A stretch of DNA of 64,000 bases. Origin: Mesodorylaimus sp. YZB2_4. Its lineage: Eukaryota; Nematoda; Enoplea; Dorylaimida; Dorylaimidae. The notes beneath the pieces are model-generated. The model saw only the letters and a program-made list of their open reading frames with translations. It did no database searches and was not told the DNA's origin. The DNA lies in the NCBI GenBank assembly GCA_030248295.1, contig JASANH010000156.1, forward strand, positions 62,001-126,000, written 5' to 3'. The translations under genes were made by a program, and so were the position numbers. This document shows positions 1 to 64,000 of this stretch, in pieces; within the stretch, counting starts at the first letter, position 1, and each line of letters opens with the position of its first letter.

Positions 1-1934
1 TCCTTTTAGTAATGTAGTTAGCATTACTGTACTTGACTCGGCGGAAACTGGCTGATTTTTGGAGAGCGCAGAAATTTTGCACCGGACAGCATTGGGCGAA
101 CGTAGTATGTAAATTGGGGGAGGCTAGGTCAAAAAAGAAATGGCCTTAGTCGGCGTTCGTTTTGTGTGCATCATCTAACTCGTCATGTGAATGGTATGCG
201 TGCTCGTAAAGCCACGTTTGAGGGCTGTAAGAAGCGAACACCACGCTACCTACACTTGACACATCGCAATGACAAGGACCACAGCAGGTCCTACTTTTTT
301 AAATGCTGTAAAATCAATCAAGCACCAAGAGGGCGTCTAAAATACCTAGCTTGGTGTGCTTATCTCTTGAAATATGTACTTTGTAGACTTCAATAATTAT
401 TTATTCTTACGAGGCCCTCAGAGGACTGTACTGTATTTGATATAATATATGCCTGGAACTAATCGAGTAAACAATGTAGTTCCGCAGGCTTTCTAATTTC
501 CTAATTAAGAATAAATCATCAAAGGTTCGTAAGAGATAAAGGGCCCGCAGTAGATACAGCGCCAAGACAGTACGAGTATATCATACTGTTCTTGTCATGT
601 TTCACCCATCACTAAACCAAAGTACTCGAGCCAGGAAAGACACCCATGCACGAAGTATTGCAGGAAGTGAGTTTTACCCGATGTGCTCAGCAGCTTTTAA
701 CCCACCAGATTTGCAGAATTATGCGAAATGATAGTGAACTCACATCATGGATCATATGTTTGTCACAATAAAGCAATAAAAACAATAAAAGCTATGGTCA
801 CAGTGAACGTTCTGTGGCTTTTCCTTTGTAAACAAGTCGAGCTGGCTCAAAATGCTCCCCATGCATTCCGTCTACAGATACTATACGTAGGTACGTATAT
901 TGCCGATCCACGGTATCTCTTCTGTAATTTTAATGGCCAGGATCCGAACAACGCGAGTTCATGAGGAGCATTCAGTATGCTCGTATAAAAAAGGAGCAAA
1001 TCTAGTCCCCTCTGGTTCTCATGAATTTGCTTACACCCCATGCAGCACGACTGCGCTTTTTCATTAGCACATTTTTTTACGCCGACTCGCTTTAGTTTTT
1101 GTTGGGTTTTTTTGTGAGCCGCATATGCAGCAAGTGTCTCACTCTAATAGGTATATTTTATGCCCAGTGGCACGGCATCAATTAGGTGTTGCACGGGTTC
1201 TGGTGACCGCTGCATAGCACCGTGGATTCGAATGTAAACTATCTTGTATGCTTTTGTCATTCCCACAGCTGGTGTCATGCACATATTACACTCTAAGCTA
1301 AAACCTGATATAGCACTCACCAGAAGCACGCGGTTTTTGATATGCTGCAGAAAGCATTCCGCCGGTATTGCCTTCTGTCATACCGATCCCATAATCGTAA
1401 CCCCGGTCGTAAGCCTTGGTTTACGACTGGGGAAACCTCATATAAAGTCCAGACTCATAAGCATGGTATCTAGGGGCAGATGCAGAAACCGCTTTAGCTA
1501 CTTTTACTGTTTTATACGAAGTGGCCTCTCTCTTCGTTATTAGCCCTGAAACGGCTCCCATGCTCATACTTATAACGGAGAACTTATAAAGGATGATAAG
1601 TTCTACTGTACACAGTGGTACTGCAATAATGGAGAGGATGACATTGTTGGCTGCAGTCTCTTCTCCTATTTTCATCTGTCAGCACTCTGAATGAATTCAT
1701 AGAGTAGATGAATGGCATTTCTGAATGATTTCTCGAATCGTGAATGCTGCCTGTGTAATCAGAAAGGAGTGACGTGGCGTACGCATCGAGGAATCTGATC
1801 GTGAGACGTACATTCCAGGAACTGGATACTTGCTTATCGCTGGACGAAAACAAACGAGATCATTAACGAAAGCAATAGTTGGGATATAACAAGGTGACAA
1901 CAAAACTGAAGATGCACACTCTGCAGTGCAATAG
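1..1934. other. Intergenic, no supported gene
   Basis: I see no supported gene here. The open frames are all under 100 codons, overlap on both strands, and show no signal peptide, domain or matching splice pair. The right part is probably the downstream flank of the minus-strand peptide gene that ends at 1935. Confidence 0.5.
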
Positions 1935-2375
1935 TCATATATCCGGAGAATAACTGGCACTGCTGTCTGCTTGATACTTCTTGCCCCACAACATCAGCAT
2001 TCTCGGCGCCCCTGGCTTGACCATGCCGAATCGTCTTTTCGTTCGCTCTTCGCTACTTTCGTCAGACGAGCCATCATCAACGGACGGCGACAGTTGTTCG
2101 AAGAAATTCCTGGGTGATATGAAGAAGATAATCGGTGAGGTTTATCTGTGGCATCCCACCCTCACGGAGCTTCCCTTCCCTTTACCTACAGCAATAAAAG
2201 TACTTTAAGATCCCTGTACTCACTCGCTGTACGGCTCCACCTCCGGCCCTACCACTTCTTCGGATCCTGATGAGCGATCATAGGAATCGCCTTCACCGGA
2301 TAATAAGTACATTGCCTCGGGCAAAGAGAGCAGGGCGATAAAGCAAAACACAGCTAGAAGAGTACGTGAAGACAT
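1935..2375 (-). CDS. Secreted neuropeptide precursor, LMLW-amide type
   Basis: This is a two-exon gene on the minus strand. Exon 1 (2375-2224) encodes a signal peptide starting MSSRTLLAVFCF and an acidic spacer, and ends at a GTGAGT donor. Exon 2 (2109-1935) starts after a pyrimidine-rich CAG, and the phases agree (2 + 1). The product is 108 aa. The only clear processing unit lies between a TKRR site and a GKK site, and would release FGMVKPGAPRMLMLW as a C-terminal amide. The glycine before the dibasic site is the usual amidation donor. A short tail follows before the stop. The arrangement of signal peptide, acidic spacer, dibasic sites and amidation glycine is that of a neuropeptide precursor. 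I do not recognise the family. The LW-amide end recalls the W-amide of myoinhibitory peptides, but there is no second Trp. Confidence 0.68.
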
Positions 2376-3431
2376 TGCTGACCAAAAACAGACCGAAGAA
2401 CTGCGCCCCCAGGATTCTCTCACACAGACTTGAACGAAAAAATGAAGAACTCTCTTCCTCGTCAGATCCCCCGCGGCAACAGGGGGCTCATGGGCAAACA
2501 AGGATTTACTGGGCCAGTCACGTAAAAAGCCAGTTTCAGACTAATTGGTAATAAGACAATGTTGTCACATCTGCGACCCGTGATCAGATGGTTGGAGCAG
2601 AAAATGCGAACTGGGGGGGGGGGGGGGGGGAAGAGGAGGATGCGTTACAAGGCATGTGTGTGAGTGGCACGAAACATGTCAATAGGCCAGATTGTGATCA
2701 AACTCGGCTGCTGCATGCTTGGAGAATCTCGAGATACCATGATCATGATTTATGACAGGAAAACTACGGCTAGTTCGCTCGTTGATGGTCTCTGCAGGGT
2801 ATGGGGGGTTTGTCTGATTGTGAGATGGATAGTCTCGCTTACCTCGGGGACTGCTTCTGGAGAAGTATGAAAAATGGGAAAGTGTTTAACAGAGCAAGAA
2901 ATGTTTTTTTCGGACAGCAAGTCTTTTCATCAAAGAAGAGACGACACATTGATCAATGGACTATATCTGAGCCATTTGCGTATTCGCCAGGTCCACGCAG
3001 GTCCCGTTATTTCCCACCTCATAAGTGCATTCATTTGTCATATCGAGCCCCGAGGAATGGAAAACTCATCTAACCATTCCGCATTCAAATTCCGGGGGCA
3101 GCAATCGAAGGTTAGCTCCCATCCACTATTGAGGTCAGGCAGAAGCTAAACTCAAAGGCCCAATAAATAATTCATTTCTGTTATCCACCCCAGAAACGCG
3201 AGACCGTTGTCTAGGCCGTACGTGATATCTCGAGGCGAACACTCACGCCTCCATCCAACCCGCTCGAACATCAAATCGCTGCCGCTTCGTTAATTTATAA
3301 TTTAGCAACCTACGGGTCGTCGATTTCCGACTTGGCATCTTGTATATACTGTGCATAACATATCGCTATAACTCGAGCTTGCTAAGTAGCAGTGAGCACG
3401 ACTCTGGACCAGTCGCCTGCTTGCTATCACG
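2376..3431. other. Intergenic with a G18 homopolymer
   Basis: I see no supported gene. A run of 18 G occupies 2613-2630. The right part should hold the promoter of the allatostatin-C-like gene; a TATATA-like stretch near 3343 lies about 85 bp upstream of its start codon. Confidence 0.4.
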
Positions 3432-4619
3432 ATGCCAGCGATAAGGGGTTATTTGGTTGTAACTATTCTGCTGCTGGCTTCTGTGAAGTGCTACCTGTGC
3501 GCGCCCATATCAGAAGAACAGCCAGATGGTCAAAACCTGGACAAGTAAGACTCATTCAGTGCGGGAGTACAAAACTTTGAAGAGCTGGTCTACTGTAGCC
3601 TGTCCTTGGGATTTTCGCTCACCCACACATAAACCTGCGAGCTTGTACCACAGGAAACGGAGAAAGGTACCAGCAACAAAATGGGCCCACCAAACGAGTG
3701 GGGCAGGGCAGCATCCCAGATCGACTAAACTAACCCTTTGGTAGGCTTGTGCACCGTCAGATTTCTAAGCTTTCTGTAACACAGCCCCTGCTCTAATTGT
3801 GAGCAGAAGGCTGGCCCCAATTAAGTTTCTCCCACATCTTTCAATAACTCCCCGCAGCTCCGTACTTTTCGGTGGGCGTGTTTTTTTTGTCAAATATGCG
3901 AATTTCTTTAATATTTGAGGATTCTCTGGTTTGCGGCTTTCGCAGATTCAGAAGAGGTTCAATTGAAAGTCCTGCAACGGAATATGTCTCACGTTGAAGA
4001 TAACAAAATGCTTGTAAAAGTTAAGCGGCCTTACAAGCAACTACTTCATTAACTGCAAAAAATGAATGCCCTCTAGACCAAGAGCTATGTCGGAATCAGT
4101 TTGTGCGGTCTTTTTGCTCTTTGTTTGCCTAGTCGCAAAGAGATCACGGGTTTGCCGTAGGACCTATCCTGGCAACGTGTCCCTAACGTTCTCCTCTGCC
4201 CCGACATCTGTCCTGTTTTTTCAGCTTCTCCCAACGGAATGTACAGTAAGACTCGTACTATCCATATACATATTTCGGACTCTTCTGGTGTATTCTGTCA
4301 TTTCAGCTTCGATCGTTTCAGGAGTCGGTACAATTTGGACGACGACGCGATGTATTTTGAGCAGAAAGAACCGTCAGCCACGCTGGACGAATGGCCGGAG
4401 CCGGAGGACATAAGAGCGAGAGCTGGTATGTATTCACTGTTTCGTCGTTACTTTCGCACTAATCGTTCAACTGGCAAGTCGGACATAAGACGTCTTCTTG
4501 AAAAAGGCAAATCCGACACACGAAAACGGAAGCCGCAAAAAAGTTTTCGAAGTTGCTACTTCTCGCCGATTCAATGTTTCCTGAACGAACGTCAAGGCCA
4601 AGATAAGGCGGGCGCCTGA
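3432..4619 (+). CDS. AstC-like: Allatostatin-C-like neuropeptide precursor
   Basis: Exon 1 (3432-3544) encodes a signal peptide (MPAIRGYLVVTILLLASVKC) and ends in phase 2 at a GTAAGA donor. The last exon (4307-4619) begins after TTTCAG and supplies the missing base, giving 141 aa. The C-terminal part carries a basic stretch (RKRKPQK) followed by SFRSCYFSPIQCF. The CYFxPIxCF core is the disulphide-ring signature of allatostatin C, whose insect form has CYFNPISCF. AstC is a brain and gut peptide acting on somatostatin/opioid-like receptors. Unusually, the peptide does not end at CF: LNERQGQDKAGA follows before the stop, so further trimming would be needed. A possible 21-nt microexon (4225-4245) would add seven residues in frame. 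An AATAAA lies at 4753, about 135 nt past the stop. The family call is fairly sure; exon usage is less so. Confidence 0.78.
4225..4245 (+). other. Possible 21-nt microexon of the AstC-like gene
   Basis: This 21-nt block sits between a TTTTTTCAG acceptor and a GTAAGA donor inside the AstC-like intron. Its length is a multiple of three and it has no stop in the required phase, so it can be included or skipped without breaking the frame. It is inferred from splice signals only. Confidence 0.35.
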
Positions 4620-4752
4620 GTCGATGGAAGACACGTGATAGGGCGGGCAAAGTTTTGCATTTATTGGCGGTGAAGAAAGAGAAAGTTCGCGAAATTATCT
4701 TGTCCGTAATAATAAGTGCTTTTTCTAAAGCAAAATTGGGTTTTCATTGATC

Positions 4753-4758
4753 AATAAA
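4753..4758 (+). terminator. AATAAA polyadenylation signal, AstC-like gene
   Basis: A canonical AATAAA lies about 135 nt after the stop codon of the allatostatin-C-like gene. Confidence 0.5.
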
Positions 4759-5138
4759 TATAGCTCTTTGCTCGACCGACTGCTTGATGAAATTTTTCGA
4801 GAGAACTAACACTCTCGCGATAAAGATGCTTCCGTAAATGCCAGACTGAACAAAAAGGCAAAACGAACGAGTTCAATCTAAAATTTATCAGGGCTGGTTG
4901 AGTCGAAACTTAGCCGCATGCGAAGTGCACCCACCCAAACCCAATTTTCCCTGCGCTCTGTGAAAACGAACGCTGAGAATAAAGCGAAAAATCGAAAAGC
5001 CTGTCCGAAACCTCTAAAATTTCATTTCCGCGCCAAGGCTCAAGAAAACGTGACCGATTCGATCAGTCCTCAGTCGAGTCAGCCATTCGGTCGGTTGTTT
5101 CCGCAAGATCCCATAGCAGGCAAGACTGCATATAAAAA
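4759..5138. other. Intergenic between two peptide genes
   Basis: There is no supported gene. A TATAAAA string lies directly before the start codon at 5139, too close to be a normal TATA box. Part of this 5' flank, from about 5115, recurs near 5805 beside the broken exon copy. Confidence 0.4.
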
Positions 5139-5719
5139 ATGAGGAAACTGTTGGTGTTGGCGTTTGTTGTGGGATGCTATGTGGTGGTGGCCAACTGTAT
5201 GACCGTGAGGTATGGACACGGTAGGTCCAGATACGACAGATGGCACACCGGTGGCGGTCGAATGAAGAGTCGGCACGACTCGCAGGCCAACAGGTGAGGC
5301 AAGGAATTGATTAGCAGGGAGGGTCACAAAGTGGTGCAACAGACACCAATATCAGCATGCCGTGATGTAGACACACTGCCATTTCGAAAATACTGTATCT
5401 TGGTTTTGTACTGAGGCGGAAGTCAATGCTTTTTCTAAAAACGACCAAATCCCAAGTGAGAGAGGGGGGACGCTAAAAAACCTGACTGCTGTGGGCCATC
5501 CTAGCAAGCAAGATACAATTCCTGAATGTTCCGAGCCATAAGATCTACTTTCTTTCCAGCCGACCGCATTACTATGCGTCTATGATGGTCCCGTCGTCAG
5601 TGGCCATTATTGGCAAACGAGAAGTCGTATACCAGAACATGGACCAGGGCGGTCGATCCAAAAGAGCTCTGATACATAACGCGCTGGATGCTGCCGTGCC
5701 CAACGATCTAATTCTTTGA
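5139..5719 (+). CDS. Small secreted peptide precursor, family unknown
   Basis: This is a two-exon gene of 104 aa. Exon 1 (5139-5293) encodes MRKLLVLAFVVGCYVVVANC, a clear signal peptide, then a basic Arg/His-rich stretch, and stops at a GTGAGG donor in phase 2. Exon 2 (5560-5719) follows a TTTCTTTCCAG acceptor in matching phase. It contains two Lys-Arg sites (IIGKREVV and RSKRALI), so a prohormone convertase could release ALIHNALDAAVPNDLIL as the C-terminal peptide. That peptide has the length and helical look of pigment-dispersing factor, but no amidation glycine, and the resemblance is weak. A truncated copy of exon 1 lies just downstream. Secretion is well supported and hormone function is inferred. 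Confidence 0.62.
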
Positions 5720-5804
5720 TTCAAAGAGAATGTTAAAATTGTGCGTACTGCGTACGCCTGTATTTTAATAAGGCATCACTGGAAATAACTGTGAAGAAAA
5801 CTCA

Positions 5805-5950
5805 CATAGCAAGACTGCATTTAAAAAATGAGGGAACTCTCGGTGTTGCCGTTTGTGTTGGGATACTATTGTATGTGGAAGTGGCCGCCAGTATGACCGA
5901 GAGATATGGACAAGGTAGATCCAGATGACAGATGGCACACCTATAGGAGT
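5805..5950 (+). pseudogene. Truncated duplicate of the upstream peptide gene's exon 1
   Basis: The stretch from GCAAGACTGCAT through a start codon at 5828 and on to about 5950 matches exon 1 of the 5139 gene together with its 5' flank, with many substitutions. Small insertions shift the frame, and a stop comes early after a Trp/Pro-rich out-of-frame run. No copy of exon 2 follows. It is a dead tandem duplicate of one exon. Confidence 0.7.
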
Positions 5951-8058
5951 CCCAACACAGGACATTGCAGCCATAGTAGGTTTGGATTTGCTTATTCCCT
6001 AAACTTTTCTTCCCTCTACAAATAGTTTGTGTAGCTTAAATTGTTGAACACTTTGACAGTGCACAAAGTGCTGTATTTCTGGAGTCGAAGGGAATAGCTT
6101 CTATGGTGTACAGTGATTGACCGTAAATGCACGGTCAGATTACCACCTCTCTGCAACCAAAACCGAGAGGGAAAAAAATTTATTTCTCTGGTCACATTTG
6201 CCTAGACAAAAGCTGACCTTTATTTTCTGTCCTTTTTGCGCGAGCAATTTTGCACCTGCTGCATTCAGATTTGTTCCTGACACATGCATATTAATGGCCC
6301 TAGAACTGGGTTAAAAAAACTCCAACTCCCATACAATTTTACTGAAATCCCATCCATCGTTCATTTCACAAATGCGTCGCTGCTTACTCCTACTCATTTC
6401 TGCCAACGTCTTTCGAAATGCAAAACGTCGCCCGCTTTGAAAGCGATTTTTTGCAGAGAGACAGACGGAATGACAAGTAGGCTTTGACACGCTATCAGAC
6501 TGCCAGAAAACCTCCTTCGTTGCTGAAAATCGAACAAAACTTTAACCTAAATTCAATTTTTTTCAATCCTCTGGATTTAGCTCACTAGGGCGCAGCCTGT
6601 TTTTGCCATCTCCTGGCTAGCACTAAAATCTTATAAGCAAGACTGCCAGCACTCATTGGCAGTTTGCCTCTCAAAGCCGCAACACAGGACTCCGAGATAC
6701 CCTTCCCGAGATCTTTTCTCAAAGCGCGGTCGGCTGACGCCCATTCATAGTTAAGGTATTGGTTTTTGTTTTCACCACTGACTTCCCAGACGGTACCAGG
6801 TGAGCGCGAAATCCAATTGACTACAGCTGCTGATTCCATGAATTTAAAATCAACCGCTCGCTGTATCATCACCCAAAGGGCACTACAGTATGATCAACAA
6901 ACTGCAAAGGAGCCCTCTCATCGTCGTCGGTCCGCGTGCAGGCCGTACCTCTGATAATGTCACGCACATCGCATGATGGATGTCATTTTCTTGTATTGTA
7001 GAGGCTTAATTTTTGAATTTTTTAAAAGGGATGGACAAAGGTCCATGAGGGCCTCACGAAAACGTTTGCAAAAAAGCAAACCATCAGGTTGTACTCGCTA
7101 ACGGCCATTCATTCCTCGTTTTTGTTCTTATTGTCGTGATGCATGTTCGTGCGACTGACGGGGCTAATCCGAAGGCACCTTATAGAACGTCGAGACGATT
7201 TGCTACACTGAAAAGTGCTGCAGGCATAATGGGCTGCACTGTAGGTGTCCCCATACAAAACCTACTGCACTTGTTGTTTTATCTGCACGCTAATACATGT
7301 ATTGTATTGTTCAGCAGTAACCATGTCTGCATGCTTCAGTGAATTAGTAATCGCTGTATAGTTCCGGCCGCTCCTTTAAACGGTGTTTTTAATTTTTCAG
7401 CTATTGTGTTGCGGAATACCGTTTCTTATGACCTGAGGCTGGTTTCACAATCATCTAGGACATGTTAGGATATCCCAAGTCGCATCCTACATTATGATGA
7501 TTTGACCGTCGGCTTTCAAAAAGTTGCCACTGTTTTGTTCTGCTGTCTCCTCAATGTTATGTTAGCTTAATGTTTTTCAAATTCATCTACCTGCTTTTAT
7601 TAGACGTAACGTAGCTTTTCATTCTTCCATTCCTCTGCGCATATTTGCGCCATTTGACACTTGAGCACGCTTAATGCGTTTCGTCAAAACTAAAATATGA
7701 AGTATCTACCCAGATTTCCCAAAAGTGAATCCAGTAGCCAACTTTGCCAACTAAATACAGTTCCAGTTGGATCAATTTCACAATACAGTTGGAATCCTGG
7801 TAGATGTAAGTGGACTCCGGCTGGAATGACTAATCGGCCTATGCAGATATTGGGGCTGCAAAATTCAAGATTTGCGAGGCACAATGACAAAGAATAGAGC
7901 CCACTTACACTTACGGTGAGATGATGCGTACTACGATGACTTAGACACCGGCCAGTTTTTTACCCGGTATCAATAGTTCCCATATGGCAGATAACAATTG
8001 CGAATAACAAGAGCTGCAACTTGATAGGAAATAGTGCCTTACACTTGCTTTTAGCATA
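5951..8058. other. Intergenic, one doubtful reading frame
   Basis: I see no gene I can name. A minus-strand frame at 6872-6585 (95 codons, rich in charged and aromatic residues) looks more protein-like than its neighbours, but it has no domain, no signal peptide and no clear splice partner. The remainder is unremarkable AT-rich sequence. Confidence 0.35.
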
Positions 8059-9883
8059 ATGGTACCAACAACAGTCATATTGGCTCTAATGATATCTAAG
8101 ACTGCAGCAGCTCCTTCTTGCGCAGTCCGTACCATTCCCCCAACACCCTCCCCGACTGACAAACCATGGTTCACTTGTTCGAGTGGAAATGGACAGACAT
8201 TGCCAAAGAGTGCGGGACGTTCTTGTCCGAATATGGGTACGGGGCGGTCCAAATCTCGCCTCCTAACGAGCATCTGATGCAAAAGATCAATGGCAATATG
8301 CCCTGGTGGATCCGATACCAGCCAGTGTCCTACAAGTTGACGAGAAGTAGAAGCGGGACGGAACAGGAGTTTGCTGACATGGTCGACCGGTGTAACAAGG
8401 TTGGAGTAAGGTACGGCAGTTACGGCAATGGCATCTGGTCATCAGCTGGCAGCAACTTCGATGGCACTCACGGAGTGAACGCATTCCCCGCTGTGCCCCA
8501 TTCGATATATGATTTCCACGACAACTTGTGCGACGGTGACATCGAGCAGGACGACTACACCAAGAATGCCTGGGCTGTGCGGATGTGAAGTTTGGATGCT
8601 CTACTCGATTTGGACCACGGCAAGCCTTGGGTCAGACAAAAGATCAGCGAATACTTCAATCGCTTGATCGATATTGGAGTGGCTGGGATCCGAATCGATG
8701 CGTCAAAGCATATGTGGCCAAACGATATCCTGTCCTTATTAGGCATGTTTCACATTGACCCAACTTTACATGGCCAAAGTAAGAGCATCCATGGGAAGGC
8801 TATGTAAGTACTAGGTGCATCAGTGCATTCTAAAAATATGAGCGTGAGTAAAAGTACGGGTCATATGTTGAGAAACTCAAGATAGATGCTTGCTCGCACT
8901 CCATACTTCCCTGGGCTCGATCTTGGTCTTCAGACAAGCCTCTATACGTGGTGCAAGAAGCCATCGATGGGGACGCCGAGGTCATCAAATCCACAGAATA
9001 CTTATAAAGTGGCCGTGTCACCAATTTCAATTACGGCATCGACGTAGCAGCGGCTGTGCGTCGGCTAAAGAACTTCAAGCACTTCACAAACTTTGGTTTC
9101 GATCATTCTTACGTGCCCGACGAGGTTTCTGTGGTCTTCATTGACAATCACGACGATCAACGCGACGACGAGCGCGTGCTCACGTTCCAACGTGACGGAT
9201 GAAAGTACATCACGGGTGTCTCGTACATGCTGGCGTGGACCTACGGCTACTCCAGGGTCATGTCCAGCTATTCGTTCATTTATCGCGACCAAGTAAGCGC
9301 AGCTTAGGCTCACTTCCCTTTTCCCCCCTCGTCCCGATATCAGGCGCTAAACTCGGGTGAGACGTTTCTGTGTCCTTCCTCTCACCATCCGTGTCGAGAA
9401 ATTGCGGCTATCCAATCTAGGAACAAATACATATGCACGAATCGCCATCACTTATCCTAAAAGATAGGAAATACGCCTCAAATACTTTATAATTTCTTGA
9501 ACCATCGTTTGACTGTGTAACCCGCACCCAGGCAGTGGGAGATTTGAGAGACCGAAGCCTCTGGGTAAAAAGACTCCGGCTGGAGAAAGGCAAGCCTCGC
9601 GACTATACCTGCCGCTGAAACATCAACTGGAGTGGTTGACGTTTCCCAGCCAGGGAAAAGCACCCGACCGCCAGGAATTCTGGCCAGCCAATGTTGTAAA
9701 TAGCGATCTAGAAAGGCTTGCTTCTTCACATTTCATTCTCTCCTTCTGCTGCAGGGCCCGCCTAACAGCGGTTCGCCAAATTGGATAACCACCTCGCCGA
9801 GCTTACAGCCGGATGAAACCTGCTCACCTCAGATTGGCTGGCTGTGCGAGCACTGTCTTCCACCCATCCGCCGCATGGTCGCC
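8059..9883 (+). pseudogene. Alpha-amylase pseudogene, truncated
   Basis: This is a decayed copy of the amylase at 13.1-16.2 kb in the same order. It has lost its function in several independent ways. The signal-peptide exon carries frame-disrupting changes. Intron 1 and the exon segment encoding [10 protein letters not shown] are deleted, joined at a short TACGGCA repeat. A Cys codon has become TGA after AVRM (about 8586). A Gln has become TAA (about 9005) and a Trp has become TGA (about 9200). The copy of exon 4 starts at about 9755 after a CTGCAG acceptor and breaks off at 9883, exactly where an inverted-repeat element begins. The last intron holds a dispersed repeat (about 9540-9665). No later exons are present. 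Confidence 0.9.
9540..9665 (+). repeat. Dispersed repeat of the GCTGAAACATCA family
   Basis: This segment shares GGCAAGYCTCGCGACTATAC and GCTGAAACATCA-type blocks with segments near 58.7 kb and 58.96 kb. It lies inside the last intron of the amylase pseudogene, so it inserted after or around the duplication. It encodes nothing recognisable. Confidence 0.55.
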
Positions 9884-10458
9884 AGCCACTGTACTTTGAC
9901 TAAATGCAGGGCGAGACTAGGCTGGCCTCCCTCAGCGACGCATGCTTGAGTGGATTATACTTTTCTACAATTCGTAAGGTCATGGGGTCGATTTCCTGTC
10001 GGATTTTACCCTTTCTGTTACACATACACCGAAGGCTAGTACTCGCATAAACATCCTTATTCGTACCTTGGAGGAATGCAATGCGACGCGACCCTCTGTT
10101 GCCTTAAACCTAGTTGGGAAACAGTGAGGACTCGTTGCAGTAAGGTCGCAGCTGTCATAGGAGGGTGTGAGTACTTTATGTTTAGCCTGGCCAGCGACAC
10201 TAGAACAGGAAATTTAGCTTCTGTGGAGCCAGCGTGCTAATAGCATCGGTTTAGGCGACCAACCTACTGCAATAAAACTCAAGACTGTCAGCCTGTTTGC
10301 CATCTCTTAACTGCCTGCATGAAGTAGCTGAGGCAGGGGATGCCCTGTTACACTGTTTACCACTGGGGATTCTGTTTGATCACAATTTATTTACAAGCGC
10401 CGCCGAGGGAGCCCAGCCAACGCAGTCTCGCCCTGCATTTAGTTAAAGTAAAGTGGCT
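9884..10458. mobile_element. MITE-like element with about 60-bp inverted ends
   Basis: The left end (9884-9945) begins AGCCACTGTACTTTGACTAA. The right end (about 10397-10458), read in reverse complement, begins AGCCACTTTACTTTAACTAA. Similarity continues through ATGCAGGGCGAGACT and into a CTCCCTC block. The 575-bp interior has no transposase frame, so this is a non-autonomous element. Its left end coincides with the point where the amylase pseudogene's exon 4 stops. I could not find a convincing target-site duplication. Confidence 0.7.
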
Positions 10459-11926
10459 TGGCTAACTTTGTCGTTGTCTGATAACAGATTTTTTTAGAAA
10501 TACCAATACTTTTTCGCACCTGTGTTTTGGTTGAGAATTCAGAATACATACAAGAAATTTGCCGTCTAGTCCCTCCTTAGCTGACGCAAGTCTCTTGCAA
10601 AAAAGGCTCCCACACTATACTCTTTGTAGTCTATTGCATATGACTTCTAATAGTTATAGACTTATCATATTGTTAAAGCATTCCGCTGCCGCGCTTATCC
10701 CGACAATGGTTCCGCTTCTGGAGCGTCCAGCAAGGGCGCACTCGTCAAATATACTGATGCACAACCACAGCTTAGCAGCCTCAGTAGCCACCAAACCGGG
10801 GGAAGTTCACGCGGTTCTATGGTCCACAAAGAACCGCTCACGATCAGCCCCCAGCTTCACATCCAAAAACTTGGCCGACCATGGCACAGCACTCCTGATC
10901 CAAACCGACCCGACCCGACCCTTCGAAAATCTCAACACACAAAAGATTCCAGCAACGAATTTTTCTCTTATCGCATAAAATCACACAGCACACGCGTCTT
11001 GTCTTCTTGGCCATCTAACTACGGCTAAACCAGCACTTTCGCGCCGCACGGCTAACAAAAATATTCCACTTACTGATGGTATCTGTGCTAAAATCCAGTT
11101 CTTGGAGCATAAAAAATTAATTAGCTCGAATCCTAAAATCACACCCTCAAAAGAATAACCTCTGATATGAGAGATTTCAGAAAAACCAAACTTTTCAGCT
11201 GTAGCTTCAGTGGTTATTGCTGCGGACTTGTCTTCAGTACTTCGTCGTTGTCGTCGTCGTCGTCGTCTCTGGAACAGCAAAACACGCATTCTGGATGTCA
11301 CGAATGGCAAATCGTTTTGAATGAAATTTTGCACGATCATTGGCCATGGCAAACATGGCTCACTCCTAAAATTTTGTGCATTTTTGTTGATTTGTTGTCG
11401 AGTTATGAACGATCAAAGTTGTCCGCTTGACATTGCGCGTCTGTGTGGCTGGGCTAAAACAGGCAGCTACCGCGCCTGTTGATATGTACATCATAAACCT
11501 GTAGAATGTTGCAGAGTACTCTTGGCCAGAGAGATGGCGGTCCGTCTGACTTATTGATAAACAAAGTAGGTATAAACAAACTCTTTTGGCACAAGCCTAG
11601 TGCCTGTCCTCTATGCTCGATGATTGGCTGGTGTAAAGTACGCTGGGTCTGGTTGCGTGTCGCTGTTTCAACGTGGCTTTTAACCTCCCGATAGTTTTCG
11701 CTGACTCATTATGTGAAACTTAAAACGCGTCGACCTGCTTGCTTTATTGGCTTATACGCTTCCGTTTTTGCTGAGCTATATTTCTGAAAATTTGTCCAAA
11801 AGTGGATTTACTTCTATCTGACAATCGGCAACAATGCTCGGGGATGCTTTATGACGGCTAAAAAAATCAAAACAGTATAGATTTGGTGGTGGTGTGAGAT
11901 GTGTCATATGAAGAAGACCTGTGACC
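10459..11926. other. Intergenic with a short TCG microsatellite
   Basis: There is no supported gene. A TCG trinucleotide run lies at about 11242-11268. The longest frame (10559-10978, 139 codons) is low-complexity Ser/Leu/Thr sequence without a domain, and I do not accept it. Confidence 0.4.
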
Positions 11927-12953
11927 ATCACACCTTTGACGAATCTTGATTCTTATCGCTTGCTATTTGGATCACGTGCTTACTTGTTAGTGTCGAGTGC
12001 AGAAGTTTAGCTAACGCTCACTTATTAGCGAAACTTCGCACTTCCTTGAGAGCTTTACGACATTACTGCCACTAAATTGTTTCATCCGGACAAACAATTT
12101 GAGCTGCGTTTGGGTATCTCTGGGGATCTATTGTGTGTCAAGCTTGAATGCCATCCCCTACCCATACCAAATTGGGTTACATCCGCAACATATGGCAACG
12201 GTAAATAGTCCCCTGTACTTCCTACGGTGTCTTGGCCGCTGCCACTATGTAGTATGCATGCTGCTATCTGCACACATCCTGCTCACCTCACAGATTCCTT
12301 GCACTTGCATACTTAGGGCAAACATTAACGCCCACTCTTTCAGCAAACGCGGCTCAAATTTCTGTCCGGTACTTCACGTCTGGCTGCTAGCGCCATAAAA
12401 TTTGTTGATTTGATGCCAACTCATTCGAAATGCACATAGATCCTACCCCTCCTCGAGCTCTCCAAAACATCTACAAACAGGCTTACGAAGACAAGCCGCA
12501 AAACTGCTGACGGGTTTTATCAGCAAACTTCGAGGCATTTTATAAAACCGAAAGGAAGTGCCATAGCGTTCTAGCACGTCCTTGCCTTTCCGCCATTCAG
12601 CAGGCCCCATCGTCACATCAGCTATTGAGGCTTCTTTGGGTTTTGTCTGATATTTGTTAGCCTTAGGAGCTTTTGACGAAAATCTATATTTTCAGTACCA
12701 AGCCGCTTTGATCAGCGACTGGAGCGCACCTGTCCTGATTGCTGAAAAAGCATCACATGGCGCGAGATGATAAACAAGGGATATGCATAAGTGCTATTTA
12801 CCATTCACATCCTTTTATCTTCGTCGCACCTTTGACGCATTTTGCTTTTGAAATGCTTGTTATTTATATCACCTGCTTACTTCATAGTTTCACGTGCAGA
12901 AGCTTAATTCACGCTTAGCGCGACTTCGCAATGCCTCGAGAGATTTGTGACCA
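11927..12953 (+). repeat. Imperfect direct repeat, two units of about 130 bp
   Basis: Units at about 11927-12062 and 12818-12953 share the same order of blocks: CACCTTTGACG, then a CTTG-TATTT-ATCAC-TGCTTACTT block, then GTGCAGAAG-TTA, then ACTTCGCA and GAGAG-TTT. Their spacing is about 890 bp. The second unit lies about 190 bp upstream of the intact amylase, so this may be a duplicated promoter-distal segment. It contains no coding sequence. Confidence 0.6.
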
Positions 12954-13058
12954 ATCGTACAATCCGATAAGTTTGAAATGGCAGATGATAAGATTGAGCA
13001 CCTCGAGGGGATGAACGAGTAATGACGTCAACTGTAAGCCACCAGTTACACCTATAAA
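12768..13058 (+). promoter_or_regulatory. Amylase promoter: TATA box, CRE palindrome, GATA sites
   Basis: TATAAA at 13053-13058 lies about 90 bp before the start codon. A perfect cAMP-response palindrome, TGACGTCA, lies at 13023-13030. GATA-type motifs occur at about 12768 (TGATAA), 12965 (CGATAAG) and 12985 (TGATAAG). Intestinal digestive genes of nematodes and insects are commonly driven by GATA factors, so gut expression is a reasonable inference. Confidence 0.5.
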
Positions 13059-13144
13059 TGTGAGCACAGACCTGTTAAGAGTCGTCAGTCAAGGTTCCCC
13101 GTTGGAACTGTTTGTTTTTCAAGCCTATGCATACTTCCAGCACT

Positions 13145-16100
13145 ATGGCATCAACCATAGGAACATTGGCTCTAATCGCTTCGCTTATGATATCTGTGGT
13201 CACTGGAGCTTTGTACAGCCCGTACCATTCTCCCAACACTCTCCCCGACAGGCAAACCATGGTTCATTTGTTCGAGTGGAAATGGACAGACATTGCCAAA
13301 GAGTGCGAGACGTTCTTGTCCAAATATGGGTACGGGGCGGTCCAAATCTCGCCTCCTAACGAGCATCTGATGCAAGAGATCAATGGCAACATGCCTTGGT
13401 GGATCCGATACCAGCCAGTGTCCTACAAGTTGACGAGAAGTAGAAGCGGGACGGAACAGGAGTTTGTTGACATGGTCGACCGGTGTAACAAGGTTGGAGT
13501 GAGGTACGGCAGTCAAATGATCTTCAAGCAATTCTGACGGGCTCGTGGTTTGGTGGGTTAGGCTTCTAGCAGGCATCTGCCTAACCCATCAGGTGCGCAG
13601 GCGAGAGTTCGACTCGCGACCCAGTATATCATTTTTTATGTATGTGTCCCTTCGCCCTCGAGTGCTCATAAGCGTTTGGTCATGTGGTAAAACATGAACA
13701 TTAACATGACTTTTTACAGAATAATTGTGGACGGTGTGGTCAATCACATGGCTAAAATCAACCAAAAATACCCCGGCACTTACGGCAATGGCATCTGGTC
13801 ATCAGCTGGCAGCAACTTCGATGGTACCCACGGAGTGAACGCATTCCCCGCTGTGCCCTATTCGATATATGATTTCCACGACAACTTGTGCGACGGTGAC
13901 ATCCAGCAGGACGACTACACCAAAAATGCCTGGGCTGTGCGAATGTGCCGTTTGGATGGCCTACTCGATTTGGACCACGGCAAGCCTTGGGTCAGACAAA
14001 AGATAAGCGAATACTTCAATCGCTTGATCGATATTGGAGTGGCTGGGATCCGAATCGATGCGTCAAAGCATATGTGGCCAAACGATATCCTATCCATATT
14101 AGGCATGCTCAACAATGTCAACTCAACCTTGTACGGCCAAAGTAAGTGGTTTCGTGATAAAATTGAGAAATACGTAGAAGCAGACCATAAGGACACTGAT
14201 TTACCTTCAGACAAACGTCCATACGTGATGCAGGAAGTCATCGACAGTGGCGGCGAAGCTGTCAAGGCCACAGAATACTTCCAAAGTGGCCGCATCACCA
14301 ATTTTAATTACGGCATCGACGTAGCAGCAGCTGTACGTCGCCAAAAAAACTTCAAATACTTTACAAACTTCGGACCTGGCTGGTCGTATCTCCCCGACGA
14401 GGTGTCCATGGTCTTTATCGATAACCACGACGATCAACGGGACGACACGCGGGTGCTCACGTATCAACGTGACGGATGGAAGTACATCATGGGTGTCTCG
14501 TACATGCTGGCGTGGACCTATGGATATCCGAGGGTCATGTCTAGCTATTCTTTCACTTATCGCGATCAGGTGAGTGCACCGATCTACTAAAGGAGATATG
14601 GTGGAACTCGGCTGTTCAGAAAGCAAATTAGAGTGAGGATAAGAGTTTCAGAGAAGGGTATGGCATACCTTTCGTAGTGCATCTCTGTTTGGAAGTCGCG
14701 AGCTTATCCTGTGAGCAGTACTGTCTAGCGCGGCCAATTTTCGTCACAGTACTGTACTGTTCAGCAGTACTGTCTAGCACAGGTCGCGCCAGACAGAAGT
14801 TGTGCGATTGCCAGACGATACTCTTGATGTCCAACACATAAAATGGCCAGCTGTCTTCATGCTATGCAGTTCGAACCGAAGCATTGTTGCGAGCTGTCAG
14901 GCGGTCGCATATTTGGTTGGTTCCAGAAGGCGGGATGGCATGTCTCCTTTTCTATAAATATACAGTGTTTGCTTTTTCCACTTTTTGTCAGCCCTCAGTA
15001 TCTTTAATTCCTTTCAGGGTCCGCCCAACAGTGGGTCGCCAAATTGGGTAACCACCTCTCCAAGCTTCCAACCCGATGAGACCTGCTCACCTCAGATTGG
15101 CTGGCTGTGCGAGCACCGTCTTCCACCCATCCGCCGCATGGTCGCCTTTCGAAGTGCCGTGATGGGAGGTGCACCAGCCAATATTGTGGCCGAAGACAAT
15201 CGCATAGCTTTTCGCAGGGGAGACAAAGGTTTCTATGCCTTAAATAACGCCGACAGCCAATGGCAACGAGCTTTCTACACGGGAATGCCTGAAGGATCAT
15301 ATTGCGATGTGATCAGTGGAGAATTCGATGAGAAGGCCAAAAAGTAAGACGAGCTTCATTTGTCTCATCGCACCTCGGCCAAAGTAGTTACCCCTTCTCA
15401 GATGCACTGGCCTGACCATCCTAGTTGACTCAAATGGCAATGCCAATGTTATGGTCTACCCTAACGATATGGTGGCTATCCACATCGGACAACGTGTACC
15501 CACTACACCGATTCCCACACCAGCTTCGCTGCCAGCCAGCTACAAACGAACCGTGATCATGGTCCACAAGAAATCTGACATCGGCCAGAACGTGTTCATT
15601 CGCGGAGGTCTGGATCATGACACGCATGGATGCCAAGGTGACAGCAGCGCCGCCTCCAGCAAGTGCTCTATCCCAATCGTACACGAGACAAATGTCTCGA
15701 CCGAAGACTTCGGGGCGTACCTCTCTTGGGCTCAGAGCGACCGATATTTGGATTGGTTTGGTGCTGAAGTTGATCAAGGTATATATCGCGTCATAATATG
15801 TTTACGTCATGGGTCTTCCAATCTTCTATTTCAGCCACTTACGACGGAGTTGTTGCTGATGGTACGCCACTGGTTTGGACCACGAATAAACAGGGCCAGA
15901 TGGGGTATCATCCACTGAATACTTACGGCGACGACTACTGGATGGCTGACCTGATGATGGACTGCAGCAAAACGGACAACGGCTGGTTCTCGTTCAAGTC
16001 ATTCTTGAAGACCAGCCTGGTTGGTGACGTCGGCGCGTGGGAAAACGACATCCACCAAACTGGACAATGCCAAGGTGATTCTGCCACTCCTACACCAGCC

Positions 16101-16190
16101 AACATCGGATTTAACCACGCCGGACTGTGCGGCACTATCAATGTGTTCGATTATGGCCAAAACGCATGCGAAATCAAACACGTGGCTTAG
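13145..16190 (+). CDS. Amy: Secreted alpha-amylase with extra C-terminal domain
   Basis: This is an endo-1,4-alpha-glucan hydrolase (GH13), a secreted digestive enzyme. Six exons, 13145-13503, 13720-14141, 14211-14569, 15018-15343, 15402-15778 and 15835-16190, join in phase to 732 aa. Residues 1-22 form a signal peptide. The barrel shows DGVVNHM and the catalytic residues Asp233 (GIRIDAS), Glu269 (VMQEV) and Asp334 (IDNHDDQR). The GHGAGG loop of most animal amylases is absent. The classical C domain ends near the CTG motif. A Thr/Pro linker then leads to a further domain of about 220 aa ([20 protein letters not shown], later [14 protein letters not shown]), like the extension known in some invertebrate and bacterial amylases. 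An in-frame ATG at 13127 is an alternative start. Intron 1 hosts a SINE. Intron 2 is 69 bp, in frame and stop-free, but comparison with the pseudogene shows it is an intron. Confidence 0.93.
13537..13710 (+). mobile_element. tRNA-derived SINE in amylase intron 1
   Basis: An A-box-like GTGGTTTGGTGGG and a B box, AGTTCGACTC, lie about 60 bp apart, as in a pol III promoter. A tRNA-unrelated body (TGTCCCTTC, CCTCGAGTGC, ATAAGCGTTTGG) follows, then a short AACAT-type tail. A second copy lies at 59467-59640. Apart from the splice ends, the element makes up most of the 216-bp intron. Confidence 0.8.
14570..15017 (+). other. Amylase intron 3 with a short direct repeat
   Basis: This 448-bp intron has a GTGAGT donor and a CTTTCAG acceptor. 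It contains two copies of CAGTACTGTCTAGC at about 14720 and 14765, with CAGTACTGTACTG between them. The corresponding intron of the pseudogene is similar in length but carries a different repeat. Confidence 0.6.
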
Positions 16191-19100
16191 GCCAAGATTT
16201 ACTTTTTTAATAAGTGTAATTTTGGCTACCTGACCTGAAAAATTGTGCTGTCCCAAGTTGGCATGCGAGTATTGATACCGGTTTTAAAAAACAATCTGAT
16301 CCATCATGACTATGCAATAGAACAGCGTTGTGAGAATGCCTTCTTATATAGTACATTTCTTTATTACTTCCATACGCGCCCTGCGCTTTGGATGGCACGA
16401 CTCCCCCTACCCCATTTCACATTTTTGATACTGCTGTCAACAAGCGTTTCCATCAAAATAGTCAGGCATGAACGAGAAACGATCCGTTTCCAAGGTCCCT
16501 ATGCCTTCCTTAATAGGATGCTCTGCTCCTCGCTCTTTCAATAGCGCCGAATATAGAAATTTTTGCTAAACATAAGAGGCGTAATGCTCCAATCACGACC
16601 AACTAAATTCAGCAATCAAAAACTGGCAGTCCCTAGCGAAGGTGTGCAGCTTACCAGTTTGCCTATAGAATGGCCGTACATGGTCGGCATACAATCCGTG
16701 AAGAGACACTCCGCAGTTGGAACGCCCACAAACTGACATTTTGTTCTCATCAAGTAAAACGAGTTTGTACTTCATTCATACATATTTCCCTTATGCGCCG
16801 ACTATTATTCGACTAGCTTTTTTGGCATAGTATTAAAGTTTGTTTATTCATCAACTGGTACCCCAAACCGAGACAATCTTGGTCGGCGTGCTCTGTTCGG
16901 TGGGTGCTTGACAAACGATGCTAGTGTTCTTCAAAAGCGCATCTTGTTTCCATCTTTTTGAGATGAATGGCCGAGCAAAGAGTCTGTCGAGACCCAGCTG
17001 GGCACGAATGCAATACAACATCGAATTAGCTAGTTTTTATTTTCCTCAAGATGTACTCGGATGTGCGTCATCATGGACGGAAAATGGAGATTCAATTGAC
17101 TTTAGTATTGCGAGACCTCATCTGGCAGCTATCTCGCTTTTCTGAGAGTCACGAACAGGGCTCGTAGTCTCGTATGCTTGTCTCTCATCCTACACGGGCT
17201 TCACAAATGTCACTCACGCGCCCATGTTTACGTCAATGAGAGTATTTTTAGAAAAACCACGTTTCTGCTTAGCTGAACCTTGCGAATAAGTTATGCCGAG
17301 GTGCGAACTCGGCTATGCTTGTTTCGTATTCCGCTTCGCCTCTCAAAAAAATCTAGTTTATGGGGTGGGAGTAATGAGGCAGTACTAGTCCTCCATTAAC
17401 GTTTACTTGTCTCGGTACCTTGTTTGGGATGAACCCTTGGACGTGGGCTTGGTTTTTATGTGTAATCAGGAAAACTCTGATGGTGGTGCTCTCTTATCAG
17501 TAGTGGGCGAGGCGCATTATGTCGTGTCCATGGAACATTAGTATTGACTATTTGTGGAATGCATAGAAACCAGTCGCTCAGGATATCCGTAATTGGATAA
17601 CTACTAGTGTTGGATAATGGCTTTAGCTGCCGGATAAGGGCTGACGATGTTCCCCTTCTACATAAAGCTCCTATCCAAACCTCCTCAATTCACTTTTTTA
17701 TCCACTCGCCTGACAGTGAGTAGAATGGCTAGGTGCACTTTTTCATGGACATTCTATGTAGTGATGAGTATAGCCCCTCTCCTTTGGCTGGCCCAGCCGG
17801 AGTTTTATGTGATGTGTTAGCTCGTGATTAATGAGCACGAGGTGAATAACGACCCCGCCGAAGCCTTATTGTTATTTATAGCTCGTGCTATGACAGTTGT
17901 TGATTACGGGGCCAAACGACCCTTTCCAACTCGACTACTGCAATAACTTTTTCGAACATCTGCACAATGTGACAGGCTCGATGGTATCAGTTGATGTTCT
18001 CTTGAAAAATGGTAGGCATTTGTTATTTGTGAGGAAATGAAGTCCTCTCAATAACTCATTAGCTGCCCACTCTATCCTTACCTTGGCTACCGGCTCGTGT
18101 CATCCCCCTAACGCCCACATTTATTGCTTAGAAAGCATGTTTTCGTTGTTGTGCCTCCCTGAGCATTCTATTTTTGGGCGTTGTCAATTTCCTTCTGGTC
18201 AGGCGATGTCGCCCTCGCCTAATTCCCACTGCCGAGCAATTATATTTTTAGACAAAGATTCGCACACCTACTTCATAGGAGCGTGTTATCACCGTGTGCA
18301 AACGTAACCAGGAAACCATCAAGTGGAGGCTTTTATAGATTCTTTGTGAAATGAGGCGTGCCTTACTCCGAGGAATAAAAGGAAGAAAATCTCCCTAATT
18401 CCCTGTCCTAACAAGCTGCCCTTTTCTCAAAGATCGACAACGCCCAACCAAAGTGCACTTTTCTTTTTTTATGTGAGACTTTTCTCATTTGTACAAAGTA
18501 ATTGCGAAGGCGTGAGTTTGTACTAATCCCCAGTTTTCCATTTTTCTCTACTTCTGCTTGCCTGAAGTCTGATATGGCGAATGACGCGGGCAAATCAGAG
18601 TGCTGCATGTCTTGAGACACGAGGTGCTGAAGTGAAAAGAGGTCGGAATTTTTAAAAGAAATGTACGTTTGCGGAGGCGACGAGTCAATAAGTTCTGCGC
18701 GTATTCTTCTGCAGAAGCAGTTAGCGCGGTTCCGCCGTTTTTTCCTCGCTTATTCGACGACCCCAGTCGAAGCTACAAAATCTCATTTGAACTTTTAGCC
18801 TGGCTGCCCTTTCTAGTCGATAATGGGAGGACGGAGCTGGTTAAAATTGGCTTGATGAAAAAAGCGCTCGTTTCTCGTCCAGTTTAATTTAATGAAATGA
18901 CACTGACTGTGTGTGTTTCGAATTTCCTACCGATGATTAGGTCGGTGCTTGCTATAGATTGGGGCCTTTTTAATTTAGGCTTCGTGCTCCACAGAGACGC
19001 TTGCGAGAAGATATGAGAGAGGTCTCATAATCTCGGCTGCACATATAGGCTCGCCGGATAGGCAAATGAACGCTTGCAGAGATAAATATGCTCAGAAAAA

Positions 19101-20205
19101 AATACAAAAAACCTGGTTTTCGAAGTTTTTTTCTTTGCGACCTTGATTATACAGCAATTAGGAACTTATTACAGCCAGCTTGCGTCACGCCCCATTTGTT
19201 AATAGCGCCCGAGACGGGAGGGCTGTTAGCTATGCGTCGGGTAAGAAGTTTATCTCGCAGTCAGAAGCGATTCCAAGAGGAGACCTCCATCAGCCATGCT
19301 TACATTGTTAGCTGAGAAGAAGAGTCTGACGAAGGCAATCGCTCAGCTTGTCTACACCAAACCACTGCGGGCCGCCTCCTCGGGGAGAACTCGTCCTAGA
19401 AAGCGTCTTTTCTTCTCGCACCGCCTAAATCGTGCTGACAAGCGAAAACCTTCTTATCGTTGGGCTGTGTCGAAGATAGACGAGAAAGTCTACCGATCGA
19501 AACTTTGCCGCATAAAACTCTTCTCGCTTCTGTCTGTCAGAAAAAAGAGAAAAGTCTGAAGTGTTTTGCTATTAGCACTTTTGGATGATCGAGTCCAATT
19601 TACGAATTTATTACTCTTCTTCGGCGAGATAAGAAGATTTTTTACGGCGCGCATGCGTGCGGCTGGATAAACAGAAACTACGTATAAAACGGATCCAATT
19701 TAAGAAAAGGGATCTATTGTATATTATAACATAAACACGCTCTGCGCGTTAGACTGAACGTGGGCGGTCGACCGACGGCTTTCCCTAATGGGCCTTCTAA
19801 ATCGAGCGCTATTCGATACAAAAACACGCGCTCGAAGGCCCAGTAGTATATTGATTCGTGTAGTCTTTATCTAGGCACGGCTCACTCTTGGAACAGCAGC
19901 AGTCGCAGTTGGATGCGCCGAACGACCAAGACGTCGAGCTTCATTCGCTGATTCGGAAGACGCCTTCGACAGTTCACATTTCTTCCTCTATCTTTCCCGA
20001 ACATTAGTCAAATTTCATTTTCCACTGAAAAATGGACACTCTAATCAGCTGCCTTTGTTCCAGCCTCTCGCGAGGCCGACCCAACTACCATGTGGTTTGT
20101 TCCAGCTGAGGCACTAGCCAACGGCCATCTTCAAAGACGGTGGTCTACTGGGTGACGGAAGTGGATTGAGCAGCCAAGTCTCGGACTGACTGCGTGGTCG
20201 CCGCC
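16191..20205. other. 4-kb intergenic region, no supported gene
   Basis: I see no convincing coding exon. A short frame at about 17725 begins with a signal-peptide-like run (MARCTFSWTFYVVM) but stops after 33 codons and has no clear splice partner. An imperfect inverted repeat (GGGCCTTC...GAGCGC against GCGCTCGAAGGCCC) lies at about 19791-19842. The right end should contain the promoter and 5' UTR of the first receptor gene. Confidence 0.4.
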
Positions 20206-21597
20206 ATGGAAAACAGCACGGTTGCATTTCTGGCCTCGCTGGCCAATGACACTACAATGTACCCTATGAGCACTGGAGGAAGTGCACTGGCCACGGTTAA
20301 AGTACCTAGCCTAAAGGTACAGGACATTATTCGGCTGGCCGTACTGGCAACCCTGTTCGCAGTCGGAGCACCGTTGAACTTGGCTGCTTTATCTCAACTT
20401 TTGACCAGCAGGAAGACATTGTCGGCGTCTGGCCGTCGCATGCATCTCCTGAAGCTGCATTTGAACGCTTCCGACTTGCTTATTTTGTTCGTGTACACTG
20501 CTAGCCAGTTGTGCTGGCTTATAACTTACGAGTGGCGAGGCGGACCAGTGCTGTGCAAATTGGTTAAATTCCTCCACACTCTCTCATTCGGTATCAGTTC
20601 CAATGTGATTGTGTGCATAGCATTCGATCGTGTGGCTTCGACGTTCGAGTCGAAGCGTCAGACAACAGATGACAGTAACAAACCGGGTCTGCGTCGGGTC
20701 AAGATCAGTTTATGTGTAGCTTGGTTAATCGCCATTTTGGGAGCTTTGCCGCAGTTCTTCGTCTGGAGAACCTATCAGCCATTTTATCCGCTTAACAGTT
20801 GGACGCAGTGCGTGTCCGTATGGTTCGTCCGCGACTATGATCAGAGATGGTATGGGCGAACAAGCGTGCCGGAACCGTTCCTGTCCAAACGAGGATACGC
20901 CATATTCCATGTGGTGGCTATATTCTGGATCCCGTGTCTGCTCATCGCCGTCTGCTACTTGCACGTTATGGCTTGGTTGTTGTTCCATGGTGGCGGCAAC
21001 GACTGTTGCAAGGCGGTCAGTGGAGGTAGTCGCGAAGCGCCCGATGAACCTGTTGACGAATCGGGCCCGAGGAATGTGGTCGAGTGGATCTATGATCTGC
21101 TCACGCGTCGTATGACGCACGGCTCCATCGACAGTGTTCAATTGAGGGCCGTGACAGGTATGGAAGAAGCCAACGGCAACTATCAATGTAGTCAACTCAA
21201 GGTGGCTCCGGCCACCGCCATCAGAGCTCATAAAGGATCAGGTGGAAGTACTGCTCCCTTGCTGGCCCCACTGGCTACCGGCACGACGGTGGCCGAGTTG
21301 GAGGCAACGGCGGCTCACAGCACTCGGACGGCGTCGAACGCTACAGCGCTGTCCCACGACATGCGACGGGTACAAAGACGGGCTATTCGCATAAGCGTGT
21401 TACTGGTGTTGGCCTACGTGGTCACCTGGCTCCCCTACAATAGCCTGGCCCTGTGGCAGTTCATCGACGAACCGCATTATTTGAGATACGGCATCACCGT
21501 CTCCTTCCTACAACATCTGATCGTATTAAACTCAGTCATCAATCCGTTCCTCTACGGTACGGTGGGCAGTATGAGAAAGTATACGACTAACGGGTGA
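20206..21597 (+). CDS. Peptide GPCR 1, GnRH/AKH/vasopressin-like, intronless
   Basis: This 463-aa class A receptor is encoded by one exon. The ATG at 20206 sits in GCCGCCATGG, a near-ideal initiation context. N-glycosylation sites (NST, NDT) occur in the N-terminus. Seven hydrophobic helices are visible. TM2 has LKLHLNASDL, TM3 begins CKLVKFLHTLSF, TM6 has WLPYN and TM7 has NSVINPFLYG. The LHLNxSDL, WRGG and CKLVKF pattern places it with GnRH, AKH, corazonin and vasopressin receptors, which couple peptide hormones to G proteins at the plasma membrane. The usual DRY motif is DRV. The third intracellular loop is long (about 130 aa). The C-terminal tail is only about 10 residues after TM7. It is closest to GPCR 2 in this window. 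The ligand is unknown. Confidence 0.88.
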   Translation: MENSTVAFLASLANDTTMYPMSTGGSALATVKVPSLKVQDIIRLAVLATLFAVGAPLNLAALSQLLTSRKTLSASGRRMHLLKLHLNASDLLILFVYTASQLCWLITYEWRGGPVLCKLVKFLHTLSFGISSNVIVCIAFDRVASTFESKRQTTDDSNKPGLRRVKISLCVAWLIAILGALPQFFVWRTYQPFYPLNSWTQCVSVWFVRDYDQRWYGRTSVPEPFLSKRGYAIFHVVAIFWIPCLLIAVCYLHVMAWLLFHGGGNDCCKAVSGGSREAPDEPVDESGPRNVVEWIYDLLTRRMTHGSIDSVQLRAVTGMEEANGNYQCSQLKVAPATAIRAHKGSGGSTAPLLAPLATGTTVAELEATAAHSTRTASNATALSHDMRRVQRRAIRISVLLVLAYVVTWLPYNSLALWQFIDEPHYLRYGITVSFLQHLIVLNSVINPFLYGTVGSMRKYTTNG

Positions 21598-24500
21598 TAA
21601 GCTTTTTACTAAATCTCGTCCTCATGCCTGGCGGCAGCGCACAAAAGTCTACTTTATGTTTCCTTTTCTTTTGCTTGTTGCTTTCATGCGAAACGTCCTG
21701 TGTACGTGCAAATACAGACAGAAATCCCTAGCCCCGATAATGTTTCTTTGTAAGTTTCAAGTCGAAAATAGATTAGCATAAAAGTACATCACGTTCCTCG
21801 TGTCTATCAGATATGTATGAGGCTTGACCGGCGCATCATGTCCTCTGCAAAAGCTCGCGCTCGTTAGCCTCAATCTAATGTCTGTAAGGGCGCATCTATA
21901 TGTGCCAGAGCACTCGTGATAAAGAACCGTATGACCATGGAAAATGAATGTTTTTCACATGCCAAGCTGATGATAATGACCGCACAGGGCAAACATCACT
22001 TGGTGACATTAACTTCGTACAAGGTCGCTATTAGAAGGCAATAAGGTGTGAAATTCGCACCTTGACTCCAAATGTTTACGCGCTGGTCGTCTGGGTGTTT
22101 TTCCAATTTCTAAAGCTTGAATGACGCAAATGGAGTTGATCGAGAAGACTCTGTTAGGCTTGCACTCAGAATAGGAGATGGAAGAGAATGTGCTCGAAGT
22201 CATGAGAGACGCTGAATATGGTGTCGTAGAGGGAAAAGCAAGAGTAGTTTAGTCCAACCAATAAACATCGCATGAAAATACACATTTTCGGCAGTCAGAT
22301 CTAACCAAACTGAATTCGCTATGTATATTTAGGGATCGTCTAGGGCGCATTAAAGATGTAATCATGTTTTACGCCAGATGCTGTGCTTTCTGCAAAGCAT
22401 TTCCCGGGATCTATGCAATTGTTTTGATTGATTTTTTGCCAGAAATCTCGAATGAGTCCCCTAACTTGGGGAAAAAAATATTAATAAAAGAAAGTTGATG
22501 GGGATACGGTTGAACATGACCCCTTTTCGAGACTTTACATCGCAAGTTACTGTAACATGCTGCTTCGCCATATTTTTCCTTGCTCAAGATCTGCTTCTGA
22601 AAAGCTATCGATCATTTTTGAATTCTCTACAGTAGCACCCACGAACATTTCAACTTCATTTTTATTTTCATTCATTTTAACGATATTGTGGGCAAATAAG
22701 CTTTTCCCCTGGAAATTTTGTTTAAGTGCAAAAGCAGCGCGTTCGCAATTAACTGCGCTCACTCTACACTGGAAATATAAAAGCTCCGAGGCCACAAAAA
22801 CAGGCAAAAGGTCATCGCTGAGAATGACGGATGATTAGGCTGATTGCAGCAAAAAATTCAGTCCTTGAGATAGATTCGTTAGTTCGTTAATTTTGAAAAA
22901 GGTCACATGCGGACGATTACAGTATGACTCGAAGCATGTTTTTCGTGAAACCGTACTCCTAATGATGAGTCATAAGGTAATTTCTGATCCGAGATCATTG
23001 ACGCAAACATCGCTGACAATGCAGCTAAAATTACTTGTTGACGGACTATTTTGACGTGCTGTCAGTTGGACGCCTTATCGGCGTTTATCGTTAAGAGTTT
23101 ATGCCGCGTCACACGTTTTGCACGCCTCCGCACTATACTCGCTTACAGCAAACATCAGTGCACTCGAGCTCGTCCCAAGGACCTTGAATTTTGATGGATG
23201 CCGGACGCTTATGACAGAAGTCAAGTCATTTCCAAGATAAAATCATTTCAGAGGCAGCGGCTTCCTATGTTTATTCTGGTGTTGTGTAGGAGCGCAAAAA
23301 TAGCTCATGACATTCTTAGGCCTTTGTATGGCTCCCCCTCCCACGATGAAACCCTTCTAAGCTTCAACGTGAAACATGGGATCAAGAATGAAAAGTGCTG
23401 TCCCTCTAGTGTCGTTACAATTGTTTTTGTTTCGATGGATGCTATATTTCTCTAAACTTCGATTTCGTTTTTGACTTTGTGCACGTTGTTTGTGCACAAA
23501 ATCAATAAATCTCATGAATGTACACAAGCATGTCAAATTGGTACTCGACTCTGAAAGGCCCTGCATGTTTGTGTGTTGCTCTTTTTAGCTCGACGAATCG
23601 AATCACAATTTTTGCTGTTAGCCTCTTGGCCAGGATTAACAGCTCTTGTCCGTTCAATCTAAAGGACCTTCCTGTTATCGGATGCTGCTCACGCGTGAGC
23701 AAATTAGAAGGTCTTTCAATTTTCATATTTTTCGTTATATTGACTACAAATAGGAAAGAAATAGTTGTGTTATTGATTCTTTGCTCGTCCGTCCGAGACC
23801 TATTAGCTAAATGAGCGAAGAGACGAGCACACACACATACACGAGAGGATAAGCAAGAAAAAATTTGCTTCTTCGCGAGCATTCGAATAGGTAATCGTAG
23901 AGTGTGCAATGTCAGATGGCGAGTCAGAGGACGAGGCTAACGGTAAGAGGCTTGAATAACGAAATACGAGATCAGTGGCCAAGAATAAATTGGCTCTTGG
24001 GTGTTGACGTCTCCCATCGAAGAAATGAAACCGAATTACACAACTTCTATCGACTATTTGTGACAAGTCAAGTGATGACTCGCGATAAAACGAAAGAGCC
24101 TGTCGCGCGACATATTGCTAGAATGATTGAATTGGGACAAGAATATGGCCGACTATGTGTTTCTTCTGCCTTCTGGTTACGTGAAAATTAATATTGAGCC
24201 GTGTCTAAAAAAGTTTTTCAATATGGTTGATAGTAGATGCTCCTTGTAAGCTTGCATTTGCGTCATAGAATCTTTCATGCGAGGTTTAATAAATGCGCAA
24301 TGAGCGCAAAGCAAGGGACCCGCACGGTAGCACGTTCATGACGCCTGCGAAAGTCTGCGAGTTCTTTCTTAGCTTAAGAGAAGTCTTTTCTTCGAGTCGT
24401 TGTCCTGTCGCCGGAGTACAAAAAGGTTGAGAAAATTTGCGTGGAGTCGACGTATGGGAAGGGTACGAAGGAATGTCTGTGCAACAGATTGCACGAGGTT

Positions 24501-25052
24501 GCCTTTTATGGAGTGCGTGTACCGTGCCTGATTCGTAAACAGGCAACTCGAGGGGACAGTCTACGTACGTAGTTTCAAGTGGGGTAGCTGGGTTTATTTC
24601 ATGCTTCTTTGCGTGTTGTGCGCATCTCAGCGGGTGTTATGCTTATTTGAGCAAGTATGCCGGTTTTAGAGGCGCCCTGGCGTTACCAGTTCACGAGAGA
24701 ACAAGGCAGTCATCTGAACTCGTCAAAGAATATCGATTGAGCCAGTGGCGAAAGCGGAGTCCCGCCTTGACGGAATAGTCGCCATAAAGGTTATCCAGCC
24801 AGAATCGCCTAGTTTTTACTCAGAAGGCTGTATGGACACGCCCGTGCACTCTGAGGTCTCCCAGAAGAGCCTCGACCGTCCCCGCTCTTGCGCGTCAAAA
24901 GCAGCCAGCTAGGGCATTCGAGCGAGGTGTGCAAAGAAGCTACCCTGGATCCGGTTGAAGAGTGAAACTCAGACGGCTTCCATGGAAGCATCATCGGGCG
25001 CTCGGCTCATGTAAGACATCCTCTCTCACGTCGTTCTCCCGAATCCGTCATA
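21598..25052. other. Intergenic between GPCR 1 and GPCR 2
   Basis: There is no gene I can support. Minus-strand frames at 22807-22547 and 23909-23502 look mildly protein-like but lack domains, signal peptides or paired splice sites. A perfect 16-bp palindrome, TGCTCACGCGTGAGCA, lies at 23686-23701. An AATAAA near 22260 could serve GPCR 1, though it is about 660 bp away. Confidence 0.35.
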
Positions 25053-26567
25053 ATGAACAAGGTCGTAACCACGGCCGCCTCGGCTTTACTCGCAACAACT
25101 TGGAATGAAACGAGTGTTCACGAGAAAATCTATCAACTAGCCGGGTCAAGCATCAGCGGCCGCGCTCCCATGCCGACATCAGCTCTATTTCCGCCACAGG
25201 TTCCGAGTTGGAAAACGCAGGATATTATTAGATTGGTCATTTTGCCCATTCTTTTCGCGATCGGCGCCCCCTTAAATCTGGCCGCTCTTTCACACTTGAT
25301 GTCAGAAAAGAGGACGACCTCATCATCGGCTGCTCGTATGCACTTGCTAAAATTGCATTTGAACATATCCGATTTGATGATCCTATTCGTCTACACGGCC
25401 TCTCAGATCTGCTGGCTAATCATCTACGAATGGCGAGGTGGTGACTTTCTTTGCAAGTTCGTCAAATTCTCTCATACTCTCTCATTCGGCATCAGTTCGA
25501 ACGTGGTCGTGTGTATCGCTTTCGATCGATGGGCCTCTGTTTTTGAATCAAAAAGGCGCAGAAGCGATGAACGAAGAAATCCGGGCTTGCGACGTGTCAA
25601 AGTTAGCCTGTTCTTAGCCTGGGCGTCAGCCATTGCGTGCGCGTTGCCCCAGTTCATGGTTTGGACAACATATCGCCCGTTCGCCACCAACTCATGGACC
25701 CAGTGCGTGTCTGTGTTCTTCGTTCAGGAAGCGGCCATGAAACGAAACCCGAATCTGACTGCTCAAAGTTCTACTTATAGCTTGCTCATGAATAAGACTG
25801 GATACGCGGCCTTCCACGTTCTGGTCATATTTTGGATCCCCGCTTTGATCATAGCCGTGTGCTACATGAACGTTACAGCCTGGCTTTGTTGTCACGGTCG
25901 TGGCAGTGGACCCAGGAACTCGATCACGAGCGATGGAGGTAGTGCTGCTCGATTTTGGAACTGTTTTTCCATAGCCATCAGAAGCAGACTTAATTCGCAA
26001 GCGAACCCCCAGAATAGTCCCAGTCCCGTGGATGGCAGGTGCAGATACGCCTCCATGGGCAGAACTAAGACGGCTCAAGTGGGGGTTTTAATCGACGAGG
26101 GCACGTGTTCTAAATCGTGCACGGTCCGAAGTGATTACGGAGCCTTGGAGGCGCCGGATATTGGAGTGTTGAGTACAAGTGGAATCTGCTTGGCCAATCC
26201 CACTTCCCCCAAAGGGTCGGGGTGCAGTAGCACACCTCTTTTGGCTACGACTGTCGCAGATCATCACACGACAAGTGGCGGAAGTCGGACAGCCTCCGCA
26301 AACATTGTCATGACTCCGGCCGTATTGGATTTGCAAAGAGTCAAACGACGAGCCATGCGAAGTAGCTTCCTTTTGGTCATTGCATATATCGCCACTTGGT
26401 TGCCGTACAATGTGATCGCTTTGTGGGGCCTCATTGATGAGAGGCACTACAAGCAGTACGGAGTCAGTGTGTCCTTCTTGCAGTACTTGATTGTTGTCAA
26501 TTCTGTCATCAACCCATTTTTGTACGGCACTGTCGGACGTTTGCGCAAGTACGTCAGCAACAGCTAG
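25053..26567 (+). CDS. Peptide GPCR 2, GnRH/AKH/vasopressin-like, intronless
   Basis: This 504-aa seven-helix receptor is encoded in one exon and is a close paralogue of GPCR 1. Shared blocks include GAPLNLAALS, LKLHLN, WRGGDFLCKFVKF, SFGISSN, WLPYNVIALW and NSVINPFLYGTVG. The long N-terminus has an N-glycosylation site (NETS). The DRY position reads DRW. The third intracellular loop is very long (about 170 aa), Ser/Gly-rich and poorly conserved relative to GPCR 1. As in the paralogues, only about 10 residues follow TM7, so there is no usual arrestin-binding tail. Lack of introns in both GPCR 1 and 2, against introns in 3 and 4, suggests intron loss or retroposition in their common ancestor followed by tandem duplication. 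Confidence 0.88.
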   Translation: MNKVVTTAASALLATTWNETSVHEKIYQLAGSSISGRAPMPTSALFPPQVPSWKTQDIIRLVILPILFAIGAPLNLAALSHLMSEKRTTSSSAARMHLLKLHLNISDLMILFVYTASQICWLIIYEWRGGDFLCKFVKFSHTLSFGISSNVVVCIAFDRWASVFESKRRRSDERRNPGLRRVKVSLFLAWASAIACALPQFMVWTTYRPFATNSWTQCVSVFFVQEAAMKRNPNLTAQSSTYSLLMNKTGYAAFHVLVIFWIPALIIAVCYMNVTAWLCCHGRGSGPRNSITSDGGSAARFWNCFSIAIRSRLNSQANPQNSPSPVDGRCRYASMGRTKTAQVGVLIDEGTCSKSCTVRSDYGALEAPDIGVLSTSGICLANPTSPKGSGCSSTPLLATTVADHHTTSGGSRTASANIVMTPAVLDLQRVKRRAMRSSFLLVIAYIATWLPYNVIALWGLIDERHYKQYGVSVSFLQYLIVVNSVINPFLYGTVGRLRKYVSNS

Positions 26568-26616
26568 GATGACTTTGTGTTACTGTGTGTTAGATGGTTC
26601 GCATGTGGTGCGTCTA

Positions 26617-26808
26617 ATGATATGTTGCATAGCTCTTGTCTTGAATGTCTTCTTATTACTCATATGCTCCCGTGATCAAGGCCATAGCGCCTCTGCCTCG
26701 CATGCGCACCATGAAGAAAGGAAGCGAAACTTTCACTTCCTCTTTGTAAATCTCGTTTTTTCCCAGTCGTGTCCAGTACGAGAGGCAGCCGCTGTGCTAA
26801 ACGAATAA
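26617..26808 (+). other. Small frame with signal-like start after GPCR 2
   Basis: A 63-codon frame begins MICCIALVLNVFLLLICS, which resembles a signal peptide, and has an RKR site midway. It could be an unrelated secreted peptide or simply 3' UTR of GPCR 2. A TTTTTTCCCAG acceptor-like string inside it and an AATAAA overlapping the stop favour 3' UTR. Low confidence. Confidence 0.2.
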
Positions 26809-26954
26809 AAGGGTCTCTGGAAAAGATCTTGGCGCCAAAGTAGTCCTCGGACACGAGTTTATCAATGAATTAGGATGAATACCAGGAACTGTTCGATTTT
26901 TTCGGCCTAATACTAGAAAGTTGGCTCAAGAAACGCCTGGGTTTCGTACTCTCG

Positions 26955-27770
26955 AAGTTGATACAGAGAGCAAAAGTTCAGAGAACATGAGGACTAATGT
27001 CGACACAAAAAAGTGGGCACACTGATCGTAGGGACAAATAGTAAAACACACAAGTAGTCGAGTCACGAGGACCACCTTCAAGTTTGATAAGAAAAACGAA
27101 GTTACAACAGTTTCGTGTGGTCTAGACGACGCCCCGCTGTCATCTAGACAAGGACATACGGTATTATTGTAGACAGGACAAGATCGATTTCGTGTTTCTC
27201 CTCTAGAAACAGAGTCTTCACATGTTCTAGAAACGTGCTTAACCAAGGCACGACAGGCAAAGGCATTGGCCTTGTTATTAGTTTCATCAGAAAAGACTAT
27301 GCTGACTAACAATAAGGCATTTATAACTCCCTTAGAGAATTAGGACAGTAATGAACTGTCGTCACAACTGAATGATAAATCTAAGATTGACGATGAATAC
27401 CCGATAAAAATCATTCTAAGTTTAGATAGTAAAGAATGTTTGCCTCGCGCTTTGTTGCAATGTGCGGCCACCGAGCAGACAATAGGCATGAGTAGGCGTG
27501 ATGATGAGCAATTCAATTGCGACAAGTTTGATTGAAGAAAAGAGGATGTTTGAAAATGAGTTCACACTGACTGAGAGAGCAGGTACTGTGAAATCATTTA
27601 ATTCCCTTCCTACTAAAACCATTTGGCAAGAATTTCTTCCTCAGTGTTCAATAGATTCCCCAGTGTTGTGCGGATATCTAGTAGTACGCAGTACAGACAA
27701 TCCATGCACACTCTGCCATGATGTTTTAGACAGAGGAGATATAAAAGGCATGAAACCATGCTATTGAGGG
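26955..27770 (+). pseudogene. Decayed coding sequence of unknown origin
   Basis: One plus-strand frame across about 26955-27540 keeps a charged, protein-like composition (for example KFDKKNEVTTVSCGLDD and DDEYPIKIILSLDSKECL), but is broken by several stops. After a frame change it continues as an 89-codon segment ending in a Cys-rich stretch (NPCTLCHDVL). That pattern fits a dead gene or transposon coding region rather than random sequence. I do not recognise a family. Confidence 0.35.
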
Positions 27771-27867
27771 AATTCCAGGTACTGCAAAAGTATCAGACAT
27801 TCAGGAGAACTCTGATGCCAAATGGAGTGGCATATTTAAATTCCTCTCAAATCCCTGGGTTGCCTCA

Positions 27868-27899
27868 AACCCATTTGAAATAATGATTTCAAATGGGTT
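27868..27899. repeat. Perfect hairpin, 14-bp stem, 4-nt loop
   Basis: AACCCATTTGAAAT and its exact reverse complement flank AATG. There is no gene next to it. Confidence 0.7.
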
Positions 27900-30174
27900 C
27901 GATTGTGTTTTTGCACGTTATGGTACTTTGCATTCACCATCGTGTGACCTATTCGTGTCCTTTGTTGTTTGAGTTTGACTCTTGACCGGCTGTCTATGTG
28001 CTACCTGCTGCACACCCCACAGCTTCAAGCATAATTGCACTATTCAAAGCTTCTGGCCTGACAGAATGAAAAGGGGTTGTTGCACTATTCTCCGATGGAG
28101 ACTAAAAAACAGGCTCCAAGTTTTTAAATTCATCCGTGGCAAAAATTTCCTTTATTGTCGTTATATTTTGCCTCTGGAGTGCAGGTATGTTTGGCTAGTA
28201 GTGTTTTGCTCACATGCCATACTAGGTATGCGCATTTGAAGGCATGGTGACAAAAAACATTTTATTCTCGCTGACTGAATAGGTCGACAACCTTTCTGCT
28301 CATGCGCGATTGGAAGATTTTTTACGTGCTGAAAGTTTAATTCGAGGAAAAAGATTTGAAAACTGACAGCATGAGATCAGGCCAATTAAACTGTGTCTAT
28401 AACAAAATTTTGCCAAGAATCATGACTCGAACCCGGGGCCTTGATCCGCTTTTATTGCCCTGGGAATCCTTTGCTTGATCGAAGCATACAAGCTCTATAT
28501 CCATGCTAGTGCGTGCCATTTCCAGTGCTGATCATTGCCTGTCTGATTTCTCGACTTAGCAGCCTCTCGGGAGATGGACCGCCCGAAAGACATTGAGCAA
28601 CTCTAGCGACAGCGACAGCAGTAAGCTACTCAGCCCTCAGGCTACGTTATTAAAGCGACTAATTAGAGGCAGGAAAGTAGCCAGAAGCGCCTTGCTATCG
28701 GCAGGACCAGAGCGTTGTCGTAATCGGATATACGAGTAAGCTTACGCAAAACCTACCAGCCAACCTAACCTGATGGCTAGCTAATAGTATAACACACGAA
28801 GACGCGAGAAGCTTCTCTGGCGGACCACCAGTGCCTATCGTCGGATACGAACGAGTGTCCATGCGTGACTCGTTATTAACTAATTATTCTCCCATATTTT
28901 TAATCTATTGTCGCTCGATCTTTGTGAGGAGCTCGTCAAGTAGTTATGACCGTGGCCTGGGTACGGGTCATGAACCCCAATAGCCGCTGTTGGGCTGTGT
29001 ATATTGATTTCTAATTTATCTGGGCTTTTTATTAAGCTGTTCATTAGCAACATGCCGTTCGTCCTAATGAACTTCTTGTGCCTTTATTAGCTGGGCTATT
29101 ATTTTATAACTCCTAATTGTAATTAGGGCGTATTCGAAGAATCGAACTGCGAGGTGGCTGACGCAAATGCTTGCTGTAATGAAAGGCTTTCGACTCCCAG
29201 TCGTCCCCTTTTGGGGGCGAGTAAACGCCAAAGAGGTCAGGATCTTTGCCAGCCCCTGACGATCAGTTTAACAAGTGGCTTGACGCGTTTTCTTGCTGTT
29301 GTTATTCCGAAACGCCGTAACAAGCTGTTAATATCTCGGCTCGAATAGATTTATTCACAACTGTGGTTGCACCTCTACTGGATGAAACTTGTGACAAGTT
29401 AGGACTGTCGCCAGGCCTGAGGTGCGAAACTAGTTTTTACACGTTTGTCATAGAAATAAACATGACTGGCGTTCTCCTGCAGTACGTACGGTATGTGAAT
29501 TGTAGGGGCCACTGCGGGTGGGCCGAAAGCGATGATGGGTATCGTTAGTTGGCGGGCGTATTGTTCGTCTGGCTCGCCTTACGGTCAGGAAAAGCGCTTG
29601 AGTTGCTTATACTGAATGTTTTATAAGTCTAAGCTATTGATCTAACGTTAGGTCAGCCGCCTGAGAACGACTTGCCATAAATGGCAGTATCTCTTGCAAT
29701 AACTTGTAGCTAACTTCTCATACGCCCTCCCAGACCTTTTCCGTAGTCCTCAAGGTTTGTCCGAATGCAAGGAGCCACTGATCAAGGCCGTGCTCTTCCC
29801 AGACGTTAAAGGGCATGTCGGAGCAGCTCGACGAAGTACATACTTAGTACGGTACCTATCTACATACATATGTGGATAATAATAGCGGCGGAAGCGTTGG
29901 CGTCAAGTAATGCCTTGCCGGGACAAATTTTTCAACGGTCAGCATCCCTCAAACTAGTCTTCTCGCTGACTGTGTCACTACTTATTCGTTAGCTTGAGTG
30001 AACAGGACTTGAAAAACAAAAGCCGGGATCCGCGTGATTAGTGCACTCGAATGAGTTCACCAAACTCCGTTGTCTGTACCAGTATCCGCGAGAAAATACA
30101 AATGTTCTCGGAATCTGGGGATGGGGCAAGGCATTGCCTGTCGCATTTGCTTGATCATTGCTTGATTTTAGGCC
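27900..30174. other. Intergenic, possible tRNA-related remnant
   Basis: There is no supported gene. At about 28430-28445 the minus strand reads CGGGTTCGAGTC, a good B box, but no cloverleaf can be drawn around it, so it is probably an old SINE or tRNA fragment. The right end holds the 5' flank of GPCR 3. Confidence 0.35.
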
Positions 30175-31761
30175 ATGAGTTGGAACGAGAGTGATGGCTT
30201 GGCCATGTTGGCCAATCGGACCCATCATTCATTCATGCATTCGAAACCACCCGAGCCATTGGTTGTGGACAGGGTACAGCTGGCCTTGCTTCTTTTGTTG
30301 TTCCTTGTTGGTGCACCCTTAAATTTGGTATCATTCACAAAGTTGCGAAGTCGTCGATCATTGGCGCGAACGGGACGACTGGCCTTACTTCGTTTGCACT
30401 TGAACATATCTGATCTGATGGTCATGTTCATATTCGTTACTTCGAGCGTATGTTGGCAGCTGACCTACCAATGGCGAGGCGGTGATTTCCTGTGCAAGCT
30501 AGTGAAATTTCTCAACTCGACATCGTTCCAACTATCCTCCAATATTATGGTCTGTGTGGCGTTGGATCGAGTGCTGACAGTCATATGCGGCACTGTGTTC
30601 TACAAGCGATACGTCAACCGCAACCCGGCCCGATACGTTCGCATGTGCGTGGTCGCGTCCTGGATCGTGGCTATCGGTGTGAATATCTCGCAGTTTTTCG
30701 TCTGGATAGTAGTCGCCCCATTCCCGCACACGGATCCGCAGTGGCATCAGTGCATCACAGTTTGGTCAGCATCAGCCCACTTCAAACGGCAATCGATAAG
30801 CGACTCGGCCTATAAGCGCTTCTACGACAACGCCATTACATCTCCTTTTCAAATGAATCAGTTCACATACAATGTGTTCCACATTGTGGCTGTATTCTGG
30901 ATCCCTGCGGCCGTGATCGTGTTCAGTTACAGCGTTGTGGTTCTGCACATGTTCAACCTGAGTGCGAAACGGAAGACGTCAGAGAAATGGTTGGCAAAAG
31001 TCAAGCCCCTTCCTGCTTGCGGGGACGGAGTAACCCAAATGTCCAATCTGGTTCCTAGCGGAGTGGAAATGGTCCGGATGAGGCCAGAGAATGAAGAAAA
31101 GTGAGTGTGATGATAGCCTGAAAGGTGTAGCTCCTATTTGGGAGGAAGGACCAAGGGGAATGCTCAGGTTGTCCAAAAACGTTTAACGTACTGGCTTCGG
31201 GTTTATGACTGTCGAATATTGTTGCCGAAGCATTCGAACGAAGCAGTGCGTCATTTTGCGCTCTGCTGGCTCCTTTGCGAGAGCAGGAATTCATGCTTTC
31301 ATGAATCTATGTTCAAAACACCTGCCATGATCAACGGTATGGCAGACACTCAGTTTGGTCATTGCCATGTTATTCCATTAACTTTCTTTCGTTATAGACT
31401 ATCTGAAAGCTGCTTATCAAAAGAAGGAAAAGACGAGGGTGAAACCTTTTTTCAAAATGTCACCGACAACGCTCCGAGCACGGCATCCAAAGCATACTTG
31501 TTGCCTGTTGCTATCCACAGAATGCGTAACAAGACGTTTCGCATGAGTTTGTTTTTGGTAGCAGCATATTTTTTCTGCTGGACGCCGTACAATGTATTGG
31601 CGTTATGGCAGTTTTTTGATGCGGATGGGTACCGAAAATGGGCAGTGGGCATGAAATTCTTAAATGTTCTCATTGTCTTTAATTCTGTTATGAACCCTTT
31701 CCTATATGGCACACTAAAGTGCAAGATACCTTGGCGACGCAGGAAGGCGGAGACGGCTTAG
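30175..31761 (+). CDS. Peptide GPCR 3, GnRH/AKH/vasopressin-like
   Basis: Two exons (30175-31100 and 31398-31761) join in phase 2 across a 297-bp intron, with a GTGAGT donor and a TTATAG acceptor, to give 429 aa. The N-terminus has NES and NRT glycosylation sites. Core blocks are LRLHLNISDLMV, WRGGDFLCKLVKFL, SFQLSSNIMVCVALDR, WTPYNVLALW and NSVMNPFLYG. The DRY position reads DRV. The intron falls in the third intracellular loop just before TM6, at the same place and phase as in GPCR 4, so the two share an ancestral gene structure. The tail after TM7 is short and basic (KIPWRRRK). Function is inferred to be hormone sensing at the cell surface. Confidence 0.88.
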
Positions 31762-32285
31762 ATAAGACAATACTGATACAATTATGAGCTAAAGCTGATG
31801 GCGTTATTCGTTGGCCGAGCAACTGGCCTTTGTGGCACCGCCTTGATGAAGTCATATGTTGAAGCGTGATCAGTATTCTATGTCTAGGTGTCCTTCAGGC
31901 GATCCGTTTCCGTATTGCTTATCGAAGCGAAAGTTTGAGAAAATACATAAGGTGTTTTTAGAGAAGGTATATTGCTGTCACAAGGTGCATTGTTCATGTT
32001 TTCAAGTTCTTTTCTTTCCGTTGCAACACTATTAGTGCAGTGAGTGAGGCAAGCTAAGCAGGCAAATCGAGGTGCGCAAAGAGGATAAGCCAAAGCTCGA
32101 TATGGTAGAGGGTAATGTCATGCACACAGAAAATGCGATGCGCCTTCTATCGAAATTGCAATCTGCAATTCGATGGGAAAGGACACACCCAGGCATCAAT
32201 TTAGAGACTGCGATCGCACTAGGCCGTAGAATAATTCTAGAATGACTCTCATTCAACAGTCTTCTGATCGCACTATACCGAGGGC
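31762..32285. other. Intergenic 3' of GPCR 3
   Basis: There is no supported gene. This is the 3' flank of GPCR 3 up to the hAT-like MITE, whose left 8-bp target copy is 32278-32285. Confidence 0.4.
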
Positions 32286-32711
32286 TAGTGTTCGGCCGAG
32301 GATGACTTTTTTCGAGGTCGAGGTCCGATTCTTTCGACCCGAGGTCGAGGTCGGGGTTGGCAATCGAGGTTGGGTCGAGGTCGAGGTTTTTGCTAACAGT
32401 CCCCAACTTAAATTTGTAATGCTTCCTGCAAGTTTGTGTGAATTTCCATTCTTTTCTGACTGTATCTTCAAGAGACAACTCACCCACTGGCATAAAAAGG
32501 CAAGGGATATGGACGAAGCAGTCCTACACAGTGATTTAATTAAGCTAGCAGCAAAATCGCGCATATTTTTGCGTGCGAGGCACAGGCACACTTGTGCGTC
32601 CAGTCTTCAAACTGGGAAACAGCTTATTGATTGCATCTTGCTTGTGAACCTCGAACCTCGGCCGTTTTTCCTCGAGGTCGAGGTCGAGGTCGAGGCCTCG
32701 GCCGAACACTA
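32286..32711. mobile_element. hAT-like MITE with GAGGTC hexamer arrays
   Basis: A 426-bp element has a perfect 16-bp terminal inverted repeat (TAGTGTTCGGCCGAGG at the left, its complement at the right). It is flanked by 8-bp direct repeats, CCGAGGGC and CTGAGGGC, differing at one base. Eight-bp target duplications and TAGTGTT-type ends are typical of hAT transposons. Both inner flanks carry runs of the hexamer GAGGTC. There is no transposase, so it is non-autonomous. Confidence 0.85.
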
Positions 32712-34781
32712 CTGAGGGCGAAAATAGATCTCTTTCAACAGTAGTGGGGTTTTACAGTCCGTAAACCCGCACTTCGTAAAATCGTTCTAGGGCTATTCCC
32801 TCATTAAAGGTCTAGTCCTTCAGTTCGGATGCGACTCGTGGGGTTCTTAGTCTAAATCGAACTGCGATCGCACGCTGATGATAAAGGAAGTAGACTGAAG
32901 TAGATTGAAAACAAGTGCAGCGATAGGTTTTGACCCATATCAGACATAAATAGACACATCGGCCTTCGATCCTTCGATTTATAAGAATGTCAACGGGACA
33001 TTTTTGAGAGAAGCTTCAAATTATGACTGGCGTAAATGCAGCTCAAGGGTAGAGGACTGATAGAGAAAGGATAATTATAAAAAGCTAACGCTGGCCATAG
33101 TGACCACGGCTGGAGCCCTTGCATTTCTTTTGTGCGGGATGGCTGGTGTCTTGAGCAGTGAGTTGACATAGATTAGTCCATGAGCACCGTACAAACTTGG
33201 GATCAGTCTGACAAGTGGCCACGTAATGCTTCCAAGGCGGGTCATGCCTTCAAGGCTTTTATTGTAACTTGAGTAACACGTGTACAAGTTAGCTATCTCC
33301 TGCCAACAGCATTCGACTTATTGACAGCTTCACATGTGTAGCCCACAGACTCGACTCTTGTGTCGACGGTTCTTAACCTAGTTGCAATGAAACCGACATT
33401 TTTGGTCTTTAAAAACAGGTCACCTACAATTTTTGCTGATGAGAATATGTGATATGCAGGGGTGCATATTTAATGCTAATGTGATTTAGTGTGCACCTTA
33501 TATTAAAAAATATCAAGGATTACTTTTAGCACAGTGCCTGCCTGCTTTTTGTTCAGGGAACACATAAAAAAGAGTCACAGGATGTATCAAAGACTTTAAA
33601 AGAGATCCATGCACAGTAGGTTACATACTGTGAGCCCGAAGCTAGTAGGTAACTCGTTTATTACCAGACCTTCATGCATCCCACAGCGTGCTAAGAAAGT
33701 TCTCGCAGCGCAGACTCGGTTTTTCCAGCTCAAGGTGATGCTGAAGCCTTGAGTGCATACGTCGATAGGAAGTTCACAAAAAAAAAGAAAAAGCAGCGTT
33801 TCCTGTGCATATGTACTGTACAATTTTCGGCAATTTTTCGAGTTAATCTTTGTGCAATCAAAGGGCATTTCATCTGGCTCAAAAAACTCGCTGACCAAAT
33901 GCTGAAAGCGGTTGGGAATGGTGAAAACAGTTAAACACGTCACCCCATTGTCACAAGCAGCTAATGAGACAAGCTGACGTCGGGAGTACGAACTTCCTAA
34001 TTTAGCACCTGATCTAGACAGTATGTATAACATGATCTCTAAAAGGCGTGAGTCACTAAACTTTGAGGGTTCGGTTGATAATTATTCTACTCGGCCTTCA
34101 TTGTTTCTACTTTGGCAATGTCTGTTGTAATTGGGAGGCGGATCATTAAACCAATCCTCTTGCTATGGTGATGGTCTCCAACTGATTGTCACGGGGGTCG
34201 GATCTGTTTGATTCCGTTTCATCGGTGCGCTTTTGCTTCCATGGCACGGCGACATATTGGCTGGAGGGCCCACAGTTTTGTCTGGTGCCTATTAAGCAGC
34301 CCTTTTTTGGACTGCAGAAAGCTGGAATTCGTTGTAAAAAGCTAAAAATACATCTAAAATTCAATCGCATGCGACATTGTTGAGTTACATGACGGGATAT
34401 CATGCGGATCATAGTTATGACTGGCGGAGAGGCGGGATGTGTCCATCACGGGTAACTTGATATATTGCAGCTCATTAGCCATTCGGCATCCATATCGAGT
34501 CAACAAGCCGTGATAGGCAAAGCACTGCTCAATTCACGGCCACCATTCAATTGAGCATGGTGAAATAGGGCGAGCAGAAGACGCACTGGGAATCGACGTA
34601 GGCCATGAGTTGGAATAAAGAGAATATCAGATAAATGAAGAAGACAAATACGAGGGCGTTGGTTGGCCGTGGAAACGAAAGTCCTATCCATCCTATCCTC
34701 TTTGAATATAGACTACAGACTTGTGTCGGAGAGCCATTCGATTTCGAGGTAGGGCGCCTCCAGGAAGGCCGAGTTCCAACC
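32712..34781. other. Intergenic, no supported gene
   Basis: I see no coding exon with support. The longest frame (34033-33596, minus, 145 codons) is within chance length for this much sequence and has no motif. The last 100 bp contain the 5' flank of the FSKLW peptide gene. Confidence 0.4.
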
Positions 34782-35084
34782 ATGGCTGCAATGACATGCA
34801 TGGTTTTTTTGCTGGTCGCTTTTCTCTACGTGGAAGAAAGCTACTCATTTTGGATAGCTGAGACCAACGGCGACAACGAAGCCATTCAATTAGGTCCAGA
34901 ATCGAAAAGAGCTGGCGGTGATTTCTCTAAACTTTGGGCCAAACGAGCCTCGGCAGATTTCTCACGTGTATGGCAAAAACGAGTCGGAGGCGATTTTTCC
35001 AAATTATGGGCTAAGCGAAAAGCGGGCGATTTCTCCAAGTTGTGGGGCAAAAGAGGAGATATCAGCGTGGTGAGCAGTGATTAA
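34782..35084 (+). CDS. FSKLW-repeat neuropeptide precursor
   Basis: A 100-aa precursor in one exon. I chose the ATG at 34782 because it starts a clean signal peptide (MAAMTCMVFLLVAFLYVEES); an upstream in-frame ATG at 34635 would bury it. After a SKR site come four tandem units, each ended by KR: AGGDFSKLWA, ASADFSRVWQ, VGGDFSKLWA and KAGDFSKLWG. Only the last has glycine before KR and can become KAGDFSKLW-amide. The first three would keep a free Ala or Gln end. A short tail (GDISVVSSD) follows. An AATAAA lies at about 35211. The multi-copy layout is typical of neuropeptides. The family is not one I can name with confidence; a single Trp argues against ordinary W(X6)W-amides. Confidence 0.85.
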   Translation: MAAMTCMVFLLVAFLYVEESYSFWIAETNGDNEAIQLGPESKRAGGDFSKLWAKRASADFSRVWQKRVGGDFSKLWAKRKAGDFSKLWGKRGDISVVSSD

Positions 35085-36725
35085 GAAGGCGATGGAGCTT
35101 CTAATATTTATGTACTGGGGCCAATGGATGACAACTGATTGAACCGAGTTTATCGTAACCCAATAGTCGTACGGTGTCTGTGAATGTTTATGGTCGCTCG
35201 GTGGGCTGTAATAAAGTTTGCAATGAGTTGCTGTTTGTTTGTCTTGTCAGCTAAATCGATTCCGCCTGGGTACGACTTATTGTGCACATTCCGTAGGTCT
35301 TTGGGCAGCTTGTCTCGATGGTGTAATACTGTACGTCTGGGCCGAAGGAAGTGACCAGTGGAGCTTTTTCAATACGCCAACAACTACTGCACAAAGTCTT
35401 CCAACCGTCCGCGGCTGAACCATCACCCTGACGGGGATGCTCTCAGCTGCAGGCTCCAGGGTCGATTGCGAGATGAGCCTTACAATGGGGCTCGGAGGAA
35501 CTTGTAATTTCTAGGCATGCCGCATCAAGCCTATGTTTATGCAGTTCTGAATGAGCGATCACTTGCAGCGCGACCAGAATGAATGAAAATACGAGGCTTG
35601 CGATTTGTCTTACAATTAATGCATATGCAGTTATTTCATGAAGCCAACCTAACATCAGCTAACTCACGCCCACTCATGATAACTAGAATGACGAGTCCCT
35701 GAAGTGGATGACAAAATAACGTCAAAGCAATCTGATCAAAACAACCTGAGTGACAACATTGTCTTGACGTTCATTGAACATGGTGATCCCTCGGCAGTGG
35801 TCATTCGAGAATTGAGCGACGTTGATTGTCCGCCCGGCTGAACCAGGCGCAAGCTCTGCATTTAGAATGACTCTCCCAAAATAGCTCCAGAGTGAGTTCC
35901 TTTTGCTTGAATTGACCGGGACTTTTTCTGTAGGGCTACGTATGGCAAATGCCAAAAATTTCGAAAACCCACACAAAAACATGAGTTTATGCAGTCATTT
36001 GGTAATCTCTGACTAAGGAAAACCGAAATAGAGACGGATACCTAGGATAGTTTTGAGGGGTATGATCGAGGGGTTAACCCTTGCACCCGAGCTATCAGAG
36101 GCCAGGGAACAGCTTTCTCACCTTTCCGCCACAGCGCCTGACCCGTCATATACTCAAGCTCTTGCTGCCCACAGTAGATTCACGACCTGCGAAGACGTGC
36201 CTTCGGCGATAAAGCCGTCAAACGGCACTAGTGAAATTTTTGCCGCTCTCTAGGATTTCAGGTCCGTTAAAGGCATTTGGAAAAGTCATAGCCCACAAGC
36301 ATTCCGTAGCGCCCTTTTCAGACCCCATTCCCATTATAGAAAAGGAGCTTTCCTACCAGAGGCTTTTATTTCAGGCTGCCCCTTCATTTTAAGAAATGTG
36401 GTATGCGAATTTTTTTGCCCCCACACTGGCGGAGTAAAGCAAACGCCATCTCGAGGCGACCTTTCCACCCTCTCAGTTAATGGACCGGAGTCTTGACCTG
36501 ACGCCTCTTACAGTATCTATTACTATAAGAATGCAAACGCCTCCACCTGCGGAACCATTGCCCACATACTGTATGAATGACTGCATATGTAGACACTTAT
36601 GTCAGCTGCCATGTTCTCCACAGAAACTACTATAGTTAGCAGAGACCAATTGGGGTTCGCTGCTGGACGCCATTGCAGCGAAGTCTGGATAACAACTGAT
36701 CCAGTGCTACTGCTGTACACGAATA
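35085..36725. other. Intergenic with a dispersed repeat
   Basis: There is no supported gene. A copy of the GCTGAAACATCA repeat family lies at about 35330-35475. A 66-codon frame at 36053-36253 has balanced composition but no other support. Confidence 0.4.
35330..35475 (+). repeat. Dispersed repeat of the GCTGAAACATCA family
   Basis: This segment shares TACGTCTGGGCCG at the start, GCTGAAnCATCACC in the middle and a GATTG...AGnnGAGCC end with 38775-38960. A reverse-oriented relative lies at about 47930-48060. No coding capacity. Confidence 0.6.
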
Positions 36726-37469
36726 CTGTAAAGCAACTTAATTTCGCGGATTTCGCGGTTCGTCGTTGACCGCGAAAATTTCTTTCCGCGAATTTGTCCT
36801 GTACAAAACATAGCTCGAACAGGAAAATCTAATTTAGAGTCTCTCATTTGGAAAATCGGAGAGAAAAATAGATCAAAACATTTCGCTACTTAAGTCTGGC
36901 TGAGCACAAGCTGTCATGGCTCAGGGTCCTGCACGGGTATGAAAATCGTACCCTACCCGAACCCGCTGGACGACCTGTGTACCCGTCGCCTCTTACCCAA
37001 ACCCGTACCCATACGGCGGGTATGGGTGCGTACGGGTATGGTACCCATGCAGGACTCTGAATAGTTCCCCTCGCAGTTTTGGATCATCTGGGATTATTGG
37101 CTAACCTGTATAAAAGCCGCTGAATAGAAATAAAATGTGATGGTTCAGACAGGAAAAGTGCTTGACTCTATGACAGGAAACAATGTGAGAAACACAGGCA
37201 TAGATTCTCTGTAAATGATGAATCCAATACTTGCATCACGGTAAGGAATGTGTACAGTACTGTATGAGCAAGAAAGAAAAAACTAAAACGGACATACAGG
37301 AGCATTGGAACACTACTTGCCGTCAGTGATCGAGATACGCGCCCACATGAGCAGCGCAAAATAAGAAAAGTTGGATGAAGCTCGGAACCGCGAAATTTTC
37401 TTTCCGCGAACATGGCCAAAATTGGGAAACCACAAAACTTTCTTGCCGCGAAATTAACTTGCTTTGCAG
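36726..37469. mobile_element. TA-flanked MITE with CGCGAAA-type inverted ends
   Basis: The left end reads CTGTAAAGCAACTTAATTTC. The right end in reverse complement reads CTGCAAAGCAAGTTAATTTC. Both continue into CGCGG and both are flanked by TA, the target of Tc1/mariner-type transposons. Just inside, ACCGCGAAAATTTCTTTCCG and a near-identical copy recur as direct repeats near both ends. The 744-bp element encodes no transposase and contains a second small element at 36921-37060. Confidence 0.8.
36921..37060. mobile_element. Small nested ACCCGT-rich inverted-repeat element
   Basis: The ends TCAGGGTCCTGCACGGGTA and (reverse complement of the right end) TCAGAGTCCTGCATGGGTA form an inverted repeat. 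The interior is made of ACCCGT/GGGTAC-like hexamers. CAGGGTCC-type ends recall hAT MITEs, but no 8-bp target duplication is visible. It is nested inside the 36726-37469 element and is therefore the younger insertion. Confidence 0.6.
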
Positions 37470-37784
37470 TATGTATGTACTATGTACTACGTCTATGGCT
37501 ATGTCGATGTACTACTGCTCTACGAACAGTTTGTGAGCTGGAATCACTAATGAGCAGGAGCATGAGCCTGACGATTCGGCTCAGTGCTGAACTGGCCAAA
37601 TGTGCTGAAACCGTCCCGAAGACTGCGTCTTTCAGAACTCCGAATTCCTAGTTCATTAAATCAAGAAATGGCCAAAAAACTTCATCGTACAGCACTGTAA
37701 GATGAACTGACACTACATATGGCGCAGAAACCTTCTACTGTCACGCATTACATCGCATCACATCCGTATATTTCGCGTAAGTGG

Positions 37785-38750
37785 TCAAGTGGTCGCGGCG
37801 CTGTGAGATACTTGCTGGACGGCCCAACGAGGTACCTCATCCCAATTTGGTACGACAAACAATGACACTCCGACAGCCACAACTTGTTGCAGTTGAACCA
37901 ATGGAAGCACCACAGCCATATGAGAATAATAATCTAGATAAATAAATTTACTGGGGGAACATTCTAGAATGTAGGCACGATATGGATCGTCGTTAAAGTG
38001 ATCGATGTTATTTTGGAATTCGTTATCATCCTGCACGTTTTCATCGACATCGACCTCGTGGTTGTTGGGTTCGATCGGATCAAGCTCGACGTTGTCAACC
38101 GAAACGGACCTTGGCTTCAGAGAGGAGAAAATCGGCTTGATCTTTTCAAGCAGGTATTCAAAAATTTCGCATAAAATGAGCAACAGAAAACTGAAGGCAG
38201 CGGCGGGACCCACTAGGGCCGTTACAAAACCGGATTCGTGATATAATTTGACCGCGAGTGGATTAATCGAGGATCGAAAGTGTTCGAGTTCGCCCGGAAG
38301 AACGATGAATGCATATCGGATCAATAATCGATTTAGTATATATTCGAACGACATTCGTGTGGCGGCCCATATAAGAGCAAATGCGGCGGGTTCCAAATAG
38401 TCGGCGTCGAAGTCCGTCCACACCCAAAGCAAGATCACTCCAGCAATGAAATTGGCTTCGCATACGGCATATGAAATTATTGAAGTGGAAAGTACGGGCC
38501 GATACGCCGTGTCTATAGCCTGACCTTCCATCAAAGCCATAATCATTTGGCTCCAAAAATTGAGCAGTAGCAAGAGAAACAAAGAGGCAGAAATATATTT
38601 AGCAAAATCCATGATCGAGCGCATATCGCAGCAAACGGGTACATGACGCAGGTGCATGAGAAAAAGGGTGACCACCAGCGGGTCAAGAACGCTAGCGTAA
38701 AGCGGTGATCGTGAACGCAGTGGACAAGTCGTCAGCAAAGCGCGAACCAC
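37785..38750 (-). CDS. Multipass membrane protein, unknown
   Basis: An open frame of 321 codons on the minus strand with four or five hydrophobic segments: SASLFLLLLLNFWSQM, a second long one around FIAGVILLWVW, a third around FALIWAATRMSF and a fourth around AAAFSFLLLILCEIF. An acidic, Asn/Asp-rich loop and one more hydrophobic stretch follow. The first ATG is at 38657; the frame is open upstream of it, so an upstream exon is possible. A GTAAAT donor-like site near codon 266 means the C-terminus may also be spliced. I recognise no family. Length and composition make chance unlikely. Confidence 0.6.
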   Translation of the reverse strand: MVRALLTTCPLRSRSPLYASVLDPLVVTLFLMHLRHVPVCCDMRSIMDFAKYISASLFLLLLLNFWSQMIMALMEGQAIDTAYRPVLSTSIISYAVCEANFIAGVILLWVWTDFDADYLEPAAFALIWAATRMSFEYILNRLLIRYAFIVLPGELEHFRSSINPLAVKLYHESGFVTALVGPAAAFSFLLLILCEIFEYLLEKIKPIFSSLKPRSVSVDNVELDPIEPNNHEVDVDENVQDDNEFQNNIDHFNDDPYRAYILECSPSKFIYLDYYSHMAVVLPLVQLQQVVAVGVSLFVVPNWDEVPRWAVQQVSHSAATT

Positions 38751-38774
38751 CGTAAAGTCGGGATTTCCCTTTTC

Positions 38775-38960
38775 TGTCTAATACGTCTGGGCCGTGTTTC
38801 TAGAGACAGTGATCGGTGGAGCTCTTGCACCACTCCAAAATCCAGCCTGGGGTCTTCCGGCCTGCCCATGGCTGAAACATCACCCGTCAGGGCCGCTGCT
38901 GGGCTCTTGATCAGCTGCCGGCCCCGTGCAGGATTGATTGCCAGAGGAGCCGCTACATCT
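38775..38960 (+). repeat. Dispersed repeat of the GCTGAAACATCA family
   Basis: This is a diverged copy of the repeat at 35330-35475: TACGTCTGGGCCG near the start, GCTGAAACATCACC in the middle and a GATTG...GGAGCC end. It lies immediately upstream of the minus-strand membrane-protein frame and may overlap its promoter. Confidence 0.6.
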
Positions 38961-40048
38961 GTTTCACAAAATCCTCCCTCATCGTTAGTGGATTAATATC
39001 TCATTCTCGTTCGACTTGGCTGGCATTAACCGAAGAATGGGGTCAGAAAATAGTATTTTCCATCTGAGAATATTTGATGTGATGGGCGTGTCTAATGAAT
39101 TGCATAAGCTAGCGCGTAATGCTATTGCTGCTCCTCGTCGCTATATTGCATACAGTATTTTTGACCGCGCTCAGTACAAATTCTGTAACCTAGAGGCCTC
39201 CCTACCTCCATGCCTCTGGCATAGTTTGGAGGAGCATTTGGAATGGCACGGCTGCATATGGCCATTATCAACGTGTAACCAAGTGAAGACTTTTTCTTTT
39301 GAGCGCCGCATCTAATTCTTAGAATCTTGTTAGAGCAACCTTGAATCGAGTGGGCCACATTGGCCCTAAGTCGAAACTACTGTAGGCGAGTTCATGGCAC
39401 TGGTCGTTGGACGATTGCAAGGCTGACGTTTTGTGTCTGTCAACAGTGCAATGGTACACAGTGCTATACAGCACTATTTGACAATGAATGCACAAAAGTA
39501 AAAACATCGAAGAATATGGATCGTTATCGAAATAAGCCCACTCATTCTGTGAGTGAGAAGTTTATTGCGCGATAAATCCGTCAGCTGAAGAACAATAGCA
39601 TCCACAGAACTAATATATTATCACTGCCTTGGAAACAGCATTGAATACTGTAGGCTGCACAAAACGCGTTCTGGTGTTAAACACTATGCCATAAGTGGAT
39701 TTGTCCCCTTGGGTGTGCGCATCAGAGCCCATCCTGTCAAGACGAGCCAACAGAGCCTGCACACTCATTGTCAGTCACATACGGTACTGCCCTGTTTCAT
39801 TTCATTATCTCGTCAGAGTTCGGATGTTAGTTACGGTACCTACGTAATCAGTTCTTTACTCCTTATTTTCAAACCCGTCAATGCTACTTTTTCTGTGTCA
39901 CTGCACAAACGTCGATCTCATGCGATTTGCGGTAACTTTATTTGGATCGTAACCTGAGCGAAGAAATATAATGTACCGAATGAAAAGTGATCCAGACAGG
40001 CAAGCATACGTGATACTGTACGAGTGCTCACCTTTAATACCGTAGACA
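38961..40048. other. Intergenic
   Basis: There is no supported gene. The minus-strand polyadenylation signal of the FLKFR-amide precursor (AATAAA, 39942-39937) is the only feature I can point to. Confidence 0.45.
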
Positions 40049-40300
40049 CTACTTTCTTATAACGTCTCGTTTTCCTCTAAATTTAAGAAATTGCCTCCCG
40101 TATTTTTCCCAGTTACGTGGTTTCACGGACTTCTTCGCCTTGTCTCCGATTTCACTCGACCAAGAATCTTCCTCGGCATCCGTATCGTAGCTCGGGTAGA
40201 TGAGACCTTCTTGATGCTCAGTATTGTCCGAACTCTTAGCGACCACGTGCAAAGTGAAGATGACCAGAAATAGCAGGTGCCAGCTCGTCGGAGAAGCCAT
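40049..40300 (-). CDS. Secreted neuropeptide precursor, FLKFR-amide
   Basis: An 83-aa single-exon precursor. MASPTSWHLLFLVIFTLHVV is a clean signal peptide. An acidic spacer leads to a KAKK site, after which SVKPRNWEKYGRQFLKFR is followed by GKR, so the peptide would be C-terminally amidated. DVIRK ends the protein. An internal GR could also act as a monobasic site. A minus-strand AATAAA lies at 39942-39937, about 110 nt past the stop. The one-peptide layout near the C-terminus resembles NPF-type precursors, but the end is KFR-amide rather than PRF-amide. An FxxxR-amide reading (natalisin/tachykinin-like) is also possible. I do not assign a family. Confidence 0.75.
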   Translation of the reverse strand: MASPTSWHLLFLVIFTLHVVAKSSDNTEHQEGLIYPSYDTDAEEDSWSSEIGDKAKKSVKPRNWEKYGRQFLKFRGKRDVIRK

Positions 40301-40886
40301 ACTTAGTTTGCCAGAATTGCTAGCTCGACTGACTCGATGTGCACTTGGTGGTCGTTATTTGTAATTGATGGAAACTCGAAACGAAGCTTACTTTTTGGAT
40401 TGAATGTATAATTGATGTAGACTTGATCGATGCCTTTTTCCTAATTCATAAACTTTTGGTTTAATGCGGAGCGTAGGAAAGGAACGTTAAGCCAAGTGCT
40501 CAGCTTTCTTTTGCTTTGCCCGAGATGAAATTGATGCCGGTACGTGTATCCTGGAAAAACGGTCCAATCAATAGTGACCTGCATTTAGCTATGGTCAGGG
40601 AGGAACGAAGTGCTCTATATTTATTTATCCAGAGGACGGGTTATCTAAACTATTCCGGCGTAATATAGAAAATCATTCAAGCGAGGACTAAGTTTGGTGG
40701 CCGGCTTTGACTATATGAAAGCCAAGGGATGTAGATGGGAGGGACAGTCCATGCAAGCCATTTTCTATGGGTCACCTGATGCATGAGGCGATGCTCCAGG
40801 ACACTGCTGTCACCGATCAACGATCAGAGACTGATTAGTCACGAACTCTGTACTTACATCTGTATGGAAGGTACATCTGTACATCT
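40301..40886. other. Intergenic
   Basis: There is no supported gene. This is the 5' flank of the minus-strand FLKFR-amide precursor. Confidence 0.4.
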
Positions 40887-40945
40887 GCCTTGACACGTTG
40901 TCCACTCACTGCATTCCTCGCAGTGAGTGGACAACGTGTCAAGGC
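40887..40945. repeat. Perfect hairpin, 26-bp stem, 7-nt loop
   Basis: GCCTTGACACGTTGTCCACT plus six more bases is followed by ATTCCTC and then by its exact reverse complement. The perfection of the stem suggests recent origin or selection. Confidence 0.85.
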
Positions 40946-41240
40946 AATGCGAACAAGGTGGCATTATTTATGCGAGCATGCCATTTCTAGCTAATTTTGA
41001 TCAACGCATTAAAGAACGCACTGTTGCTCAGTTGCATGTGCATTTCTTGGCCTCATAAATGATCCATGAATTACATTAGTTGACGAGCGACGAAAAGAGT
41101 CAAAGGTGCCCCATGCAGGCTGAAGCACAAGCTACTTGTGAGTAAAACGACCACTCAACATACAGCAAGTAAAATAAAAAGAATACACGTCATGAATGAC
41201 AGGACTGCGCAGTTGTCAAATCCATTGTCATTGTCAAATG

Positions 41241-41277
41241 TCAAGTTCATGGGCCTTCTGTTGGCCCATGAACTTGA
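41241..41277. repeat. Perfect hairpin, 15-bp stem, 7-nt loop
   Basis: TCAAGTTCATGGGCC, loop TTCTGTT, then the exact reverse complement. It lies about 50 bp past the stop of the minus-strand four-helix protein gene, so it could form in that transcript's 3' UTR. Confidence 0.85.
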
Positions 41278-41328
41278 ACCAAGAAGCATTTTGAAAAAGT
41301 AATACACCATCAGGCATAATCCTTGTGC

Positions 41329-43626
41329 TCAGAAGTAACAAAACGATTCTGCTTGGTCAGCCCCCGTTTCCGTTGTCCTTCCTTGACCCAAAGTTGAAAC
41401 CTGGAGCAATTGAGAGGGTTTGAGGGATGACCCAGGTTCGTTCTCATAGTCGACTGTCTCGTAAATAGGTTCACGCTTCCTTTCTTTATCAATCAGCTTG
41501 TCTTGGTCCTGGTCGCTGCGCTCGGAAACCTTGTTCAATGTTTTGTCGAGAAGACTTAACGAATGGTGGAATGAGTGATAAGCAGTATCGACAGGTGCAC
41601 TAGACATTGAGATAAGCGTCGGGTCTGTGAACGAAGTAACGGCGTATGAGGAGGGTTTCGTCGTGAGGCCTGACTGCTCGACTCTGGTAGCGTTGCTGAA
41701 AACAACAAGACAGGGTCAACGTGACGGTGACTCGCTGAAAAAGATACAAGAATATCAAGATGTGGCGACAGTTTTTTCTCCGCAGCTATCTGCTGCACAT
41801 CACCTCCCCATACCAATGTTCATAGAAAAATAATATGAGGCTGAACTGCTCTTCATAGGGAGCCACGATGGGTCAGCCGGTTAGGCGTTTAGGTAGTTCC
41901 GCATTGCTCAGCCCAGCAGCTCCAAGAGAGTTCTATTCCCGCAGGCAACGGCGATTTACTAAGCCCGTCCTCAGCGGCGACTGTGGTAAGTCTGTCGCTG
42001 GGCTTGCGCTCCTGAATCTTGGAGGCTCATTTGGTATGGTCAAGGACCGGGCAATAGAGAATGAGGAAACTGGTTCTCGGACACCAGTCGGGAAGGACCC
42101 TCCCTTCTCACCCTGGGATGCTGGTGCTGGCATCGGATACACTCGGTGTAGGTGCTTCTAGTGGAGGCGTCAGAGGGAACCTGCTACGACCTTGCATATC
42201 ACCGCCCGCCGACCGCCTGACCGGCTGACTGAAAAAGAGTTGAAAGTGGGAAACTGGGGTCAACCCACAAAAAAGTTTCGGAGGTTTCCTTGACATCGCA
42301 AGATCAACCATTAAAAAAGATATATCAGCATAATCAAAACCGCATCTTTCCTCACGCTTAATCTAGTCTCATTCGGAGAGTCTGTGGAATCGAATTAACG
42401 ACCATTGATCTCTTTCTGAAAAATGGTTTGTGTTTGATGCATTAGTATATAGTGTCATTACCTACTGTACATTTATTATCACATGCTGAGTTTAGGATTC
42501 ATTTTGGCTTGCACTGTAGATCGCACATCTAGAGTTCCCTATTCAAGAACTTTTTGTTTAGTGCAGGACAATAAAAATTTAAAAAATTTTTTTCAGGCTG
42601 GGAAGGATTCTGCTACTTCTGCACCGTCGGTTAAAAGAGGATGTTTAATACAAGTCAGGGCACCTATCAATGCCATCGAGGGCCGGTTTCGTAATCGAAG
42701 CAACGTATGTAGCAGTACTCGTACGTCTTGTACAGTAGTGTACCAACAATAAGGCCGATTGCCATCCACCCCAGTACATCACAGAGTGGCCGCGGTGGTG
42801 CAGTGGTTCGGCATTCGTCTCACGCACAGCCCACCCGCCATCATCCGAGGAAATCGGTTTCCAGTCTTCGGGTGGAGGTGCTCCTGTGGAGACGCAGGCA
42901 GGGACGCTTCTATGTGCGCTGGACTGGTCCCCACACAGCCTTGCTTAGGTTTGACTGGCCGGCTATAGGCAAAAACCCACGGAAAACGCCTCACACATAA
43001 AAAACCCTGACTTCCATAACAGTGTGAGACCAAACGACCCCATGTGCTAACCTGCAACCTCACCTCGCAGTTAACATCGCTACTTTCCGATTTCGAAGTT
43101 CTTTTCTCTTCCAAGTTAAATGAGCGCAAACGAAAATCGCGAGTGAGCATAGCCATTGAACCGCGCTGGCAGTCACCATCCTTTGAATACCTGGGCAATT
43201 ACCAGATGCTGGATACAAAACGGTAACAGTAATGAACGGGTAGGAGCACAAGTCCGTACTCAGGGTCCACGTCCAGCTTATTATAACAACATGTCGAAGG
43301 TGACTCCAGAATCTTCGTTTTCTAACAGAATGAACGGCTAGAGCGGTAACCACGCATAATTGGAAACTGGACACAATGCTTTGAATAATCAGTACGGCCT
43401 TATATGGTGCGTGTTTTCGGTCGGCTTGAAACGGTGCATACGTGCAAGACGTGCTGTTATCATAACAGGCCAGGTAGACTTGCTCGATGAAAAAAACGCA
43501 GAAACCAATGCACTGAATCAGGATTAGTAACAGAGTAAACACAAGAAATCGAAACCGAATTTTATCCCTTGTTCGGTATCCGTTCAATGATTCCATGAGT
43601 TCGAACAACTTCTGGCATAAGGGCAT
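41329..43626 (-). CDS. Four-helix membrane protein with Tyr-rich cytoplasmic tail
   Basis: Exon 1 (43626-43064) encodes four membrane segments: FLVFTLLLILIQCIGFCVFF, then VLIIQSIVSSFQLCVVTALA, then VVIISWTWTLSTDL and FITVTVLY, then AVQWLCSLAIFVCAH. It ends in phase 2 at a GTGAGG donor. Exon 2 (41695-41329) follows GTTGTTTTCAG and supplies the missing base, giving 309 aa. The tail is hydrophilic (SERSDQDQDKLIDKERK) and has a YETVDYENEP segment with two tyrosines that could be phosphorylated or act in sorting. A Cys-containing extracellular loop follows the first helix. The 1368-bp intron holds two SINE-like repeats. I recognise no family. The matched splice phases support one gene. Confidence 0.62.
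41865..42300 (+). mobile_element. SINE-like repeat with tRNA-like head
   Basis: The start carries GGGTCAGCCGGTTAGGCG (A-box-like) and, about 55 bp later, GAGTTCTATTCCCGC (B-box-like). A GC-rich body without coding capacity follows. It lies in the intron of the minus-strand four-helix protein gene. The right end is uncertain. Confidence 0.5.
42784..43030 (+). mobile_element. Second SINE-like repeat with A-box head
   Basis: GTGGTGCAGTGGTTCGGCAT followed by TCGTCTCACGCAC matches a typical tRNA A box and anticodon arm. The expected B box is degenerate (GGTTTCCAGTC). It lies in the same intron as the 41865 element but differs from it in sequence. Confidence 0.5.
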
Positions 43627-44176
43627 GGCGAAATGTCTAGAACAGCTCGCTCAGAAATAACTCGCCAAAATCTGTTTGAAGGATTGACGCCAGTTGAAGG
43701 TTTTTAGGCAATTTTTCCCCGACGAGGCCAGACTACTTATTTATGCTTTCCTTATAACGTCGATAAGCGGACTAAGGTGACCTTTGCGCAGAATGCATTC
43801 AATAACCGTTTTGTTATCAACAATGTGATTCAACCGCGATTCATTCACGATTCGGCTTGCACGCACCACACAGACTTCTTTAGGCGCGGTTTGGTACGTC
43901 TTTCAAATAACTAGGTACTGTGTGATTCTTCCTCTGTACACATGATCAGTGTCCCAGAGCGTATTCCCGTTCAAGAGTATCTGAATGCCTTCGACACAGA
44001 AAAGCCTCCATGCAACAAATTAGTTGTAGGCACGCTCTATAAAGCAGATGAACACAACACTTGCTTGTCCTATCACCATCTCGTGTCCTTTGGCCAACAA
44101 ACTTGTCCAGCTTGATGCCAATCTTTGTACTTGGGAGGCATTCGGTATTCGACTGTTTGGCATTGGGTTCCTCAGG

Positions 44177-44210
44177 ACGCTCAACATATACAGTAGTATA
44201 TGTTGAGCGT
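44177..44210. repeat. Perfect hairpin, 15-bp stem, 4-nt loop
   Basis: ACGCTCAACATATAC, loop AGTA, then the exact reverse complement. It abuts the TATGT minisatellite. Confidence 0.8.
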
Positions 44211-44360
44211 ATATGTTAGTATATGTCAGTATATGTTAGTATGTATGTATGTCATATATAGTATGTATAGTATGTCAGTGGGTATGTAGGTATGTCAGTA
44301 GGCATGTATAGTATGTCAGTGTATGTTAGTATATGTCAGTATATGTTACATATGTAGTAG
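44200..44360 (+). repeat. Degenerate TATGTCAG/GTAT minisatellite
   Basis: About 160 bp made of variants of TATGTTAG, TATGTCAG and GTATGTAT in tandem. The hairpin's right arm is itself part of the same sequence style. Confidence 0.7.
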
Positions 44361-44568
44361 ATCACTTCCACCGCTACCTTCTTCAGATGAAGGCACTCAT
44401 GTCGATACAATCTCCTTGATGAACGATTGGATGGTCCGTCTATCGACCACTAATCGATAGTATTAGCACACTCCTCAAAACAGCAAAGTGAAAGGTGCTT
44501 CCATGTGAGAGCAATTTTCGGATTGATTTTACTGCCGAGTATGGCAACTGCTTCACTTTCAACTAACT

Positions 44569-44826
44569 ATGACGTCGCCAATCCCCGAACAATTATATTT
44601 TAGTGGGTACCGTCTCCCTGATCTGCAGCATACAATAAGTCCTCCCCATCGTAGAGAAGCTGTGCACAGACATCTCATTCGGGCAATAGTGCAAGTCAGG
44701 GAACAATGTTCAGTTATACTAAAATTCACTGAAAATTGTTTGGCAGAAGTGAGCAATCGAACAGAACATCTCTTTAGCCACGCTAAGCCTTTTCTCCAGC
44801 CCCCAGGTAAATCGGTTATCATGTAG
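44569..44826 (+). CDS. Hypothetical small protein or first exon
   Basis: An 85-codon frame starting MTSPIPEQLYFSGYRLPD. The middle part (AIVQVREQCSVILKFTENCL) looks like an amphipathic helix. There is no signal peptide or membrane segment. A CAG|GTAAAT donor near the end suggests the frame may be a first exon of a longer gene whose next exon I could not place. No family recognised. Confidence 0.35.
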   Translation: MTSPIPEQLYFSGYRLPDLQHTISPPHRREAVHRHLIRAIVQVREQCSVILKFTENCLAEVSNRTEHLFSHAKPFLQPPGKSVIM

Positions 44827-45978
44827 TCCATATTCTGTTCCTTCACCCTATGTTGCGCATGCCTGCTTTTGCTGGTATTATAAGATAGGAACATGGTTAA
44901 CTCAAGCAGTTTAGCTTTCCTGGGTTGTAAAGGGCCCTGTAAAATATTGGACTACCCCTTCATTTCACGTCAAGTCACTGATGGATCTAACACATCAAGA
45001 CACCCATTTATATTCTTTCGAACTTTAGGTGGCACATGGGTGACCAAGCAGCTGGCGTGTTTATTCGTATCAGAGCATGACGTCAATAAGGCTGGATGAC
45101 GCCACTATCGAGGTGTTCCAACAGGCCACTCGTGTGCGCAGACAGTTTCGGCTGTCGAACAACCCCTCGATTGTCCGAAGAATCCCTTTTGCTGAGGTCT
45201 CCAAGTGAATACACAGGGCGAGCTGCAGCGGCTTTTCCCCATCTGCCTCTCTTATAAGGTTTGACTGCCGGGCTTGCTACTGGGCGGAGTCAAAAATTAA
45301 AAAAACGTGGTGGGTGATCTACTGTAAGGCAGCACAGGGAGTAGTATAGGTACAGGCTCATTGCAAAAGCATTCTTTTCGTTCACAAAAGTCAAGTCTTT
45401 TTTAAATTTGCTCCTCTCTCTGCGTGCTATTTGACCTTGTGATATAAGGACAAAAGGAAACAGAAACTTAGAGGCGTACCGCTGTGCATCTGCGTATCCC
45501 TTCTTCTCAATTAAGGAAAGCCAGTGGGATGGTGGCCTGATTAAATGTTATAGGACCCCAATGTGTCAAATTACTTAACATGTCGATACGGGCATGTTTA
45601 TCGGCAATCAGTCGAGAGATGTGACAAGAGGACCAATGAGATATTATTCGGGTTATATTCGTGACCGTGATGAACAATTCTGTCAAATGGAATTAACCAG
45701 GCGTGGCTTCAAAGCGTCTCCAAGCAACGTCTCGTGAAAACAGGTTTGAAGTAGGAAGAGACAGCTTCGTTATCGATTTCACTCTTTTCGTCGAGGCTTA
45801 TTTGATAAGGTCGAAAGTGAACTCAAACAACTAATGCTAATAAGTGATGACTCTTTCAGAAACTTGCCCTCTACGTCATCTAATCGGAAATGCTAGCGAA
45901 TTGGCTAAATAAGGAATGAATTTAGTTTGAATCATCGAATAATCGCCCGGTCATCTGTTCAGCCAAAAAGAAGAGACC
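44827..45978. other. Intergenic upstream of GPCR 4
   Basis: There is no supported gene. The last 100 bp are the 5' flank of GPCR 4. Confidence 0.4.
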
Positions 45979-47573
45979 ATGGACATACAGTCCGACATGG
46001 TCATGACTTCGATGCAACGAGAGCCACCGAGGCCGTTGGCAGCCGATCATATCCAACTGACATTGCTGATCGTCCTGTTCGCCATTGGAGCTCCAATCAA
46101 CTTGGTCTCATTCAGTAAACTGTGGCGGAGGAAGGCTTTGAGGAGTGCGGGCAGATTGACCATTCTCAAGCTGCATTTGAACGTGGCTGATCTGATGATA
46201 CTGTTCATATACGTGACCAGCACGGCCTGCTGGCAAATAACATTCCAATGGCGAGGGGGGGACATTTTGTGCAAGTGCATCAAATTCCTGCACTCGGCAT
46301 CGTTCCAATTATCGTCCAATATTATGGTTGGTTCTAGCAAGGCCCCCTCGTACCACATGGATTGCCAGGGCAATACACTGTACAAAGACTTACACTTTTT
46401 ACTCTTGCAGGTAGCGGTGGCTCTAGATCGTCTGGTCACTATCGTCCATTTCAATTTGGCTGGTCCGAAACGAGGGAAGAGCTTTCGGAGAAGGAGCAGT
46501 CGGAGATCTCGTCGTAGTTCCAGGAAACGCGCTAGCGACGCCATGGCACTTCGATACGTACGTATCTTTGTCTACACAGCTTGGACAGCTGCTGTTGTTC
46601 TCAACCTGCCTCAGTTCGCTATTTGGCGAGTCTACGCACCTTTCGATCACAGACCACAATGGCACCAGTGCGTGACTGTGTGGGCTATCGGCCAGGATGA
46701 TTGGCCCGTGATGTCTAATGCGACCAGCTCGACGGAAACGTCCACTATCATTTCGCAATTCACCTACGATGTGCTGCAATTGGTGTTTGTTTTCTGGACA
46801 CCAGCTGTGCTCCTGGTCGTATCTTACGTCATCATTATGCTTTATCTGCAACGACTGTGCTCAAAAGAGCAGATGTCAGTTTCGAGCAAGCAAGCGGACG
46901 CCAGTCAGGAAGTCAGGAATCCATTGACATCGAGTCACGAGAGGAGTCTCAAGCGGGCGTCCGTAGCCTACGAAGGAGATAGTGACGAGGAGACACGGGA
47001 CAGGTGGGTCGGGGCGAGTCTGGTGCACTGACTACGTGAGACTTTTACGAATATTGTCTGGATAGCCTCAGGTGGGGTTTTGGGGCCTTGACGTGGTTGT
47101 CACGGTGCGCAGTTGGCGAACCACGCAAGGGGGCTAATCTTTCGTAGCTGATGAGAAGTTCCATTTGAGGCAGCTCTGATTGCTATACAATTTTCAGAAG
47201 GAAAAGCTGTGGGACAAACTGCCCCAGAAAATCCATTTGCTCAATAACGTCATCCACAGCCGCCCCATCCGAGGAGCGTTCCGATAAAGAAGGCGGGATA
47301 GCATCGCGCGACGGTCCCGAAGTAGCCTCTGTTCCAGCTAACATTCAACTAGTCCGCAAGAAGACATTCCGCACCAGCATGATGCTCATCTTCGCGTACC
47401 TGCTCTTCTGGTTGCCTTACAACGTCATGGCCTTGTGGTGGTACATCGACACTGAAGGCTATCGGCGATATGGGTTCAGTCTAAAGTTCTTGAATGTTCT
47501 CATAGTTCTCAATTCCGTGGTCAACCCGTTTATTTATGGAACCTTAGGGAAGACTTGGAAATGTGGAAAGTAA
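45979..47573 (+). CDS. Peptide GPCR 4, GnRH/AKH/vasopressin-like
   Basis: Three exons (45979-46326, 46411-47003 and 47198-47573) join in phase to 438 aa. The core blocks match GPCR 3: GAPINLVSFSKLW, LKLHLNVADLMI, WRGGDILCKCIKFL, SFQLSSNIM, WLPYNVMALWW and NSVVNPFIYGTLG. The first intron (46327-46410, 84 bp) lies in TM3, is a multiple of three and has no stop. I call it an intron because GPCR 3 reads straight through (SSNIMVCVALDR) and because a TTGCAG acceptor is present; its donor GTTGGT is weak. The second intron sits in the third intracellular loop in phase 2, as in GPCR 3. DRY reads DRL. A strongly basic second intracellular loop (RRRSSRRSRRSSRK) is unique to this copy. The tail after TM7 is about eight residues. 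Confidence 0.87.
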
Positions 47574-49787
47574 AGGAGTAAAGATCTGCAAGGCCCGCTC
47601 AGAATAATTAAGCACCGTGACAAACTCAAGTTCCTACGCTGGCTCAGTGAACTAACTGATTGCTGAAAATTCACAAAAAGAGTCCAGTACTAAATTGTAA
47701 ATGCATACACTGAATTGGCCAATGTCATTTAGCCGGTCAACGCACCCCCGGTCAACAAACCCTGAAAGGCGAGACCGTGTGGAGGGAGACTGCCCCACAT
47801 GGTAGCTTTCATCTCTGTCTCCAACGGGGAATGGGGGAGCAGGAACGTGGGATGGGGGATTGGGGAGCAGTGCGAAAAGACTGACGCTGAGTCACTGCAC
47901 CACTGCGATCGAAGTTATATGGATCGAAGCAGTGAACTCTGATCACTCTCTTTGATGCAGGAACCATTGCGGCGTTTCAGAGGCCCGTACGGCAGTCGTT
48001 CCTCTGCGCTGAGAGCGCCACCCGTCAGGGTGATGTTTCAGCTATAAACCAGGTCGGGAAACTTGGTTGACTACCCCGGTTTCTAGTGTTGTGCAAAACC
48101 TGATCCACTAATCCTGATCCACAGTCCACTGATCACTCCCTGCGTTACAGATCCTGACTTATTACGCAGCATCGGATTTGTGACAGATGTCGAGGCCATC
48201 AAAGTCATGACAGTCAAGATATAAAACCTATGACATTGGGTTTGCCCTGGGAGCCCAGCCACGCTTAACTGGGCCATCAGTTGACTTCAGTAGCTATTCA
48301 TTTGCATTCATTCAAGCAGCAAGGAGTTGTGATTTTACCAATCCGTTGGTATTAATAGGGTCATAGTCAGTGACACAGCGAGGAGTGCGGAGTCAAGGAG
48401 TCCAGCTTGACTAGAACTTCGTCCGGCTGTCAAAATTTTTTAACGTTTCCCTTTGTCACGGCCAACAGTATGAGACATGTCTCGATCCCAGGAAAACCGT
48501 GACAGTCAGATAGCATACCTTTCTAGTAAAGAGCATCTGGATCTCACGGCCTTACGAAAGTGCTGATCGCACTAGAAGTTATTCAGGAACGGCGCTGATG
48601 CGAACGCGACTTTTTGGTGATACCAAGTAACTACCAAGCACTGTACTAACAATAAGTATCCAAGCCTAGTACGACTGCGGCCTCTGATTAGCTGGACGCA
48701 AGCGATGGTGTGTTCGCGAACTTGGATGGAAGCGTAAGCCGCAAGAAAGCCGGGAAGGAGCTGAAGCTCAATTTGGAAGAGGGCATAGTGCGGCTGATTG
48801 AGCGAAGGCAACTGCAGCTGTGACTCAGGAGGAAGAATAAAGATTTAACGGGAAGCTGGAGCCAACAGAACAACAAGCCTGAATCGAATTAGAGCGTACA
48901 TTGGTATAACCTGTTTTCTTTGAGCTTATACACACCCTCCACGTTACCGCATAGGCCGAGCGTACATTCCCAAAGAAAACACATAGTATAAAGGAAGATG
49001 CTCGTATCGAGGTCCAACCATGCTGGCATTGGTCAGAGGGTGCTGTCGGACGAATTCACGCCAACTTGCTGAAACTAAAATTGCCAAAGTTCGACGATGA
49101 TCCGCTGCATTCAAGTCATTTTGGGATGCAATCAATACCTTATTTCATTCCAATTATGCCGTTCTCCCAGGTTACGAAGCGCCTCTCCGCTAGTTCAGCT
49201 GATCAGCGCGCTGATTATGGGATAAAGGGTTTGAATTATCGCACAGCAGTAGTATACTGTACAGTGGCATGTTTGAATAAGAGCGGATGATAGACGGTTC
49301 AGTTGGGGCAGTTGAGCAATAGTAAGGGAAGCCTTCAGTAAACGGCTGACGATGTTTGAGTGCGCTTCTATGCGCGTAAGACTCTACTCAAGGCCGATAA
49401 CACGACACTGATCACTTGGATCGTGGCGCCGATCATCAGTTCGGCTAACAGAATTTGAAAGTAAAGTCGTAGAAGCGCGGTCTCCCCCACCAAGTTTTTG
49501 GCGTAGGGCATCAACTAATCTAGCGACAATGGCCAGGAATACAAAAGAAGGGCTACGGTGGGTGGGGGGGAGTAAAAAATATCGACCACTCACGTCAGGT
49601 CGAAAACAGACCCAGAAACAAGCACGCATCAGAGAGGCGGTGCAAAGTTCATTCTGGAAGAAAAGGCACCAATCGCCGCGCACCTCGATATCTGATTGGT
49701 TGGTTCGGCAGTGTGAAACGACTGGGTGTGGGCCCAGTTCTAGTGCCTATATTGAGCGCAAGTAGTTGCGGTAGGTACTGTACTAAA
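47574..49787. other. Intergenic with a dispersed repeat copy
   Basis: I see no supported gene. A reverse-oriented relative of the GCTGAAACATCA repeat lies at about 47930-48060. A CCTGATCCAC motif recurs at about 48100. Short minus-strand frames at 48.6-48.9 kb have no motif. Confidence 0.4.
47930..48060 (-). repeat. Dispersed repeat of the GCTGAAACATCA family
   Basis: On the minus strand this reads GCTGAAACATCACCCTGACG, followed by a GCGCTCTCAGC block, matching the middle of the copies at 35.4 and 38.9 kb. Confidence 0.55.
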
Positions 49788-50744
49788 ATGGCTCCCATAG
49801 CATCGAGCAACTTTTCCGTCGGCGTGCAATTATGGCAATTAGCGAGCGCTATTGTTGTCATCGCTTTCGTATTTTTCCTGGCCTCGACTGTCATATGCGC
49901 TTGTTGCGACACTGGCCGACGAAAGAAAGGCAATGACGTAAAGGCGAAAAAAAGTGACAGCTCCACGATCGAGGGGTGAGTGATTGCGAGTGTGCGTATG
50001 CTAGCATTGTGCAATAAGCGTCCTGTCCAAGGACATTATTTCCATGTCTCTCTCTTGTAGGCGCAGAAAAATGCCATCCACGAAATCGACGTCCAAAATG
50101 GACGACGTGAAAGTTGTGCAGAGCGATCACCATGAGAAGAGTGCCACTTCGAAGACGATCTTTGAAACGGATCCCCCCGCTGCTGCTGATGCATCGATGA
50201 TGCCCACCGCCGCCGTCACTGCTATGCCCCTGACCATTATCGCAATTGACGGAAAGAAACCTGGAGAACAATGCGGAGCTAAAAATTCGACCCCTGCGCA
50301 GCTAAAACGAGGCACTGTACCACCAGATGCTGTGAGTTTCGACGACCCTGCCTACCGGACCCTCGGACGCGACGTGGATGATCCATTTGCCAACTTCCCA
50401 TCGTAAGTCCCCCCCCCCCCATGGCCGTTGATGACATTTATAATTTCATTGGCTAGCCAGAAATAACTTGCTAATCTTGTTACAGTGCGAGGGAAGTGAA
50501 GAAAGTGAGCGAGAAAGCCAAGTTGGATCCTGGCAAGATGTCCGTGGTGGAAGTACAAGTCAAGTGCGCACCTGGTTCCATCCTGCCATGCCATGTATTT
50601 GGTATGCGTGGTGTATGTTTCAGGAAAGTGGCGTCGTCTATGCGCTCACCGCCAGTGAAACCCGCGAGTGAAGTGAAGCCCGCGAGTCAGGTTATGTCGC
50701 TTCGTCGTGTGCCCAGTTCGGGTTCGATTACCGTGCAGACATAG
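49788..50744 (+). CDS. Single-pass membrane protein, unknown
   Basis: Three exons (49788-49975, 50061-50402 and 50486-50744) have phases that match at both junctions and give 262 aa. The N-terminus is short and likely extracellular (one NFS glycosylation site). One membrane segment follows (ASAIVVIAFVFFLASTVICA). After it come CC and a basic stop-transfer run (GRRKKGNDVKAKK), so most of the protein would be cytoplasmic. That part is Ser/Thr/Pro/Lys-rich, without a known domain, and has a YRTLGRDVDDPF segment. Downstream AATAAA lies at 51006. I recognise no family. The upstream in-frame extension lacks an ATG, so 49788 is the start. Confidence 0.65.
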
Positions 50745-52003
50745 GCAAGTAAGTGCCTCGGTCTCCTGGGCAAGCACGGTCAGTGCCGCGCACCTGATTT
50801 ATAGGTCATCCTACAATGGCAGCCTTCGCTTGACAAAACTGTCTCAGAGATGTGAACAGAATCTGATACCTATGTGTTTTCATGTGCGCCCGTGATTGTT
50901 TTGCTGTCGAGTCATAACTGCATTTCACAAACTGTGCCCAGCTTGTGCAGTCGGTCAAACAAAACGCATTGGTGGAAAACCTTCCATAATGTTGTTTATT
51001 ACAGCAATAAAGCATGGTTTCATCAACTCACGCTGGTATGTTGATAGCGATCATCCTTGGTACAACATGTGCAAACAGCCGTGCAAAGGAAAAAACCAAA
51101 TCCAAAGGGTCGCAGAATAATATCATTCAAATTTGAATTCCCGCCATAAACTGGCTGTTTAAAAGTGCGTCACAAGTGCGCTGTTAGGTCTACAGTACGA
51201 ATTCGGTTTGGTTTGGTGTGTCGTTGTTCTGGTTGATCTTTCAAAATTTGGAAATGATGGTGGATGATCGACGGATTTTGCAGACGTTGCGGTAAGTGCA
51301 TATGCTTTAGAGGGATGAGGTGTGTGTTTTTTGTGAGTTAGAGCTTATAAAGCAGCACAGTTTGTCACGATATCTAGTAGGCCCGTAGTAGCCTATCTCT
51401 GTCAACGCTCTAACGTTATCAAAGATGTACAGCATCAAAAACTTTGAAAGTAAGAAAGTGGATAGGGGTAATGCAGTGGACAGCGCCTTAGACAGGCAGG
51501 TGTAGCTTGGCTTGGCAGCAGGCTTAATTTGGTTTCAGTAGTGAACTGCGCATAGCTAGGCCCCCCGTTTTGCACTAGGCTACAACGTTTAGTTATAGAT
51601 ATGTAGCCTAGTGCAAAACGGGAGGGCGCGGGGAGGCGGCAAATTGTTGTACGAAAAGTTCATTTCAATGTCGCTGTACGCACAGTACAGTACTACAATT
51701 TAGTGGGCGCAGGAGTTTCGAGAGCTCTTCATATAGATAGGCCTACCTTATGATGAACGAAGCACATTCCAGATAACGTGCAGAAACCAAGTCGAACATA
51801 AATACATAAGTACGATACCGAAGCGGAAGCGAAAATTTCCGACCGAACGAAATCGAAATTGTGAAAAAAGAGGTACGTATCTGGAATGAGCCAGTGAATA
51901 AACTCAAGGCGTGCTCATGTGTTTTCTGCTAACCCTCGCCATCAATGCCGTTGTCTAGTTGTGCCTTCAGTTCACGGGGCTCTAATTTCTACTACAGTAG
52001 ACA
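50745..52003 (+). other. 3' flank of membrane gene; PIWI leader and 5' UTR intron
   Basis: AATAAA at 51006 could end the upstream gene. A GCG|GTAAGT donor at about 51292 and a TACTACAG acceptor near 51996 suggest a 5' UTR intron of the PIWI gene, about 700 bp long. A 21-bp-stem hairpin at 51564-51622 lies inside that intron. Confidence 0.4.
51564..51622. repeat. Hairpin, 21-bp perfect stem, 17-nt loop
   Basis: CCCGTTTTGCACTAGGCTAC (plus one base) pairs exactly with 51602-51622. It lies upstream of PIWI, probably in its 5' UTR intron. Confidence 0.75.
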
Positions 52004-56234
<4,231 letters not shown>

Positions 56235-57101
56235 AGTTATGGTTAATGTCGATGCAACTCGCTTTTTTAATTTTCCACGTTCGTAACTAATTTGCACTTG
56301 ATCATTTAAGCAGCTTTGGTAAGAACTTTGATGATGCGGGTTGGTCATGATTCGCTAAGACGGAAAAGGAGACGGATGGGCGTACTTTGCTTTGGATAAT
56401 GATGCGAGTAAATGTTGAACCGACGTAAGTGTTGGGGAGCAGACCAGATAAATTTGGGGCTGATTACTCTGATTCCAGTTACTAGGCTGCTGTACAGTAG
56501 TCTGCGAAGCGCTGGTATGTACTGTCTTGAGATGAAGGATTCGAAATGAGGTTCCTGCTGAATAGTGGACTTAAAATGCTTGCAGGGCATTGGTTAGCTT
56601 GACAAGATATGATAGGGCCATATTTGAAATGCATGCTATTACAATCTGACGGCTCGTAAGTGCATTGTGACTGGTTCGAATACTTTCACGAAGGAGAGAC
56701 GCCTATTATGCGTGAACTCGTTCGAGGTACCTACCCAAATCAAGTTGGGACAGAAACTTGCACGAAGGCGGAGATGAAATCGTGTCATTTAGAAATCAAT
56801 GAAGGATGTGAGTACAGAAGAAAGGAAACACGGCCTATTACCCAGAGTGCATACTAGAATGCGTGGAAGGCATCCGTACATGGCCGTGCAATGAACTGGT
56901 TTCACGCGCGGCTGTGAACTTGCGCGGCGATAAAGTTTGAAGCGAGGGTTGAGGAGTAGTGAAAACTTACAGCCTCGCCAACTTGGCTGCATGCGTCAGG
57001 CGTCACAGGGTCGGACCGTCTCTTACAGCTACTGGCTAAGAGTCTGCGAGACAGTTTCGACGGCAGTACAAAAGCGACCACATAACAAGGAGTTGTGGCT
57101 G
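56235..57101. other. Intergenic between PIWI and the first CRAL-TRIO-GOLD gene
   Basis: There is no supported gene. A segment near 56357-56400 (GGATGGGCGTACTTTGCTTT) resembles one near 62520-62560 upstream of the third CRAL-TRIO-GOLD gene, so the tandem copies may share upstream sequence. Confidence 0.4.
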
Positions 57102-58286
57102 ATGGAGCCTGTTATATTAATCGATTGTGATCAGATCAGTGGGGATCACCGATTACTGATTGAGGAGGTCCGTCGGCAACTGGGCCACCTGTTCAATGAC
57201 CACTTCAACACTGACTTTGACATTCTTCGTTGGCTGCAAGGACATAATTTCAATCTCGCCGTCGTTATACCCAAGTTGAAATTGCACTTGAGGGTTCTGG
57301 GGTCGTTCGACATCCGTAAGTACAAGTGGAATGAGCTGATGAAGGACCACTTCCCTTTCGGTTTGCTTGGCTGGACTGGCAAGGACAACAACCTGCTGAT
57401 GATTGACTGCACAGGCCGCATTGATGGGGATGGTTTAAGCAGAACAATTCCGCTTATCGATCTCTTACTCACCACCATATGCCGTGTGGAGACTCGAGCC
57501 CTGAACGAGATCAGGAAACAGGAGGCTGCGACTGGTGCACAATCCGGTCTGCTCTTGGTCATGGACATGGAAGGCATGAACAACAACAGCGTACATATAA
57601 TCATGAATCTGTATCGCGAATTCGGGCTCTTCCTGACCCACCACTACGCCGAGATGTTCCAAAAGATACTCATGATCAACGCGGCTTCCTATCTGCACTA
57701 TATATGGAAGCTGGTCAAACCTTTCCTGCCTGAGCGCACAAGGGGCAAGATAGAAATAATGGGCTCGGATTGGAAGAAGGAGATGTTGAAGTACGTGGAC
57801 GCTGATAAGTTGCCAGTGCATTGGGGCGGCACTATGACTGATCCTGATGGCGATCCGATGTGCAGAAGCCGTGTGATCGTGCCCGTCAAGGTGCCCCCGA
57901 GCCTGTACTGGAAACCGAGCACTGACGAGCCTGCCAAGGACGCTTTGACCACCCTGTACATCGGTGCAGGGAAACACGAGTTCGTGTCCATTCCGGTAAA
58001 TGAGCCTGGTGGAATGTTAAAATGGTATTTCTTCACTGAGGGTGATTTCTCGTTCGGGGTGTATTGGACGGATGATGAGAATGAGTTCGATATGGATGCC
58101 ATGCGCATGGTGTATCCTCATCTAACCCTCGTTGCCCCGGCATCAAGAAGACCAGAAGGATCATCTATTGCGTGCGATCGAGCGGGTGTGTATAGGATCC
58201 GATTCGGCAATGAGCACGCATGGATTTATCGCTTGAAGGTTATATACAAGATCGAATACGAGGCGATAGAGAATACGAAGAAGTGA
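57102..58286 (+). CDS. CRAL-TRIO-GOLD (SEC14-like) lipid-binding protein A
   Basis: This 394-aa protein is encoded in one exon. I chose the ATG at 57102 because it aligns with the starts of the two other copies and gives the same length as copy B; the frame is open further upstream. An N-terminal helical CRAL-TRIO-N region (about residues 15-75, with FDILRWLQGHNFN) is followed by the CRAL-TRIO lipid pocket (about 95-245, LLMIDCTGRIDG, VMDMEGMN, LVKPFLPERT). A C-terminal GOLD beta-domain follows (about 285-385, KWYFFTEGDFSFGVYW). Such proteins carry phosphoinositides, tocopherol or other hydrophobic ligands between membranes. Compared with copy B the pocket has 28 changes in about 120 residues, while the flanks are nearly identical. 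Lack of introns is shared by the three copies. Confidence 0.9.
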   Translation: MEPVILIDCDQISGDHRLLIEEVRRQLGHLFNDHFNTDFDILRWLQGHNFNLAVVIPKLKLHLRVLGSFDIRKYKWNELMKDHFPFGLLGWTGKDNNLLMIDCTGRIDGDGLSRTIPLIDLLLTTICRVETRALNEIRKQEAATGAQSGLLLVMDMEGMNNNSVHIIMNLYREFGLFLTHHYAEMFQKILMINAASYLHYIWKLVKPFLPERTRGKIEIMGSDWKKEMLKYVDADKLPVHWGGTMTDPDGDPMCRSRVIVPVKVPPSLYWKPSTDEPAKDALTTLYIGAGKHEFVSIPVNEPGGMLKWYFFTEGDFSFGVYWTDDENEFDMDAMRMVYPHLTLVAPASRRPEGSSIACDRAGVYRIRFGNEHAWIYRLKVIYKIEYEAIENTKK

Positions 58287-58472
58287 GAAATGTTATTTAT
58301 TGCCCATGCTAACTAATGTAGATATGATCAGCATGAACGCCTCTGCGGTAAAGAAGCCTTATAACATCATATGATGCAAGTGCAATCAGCACGCGTCTTG
58401 GCGGTTTTGGCGAGTTGTTTGTGCTTTTAGTGGGTGTAACTGCAGAAGAGAACTGGAAGGGATGATGGTTTC
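58287..58472. other. 3' flank of gene A
   Basis: There is no gene. This is the short spacer before the fold-back element. Confidence 0.4.
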
Positions 58473-58838
58473 GTAACCAGCAGCCTTGGCGGTTGGGAGT
58501 AATCGTTACGCTCCCCTCACTGGGAGGTCAACCTCTCGGGTTGATTTTTTTAGGTCAGGTATAGTCAGCGCAAGTCCGGCATCCCCCACTACCGCCTGGG
58601 CTCTCCCACCAGCTCCGAAGGGGCTCACGTCGGTAGGACGGCCCTTTGGTTCGTCACGCCAGTAACCAGGGCACCAAGGCGGCGGGAGTCTCTGGGAGGA
58701 AATCTCTGGGCAGAGAGCTCCGAGTGGAGTTAGGCAAGTCTCGCGACTATACCTGACCTAAAAATATCAACCCCAGATGTTGACGTCCCCGCAAGGGGAA
58801 CGTATCGATTACTCCCATCCGCCAGGGCTGCTGGTTAC
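58473..58838. mobile_element. Fold-back element with about 100-bp inverted arms
   Basis: The left arm begins GTAACCAGCAGCCTTGGCGG and the right arm, in reverse complement, begins GTAACCAGCAGCCCTGGCGG. The match continues through GGGAGTAATCG and, further in, through TTTTTAGGTCAGGTATAGTC. The middle is GC-rich and non-coding. Part of the right arm (GGCAAGTCTCGCGACTATAC) belongs to the dispersed family found in the amylase pseudogene. I found no clear target duplication. Confidence 0.7.
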
Positions 58839-59466
58839 AGTTTTCACGTTGCATCTTTTGGGCACTGCACCGCAATTTGTACATTCTCGTGTTATGGCAA
58901 CACATGGAACAAATCTGTGACAGGGAGAGCCTTCGCAGCAGGCTGCTTATGACTACATTTGCGGCTGAAACATCCCGGAGTGGTTGATGTCTCCTAGGGA
59001 AGGGATAATAATCCTCTCCCCACTCAGGGCTGGACAGGATACCTGGAGCAAGATGGAGGTCGAGCGAATGGGTTGGCCAGCAAGGAAAGATAGATATGCT
59101 CGAGTTTCTGGCGTGCACCTAACTGCGCACTAGGCAATTTAAGACTAGGACTCGCTGAAAGCATGGACGCTGATAAATTCAGCGGGCATGGAGGAACACA
59201 GCTATTGCTGAAGCCATATTCATGAACGCTCGCTGTAATTAGTACTACGAAGTGGCCTGATCGTGAGGGGTACATACTGTATAAGTGCGATGGTTGCAAG
59301 AAATACAGAGAACCCAGTAAAACGAGAAAAACCCAGGGAGCTAACCAAAGTTTCTTGTGAGGTGACTCGAGCAAGGCCTAAAATCTCACTGCAGCTCATC
59401 AAAATCATGGCAATAAAAAAAACACTAAAACTTTAAGTGACGAGCTTGAAGAGCTTGCAAACTGTG
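58839..59466. other. Intergenic with a repeat copy
   Basis: There is no supported gene. GCGGCTGAAACATC at about 58961 marks another member of the dispersed family, with GGAGTGGTTGATGTCTCC next to it as in the 9.6-kb copy. Confidence 0.45.
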
Positions 59467-59640
59467 TGGCCTCGTGGCCTGGTGGGTTAGGCGTGTGCCT
59501 CTCACGCCAGGTGCGCAGTTACGGGCGAGTGTTCGACTCGCGGGCCGGTAAATCATTTCGTGTAAAATGTGTCCCTTCACCCTCGAGTGCGCATAAGCGT
59601 TTGGTGATGTGGTAAAACATGAACATGAACATGAACATGG
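59467..59640 (+). mobile_element. tRNA-derived SINE, second copy
   Basis: A box TGGCCTGGTGGG and B box TGTTCGACTCG are both intact. The body is shared with the amylase-intron copy (TGTCCCTTC, CCTCGAGTGC, ATAAGCGTTTGGT, GATGTGGTAAAACATG). The 3' end is a clean (AACATG)n tail of at least three units. Confidence 0.85.
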
Positions 59641-59876
59641 TCTTGGCCGCTGATGGCAAGACTGGGAATGGTAAGTCGAAGATACTGAAGCCGTCTCATT
59701 CTGAAGGAAAATCAATGTTCATTTTTACCTGAACATTAGAAATGCCAGGATATGTTGGCATTCTATGCAGTAACAGTATTAAAGTAAAGCGCAGTAGGAA
59801 AGCCCTATGATAACAAACGGATGGATCAAGACTCGGTAAATGATCAGACAAAGAGACTTCGCCCCACTCGGCGTTT

Positions 59877-60115
59877 TTAATTGACTGTACATATGAGGGG
59901 ATTCATCTCATCATTTTCCTCATCATCCTTGCCTTCGAATTCCGTCATGTTCCAGTCCTTCTCTAAATTGCGCACAACATCACAGGCCACTGTGTCCAGC
60001 AAAAGATTCTTCAGTGAACGTCGCGCTAAAGACTGCAAAATTTGGAAACAAATCGATGGTATGTTTTGTGCACCTTTTCGTTTGGTCTCCACTGATGCCA
60101 GCTTCAGCGCACGGG
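59877..60115 (-). CDS. Candidate terminal exon of an unidentified gene
   Basis: A minus-strand frame ending at 59877 reads SLARRSLKNLLLDTVACDVV and later an acidic run (EGKDDEENDEMN) before the stop. It is preceded by a strong acceptor, TTTGTTTCCAAATTTTGCAG, at about 60040. The plus-strand reading is Ser-rich, as expected for the shadow of an acidic protein. I could not place the preceding exon, so this may also be a gene fragment. Confidence 0.33.
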
Positions 60116-60821
60116 GTGAGTTAAGAGTTGCACATTATAGATACTGATGTGCGAGGGGAACGTGCGGGACTGGGGTAGTGAAAGTTGGCATTCTGACACA
60201 AATCAGGATAAGAGAGAAGAGGACTGCAACCCCTCATGTTCATGAACAATAAATTGGCACAAGCACTCAATTTAATCTGAGCATAGAATCGCCTCATTTC
60301 TGAGAATGGTGCAAGGGAGGGGAACCAATATCCAATAAAGCACACCACAAGCTATTTAGGGGCTCCTGACACAGGTTAGGTCGACCCGGTAGCCTTAGCT
60401 CATTCCAATCATGTAGAAGACCATGCAGTAGTTGCAAGGTGCAATGTGGACACCGCTTAAGCGAGCACTGAAACGATATCGTTGCATAAATATCTTGTCG
60501 TCATATTTATAATATACAGAATCGAGGTCAAAATATGCTCAGAAGGGGGTCCTTGCTCAATTAGGCACAGGTCTCCATCTATGTCGGACAGTTCCCATCG
60601 ATTCGGTACTAAACTGCGTCATGCTAATAGCCATGAGGCTGTTTACCCTGACGCCAACATAACACAAGCAGGTTTTCAAGCAGCATAAACAAGCAGGACG
60701 GAGCATTCACAAGTTTGAATGCAGTCATTAGGATCAGTCAATACAAGTTAAACATAACTACTGGATTAGCTTATACTAGTGTATAACACCTGAACTTACT
60801 GTTATCCTAAGTTATCATTTT
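60116..60821. other. Intergenic
   Basis: There is no supported gene. This is the 3' flank of the minus-strand copy B. Confidence 0.4.
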
Positions 60822-62006
60822 TTAATCATTTGTTTTATCTCTCGCCTCGTATTTGATCTTGTACATAACCTTCAAACGATAAATCCATGCGTGCTCATTG
60901 CCGAATCGAATCCTATACACGCCCGCTCGATCACATATAATACAGGATCGTTCTGGTCTTCTTGATGCCGGGGCAACGAGGGTTAGATGCGGATACACCA
61001 TGCGCATGGCATCCATATCGAACTCATTCTCATCATCCGTCCAATACACCCCGAACGAGAAATCACCCTCTGTGAAGAAGTACCATTTTAACATTCCACC
61101 AGGGTCATTCACCGGAATGGACACGAACTCGTGTTTCCCTGCACCGATGTACAGGGTGGTCAAAGCGTCCTTGGCAGGCTCGTCAGTGCTCGGTTTCCAG
61201 TACAGGCTCGGGGGCACCTTGACGGGCACGATCACACGGCTTCTGCACATCGGATCGCCATCAGGATCAGTCATAGTGCCACCCCAATGCACTGGCAACT
61301 TATCAGCGTCCACGTACTTCAACAACTCCTTCTTCCAATCCGAGCCCAGTATTTCTATTTTACCTTTTGTACGCTCGGGCAGAAAAGGTTTGACCAGCTT
61401 CCACATAAAGTACAGATATGACGCCGCGTTGACGATGAGCATCTTCTGGAATGTCTCAGTGTAGTGATGGGTCAGGAAGATGCCAAACTCGCGATACGAG
61501 TTCATGATCATGCTCACGCTGTTGTTGTTCATGCCTTCCATGTCCATGACTGCGATCAGACCAGACTGTTTGCCAGTCGCAGTCTCTCGTTTTCTAATCT
61601 CGCTCAAAGCCAGTGTCTCCGCGCGGCATATGGTGGTGAGTAGCACCTCAATCAATGGTATGGTTCTGACTACACCTTCCCCATCAATGCGGCCTGTGCA
61701 GTCAATCATCAGCAGGTTGTTGTCCTTGCCAGTCCAACCCAGCACGCCGAACGGGAAGTGGTCCTTCATCAGCTCATTCCACTTGTATTTATGAATATCG
61801 AACGAACCCAGAACCCTCAAATGCAATTTCAACTTGGGTATAACGACGGCGAGATTGAAATTATGTCCTTGCAGCCAACGAAGAATGTCAAAGTCAGTGT
61901 TGAAGTGGTCATTGAACAGGTGGCCCAGTTGCCGACGGACCTCCTCAATCAGTAATCGGTGATCTCTACTGATCTCATCGCAATGGACTAGTCCACCAGT
62001 TTCCAT
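60822..62006 (-). CDS. CRAL-TRIO-GOLD (SEC14-like) lipid-binding protein B
   Basis: A 394-aa intronless copy in inverted orientation, tail to tail with A and head to head with C. Start METGGLVHCDE at 62006; an in-frame ATG four codons upstream is the alternative. Domain order is as in A: CRAL-TRIO-N, CRAL-TRIO pocket, GOLD. The pocket segment (VVRTIPLIEVLLTTICRAET, NSYREFGIFLTHHYTE) is nearly identical to C and differs from A. The GOLD part is nearly identical to A until the last 20 residues. A TATAAA-like sequence on the minus strand at about 62184-62177 lies about 170 bp upstream. The function is inferred from the family; the ligand is unknown. Confidence 0.9.
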   Translation of the reverse strand: METGGLVHCDEISRDHRLLIEEVRRQLGHLFNDHFNTDFDILRWLQGHNFNLAVVIPKLKLHLRVLGSFDIHKYKWNELMKDHFPFGVLGWTGKDNNLLMIDCTGRIDGEGVVRTIPLIEVLLTTICRAETLALSEIRKRETATGKQSGLIAVMDMEGMNNNSVSMIMNSYREFGIFLTHHYTETFQKMLIVNAASYLYFMWKLVKPFLPERTKGKIEILGSDWKKELLKYVDADKLPVHWGGTMTDPDGDPMCRSRVIVPVKVPPSLYWKPSTDEPAKDALTTLYIGAGKHEFVSIPVNDPGGMLKWYFFTEGDFSFGVYWTDDENEFDMDAMRMVYPHLTLVAPASRRPERSCIICDRAGVYRIRFGNEHAWIYRLKVMYKIKYEARDKTND

Positions 62007-63470
62007 AATCCGCAACACGACTTTTCGATGAGATAGTCGTATTGCTGTTGTCGAGACTCGCTGTCTGTCCTGTGACTGTAGTAATACTAAATATTACCGC
62101 GTAGGTATGTGAATGCAGTAGAGATGACGGTGATGATAAGTCCTCCGATTCCTCAAACCTCGCATCAAAACCTTAGTTTTATAGCGGTGGGCGAAACCAA
62201 GGCCTCTTCATATCCATATATAGAACGTATACGCAGCATCTTGCTGGCCCACATGCATCATCCCACTATGTACCTAGGCACATCCTCTTAGTGGGCCGCG
62301 TTTATTTTCTCGCTGTTTTCATATCTCCCATCGAATTTCGGCATGACAGTCAAACAGCATGATCACCCATACTCCGTCGCGCGAGTTCCTGCCAAACAGG
62401 TTTGATTCGAGACGCAATTAGGCAACTGGCTCCTTTATAATTTTCTGCATTCGTTTTGAATTCGAACTTCTTTAAGATCTCTGATGATTCACATTGGTCA
62501 GGCACGTTATAGAATGGAAAATGAGATGGATGGGTGTGTTTTGCTTTATAATGAGATGCTTGGCTTTCTGTTGAGTTGGGGGAAGACGATGGAAAGTATC
62601 GACTTTATTATTCCTTTCTGCGATGTGCTGGGTGTGCAAATAACTGCGAGCTATGGAGGATGGGAAAAATTTACATGAAAAGAACATGTAACAAGGGCAA
62701 AGTTTGGAATGAAATATGGCGTGCGATCTTTTCTGCCAGCTCGAAAGTGTGGCTAAACAACAGGCTGAACCCATTTACGCCCATTTCACATGTGCACTGT
62801 GGTGGAATGGATGTCGAAATAATGAACGAAGAATATGATAGTCAGATTCAGCACACGCGTTTTATTGGGGTGACCAAAATTTTCAAAATCCATCTCAATT
62901 ATTTAAGAAGTCGAAATTTTCATTTCCCAAGTGTTCCTCCTTTGCAATCAAGAATTTCGACTTTTTTATATAAGTGCTGAGACTCCAGAATTTTGGCTAC
63001 CTTGAGTGCTGAATCCGTATATCATGCTCCCTTTTTCATTGCTCGAACGTTGATTCTACAGTGCACTTTGTCTTCAGTCAATCCTATTCAGACAGAAGCT
63101 ACCACCACGGCGAGGCGATAATGACGTTGGTGTCATGCCAAGAGAGTCCATTGGAGATGTGAATAGCGAGAAAAAACATGGCCCACTAACAGGATGTGCG
63201 TAGAGATAGGCAATGGGAGAATGCATATAGGCCAGCAAAGTGTTGTTAGTGCGTTCTGTGCTGTACATCACAGTGAAAGACCTTTATTCCGCCAACATTG
63301 TGCGCGATTTGAGAAGTTGGGAGAATTTTTACCGCTGTCGTACTTTTTATCGCTGACGCATTCATTTCTTTGTCCAGTTTCCAATGCCGTTACCGGTATT
63401 CAGGGGGGCCGTTACAGTGGGTCTCGACGGTACATATGCGACTAATGGCGAAGAAATCGTGTTGTAAATA
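62007..63470. other. Shared divergent promoter region of copies B and C
   Basis: This 1.46-kb spacer separates the head-to-head genes B and C and likely contains both promoters. I see no supported gene; the 134-codon frame at 62576-62980 has no motif. Confidence 0.5.
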
Positions 63471-64000
63471 ATGGAGACTGGTGGAATAATAAGTTCTGAT
63501 GAGATCACTGGGGATCATCGATTAGTGATTGAGGAGGTCCGTCGGCAACTGGGCCATATGTTCAATGACCACTTCAACACTGACTTTGACATCCTCCGTT
63601 GGCTGCAAGGACATAATTTCAATCTCGCCGTCGTTATTCCCAAGTTGAAATTGCATTTGAGGGTCCTGGGGTCGTTTGATATTCATAAATACAAGTGGAA
63701 TGAGCTGATGAAGGACCATTTCCCGTTCGGCGTGCTGGGTTGGACTGGCAAGGACAACAACCTGCTGATGATTGACTGCACAGGCCGCATTGATGGGGAA
63801 GGTGTAGTCAGAACCATACCATTGATTGAGGTGCTACTCACCACCATATGCCGCGCGGAGACACTGGCTTTGAGCGAGATTAGAAAACGAGAGGCTGCGA
63901 CTGGCAAACAGTCTGGTCTGATCGCAGTCATGGACATGGAAGGCATGAACAACAACAGCGTGAGCATGATCATGAACTCGTATCGCGAATTTGGCATCTT
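63471..64000 (+). CDS. CRAL-TRIO-GOLD (SEC14-like) lipid-binding protein C, partial
   Basis: The first 176 codons of a third copy, running off the window. Start METGGIISSDE at 63471 aligns with B. From about residue 10 the protein is almost identical to B (FNTDFDILRWLQGHNFN, VVRTIPLIEVLLTTICRAET), with KREAATGKQ where B has KRETATGKQ. The rest of the lipid pocket and the GOLD domain lie outside the window. Confidence 0.9.
   Translation, partial: METGGIISSDEITGDHRLVIEEVRRQLGHMFNDHFNTDFDILRWLQGHNFNLAVVIPKLKLHLRVLGSFDIHKYKWNELMKDHFPFGVLGWTGKDNNLLMIDCTGRIDGEGVVRTIPLIEVLLTTICRAETLALSEIRKREAATGKQSGLIAVMDMEGMNNNSVSMIMNSYREFGI

Follow-up and report, generated by a model that had tools for sequence, protein, structure and literature searches.

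Linked receptor and peptide-precursor genes at two places in the genome of the nematode Mesodorylaimus sp. YZB2_4

Gene content of the window

The window (the whole 64,000-nucleotide stretch analysed, positions 62,001 to 126,000 of contig JASANH010000156.1) contains four intact, paralogous class A GPCR genes and five genes for short, putatively secreted precursors, and all nine lie where the earlier note had placed them. R1 (20206-21597, 463 aa) and its sister R2 (25053-26567, 504 aa) are intronless. R3 has two exons (30175-31100 and 31398-31761), and the phase-2 intron between them falls within the third intracellular loop; R4 has three (45979-46326, 46411-47003 and 47198-47573). All four receptor genes are on the plus strand. 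The FSKLW-repeat precursor P1 (34782-35084, plus strand; single exon, 100 aa) has a signal-like N-terminus and four repeats, and R3 is the nearest receptor upstream of it in the window. The FLKFRamide precursor (40300-40049, minus strand; single exon, 83 aa) has the predicted product SVKPRNWEKYGRQFLKFR-amide. A crude precursor scan (single ORF, hydrophobic N-terminus, at least two dibasic sites) returned five ORFs in the window, including these two precursors, and one in the reversed window.

The remaining three precursors appear to be spliced and were hence missed by the single-ORF scan; their models come from reading exons, splice sites and frames. They are an LMLW-amide precursor (2375-2224 and 2109-1935, minus strand; predicted RFGMVKPGAPRMLMLW-amide), an AstC-like precursor (3432-3544 and 4307-4619, plus strand; predicted SFRSCYFSPIQCF-type ring peptide) and a dibasic secreted-peptide precursor (5139-5293 and 5560-5719, plus strand), each with two putative exons. 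All three are packed into 3.8 kb (1.9-5.7 kb) and end 14.5 kb short of R1. Because amylase-like genes occupy the gap at 5.7-20.2 kb, the term "dense", which had been applied to the full 46 kb, suits the 20-48 kb part better than the whole span.

Receptor class and kinship

In R1-R4 alike (4/4), the main ORF scores above the Pfam 7tm_1 cut-off, and the first ORF of R4 lies barely above it (32 versus 30.5 bits). Outside the window, the most similar receptor is R5 (C95:44180-46116) on contig C95; it was assigned to class A through its similarity to R1-R4 and is 47.5% identical to R3, its closest relative. R1 and R2 share 54% identity, R3 and R4 share 42-46% depending on the alignment, and the two pairs are 34-37% identical to each other. 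Among solved receptors, R1 matches GnRHR best (1.4e-19), then the V1a type (2.4e-18), with the next family at 2.2e-9. A profile of R1-R5 gives the same order (GnRHR, 5.7e-28; V1a, 9.8e-27; next family, 9.6e-18). GnRHR and V1a/V2/OTR are thus the closest solved relatives of R1-R5, well ahead of other peptide receptors, and these sequence comparisons place R1-R5 in the GnRH/AKH/CRZ/vasopressin receptor superfamily.

The receptor tree was built from receptors of this genome and covers 18 of about 24 superfamily places (those left out are L014, which has an in-frame stop, two on C105, C17:779000, and those on C35 and C179). R3 and R5 are sisters with support of 93/93, which is below the usual 95, within a group of R3, R4 and R5 (100/99). 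In all three receptors, the corresponding loop is interrupted by a phase-2 intron.

A second block on contig C95

The sole genome-wide protein-search match to P1 outside the window is P2, an FSKLW-type precursor on the same contig as R5 (C95:35124-35495). An extra FSKLW gene, P3 (C95:32121-32435), was found through the pattern GDFSxxW, and an FLKFRamide precursor, FLKFR2 (C95:33725-34000), is the counterpart of the one in the window. C95 therefore repeats the core of the window: a receptor, an FSKLW precursor and, on the opposite strand, an FLKFR precursor, alike in order and relative orientation. FLKFR2 emerged from a precursor scan that was not aimed at FLKFR. Six precursor-like ORFs were counted in 100 kb of C95 and three in the reversed sequence. 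A sodium-channel (ASC) gene lies in the 8.7 kb that separate R5 from P2.

The two places have otherwise little in common. In a blastp comparison of the window with 100 kb of C95 at E 1e-3, the only common ORFs besides short repeat-like stretches were the receptor and FSKLW genes; this comparison overlooked the FLKFR/FLKFR2 pair. All DNA matches between the two blocks (12/12) fall in receptor or FSKLW exons and are 66-80% identical. Because DNA similarity is confined to these exons, the block duplication is old. Resemblance between FLKFR and FLKFR2 is mostly C-terminal (31% over 71 aa, E 0.054 in the 100-kb search), and the pair gave no match in the block-to-block DNA comparison. The FLKFRG pattern occurs nine times in the genome versus eight in the control, i.e. 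not above control; two of the nine were examined. No counterpart of the LMLW, AstC-like or dibasic precursor was found in the first 100 kb of C95. The earlier note had grouped receptors with peptide precursors and offered their pairing as a hypothesis; the grouping recurs on C95 for the receptor, FSKLW and FLKFR genes, in favour of that hypothesis, and does not extend there to the left three precursors.

As a separate observation, FLKFR2 can be aligned with the FSKLW repeats (GGKDFLKFRG versus GGDFSKLWA, E 0.95), so the FLKFR and FSKLW genes may have arisen long ago as tandem duplicates of one another.

The FSKLW peptide core

Between basic sites, the repeats of P1 read AGGDFSKLWA, ASADFSRVWQ, VGGDFSKLWA and (K)AGDFSKLW-amide. 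The GDFSxxW pattern has 28 matches in the genome versus 14 in the control; the 11 of the 28 that lie in the window and the C95 block were the ones examined. Altogether, 12 GDFSxxW-type core repeats are known in the genome (four in P1, seven in P2 and one in P3), and they vary mostly at silent sites (pN/pS 0.13). F-S-x-x-W is present in all 12, a count that is not independent because the search pattern itself included it. The core thus contains [FW]-[ST]-X2-W, named as a GnRH/AKH motif in the relevant part of PMC7303124, which has a chance of 0.14-0.24% in a random 9-mer.

The hallmarks of AKH peptides, as given in a section of PMC5592718, are Phe-Ser at positions 4-5, Trp at position 8, an N-terminal pyroglutamate, an aliphatic or aromatic second residue and a C-terminal amide. 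N-terminal Gln is absent from all 12 core repeats, which begin with Ala, Val or Ser (Lys in the last P1 repeat, should it stay uncut). The second residue is Gly, Pro or Ser, with Ala there if the Lys of that repeat is retained, so that the combination of pyroglutamate with an aliphatic or aromatic second residue is not seen in the FSKLW repeats. Nor is the C-terminal amide a feature of the set: an amidation Gly precedes the basic pair in one of the 12 repeats (the last of the four in P1; 0/7 in P2 and 0/1 in P3). This last repeat reads KRKAGDFSKLWGKR in the precursor, with an extra Lys after Lys-Arg (KRKAGDF), and AGDFSKLW-amide has Phe-Ser at 4-5 and Trp at 8 only if this Lys is also trimmed. 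The AGGDFSKLW forms carry one additional N-terminal residue relative to the AKH spacing.

A string search of the open-access literature did not find GDFSKLW, FSKLWA, DFSRVW or KLWamide. The shorter string FSKLW occurs there in 14 papers, which deal with antimicrobial, anticancer, MDM2-binding or other therapeutic peptides, judged by title. Candidate AKH-type octapeptides elsewhere in the genome were discarded: the strict pattern Q-x-[NT]-F-[ST]-x-x-W-G has six matches versus 12 in the control, none of the six in a precursor context by eye. A corazonin-type pattern has no match in the genome; looser relatives of either type may exist.

The three left-hand precursors

Downstream of a basic site, the product of the AstC-like gene has a C-x6-C ring with CYF.P close to its C-terminal end (RKRKPQKSFRSCYFSPIQCF). 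The gene at 3432-4619 was assigned on these features, which we take to be the allatostatin C consensus. A string search of the open-access literature did not find three AstC-core strings. Up to 21 other places in the genome match this gene, with the core motif in 11 of 11 inspected, which makes the AstC-like genes a large family dispersed across the genome. Five of the 22 matches are within 20 kb of a GPCR versus 0.8 expected (P 0.0009), and two are within 10 kb versus 0.4 expected (P 0.06), counted against 143 GPCR places; two of these five are near one and the same GPCR, and another is the window's own gene. We do not claim this association. The GPCR on C118 has a weak likeness to the somatostatin receptor (3.3e-11 versus 3.4e-10 for the LTB4 receptor), that on C155 looks by eye like a non-peptide receptor, and the 650 bases on C47 are mostly loop, without a receptor core.

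The genome protein search found no further match to the LMLW precursor and no relative of the dibasic precursor elsewhere. Such silence is weak evidence of uniqueness because the same search overlooked P3 (query P1) and FLKFR2 (query FLKFR). The three left-hand genes are probably separate neighbours of the receptor block.

A probable old ligand-receptor block and its alternatives

Since the receptor-plus-peptides block recurs with order and orientation unchanged, the linked peptides are strong ligand candidates for its receptors. On balance, we consider it probable that the FSKLW and FLKFR precursors and the receptors belong to a divergent system of GnRH/AKH type and form an old block of ligand and receptor genes. 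Its core would consist of R3, then P1 in the same orientation downstream of it, and the FLKFRamide precursor on the opposite strand. This block would have been copied as a unit to C95 (R5, P2 and FLKFR2, plus the extra P3), and the receptors would have multiplied locally to give R1-R4. The precursors would enter the secretory pathway and be cleaved at Lys-Arg to yield trimmed peptides of about 8-11 residues, with AGGDFSKLWA and (K)AGDFSKLW-amide as predicted mature forms. The FSKLW peptides may activate R3 and R5, and perhaps R4, R1 and R2. FLKFRamide may target the same receptor clade or be co-released. Any selective reason for the linkage, like the ligand-receptor pairing itself, is an inference.

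A less likely alternative is hitch-hiking, in which one copying event took in a segment with a GPCR gene and two peptide genes unrelated to it; these would be accidental neighbours, and the peptides would use other receptors. The two linkages are not independent, since one duplication accounts for both, and neutral neighbours carried along can also yield co-duplication. Furthermore, in 14 other superfamily loci (about 50 kb in total with 1.5-kb flanks; about 24 places are known), no [FW][ST]xxW peptide is flanked by dibasic sites, and just two precursor-like ORFs are present, neither like the FSKLW or FLKFR peptides. However, the receptors have diverged down to 47.5% identity with no other common neighbour seen, and yet receptor, FSKLW and FLKFR genes are still linked; the peptide core also bears the motif expected for a GnRH/AKH-type receptor class.

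It is very improbable that the five precursors and four receptors form a single co-regulated 46-kb functional cluster. All nine genes are present and three precursors lie inside 3.8 kb, but these three are without counterparts on the 100 kb of C95 and end well before R1 with amylase-like genes intervening, and AstC-like genes are scattered genome-wide; the single neighbourhood with five precursors proposed earlier is thus not supported. Short, near-identical repeats between Lys-Arg, amidation sites and silent-site variation are the typical look of a neuropeptide precursor. Hardly credible, then, is a role of these peptides outside GPCR signalling (e.g. defence or cuticle), for which the missing amidation site in 11 of 12 FSKLW repeats would speak, since the repeats between Lys-Arg, the amidation sites in P1 and both FLKFR genes, and the pN/pS value all speak against it.

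Ligand and receptor genes are usually unlinked. In titles and abstract openings of the open-access literature, we found no clear animal precedent for linkage between neuropeptide and receptor genes. If the old ligand-receptor block is real, joint copying of ligand and receptor can give rise to a new peptide channel, which bears on the evolution of matched pairs. The linked, co-duplicated receptor and candidate ligands also provide a short, testable ligand list for an orphan receptor clade. For most members of the expanded GnRH-like receptor sets of invertebrates, ligands are not known; the set of C. elegans is described in part of PMC7303124 as largely without known ligands.

Comparison with known systems

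The closest comparison is the AKH/ACP/corazonin/GnRH system, to whose GnRHR and vasopressin-type receptors R1-R5 are likewise closest. The FSKLW peptides share F-S-x-x-W with this system. Were the last P1 repeat trimmed to AGDFSKLW-amide, it would match AKH peptides, as outlined in PMC5592718, in Phe-Ser 4-5, Trp 8 and Trp-amide. In contrast, the FSKLW peptides lack pyroglutamate, 11 of 12 repeats are non-amidated, the repeats occur in four (P1) and seven (P2) copies after a spacer, and their genes are linked to receptor genes.

According to the portion of PMC7303124 on C. elegans, this nematode has eight GnRH-like receptors, with the RPamides NLP-2 and NLP-22 paired with GNRR-3/GNRR-6, and NLP-47 with GNRR-1. 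The RPamides lack pyroglutamate and NLP-47 lacks amidation, so that several GnRH-like receptors with ligands missing one or the other resemble the situation here. The RPamides, as presented there, are without [FW][ST]xxW, whereas the FSKLW peptides have it; receptor-ligand gene linkage, present here, is not described in that portion for the RPamide and NLP-47 systems.

Peptide precursor and receptor genes likewise share one locus in the mushroom P/R mating-type loci, as summarized in part of PMC8686365. These loci are fungal and have an allelic mating function, and we claim no sequence relation to the window. The pheromones of mushroom P/R loci are lipid-modified. We tentatively suggest, as a possibility somewhat short of even, an animal analogue of the fungal pheromone/receptor locus, in which a GPCR and its own ligand genes would be one heritable block, duplicating and diverging as a unit and founding new private channels in a system of GnRH/AKH type, the ligands of which have lost pyroglutamate and multiplied.

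Receptors of the GnRH/vasopressin superfamily

The earlier note had placed four related receptors within about 46 kb, and all four are present as paralogous class-A (rhodopsin-class) GPCR genes on the plus strand. The window is C172:62001–126000 of a 145-Mb genome in 1067 contigs, which its gene content and introns suggest to be that of an animal. R1 (20206–21597) and R2 (25053–26567) are intronless, R3 (30175–31100, 31398–31761) has two exons, and R4 (45979–46326, 46411–47003, 47198–47573) has three. The main ORF of each passes the Pfam 7tm_1 cut-off. R1 and R2 share 54% identity, and R3 and R4 share 42–46%, varying with the alignment; in R3 as in R4, the third intracellular loop is interrupted by a phase-2 intron.

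Compared with solved structures, R1 is closest to the GnRH receptor (GnRHR, 1.4e-19) and V1a (2.4e-18), the next family being angiotensin type 2 (2.2e-9). A profile of R1–R4 and R5, the closest receptor outside the window (C95:46116–45194, 44561–44180, minus strand), gave 5.7e-28 and 9.8e-27 for the same two, against 9.6e-18 for the next family. The genome has a second large receptor clade, and a member of it also has GnRHR as its top match (3e-14). Genome searches with R1 and R3 matched about 24 places that carry GnRH/vasopressin-type receptors; nine or more of them, read from single ORFs, fall in one clade. A maximum-likelihood tree was built from 18 receptors, all of this genome, and the assignment is at the level of the superfamily, not of a named AKH/ACP/CRZ/GnRH branch. 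In this tree, R3 and R5 are sisters (93/93) inside R3+R4+R5 (100/99); the values are 100/100 for R1+R2 and 92/89 for all five together. R5 is 47.5% identical to R3 and 40.4% to R4.

Peptide precursors and their neighbours

Up to five peptide precursors had been proposed, with their pairing to the receptors offered as a hypothesis, and each was recovered as a predicted gene model. Exon readings gave the LMLW-amide precursor (2375–2224, 2109–1935, minus strand), the AstC-like precursor (3432–3544, 4307–4619, plus) and the dibasic precursor (5139–5293, 5560–5719, plus); ORF readings gave the FSKLW-repeat precursor P1 (34782–35084, plus) and the FLKFR-amide precursor (40300–40049, minus). All predicted splice junctions are GT-AG and keep the frame, and signal peptides were called from hydropathy by script and by eye.

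The proposal of a single grouping of about 46 kb stands in that all genes are present, but the LMLW, AstC-like and dibasic precursors, which lie inside 3.8 kb, end 14.5 kb ahead of R1 with amylase-like genes intervening, and a more sensitive search found no counterpart of them in 100 kb of C95. These three seem to be adjacent genes that do not belong to the block of receptor, FSKLW precursor and FLKFR precursor. Just downstream of the dibasic gene, 5828–5925 has a partial, frame-broken likeness to its first exon and is probably a decayed tandem copy.

The AstC-like search returned 22 dispersed genome matches; among the best 12 of these, the window included, all 12 carry the C-x6-C core [NS]C[YF][FY][ST]P[ILVS]QC. 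Allatostatin-C-like precursors thus look strongly expanded and dispersed in this genome. At C118:149232–159016, a GPCR weakly resembling somatostatin receptors is flanked by two AstC-like matches (the first one read), possibly another place where a ligand gene and a receptor gene are linked.

Other genes in the window include a tandem amylase-like pair, the first (8160–9346) resembling by eye the second (13079–16190, Pfam match); a Piwi-type Argonaute gene (52467–54121, Piwi_N and PAZ matches); and CRAL-TRIO (Sec14-like) copies at 56934–58286 (Pfam match) and at 60822–62093 and 63522–63833 (alike by eye). The CRAL-TRIO copies near the right end of the window occur in both orientations.

A second copy of the block

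In a genome protein search, P1 matched a single gene outside the window, the seven-repeat precursor P2 (C95:35519–35112, minus), on the same contig as R5. Its repeats are, in order, AGGDFSKLWA (twice), APGDFSKLWSD, AGGDFSKLWA, SPGDFSTLWND, AGGDFSKLWS and VPGDFSMIWN. The DNA pattern GDFSxxW occurs at 28 genome places (14 in the control); C95 has 8 of these and the window 3, together 11. It brought to light P3 (C95:32121–32435, plus), a precursor with a single AGGDFSKLW that the protein search had missed. FLKFR2 (C95:33725–34000, plus), a candidate counterpart of the FLKFR-amide precursor, escaped a protein search with the latter and emerged from a scan in which short precursor-like ORFs had to carry an amidation site; this listed four ORFs in the window, one on C95 and none in either reversed sequence; a looser scan without the amidation site gave six in 100 kb of C95 against three in the reversed sequence. 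FLKFR2 lies between P3 and P2. The three-gene order is thus alike in both places: a receptor, a same-strand FSKLW precursor and then an opposite-strand FLKFR precursor. R3 and P1 are 3.0 kb apart; R5 and P2 are 8.7 kb apart, with an ASC-type channel gene between them.

The comparison covered the first 100 kb of C95. A blastp of window ORFs (≥45 aa) against its ORFs (E 1e-3), which cannot pick up genes of FLKFR's small size, found in common the receptors, the P genes and short stretches near 9.5, 11.4, 12.7, 13.5, 42.7 and 59.5 kb that resemble dispersed repeats or compositional matches. At the DNA level, window 19–50 kb and C95 28–50 kb share 12 matches, every one within receptor or FSKLW exons at 66–80% identity, so the two contigs are not allelic and one is not a recent copy of the other. 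The match of FLKFR to FLKFR2 (31% over 71 aa, E 0.054) is weak taken alone, and the FLKFRG pattern is not enriched (9 genome matches, 8 in the control), although two of the nine are these genes. The chance of a random gene lying within 10 kb of the receptor clade is about 0.0005, a post hoc figure that counts once because both places represent one duplication. At 14 other superfamily receptor loci (1.5-kb flanks, about 50 kb), no [FW][ST]xxW peptide was found between dibasic sites; the linkage is therefore known only for the R1–R5 clade.

Proposed action and comparison with GnRH/AKH ligands

The gene facts are what has been shown; peptide processing, release and receptor binding are inferred. 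Prohormone convertases would most likely cut the precursors at Lys-Arg, and the released peptides would most likely act on R3/R5-type receptors. The local tandem copies R1, R2 and R4 would broaden the receptor set, and FLKFRamide may be a ligand of a paralogue within that clade. Across the 12 core repeats the amino acids are conserved and the variation lies at silent sites (pN/pS 0.13), which is support rather than proof, because copies inside one gene may be homogenised.

Strict patterns found no canonical AKH or corazonin peptide genome-wide. PMC7303124 names [FW]-[ST]-X2-W as common to GnRH/AKH peptides, and the core F-S-K-L-W matches it; a random 9-mer contains it with a probability of 0.14–0.24%. 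AKH hallmarks, as stated in PMC5592718, are FS at positions 4–5 and W at 8, and ACP has QXTFSRXW. The last P1 repeat, KRKAGDFSKLWGKR, would give AGDFSKLW-amide if cut after the second Lys, with the AKH spacing and Trp-amide, or KAGDFSKLW-amide, longer by one residue, if cut after Lys-Arg. Two features speak against counting them among GnRH/AKH peptides: none of the 12 repeats has an N-terminal glutamine, and just one has an amidation glycine. Such losses have precedent in this receptor class, in nematode RPamides without pyroglutamate and NLP-47 without an amide (PMC7303124). The FSKLW peptides would therefore work like GnRH/AKH ligands, and we call them not AKHs but GnRH/AKH-like in action.
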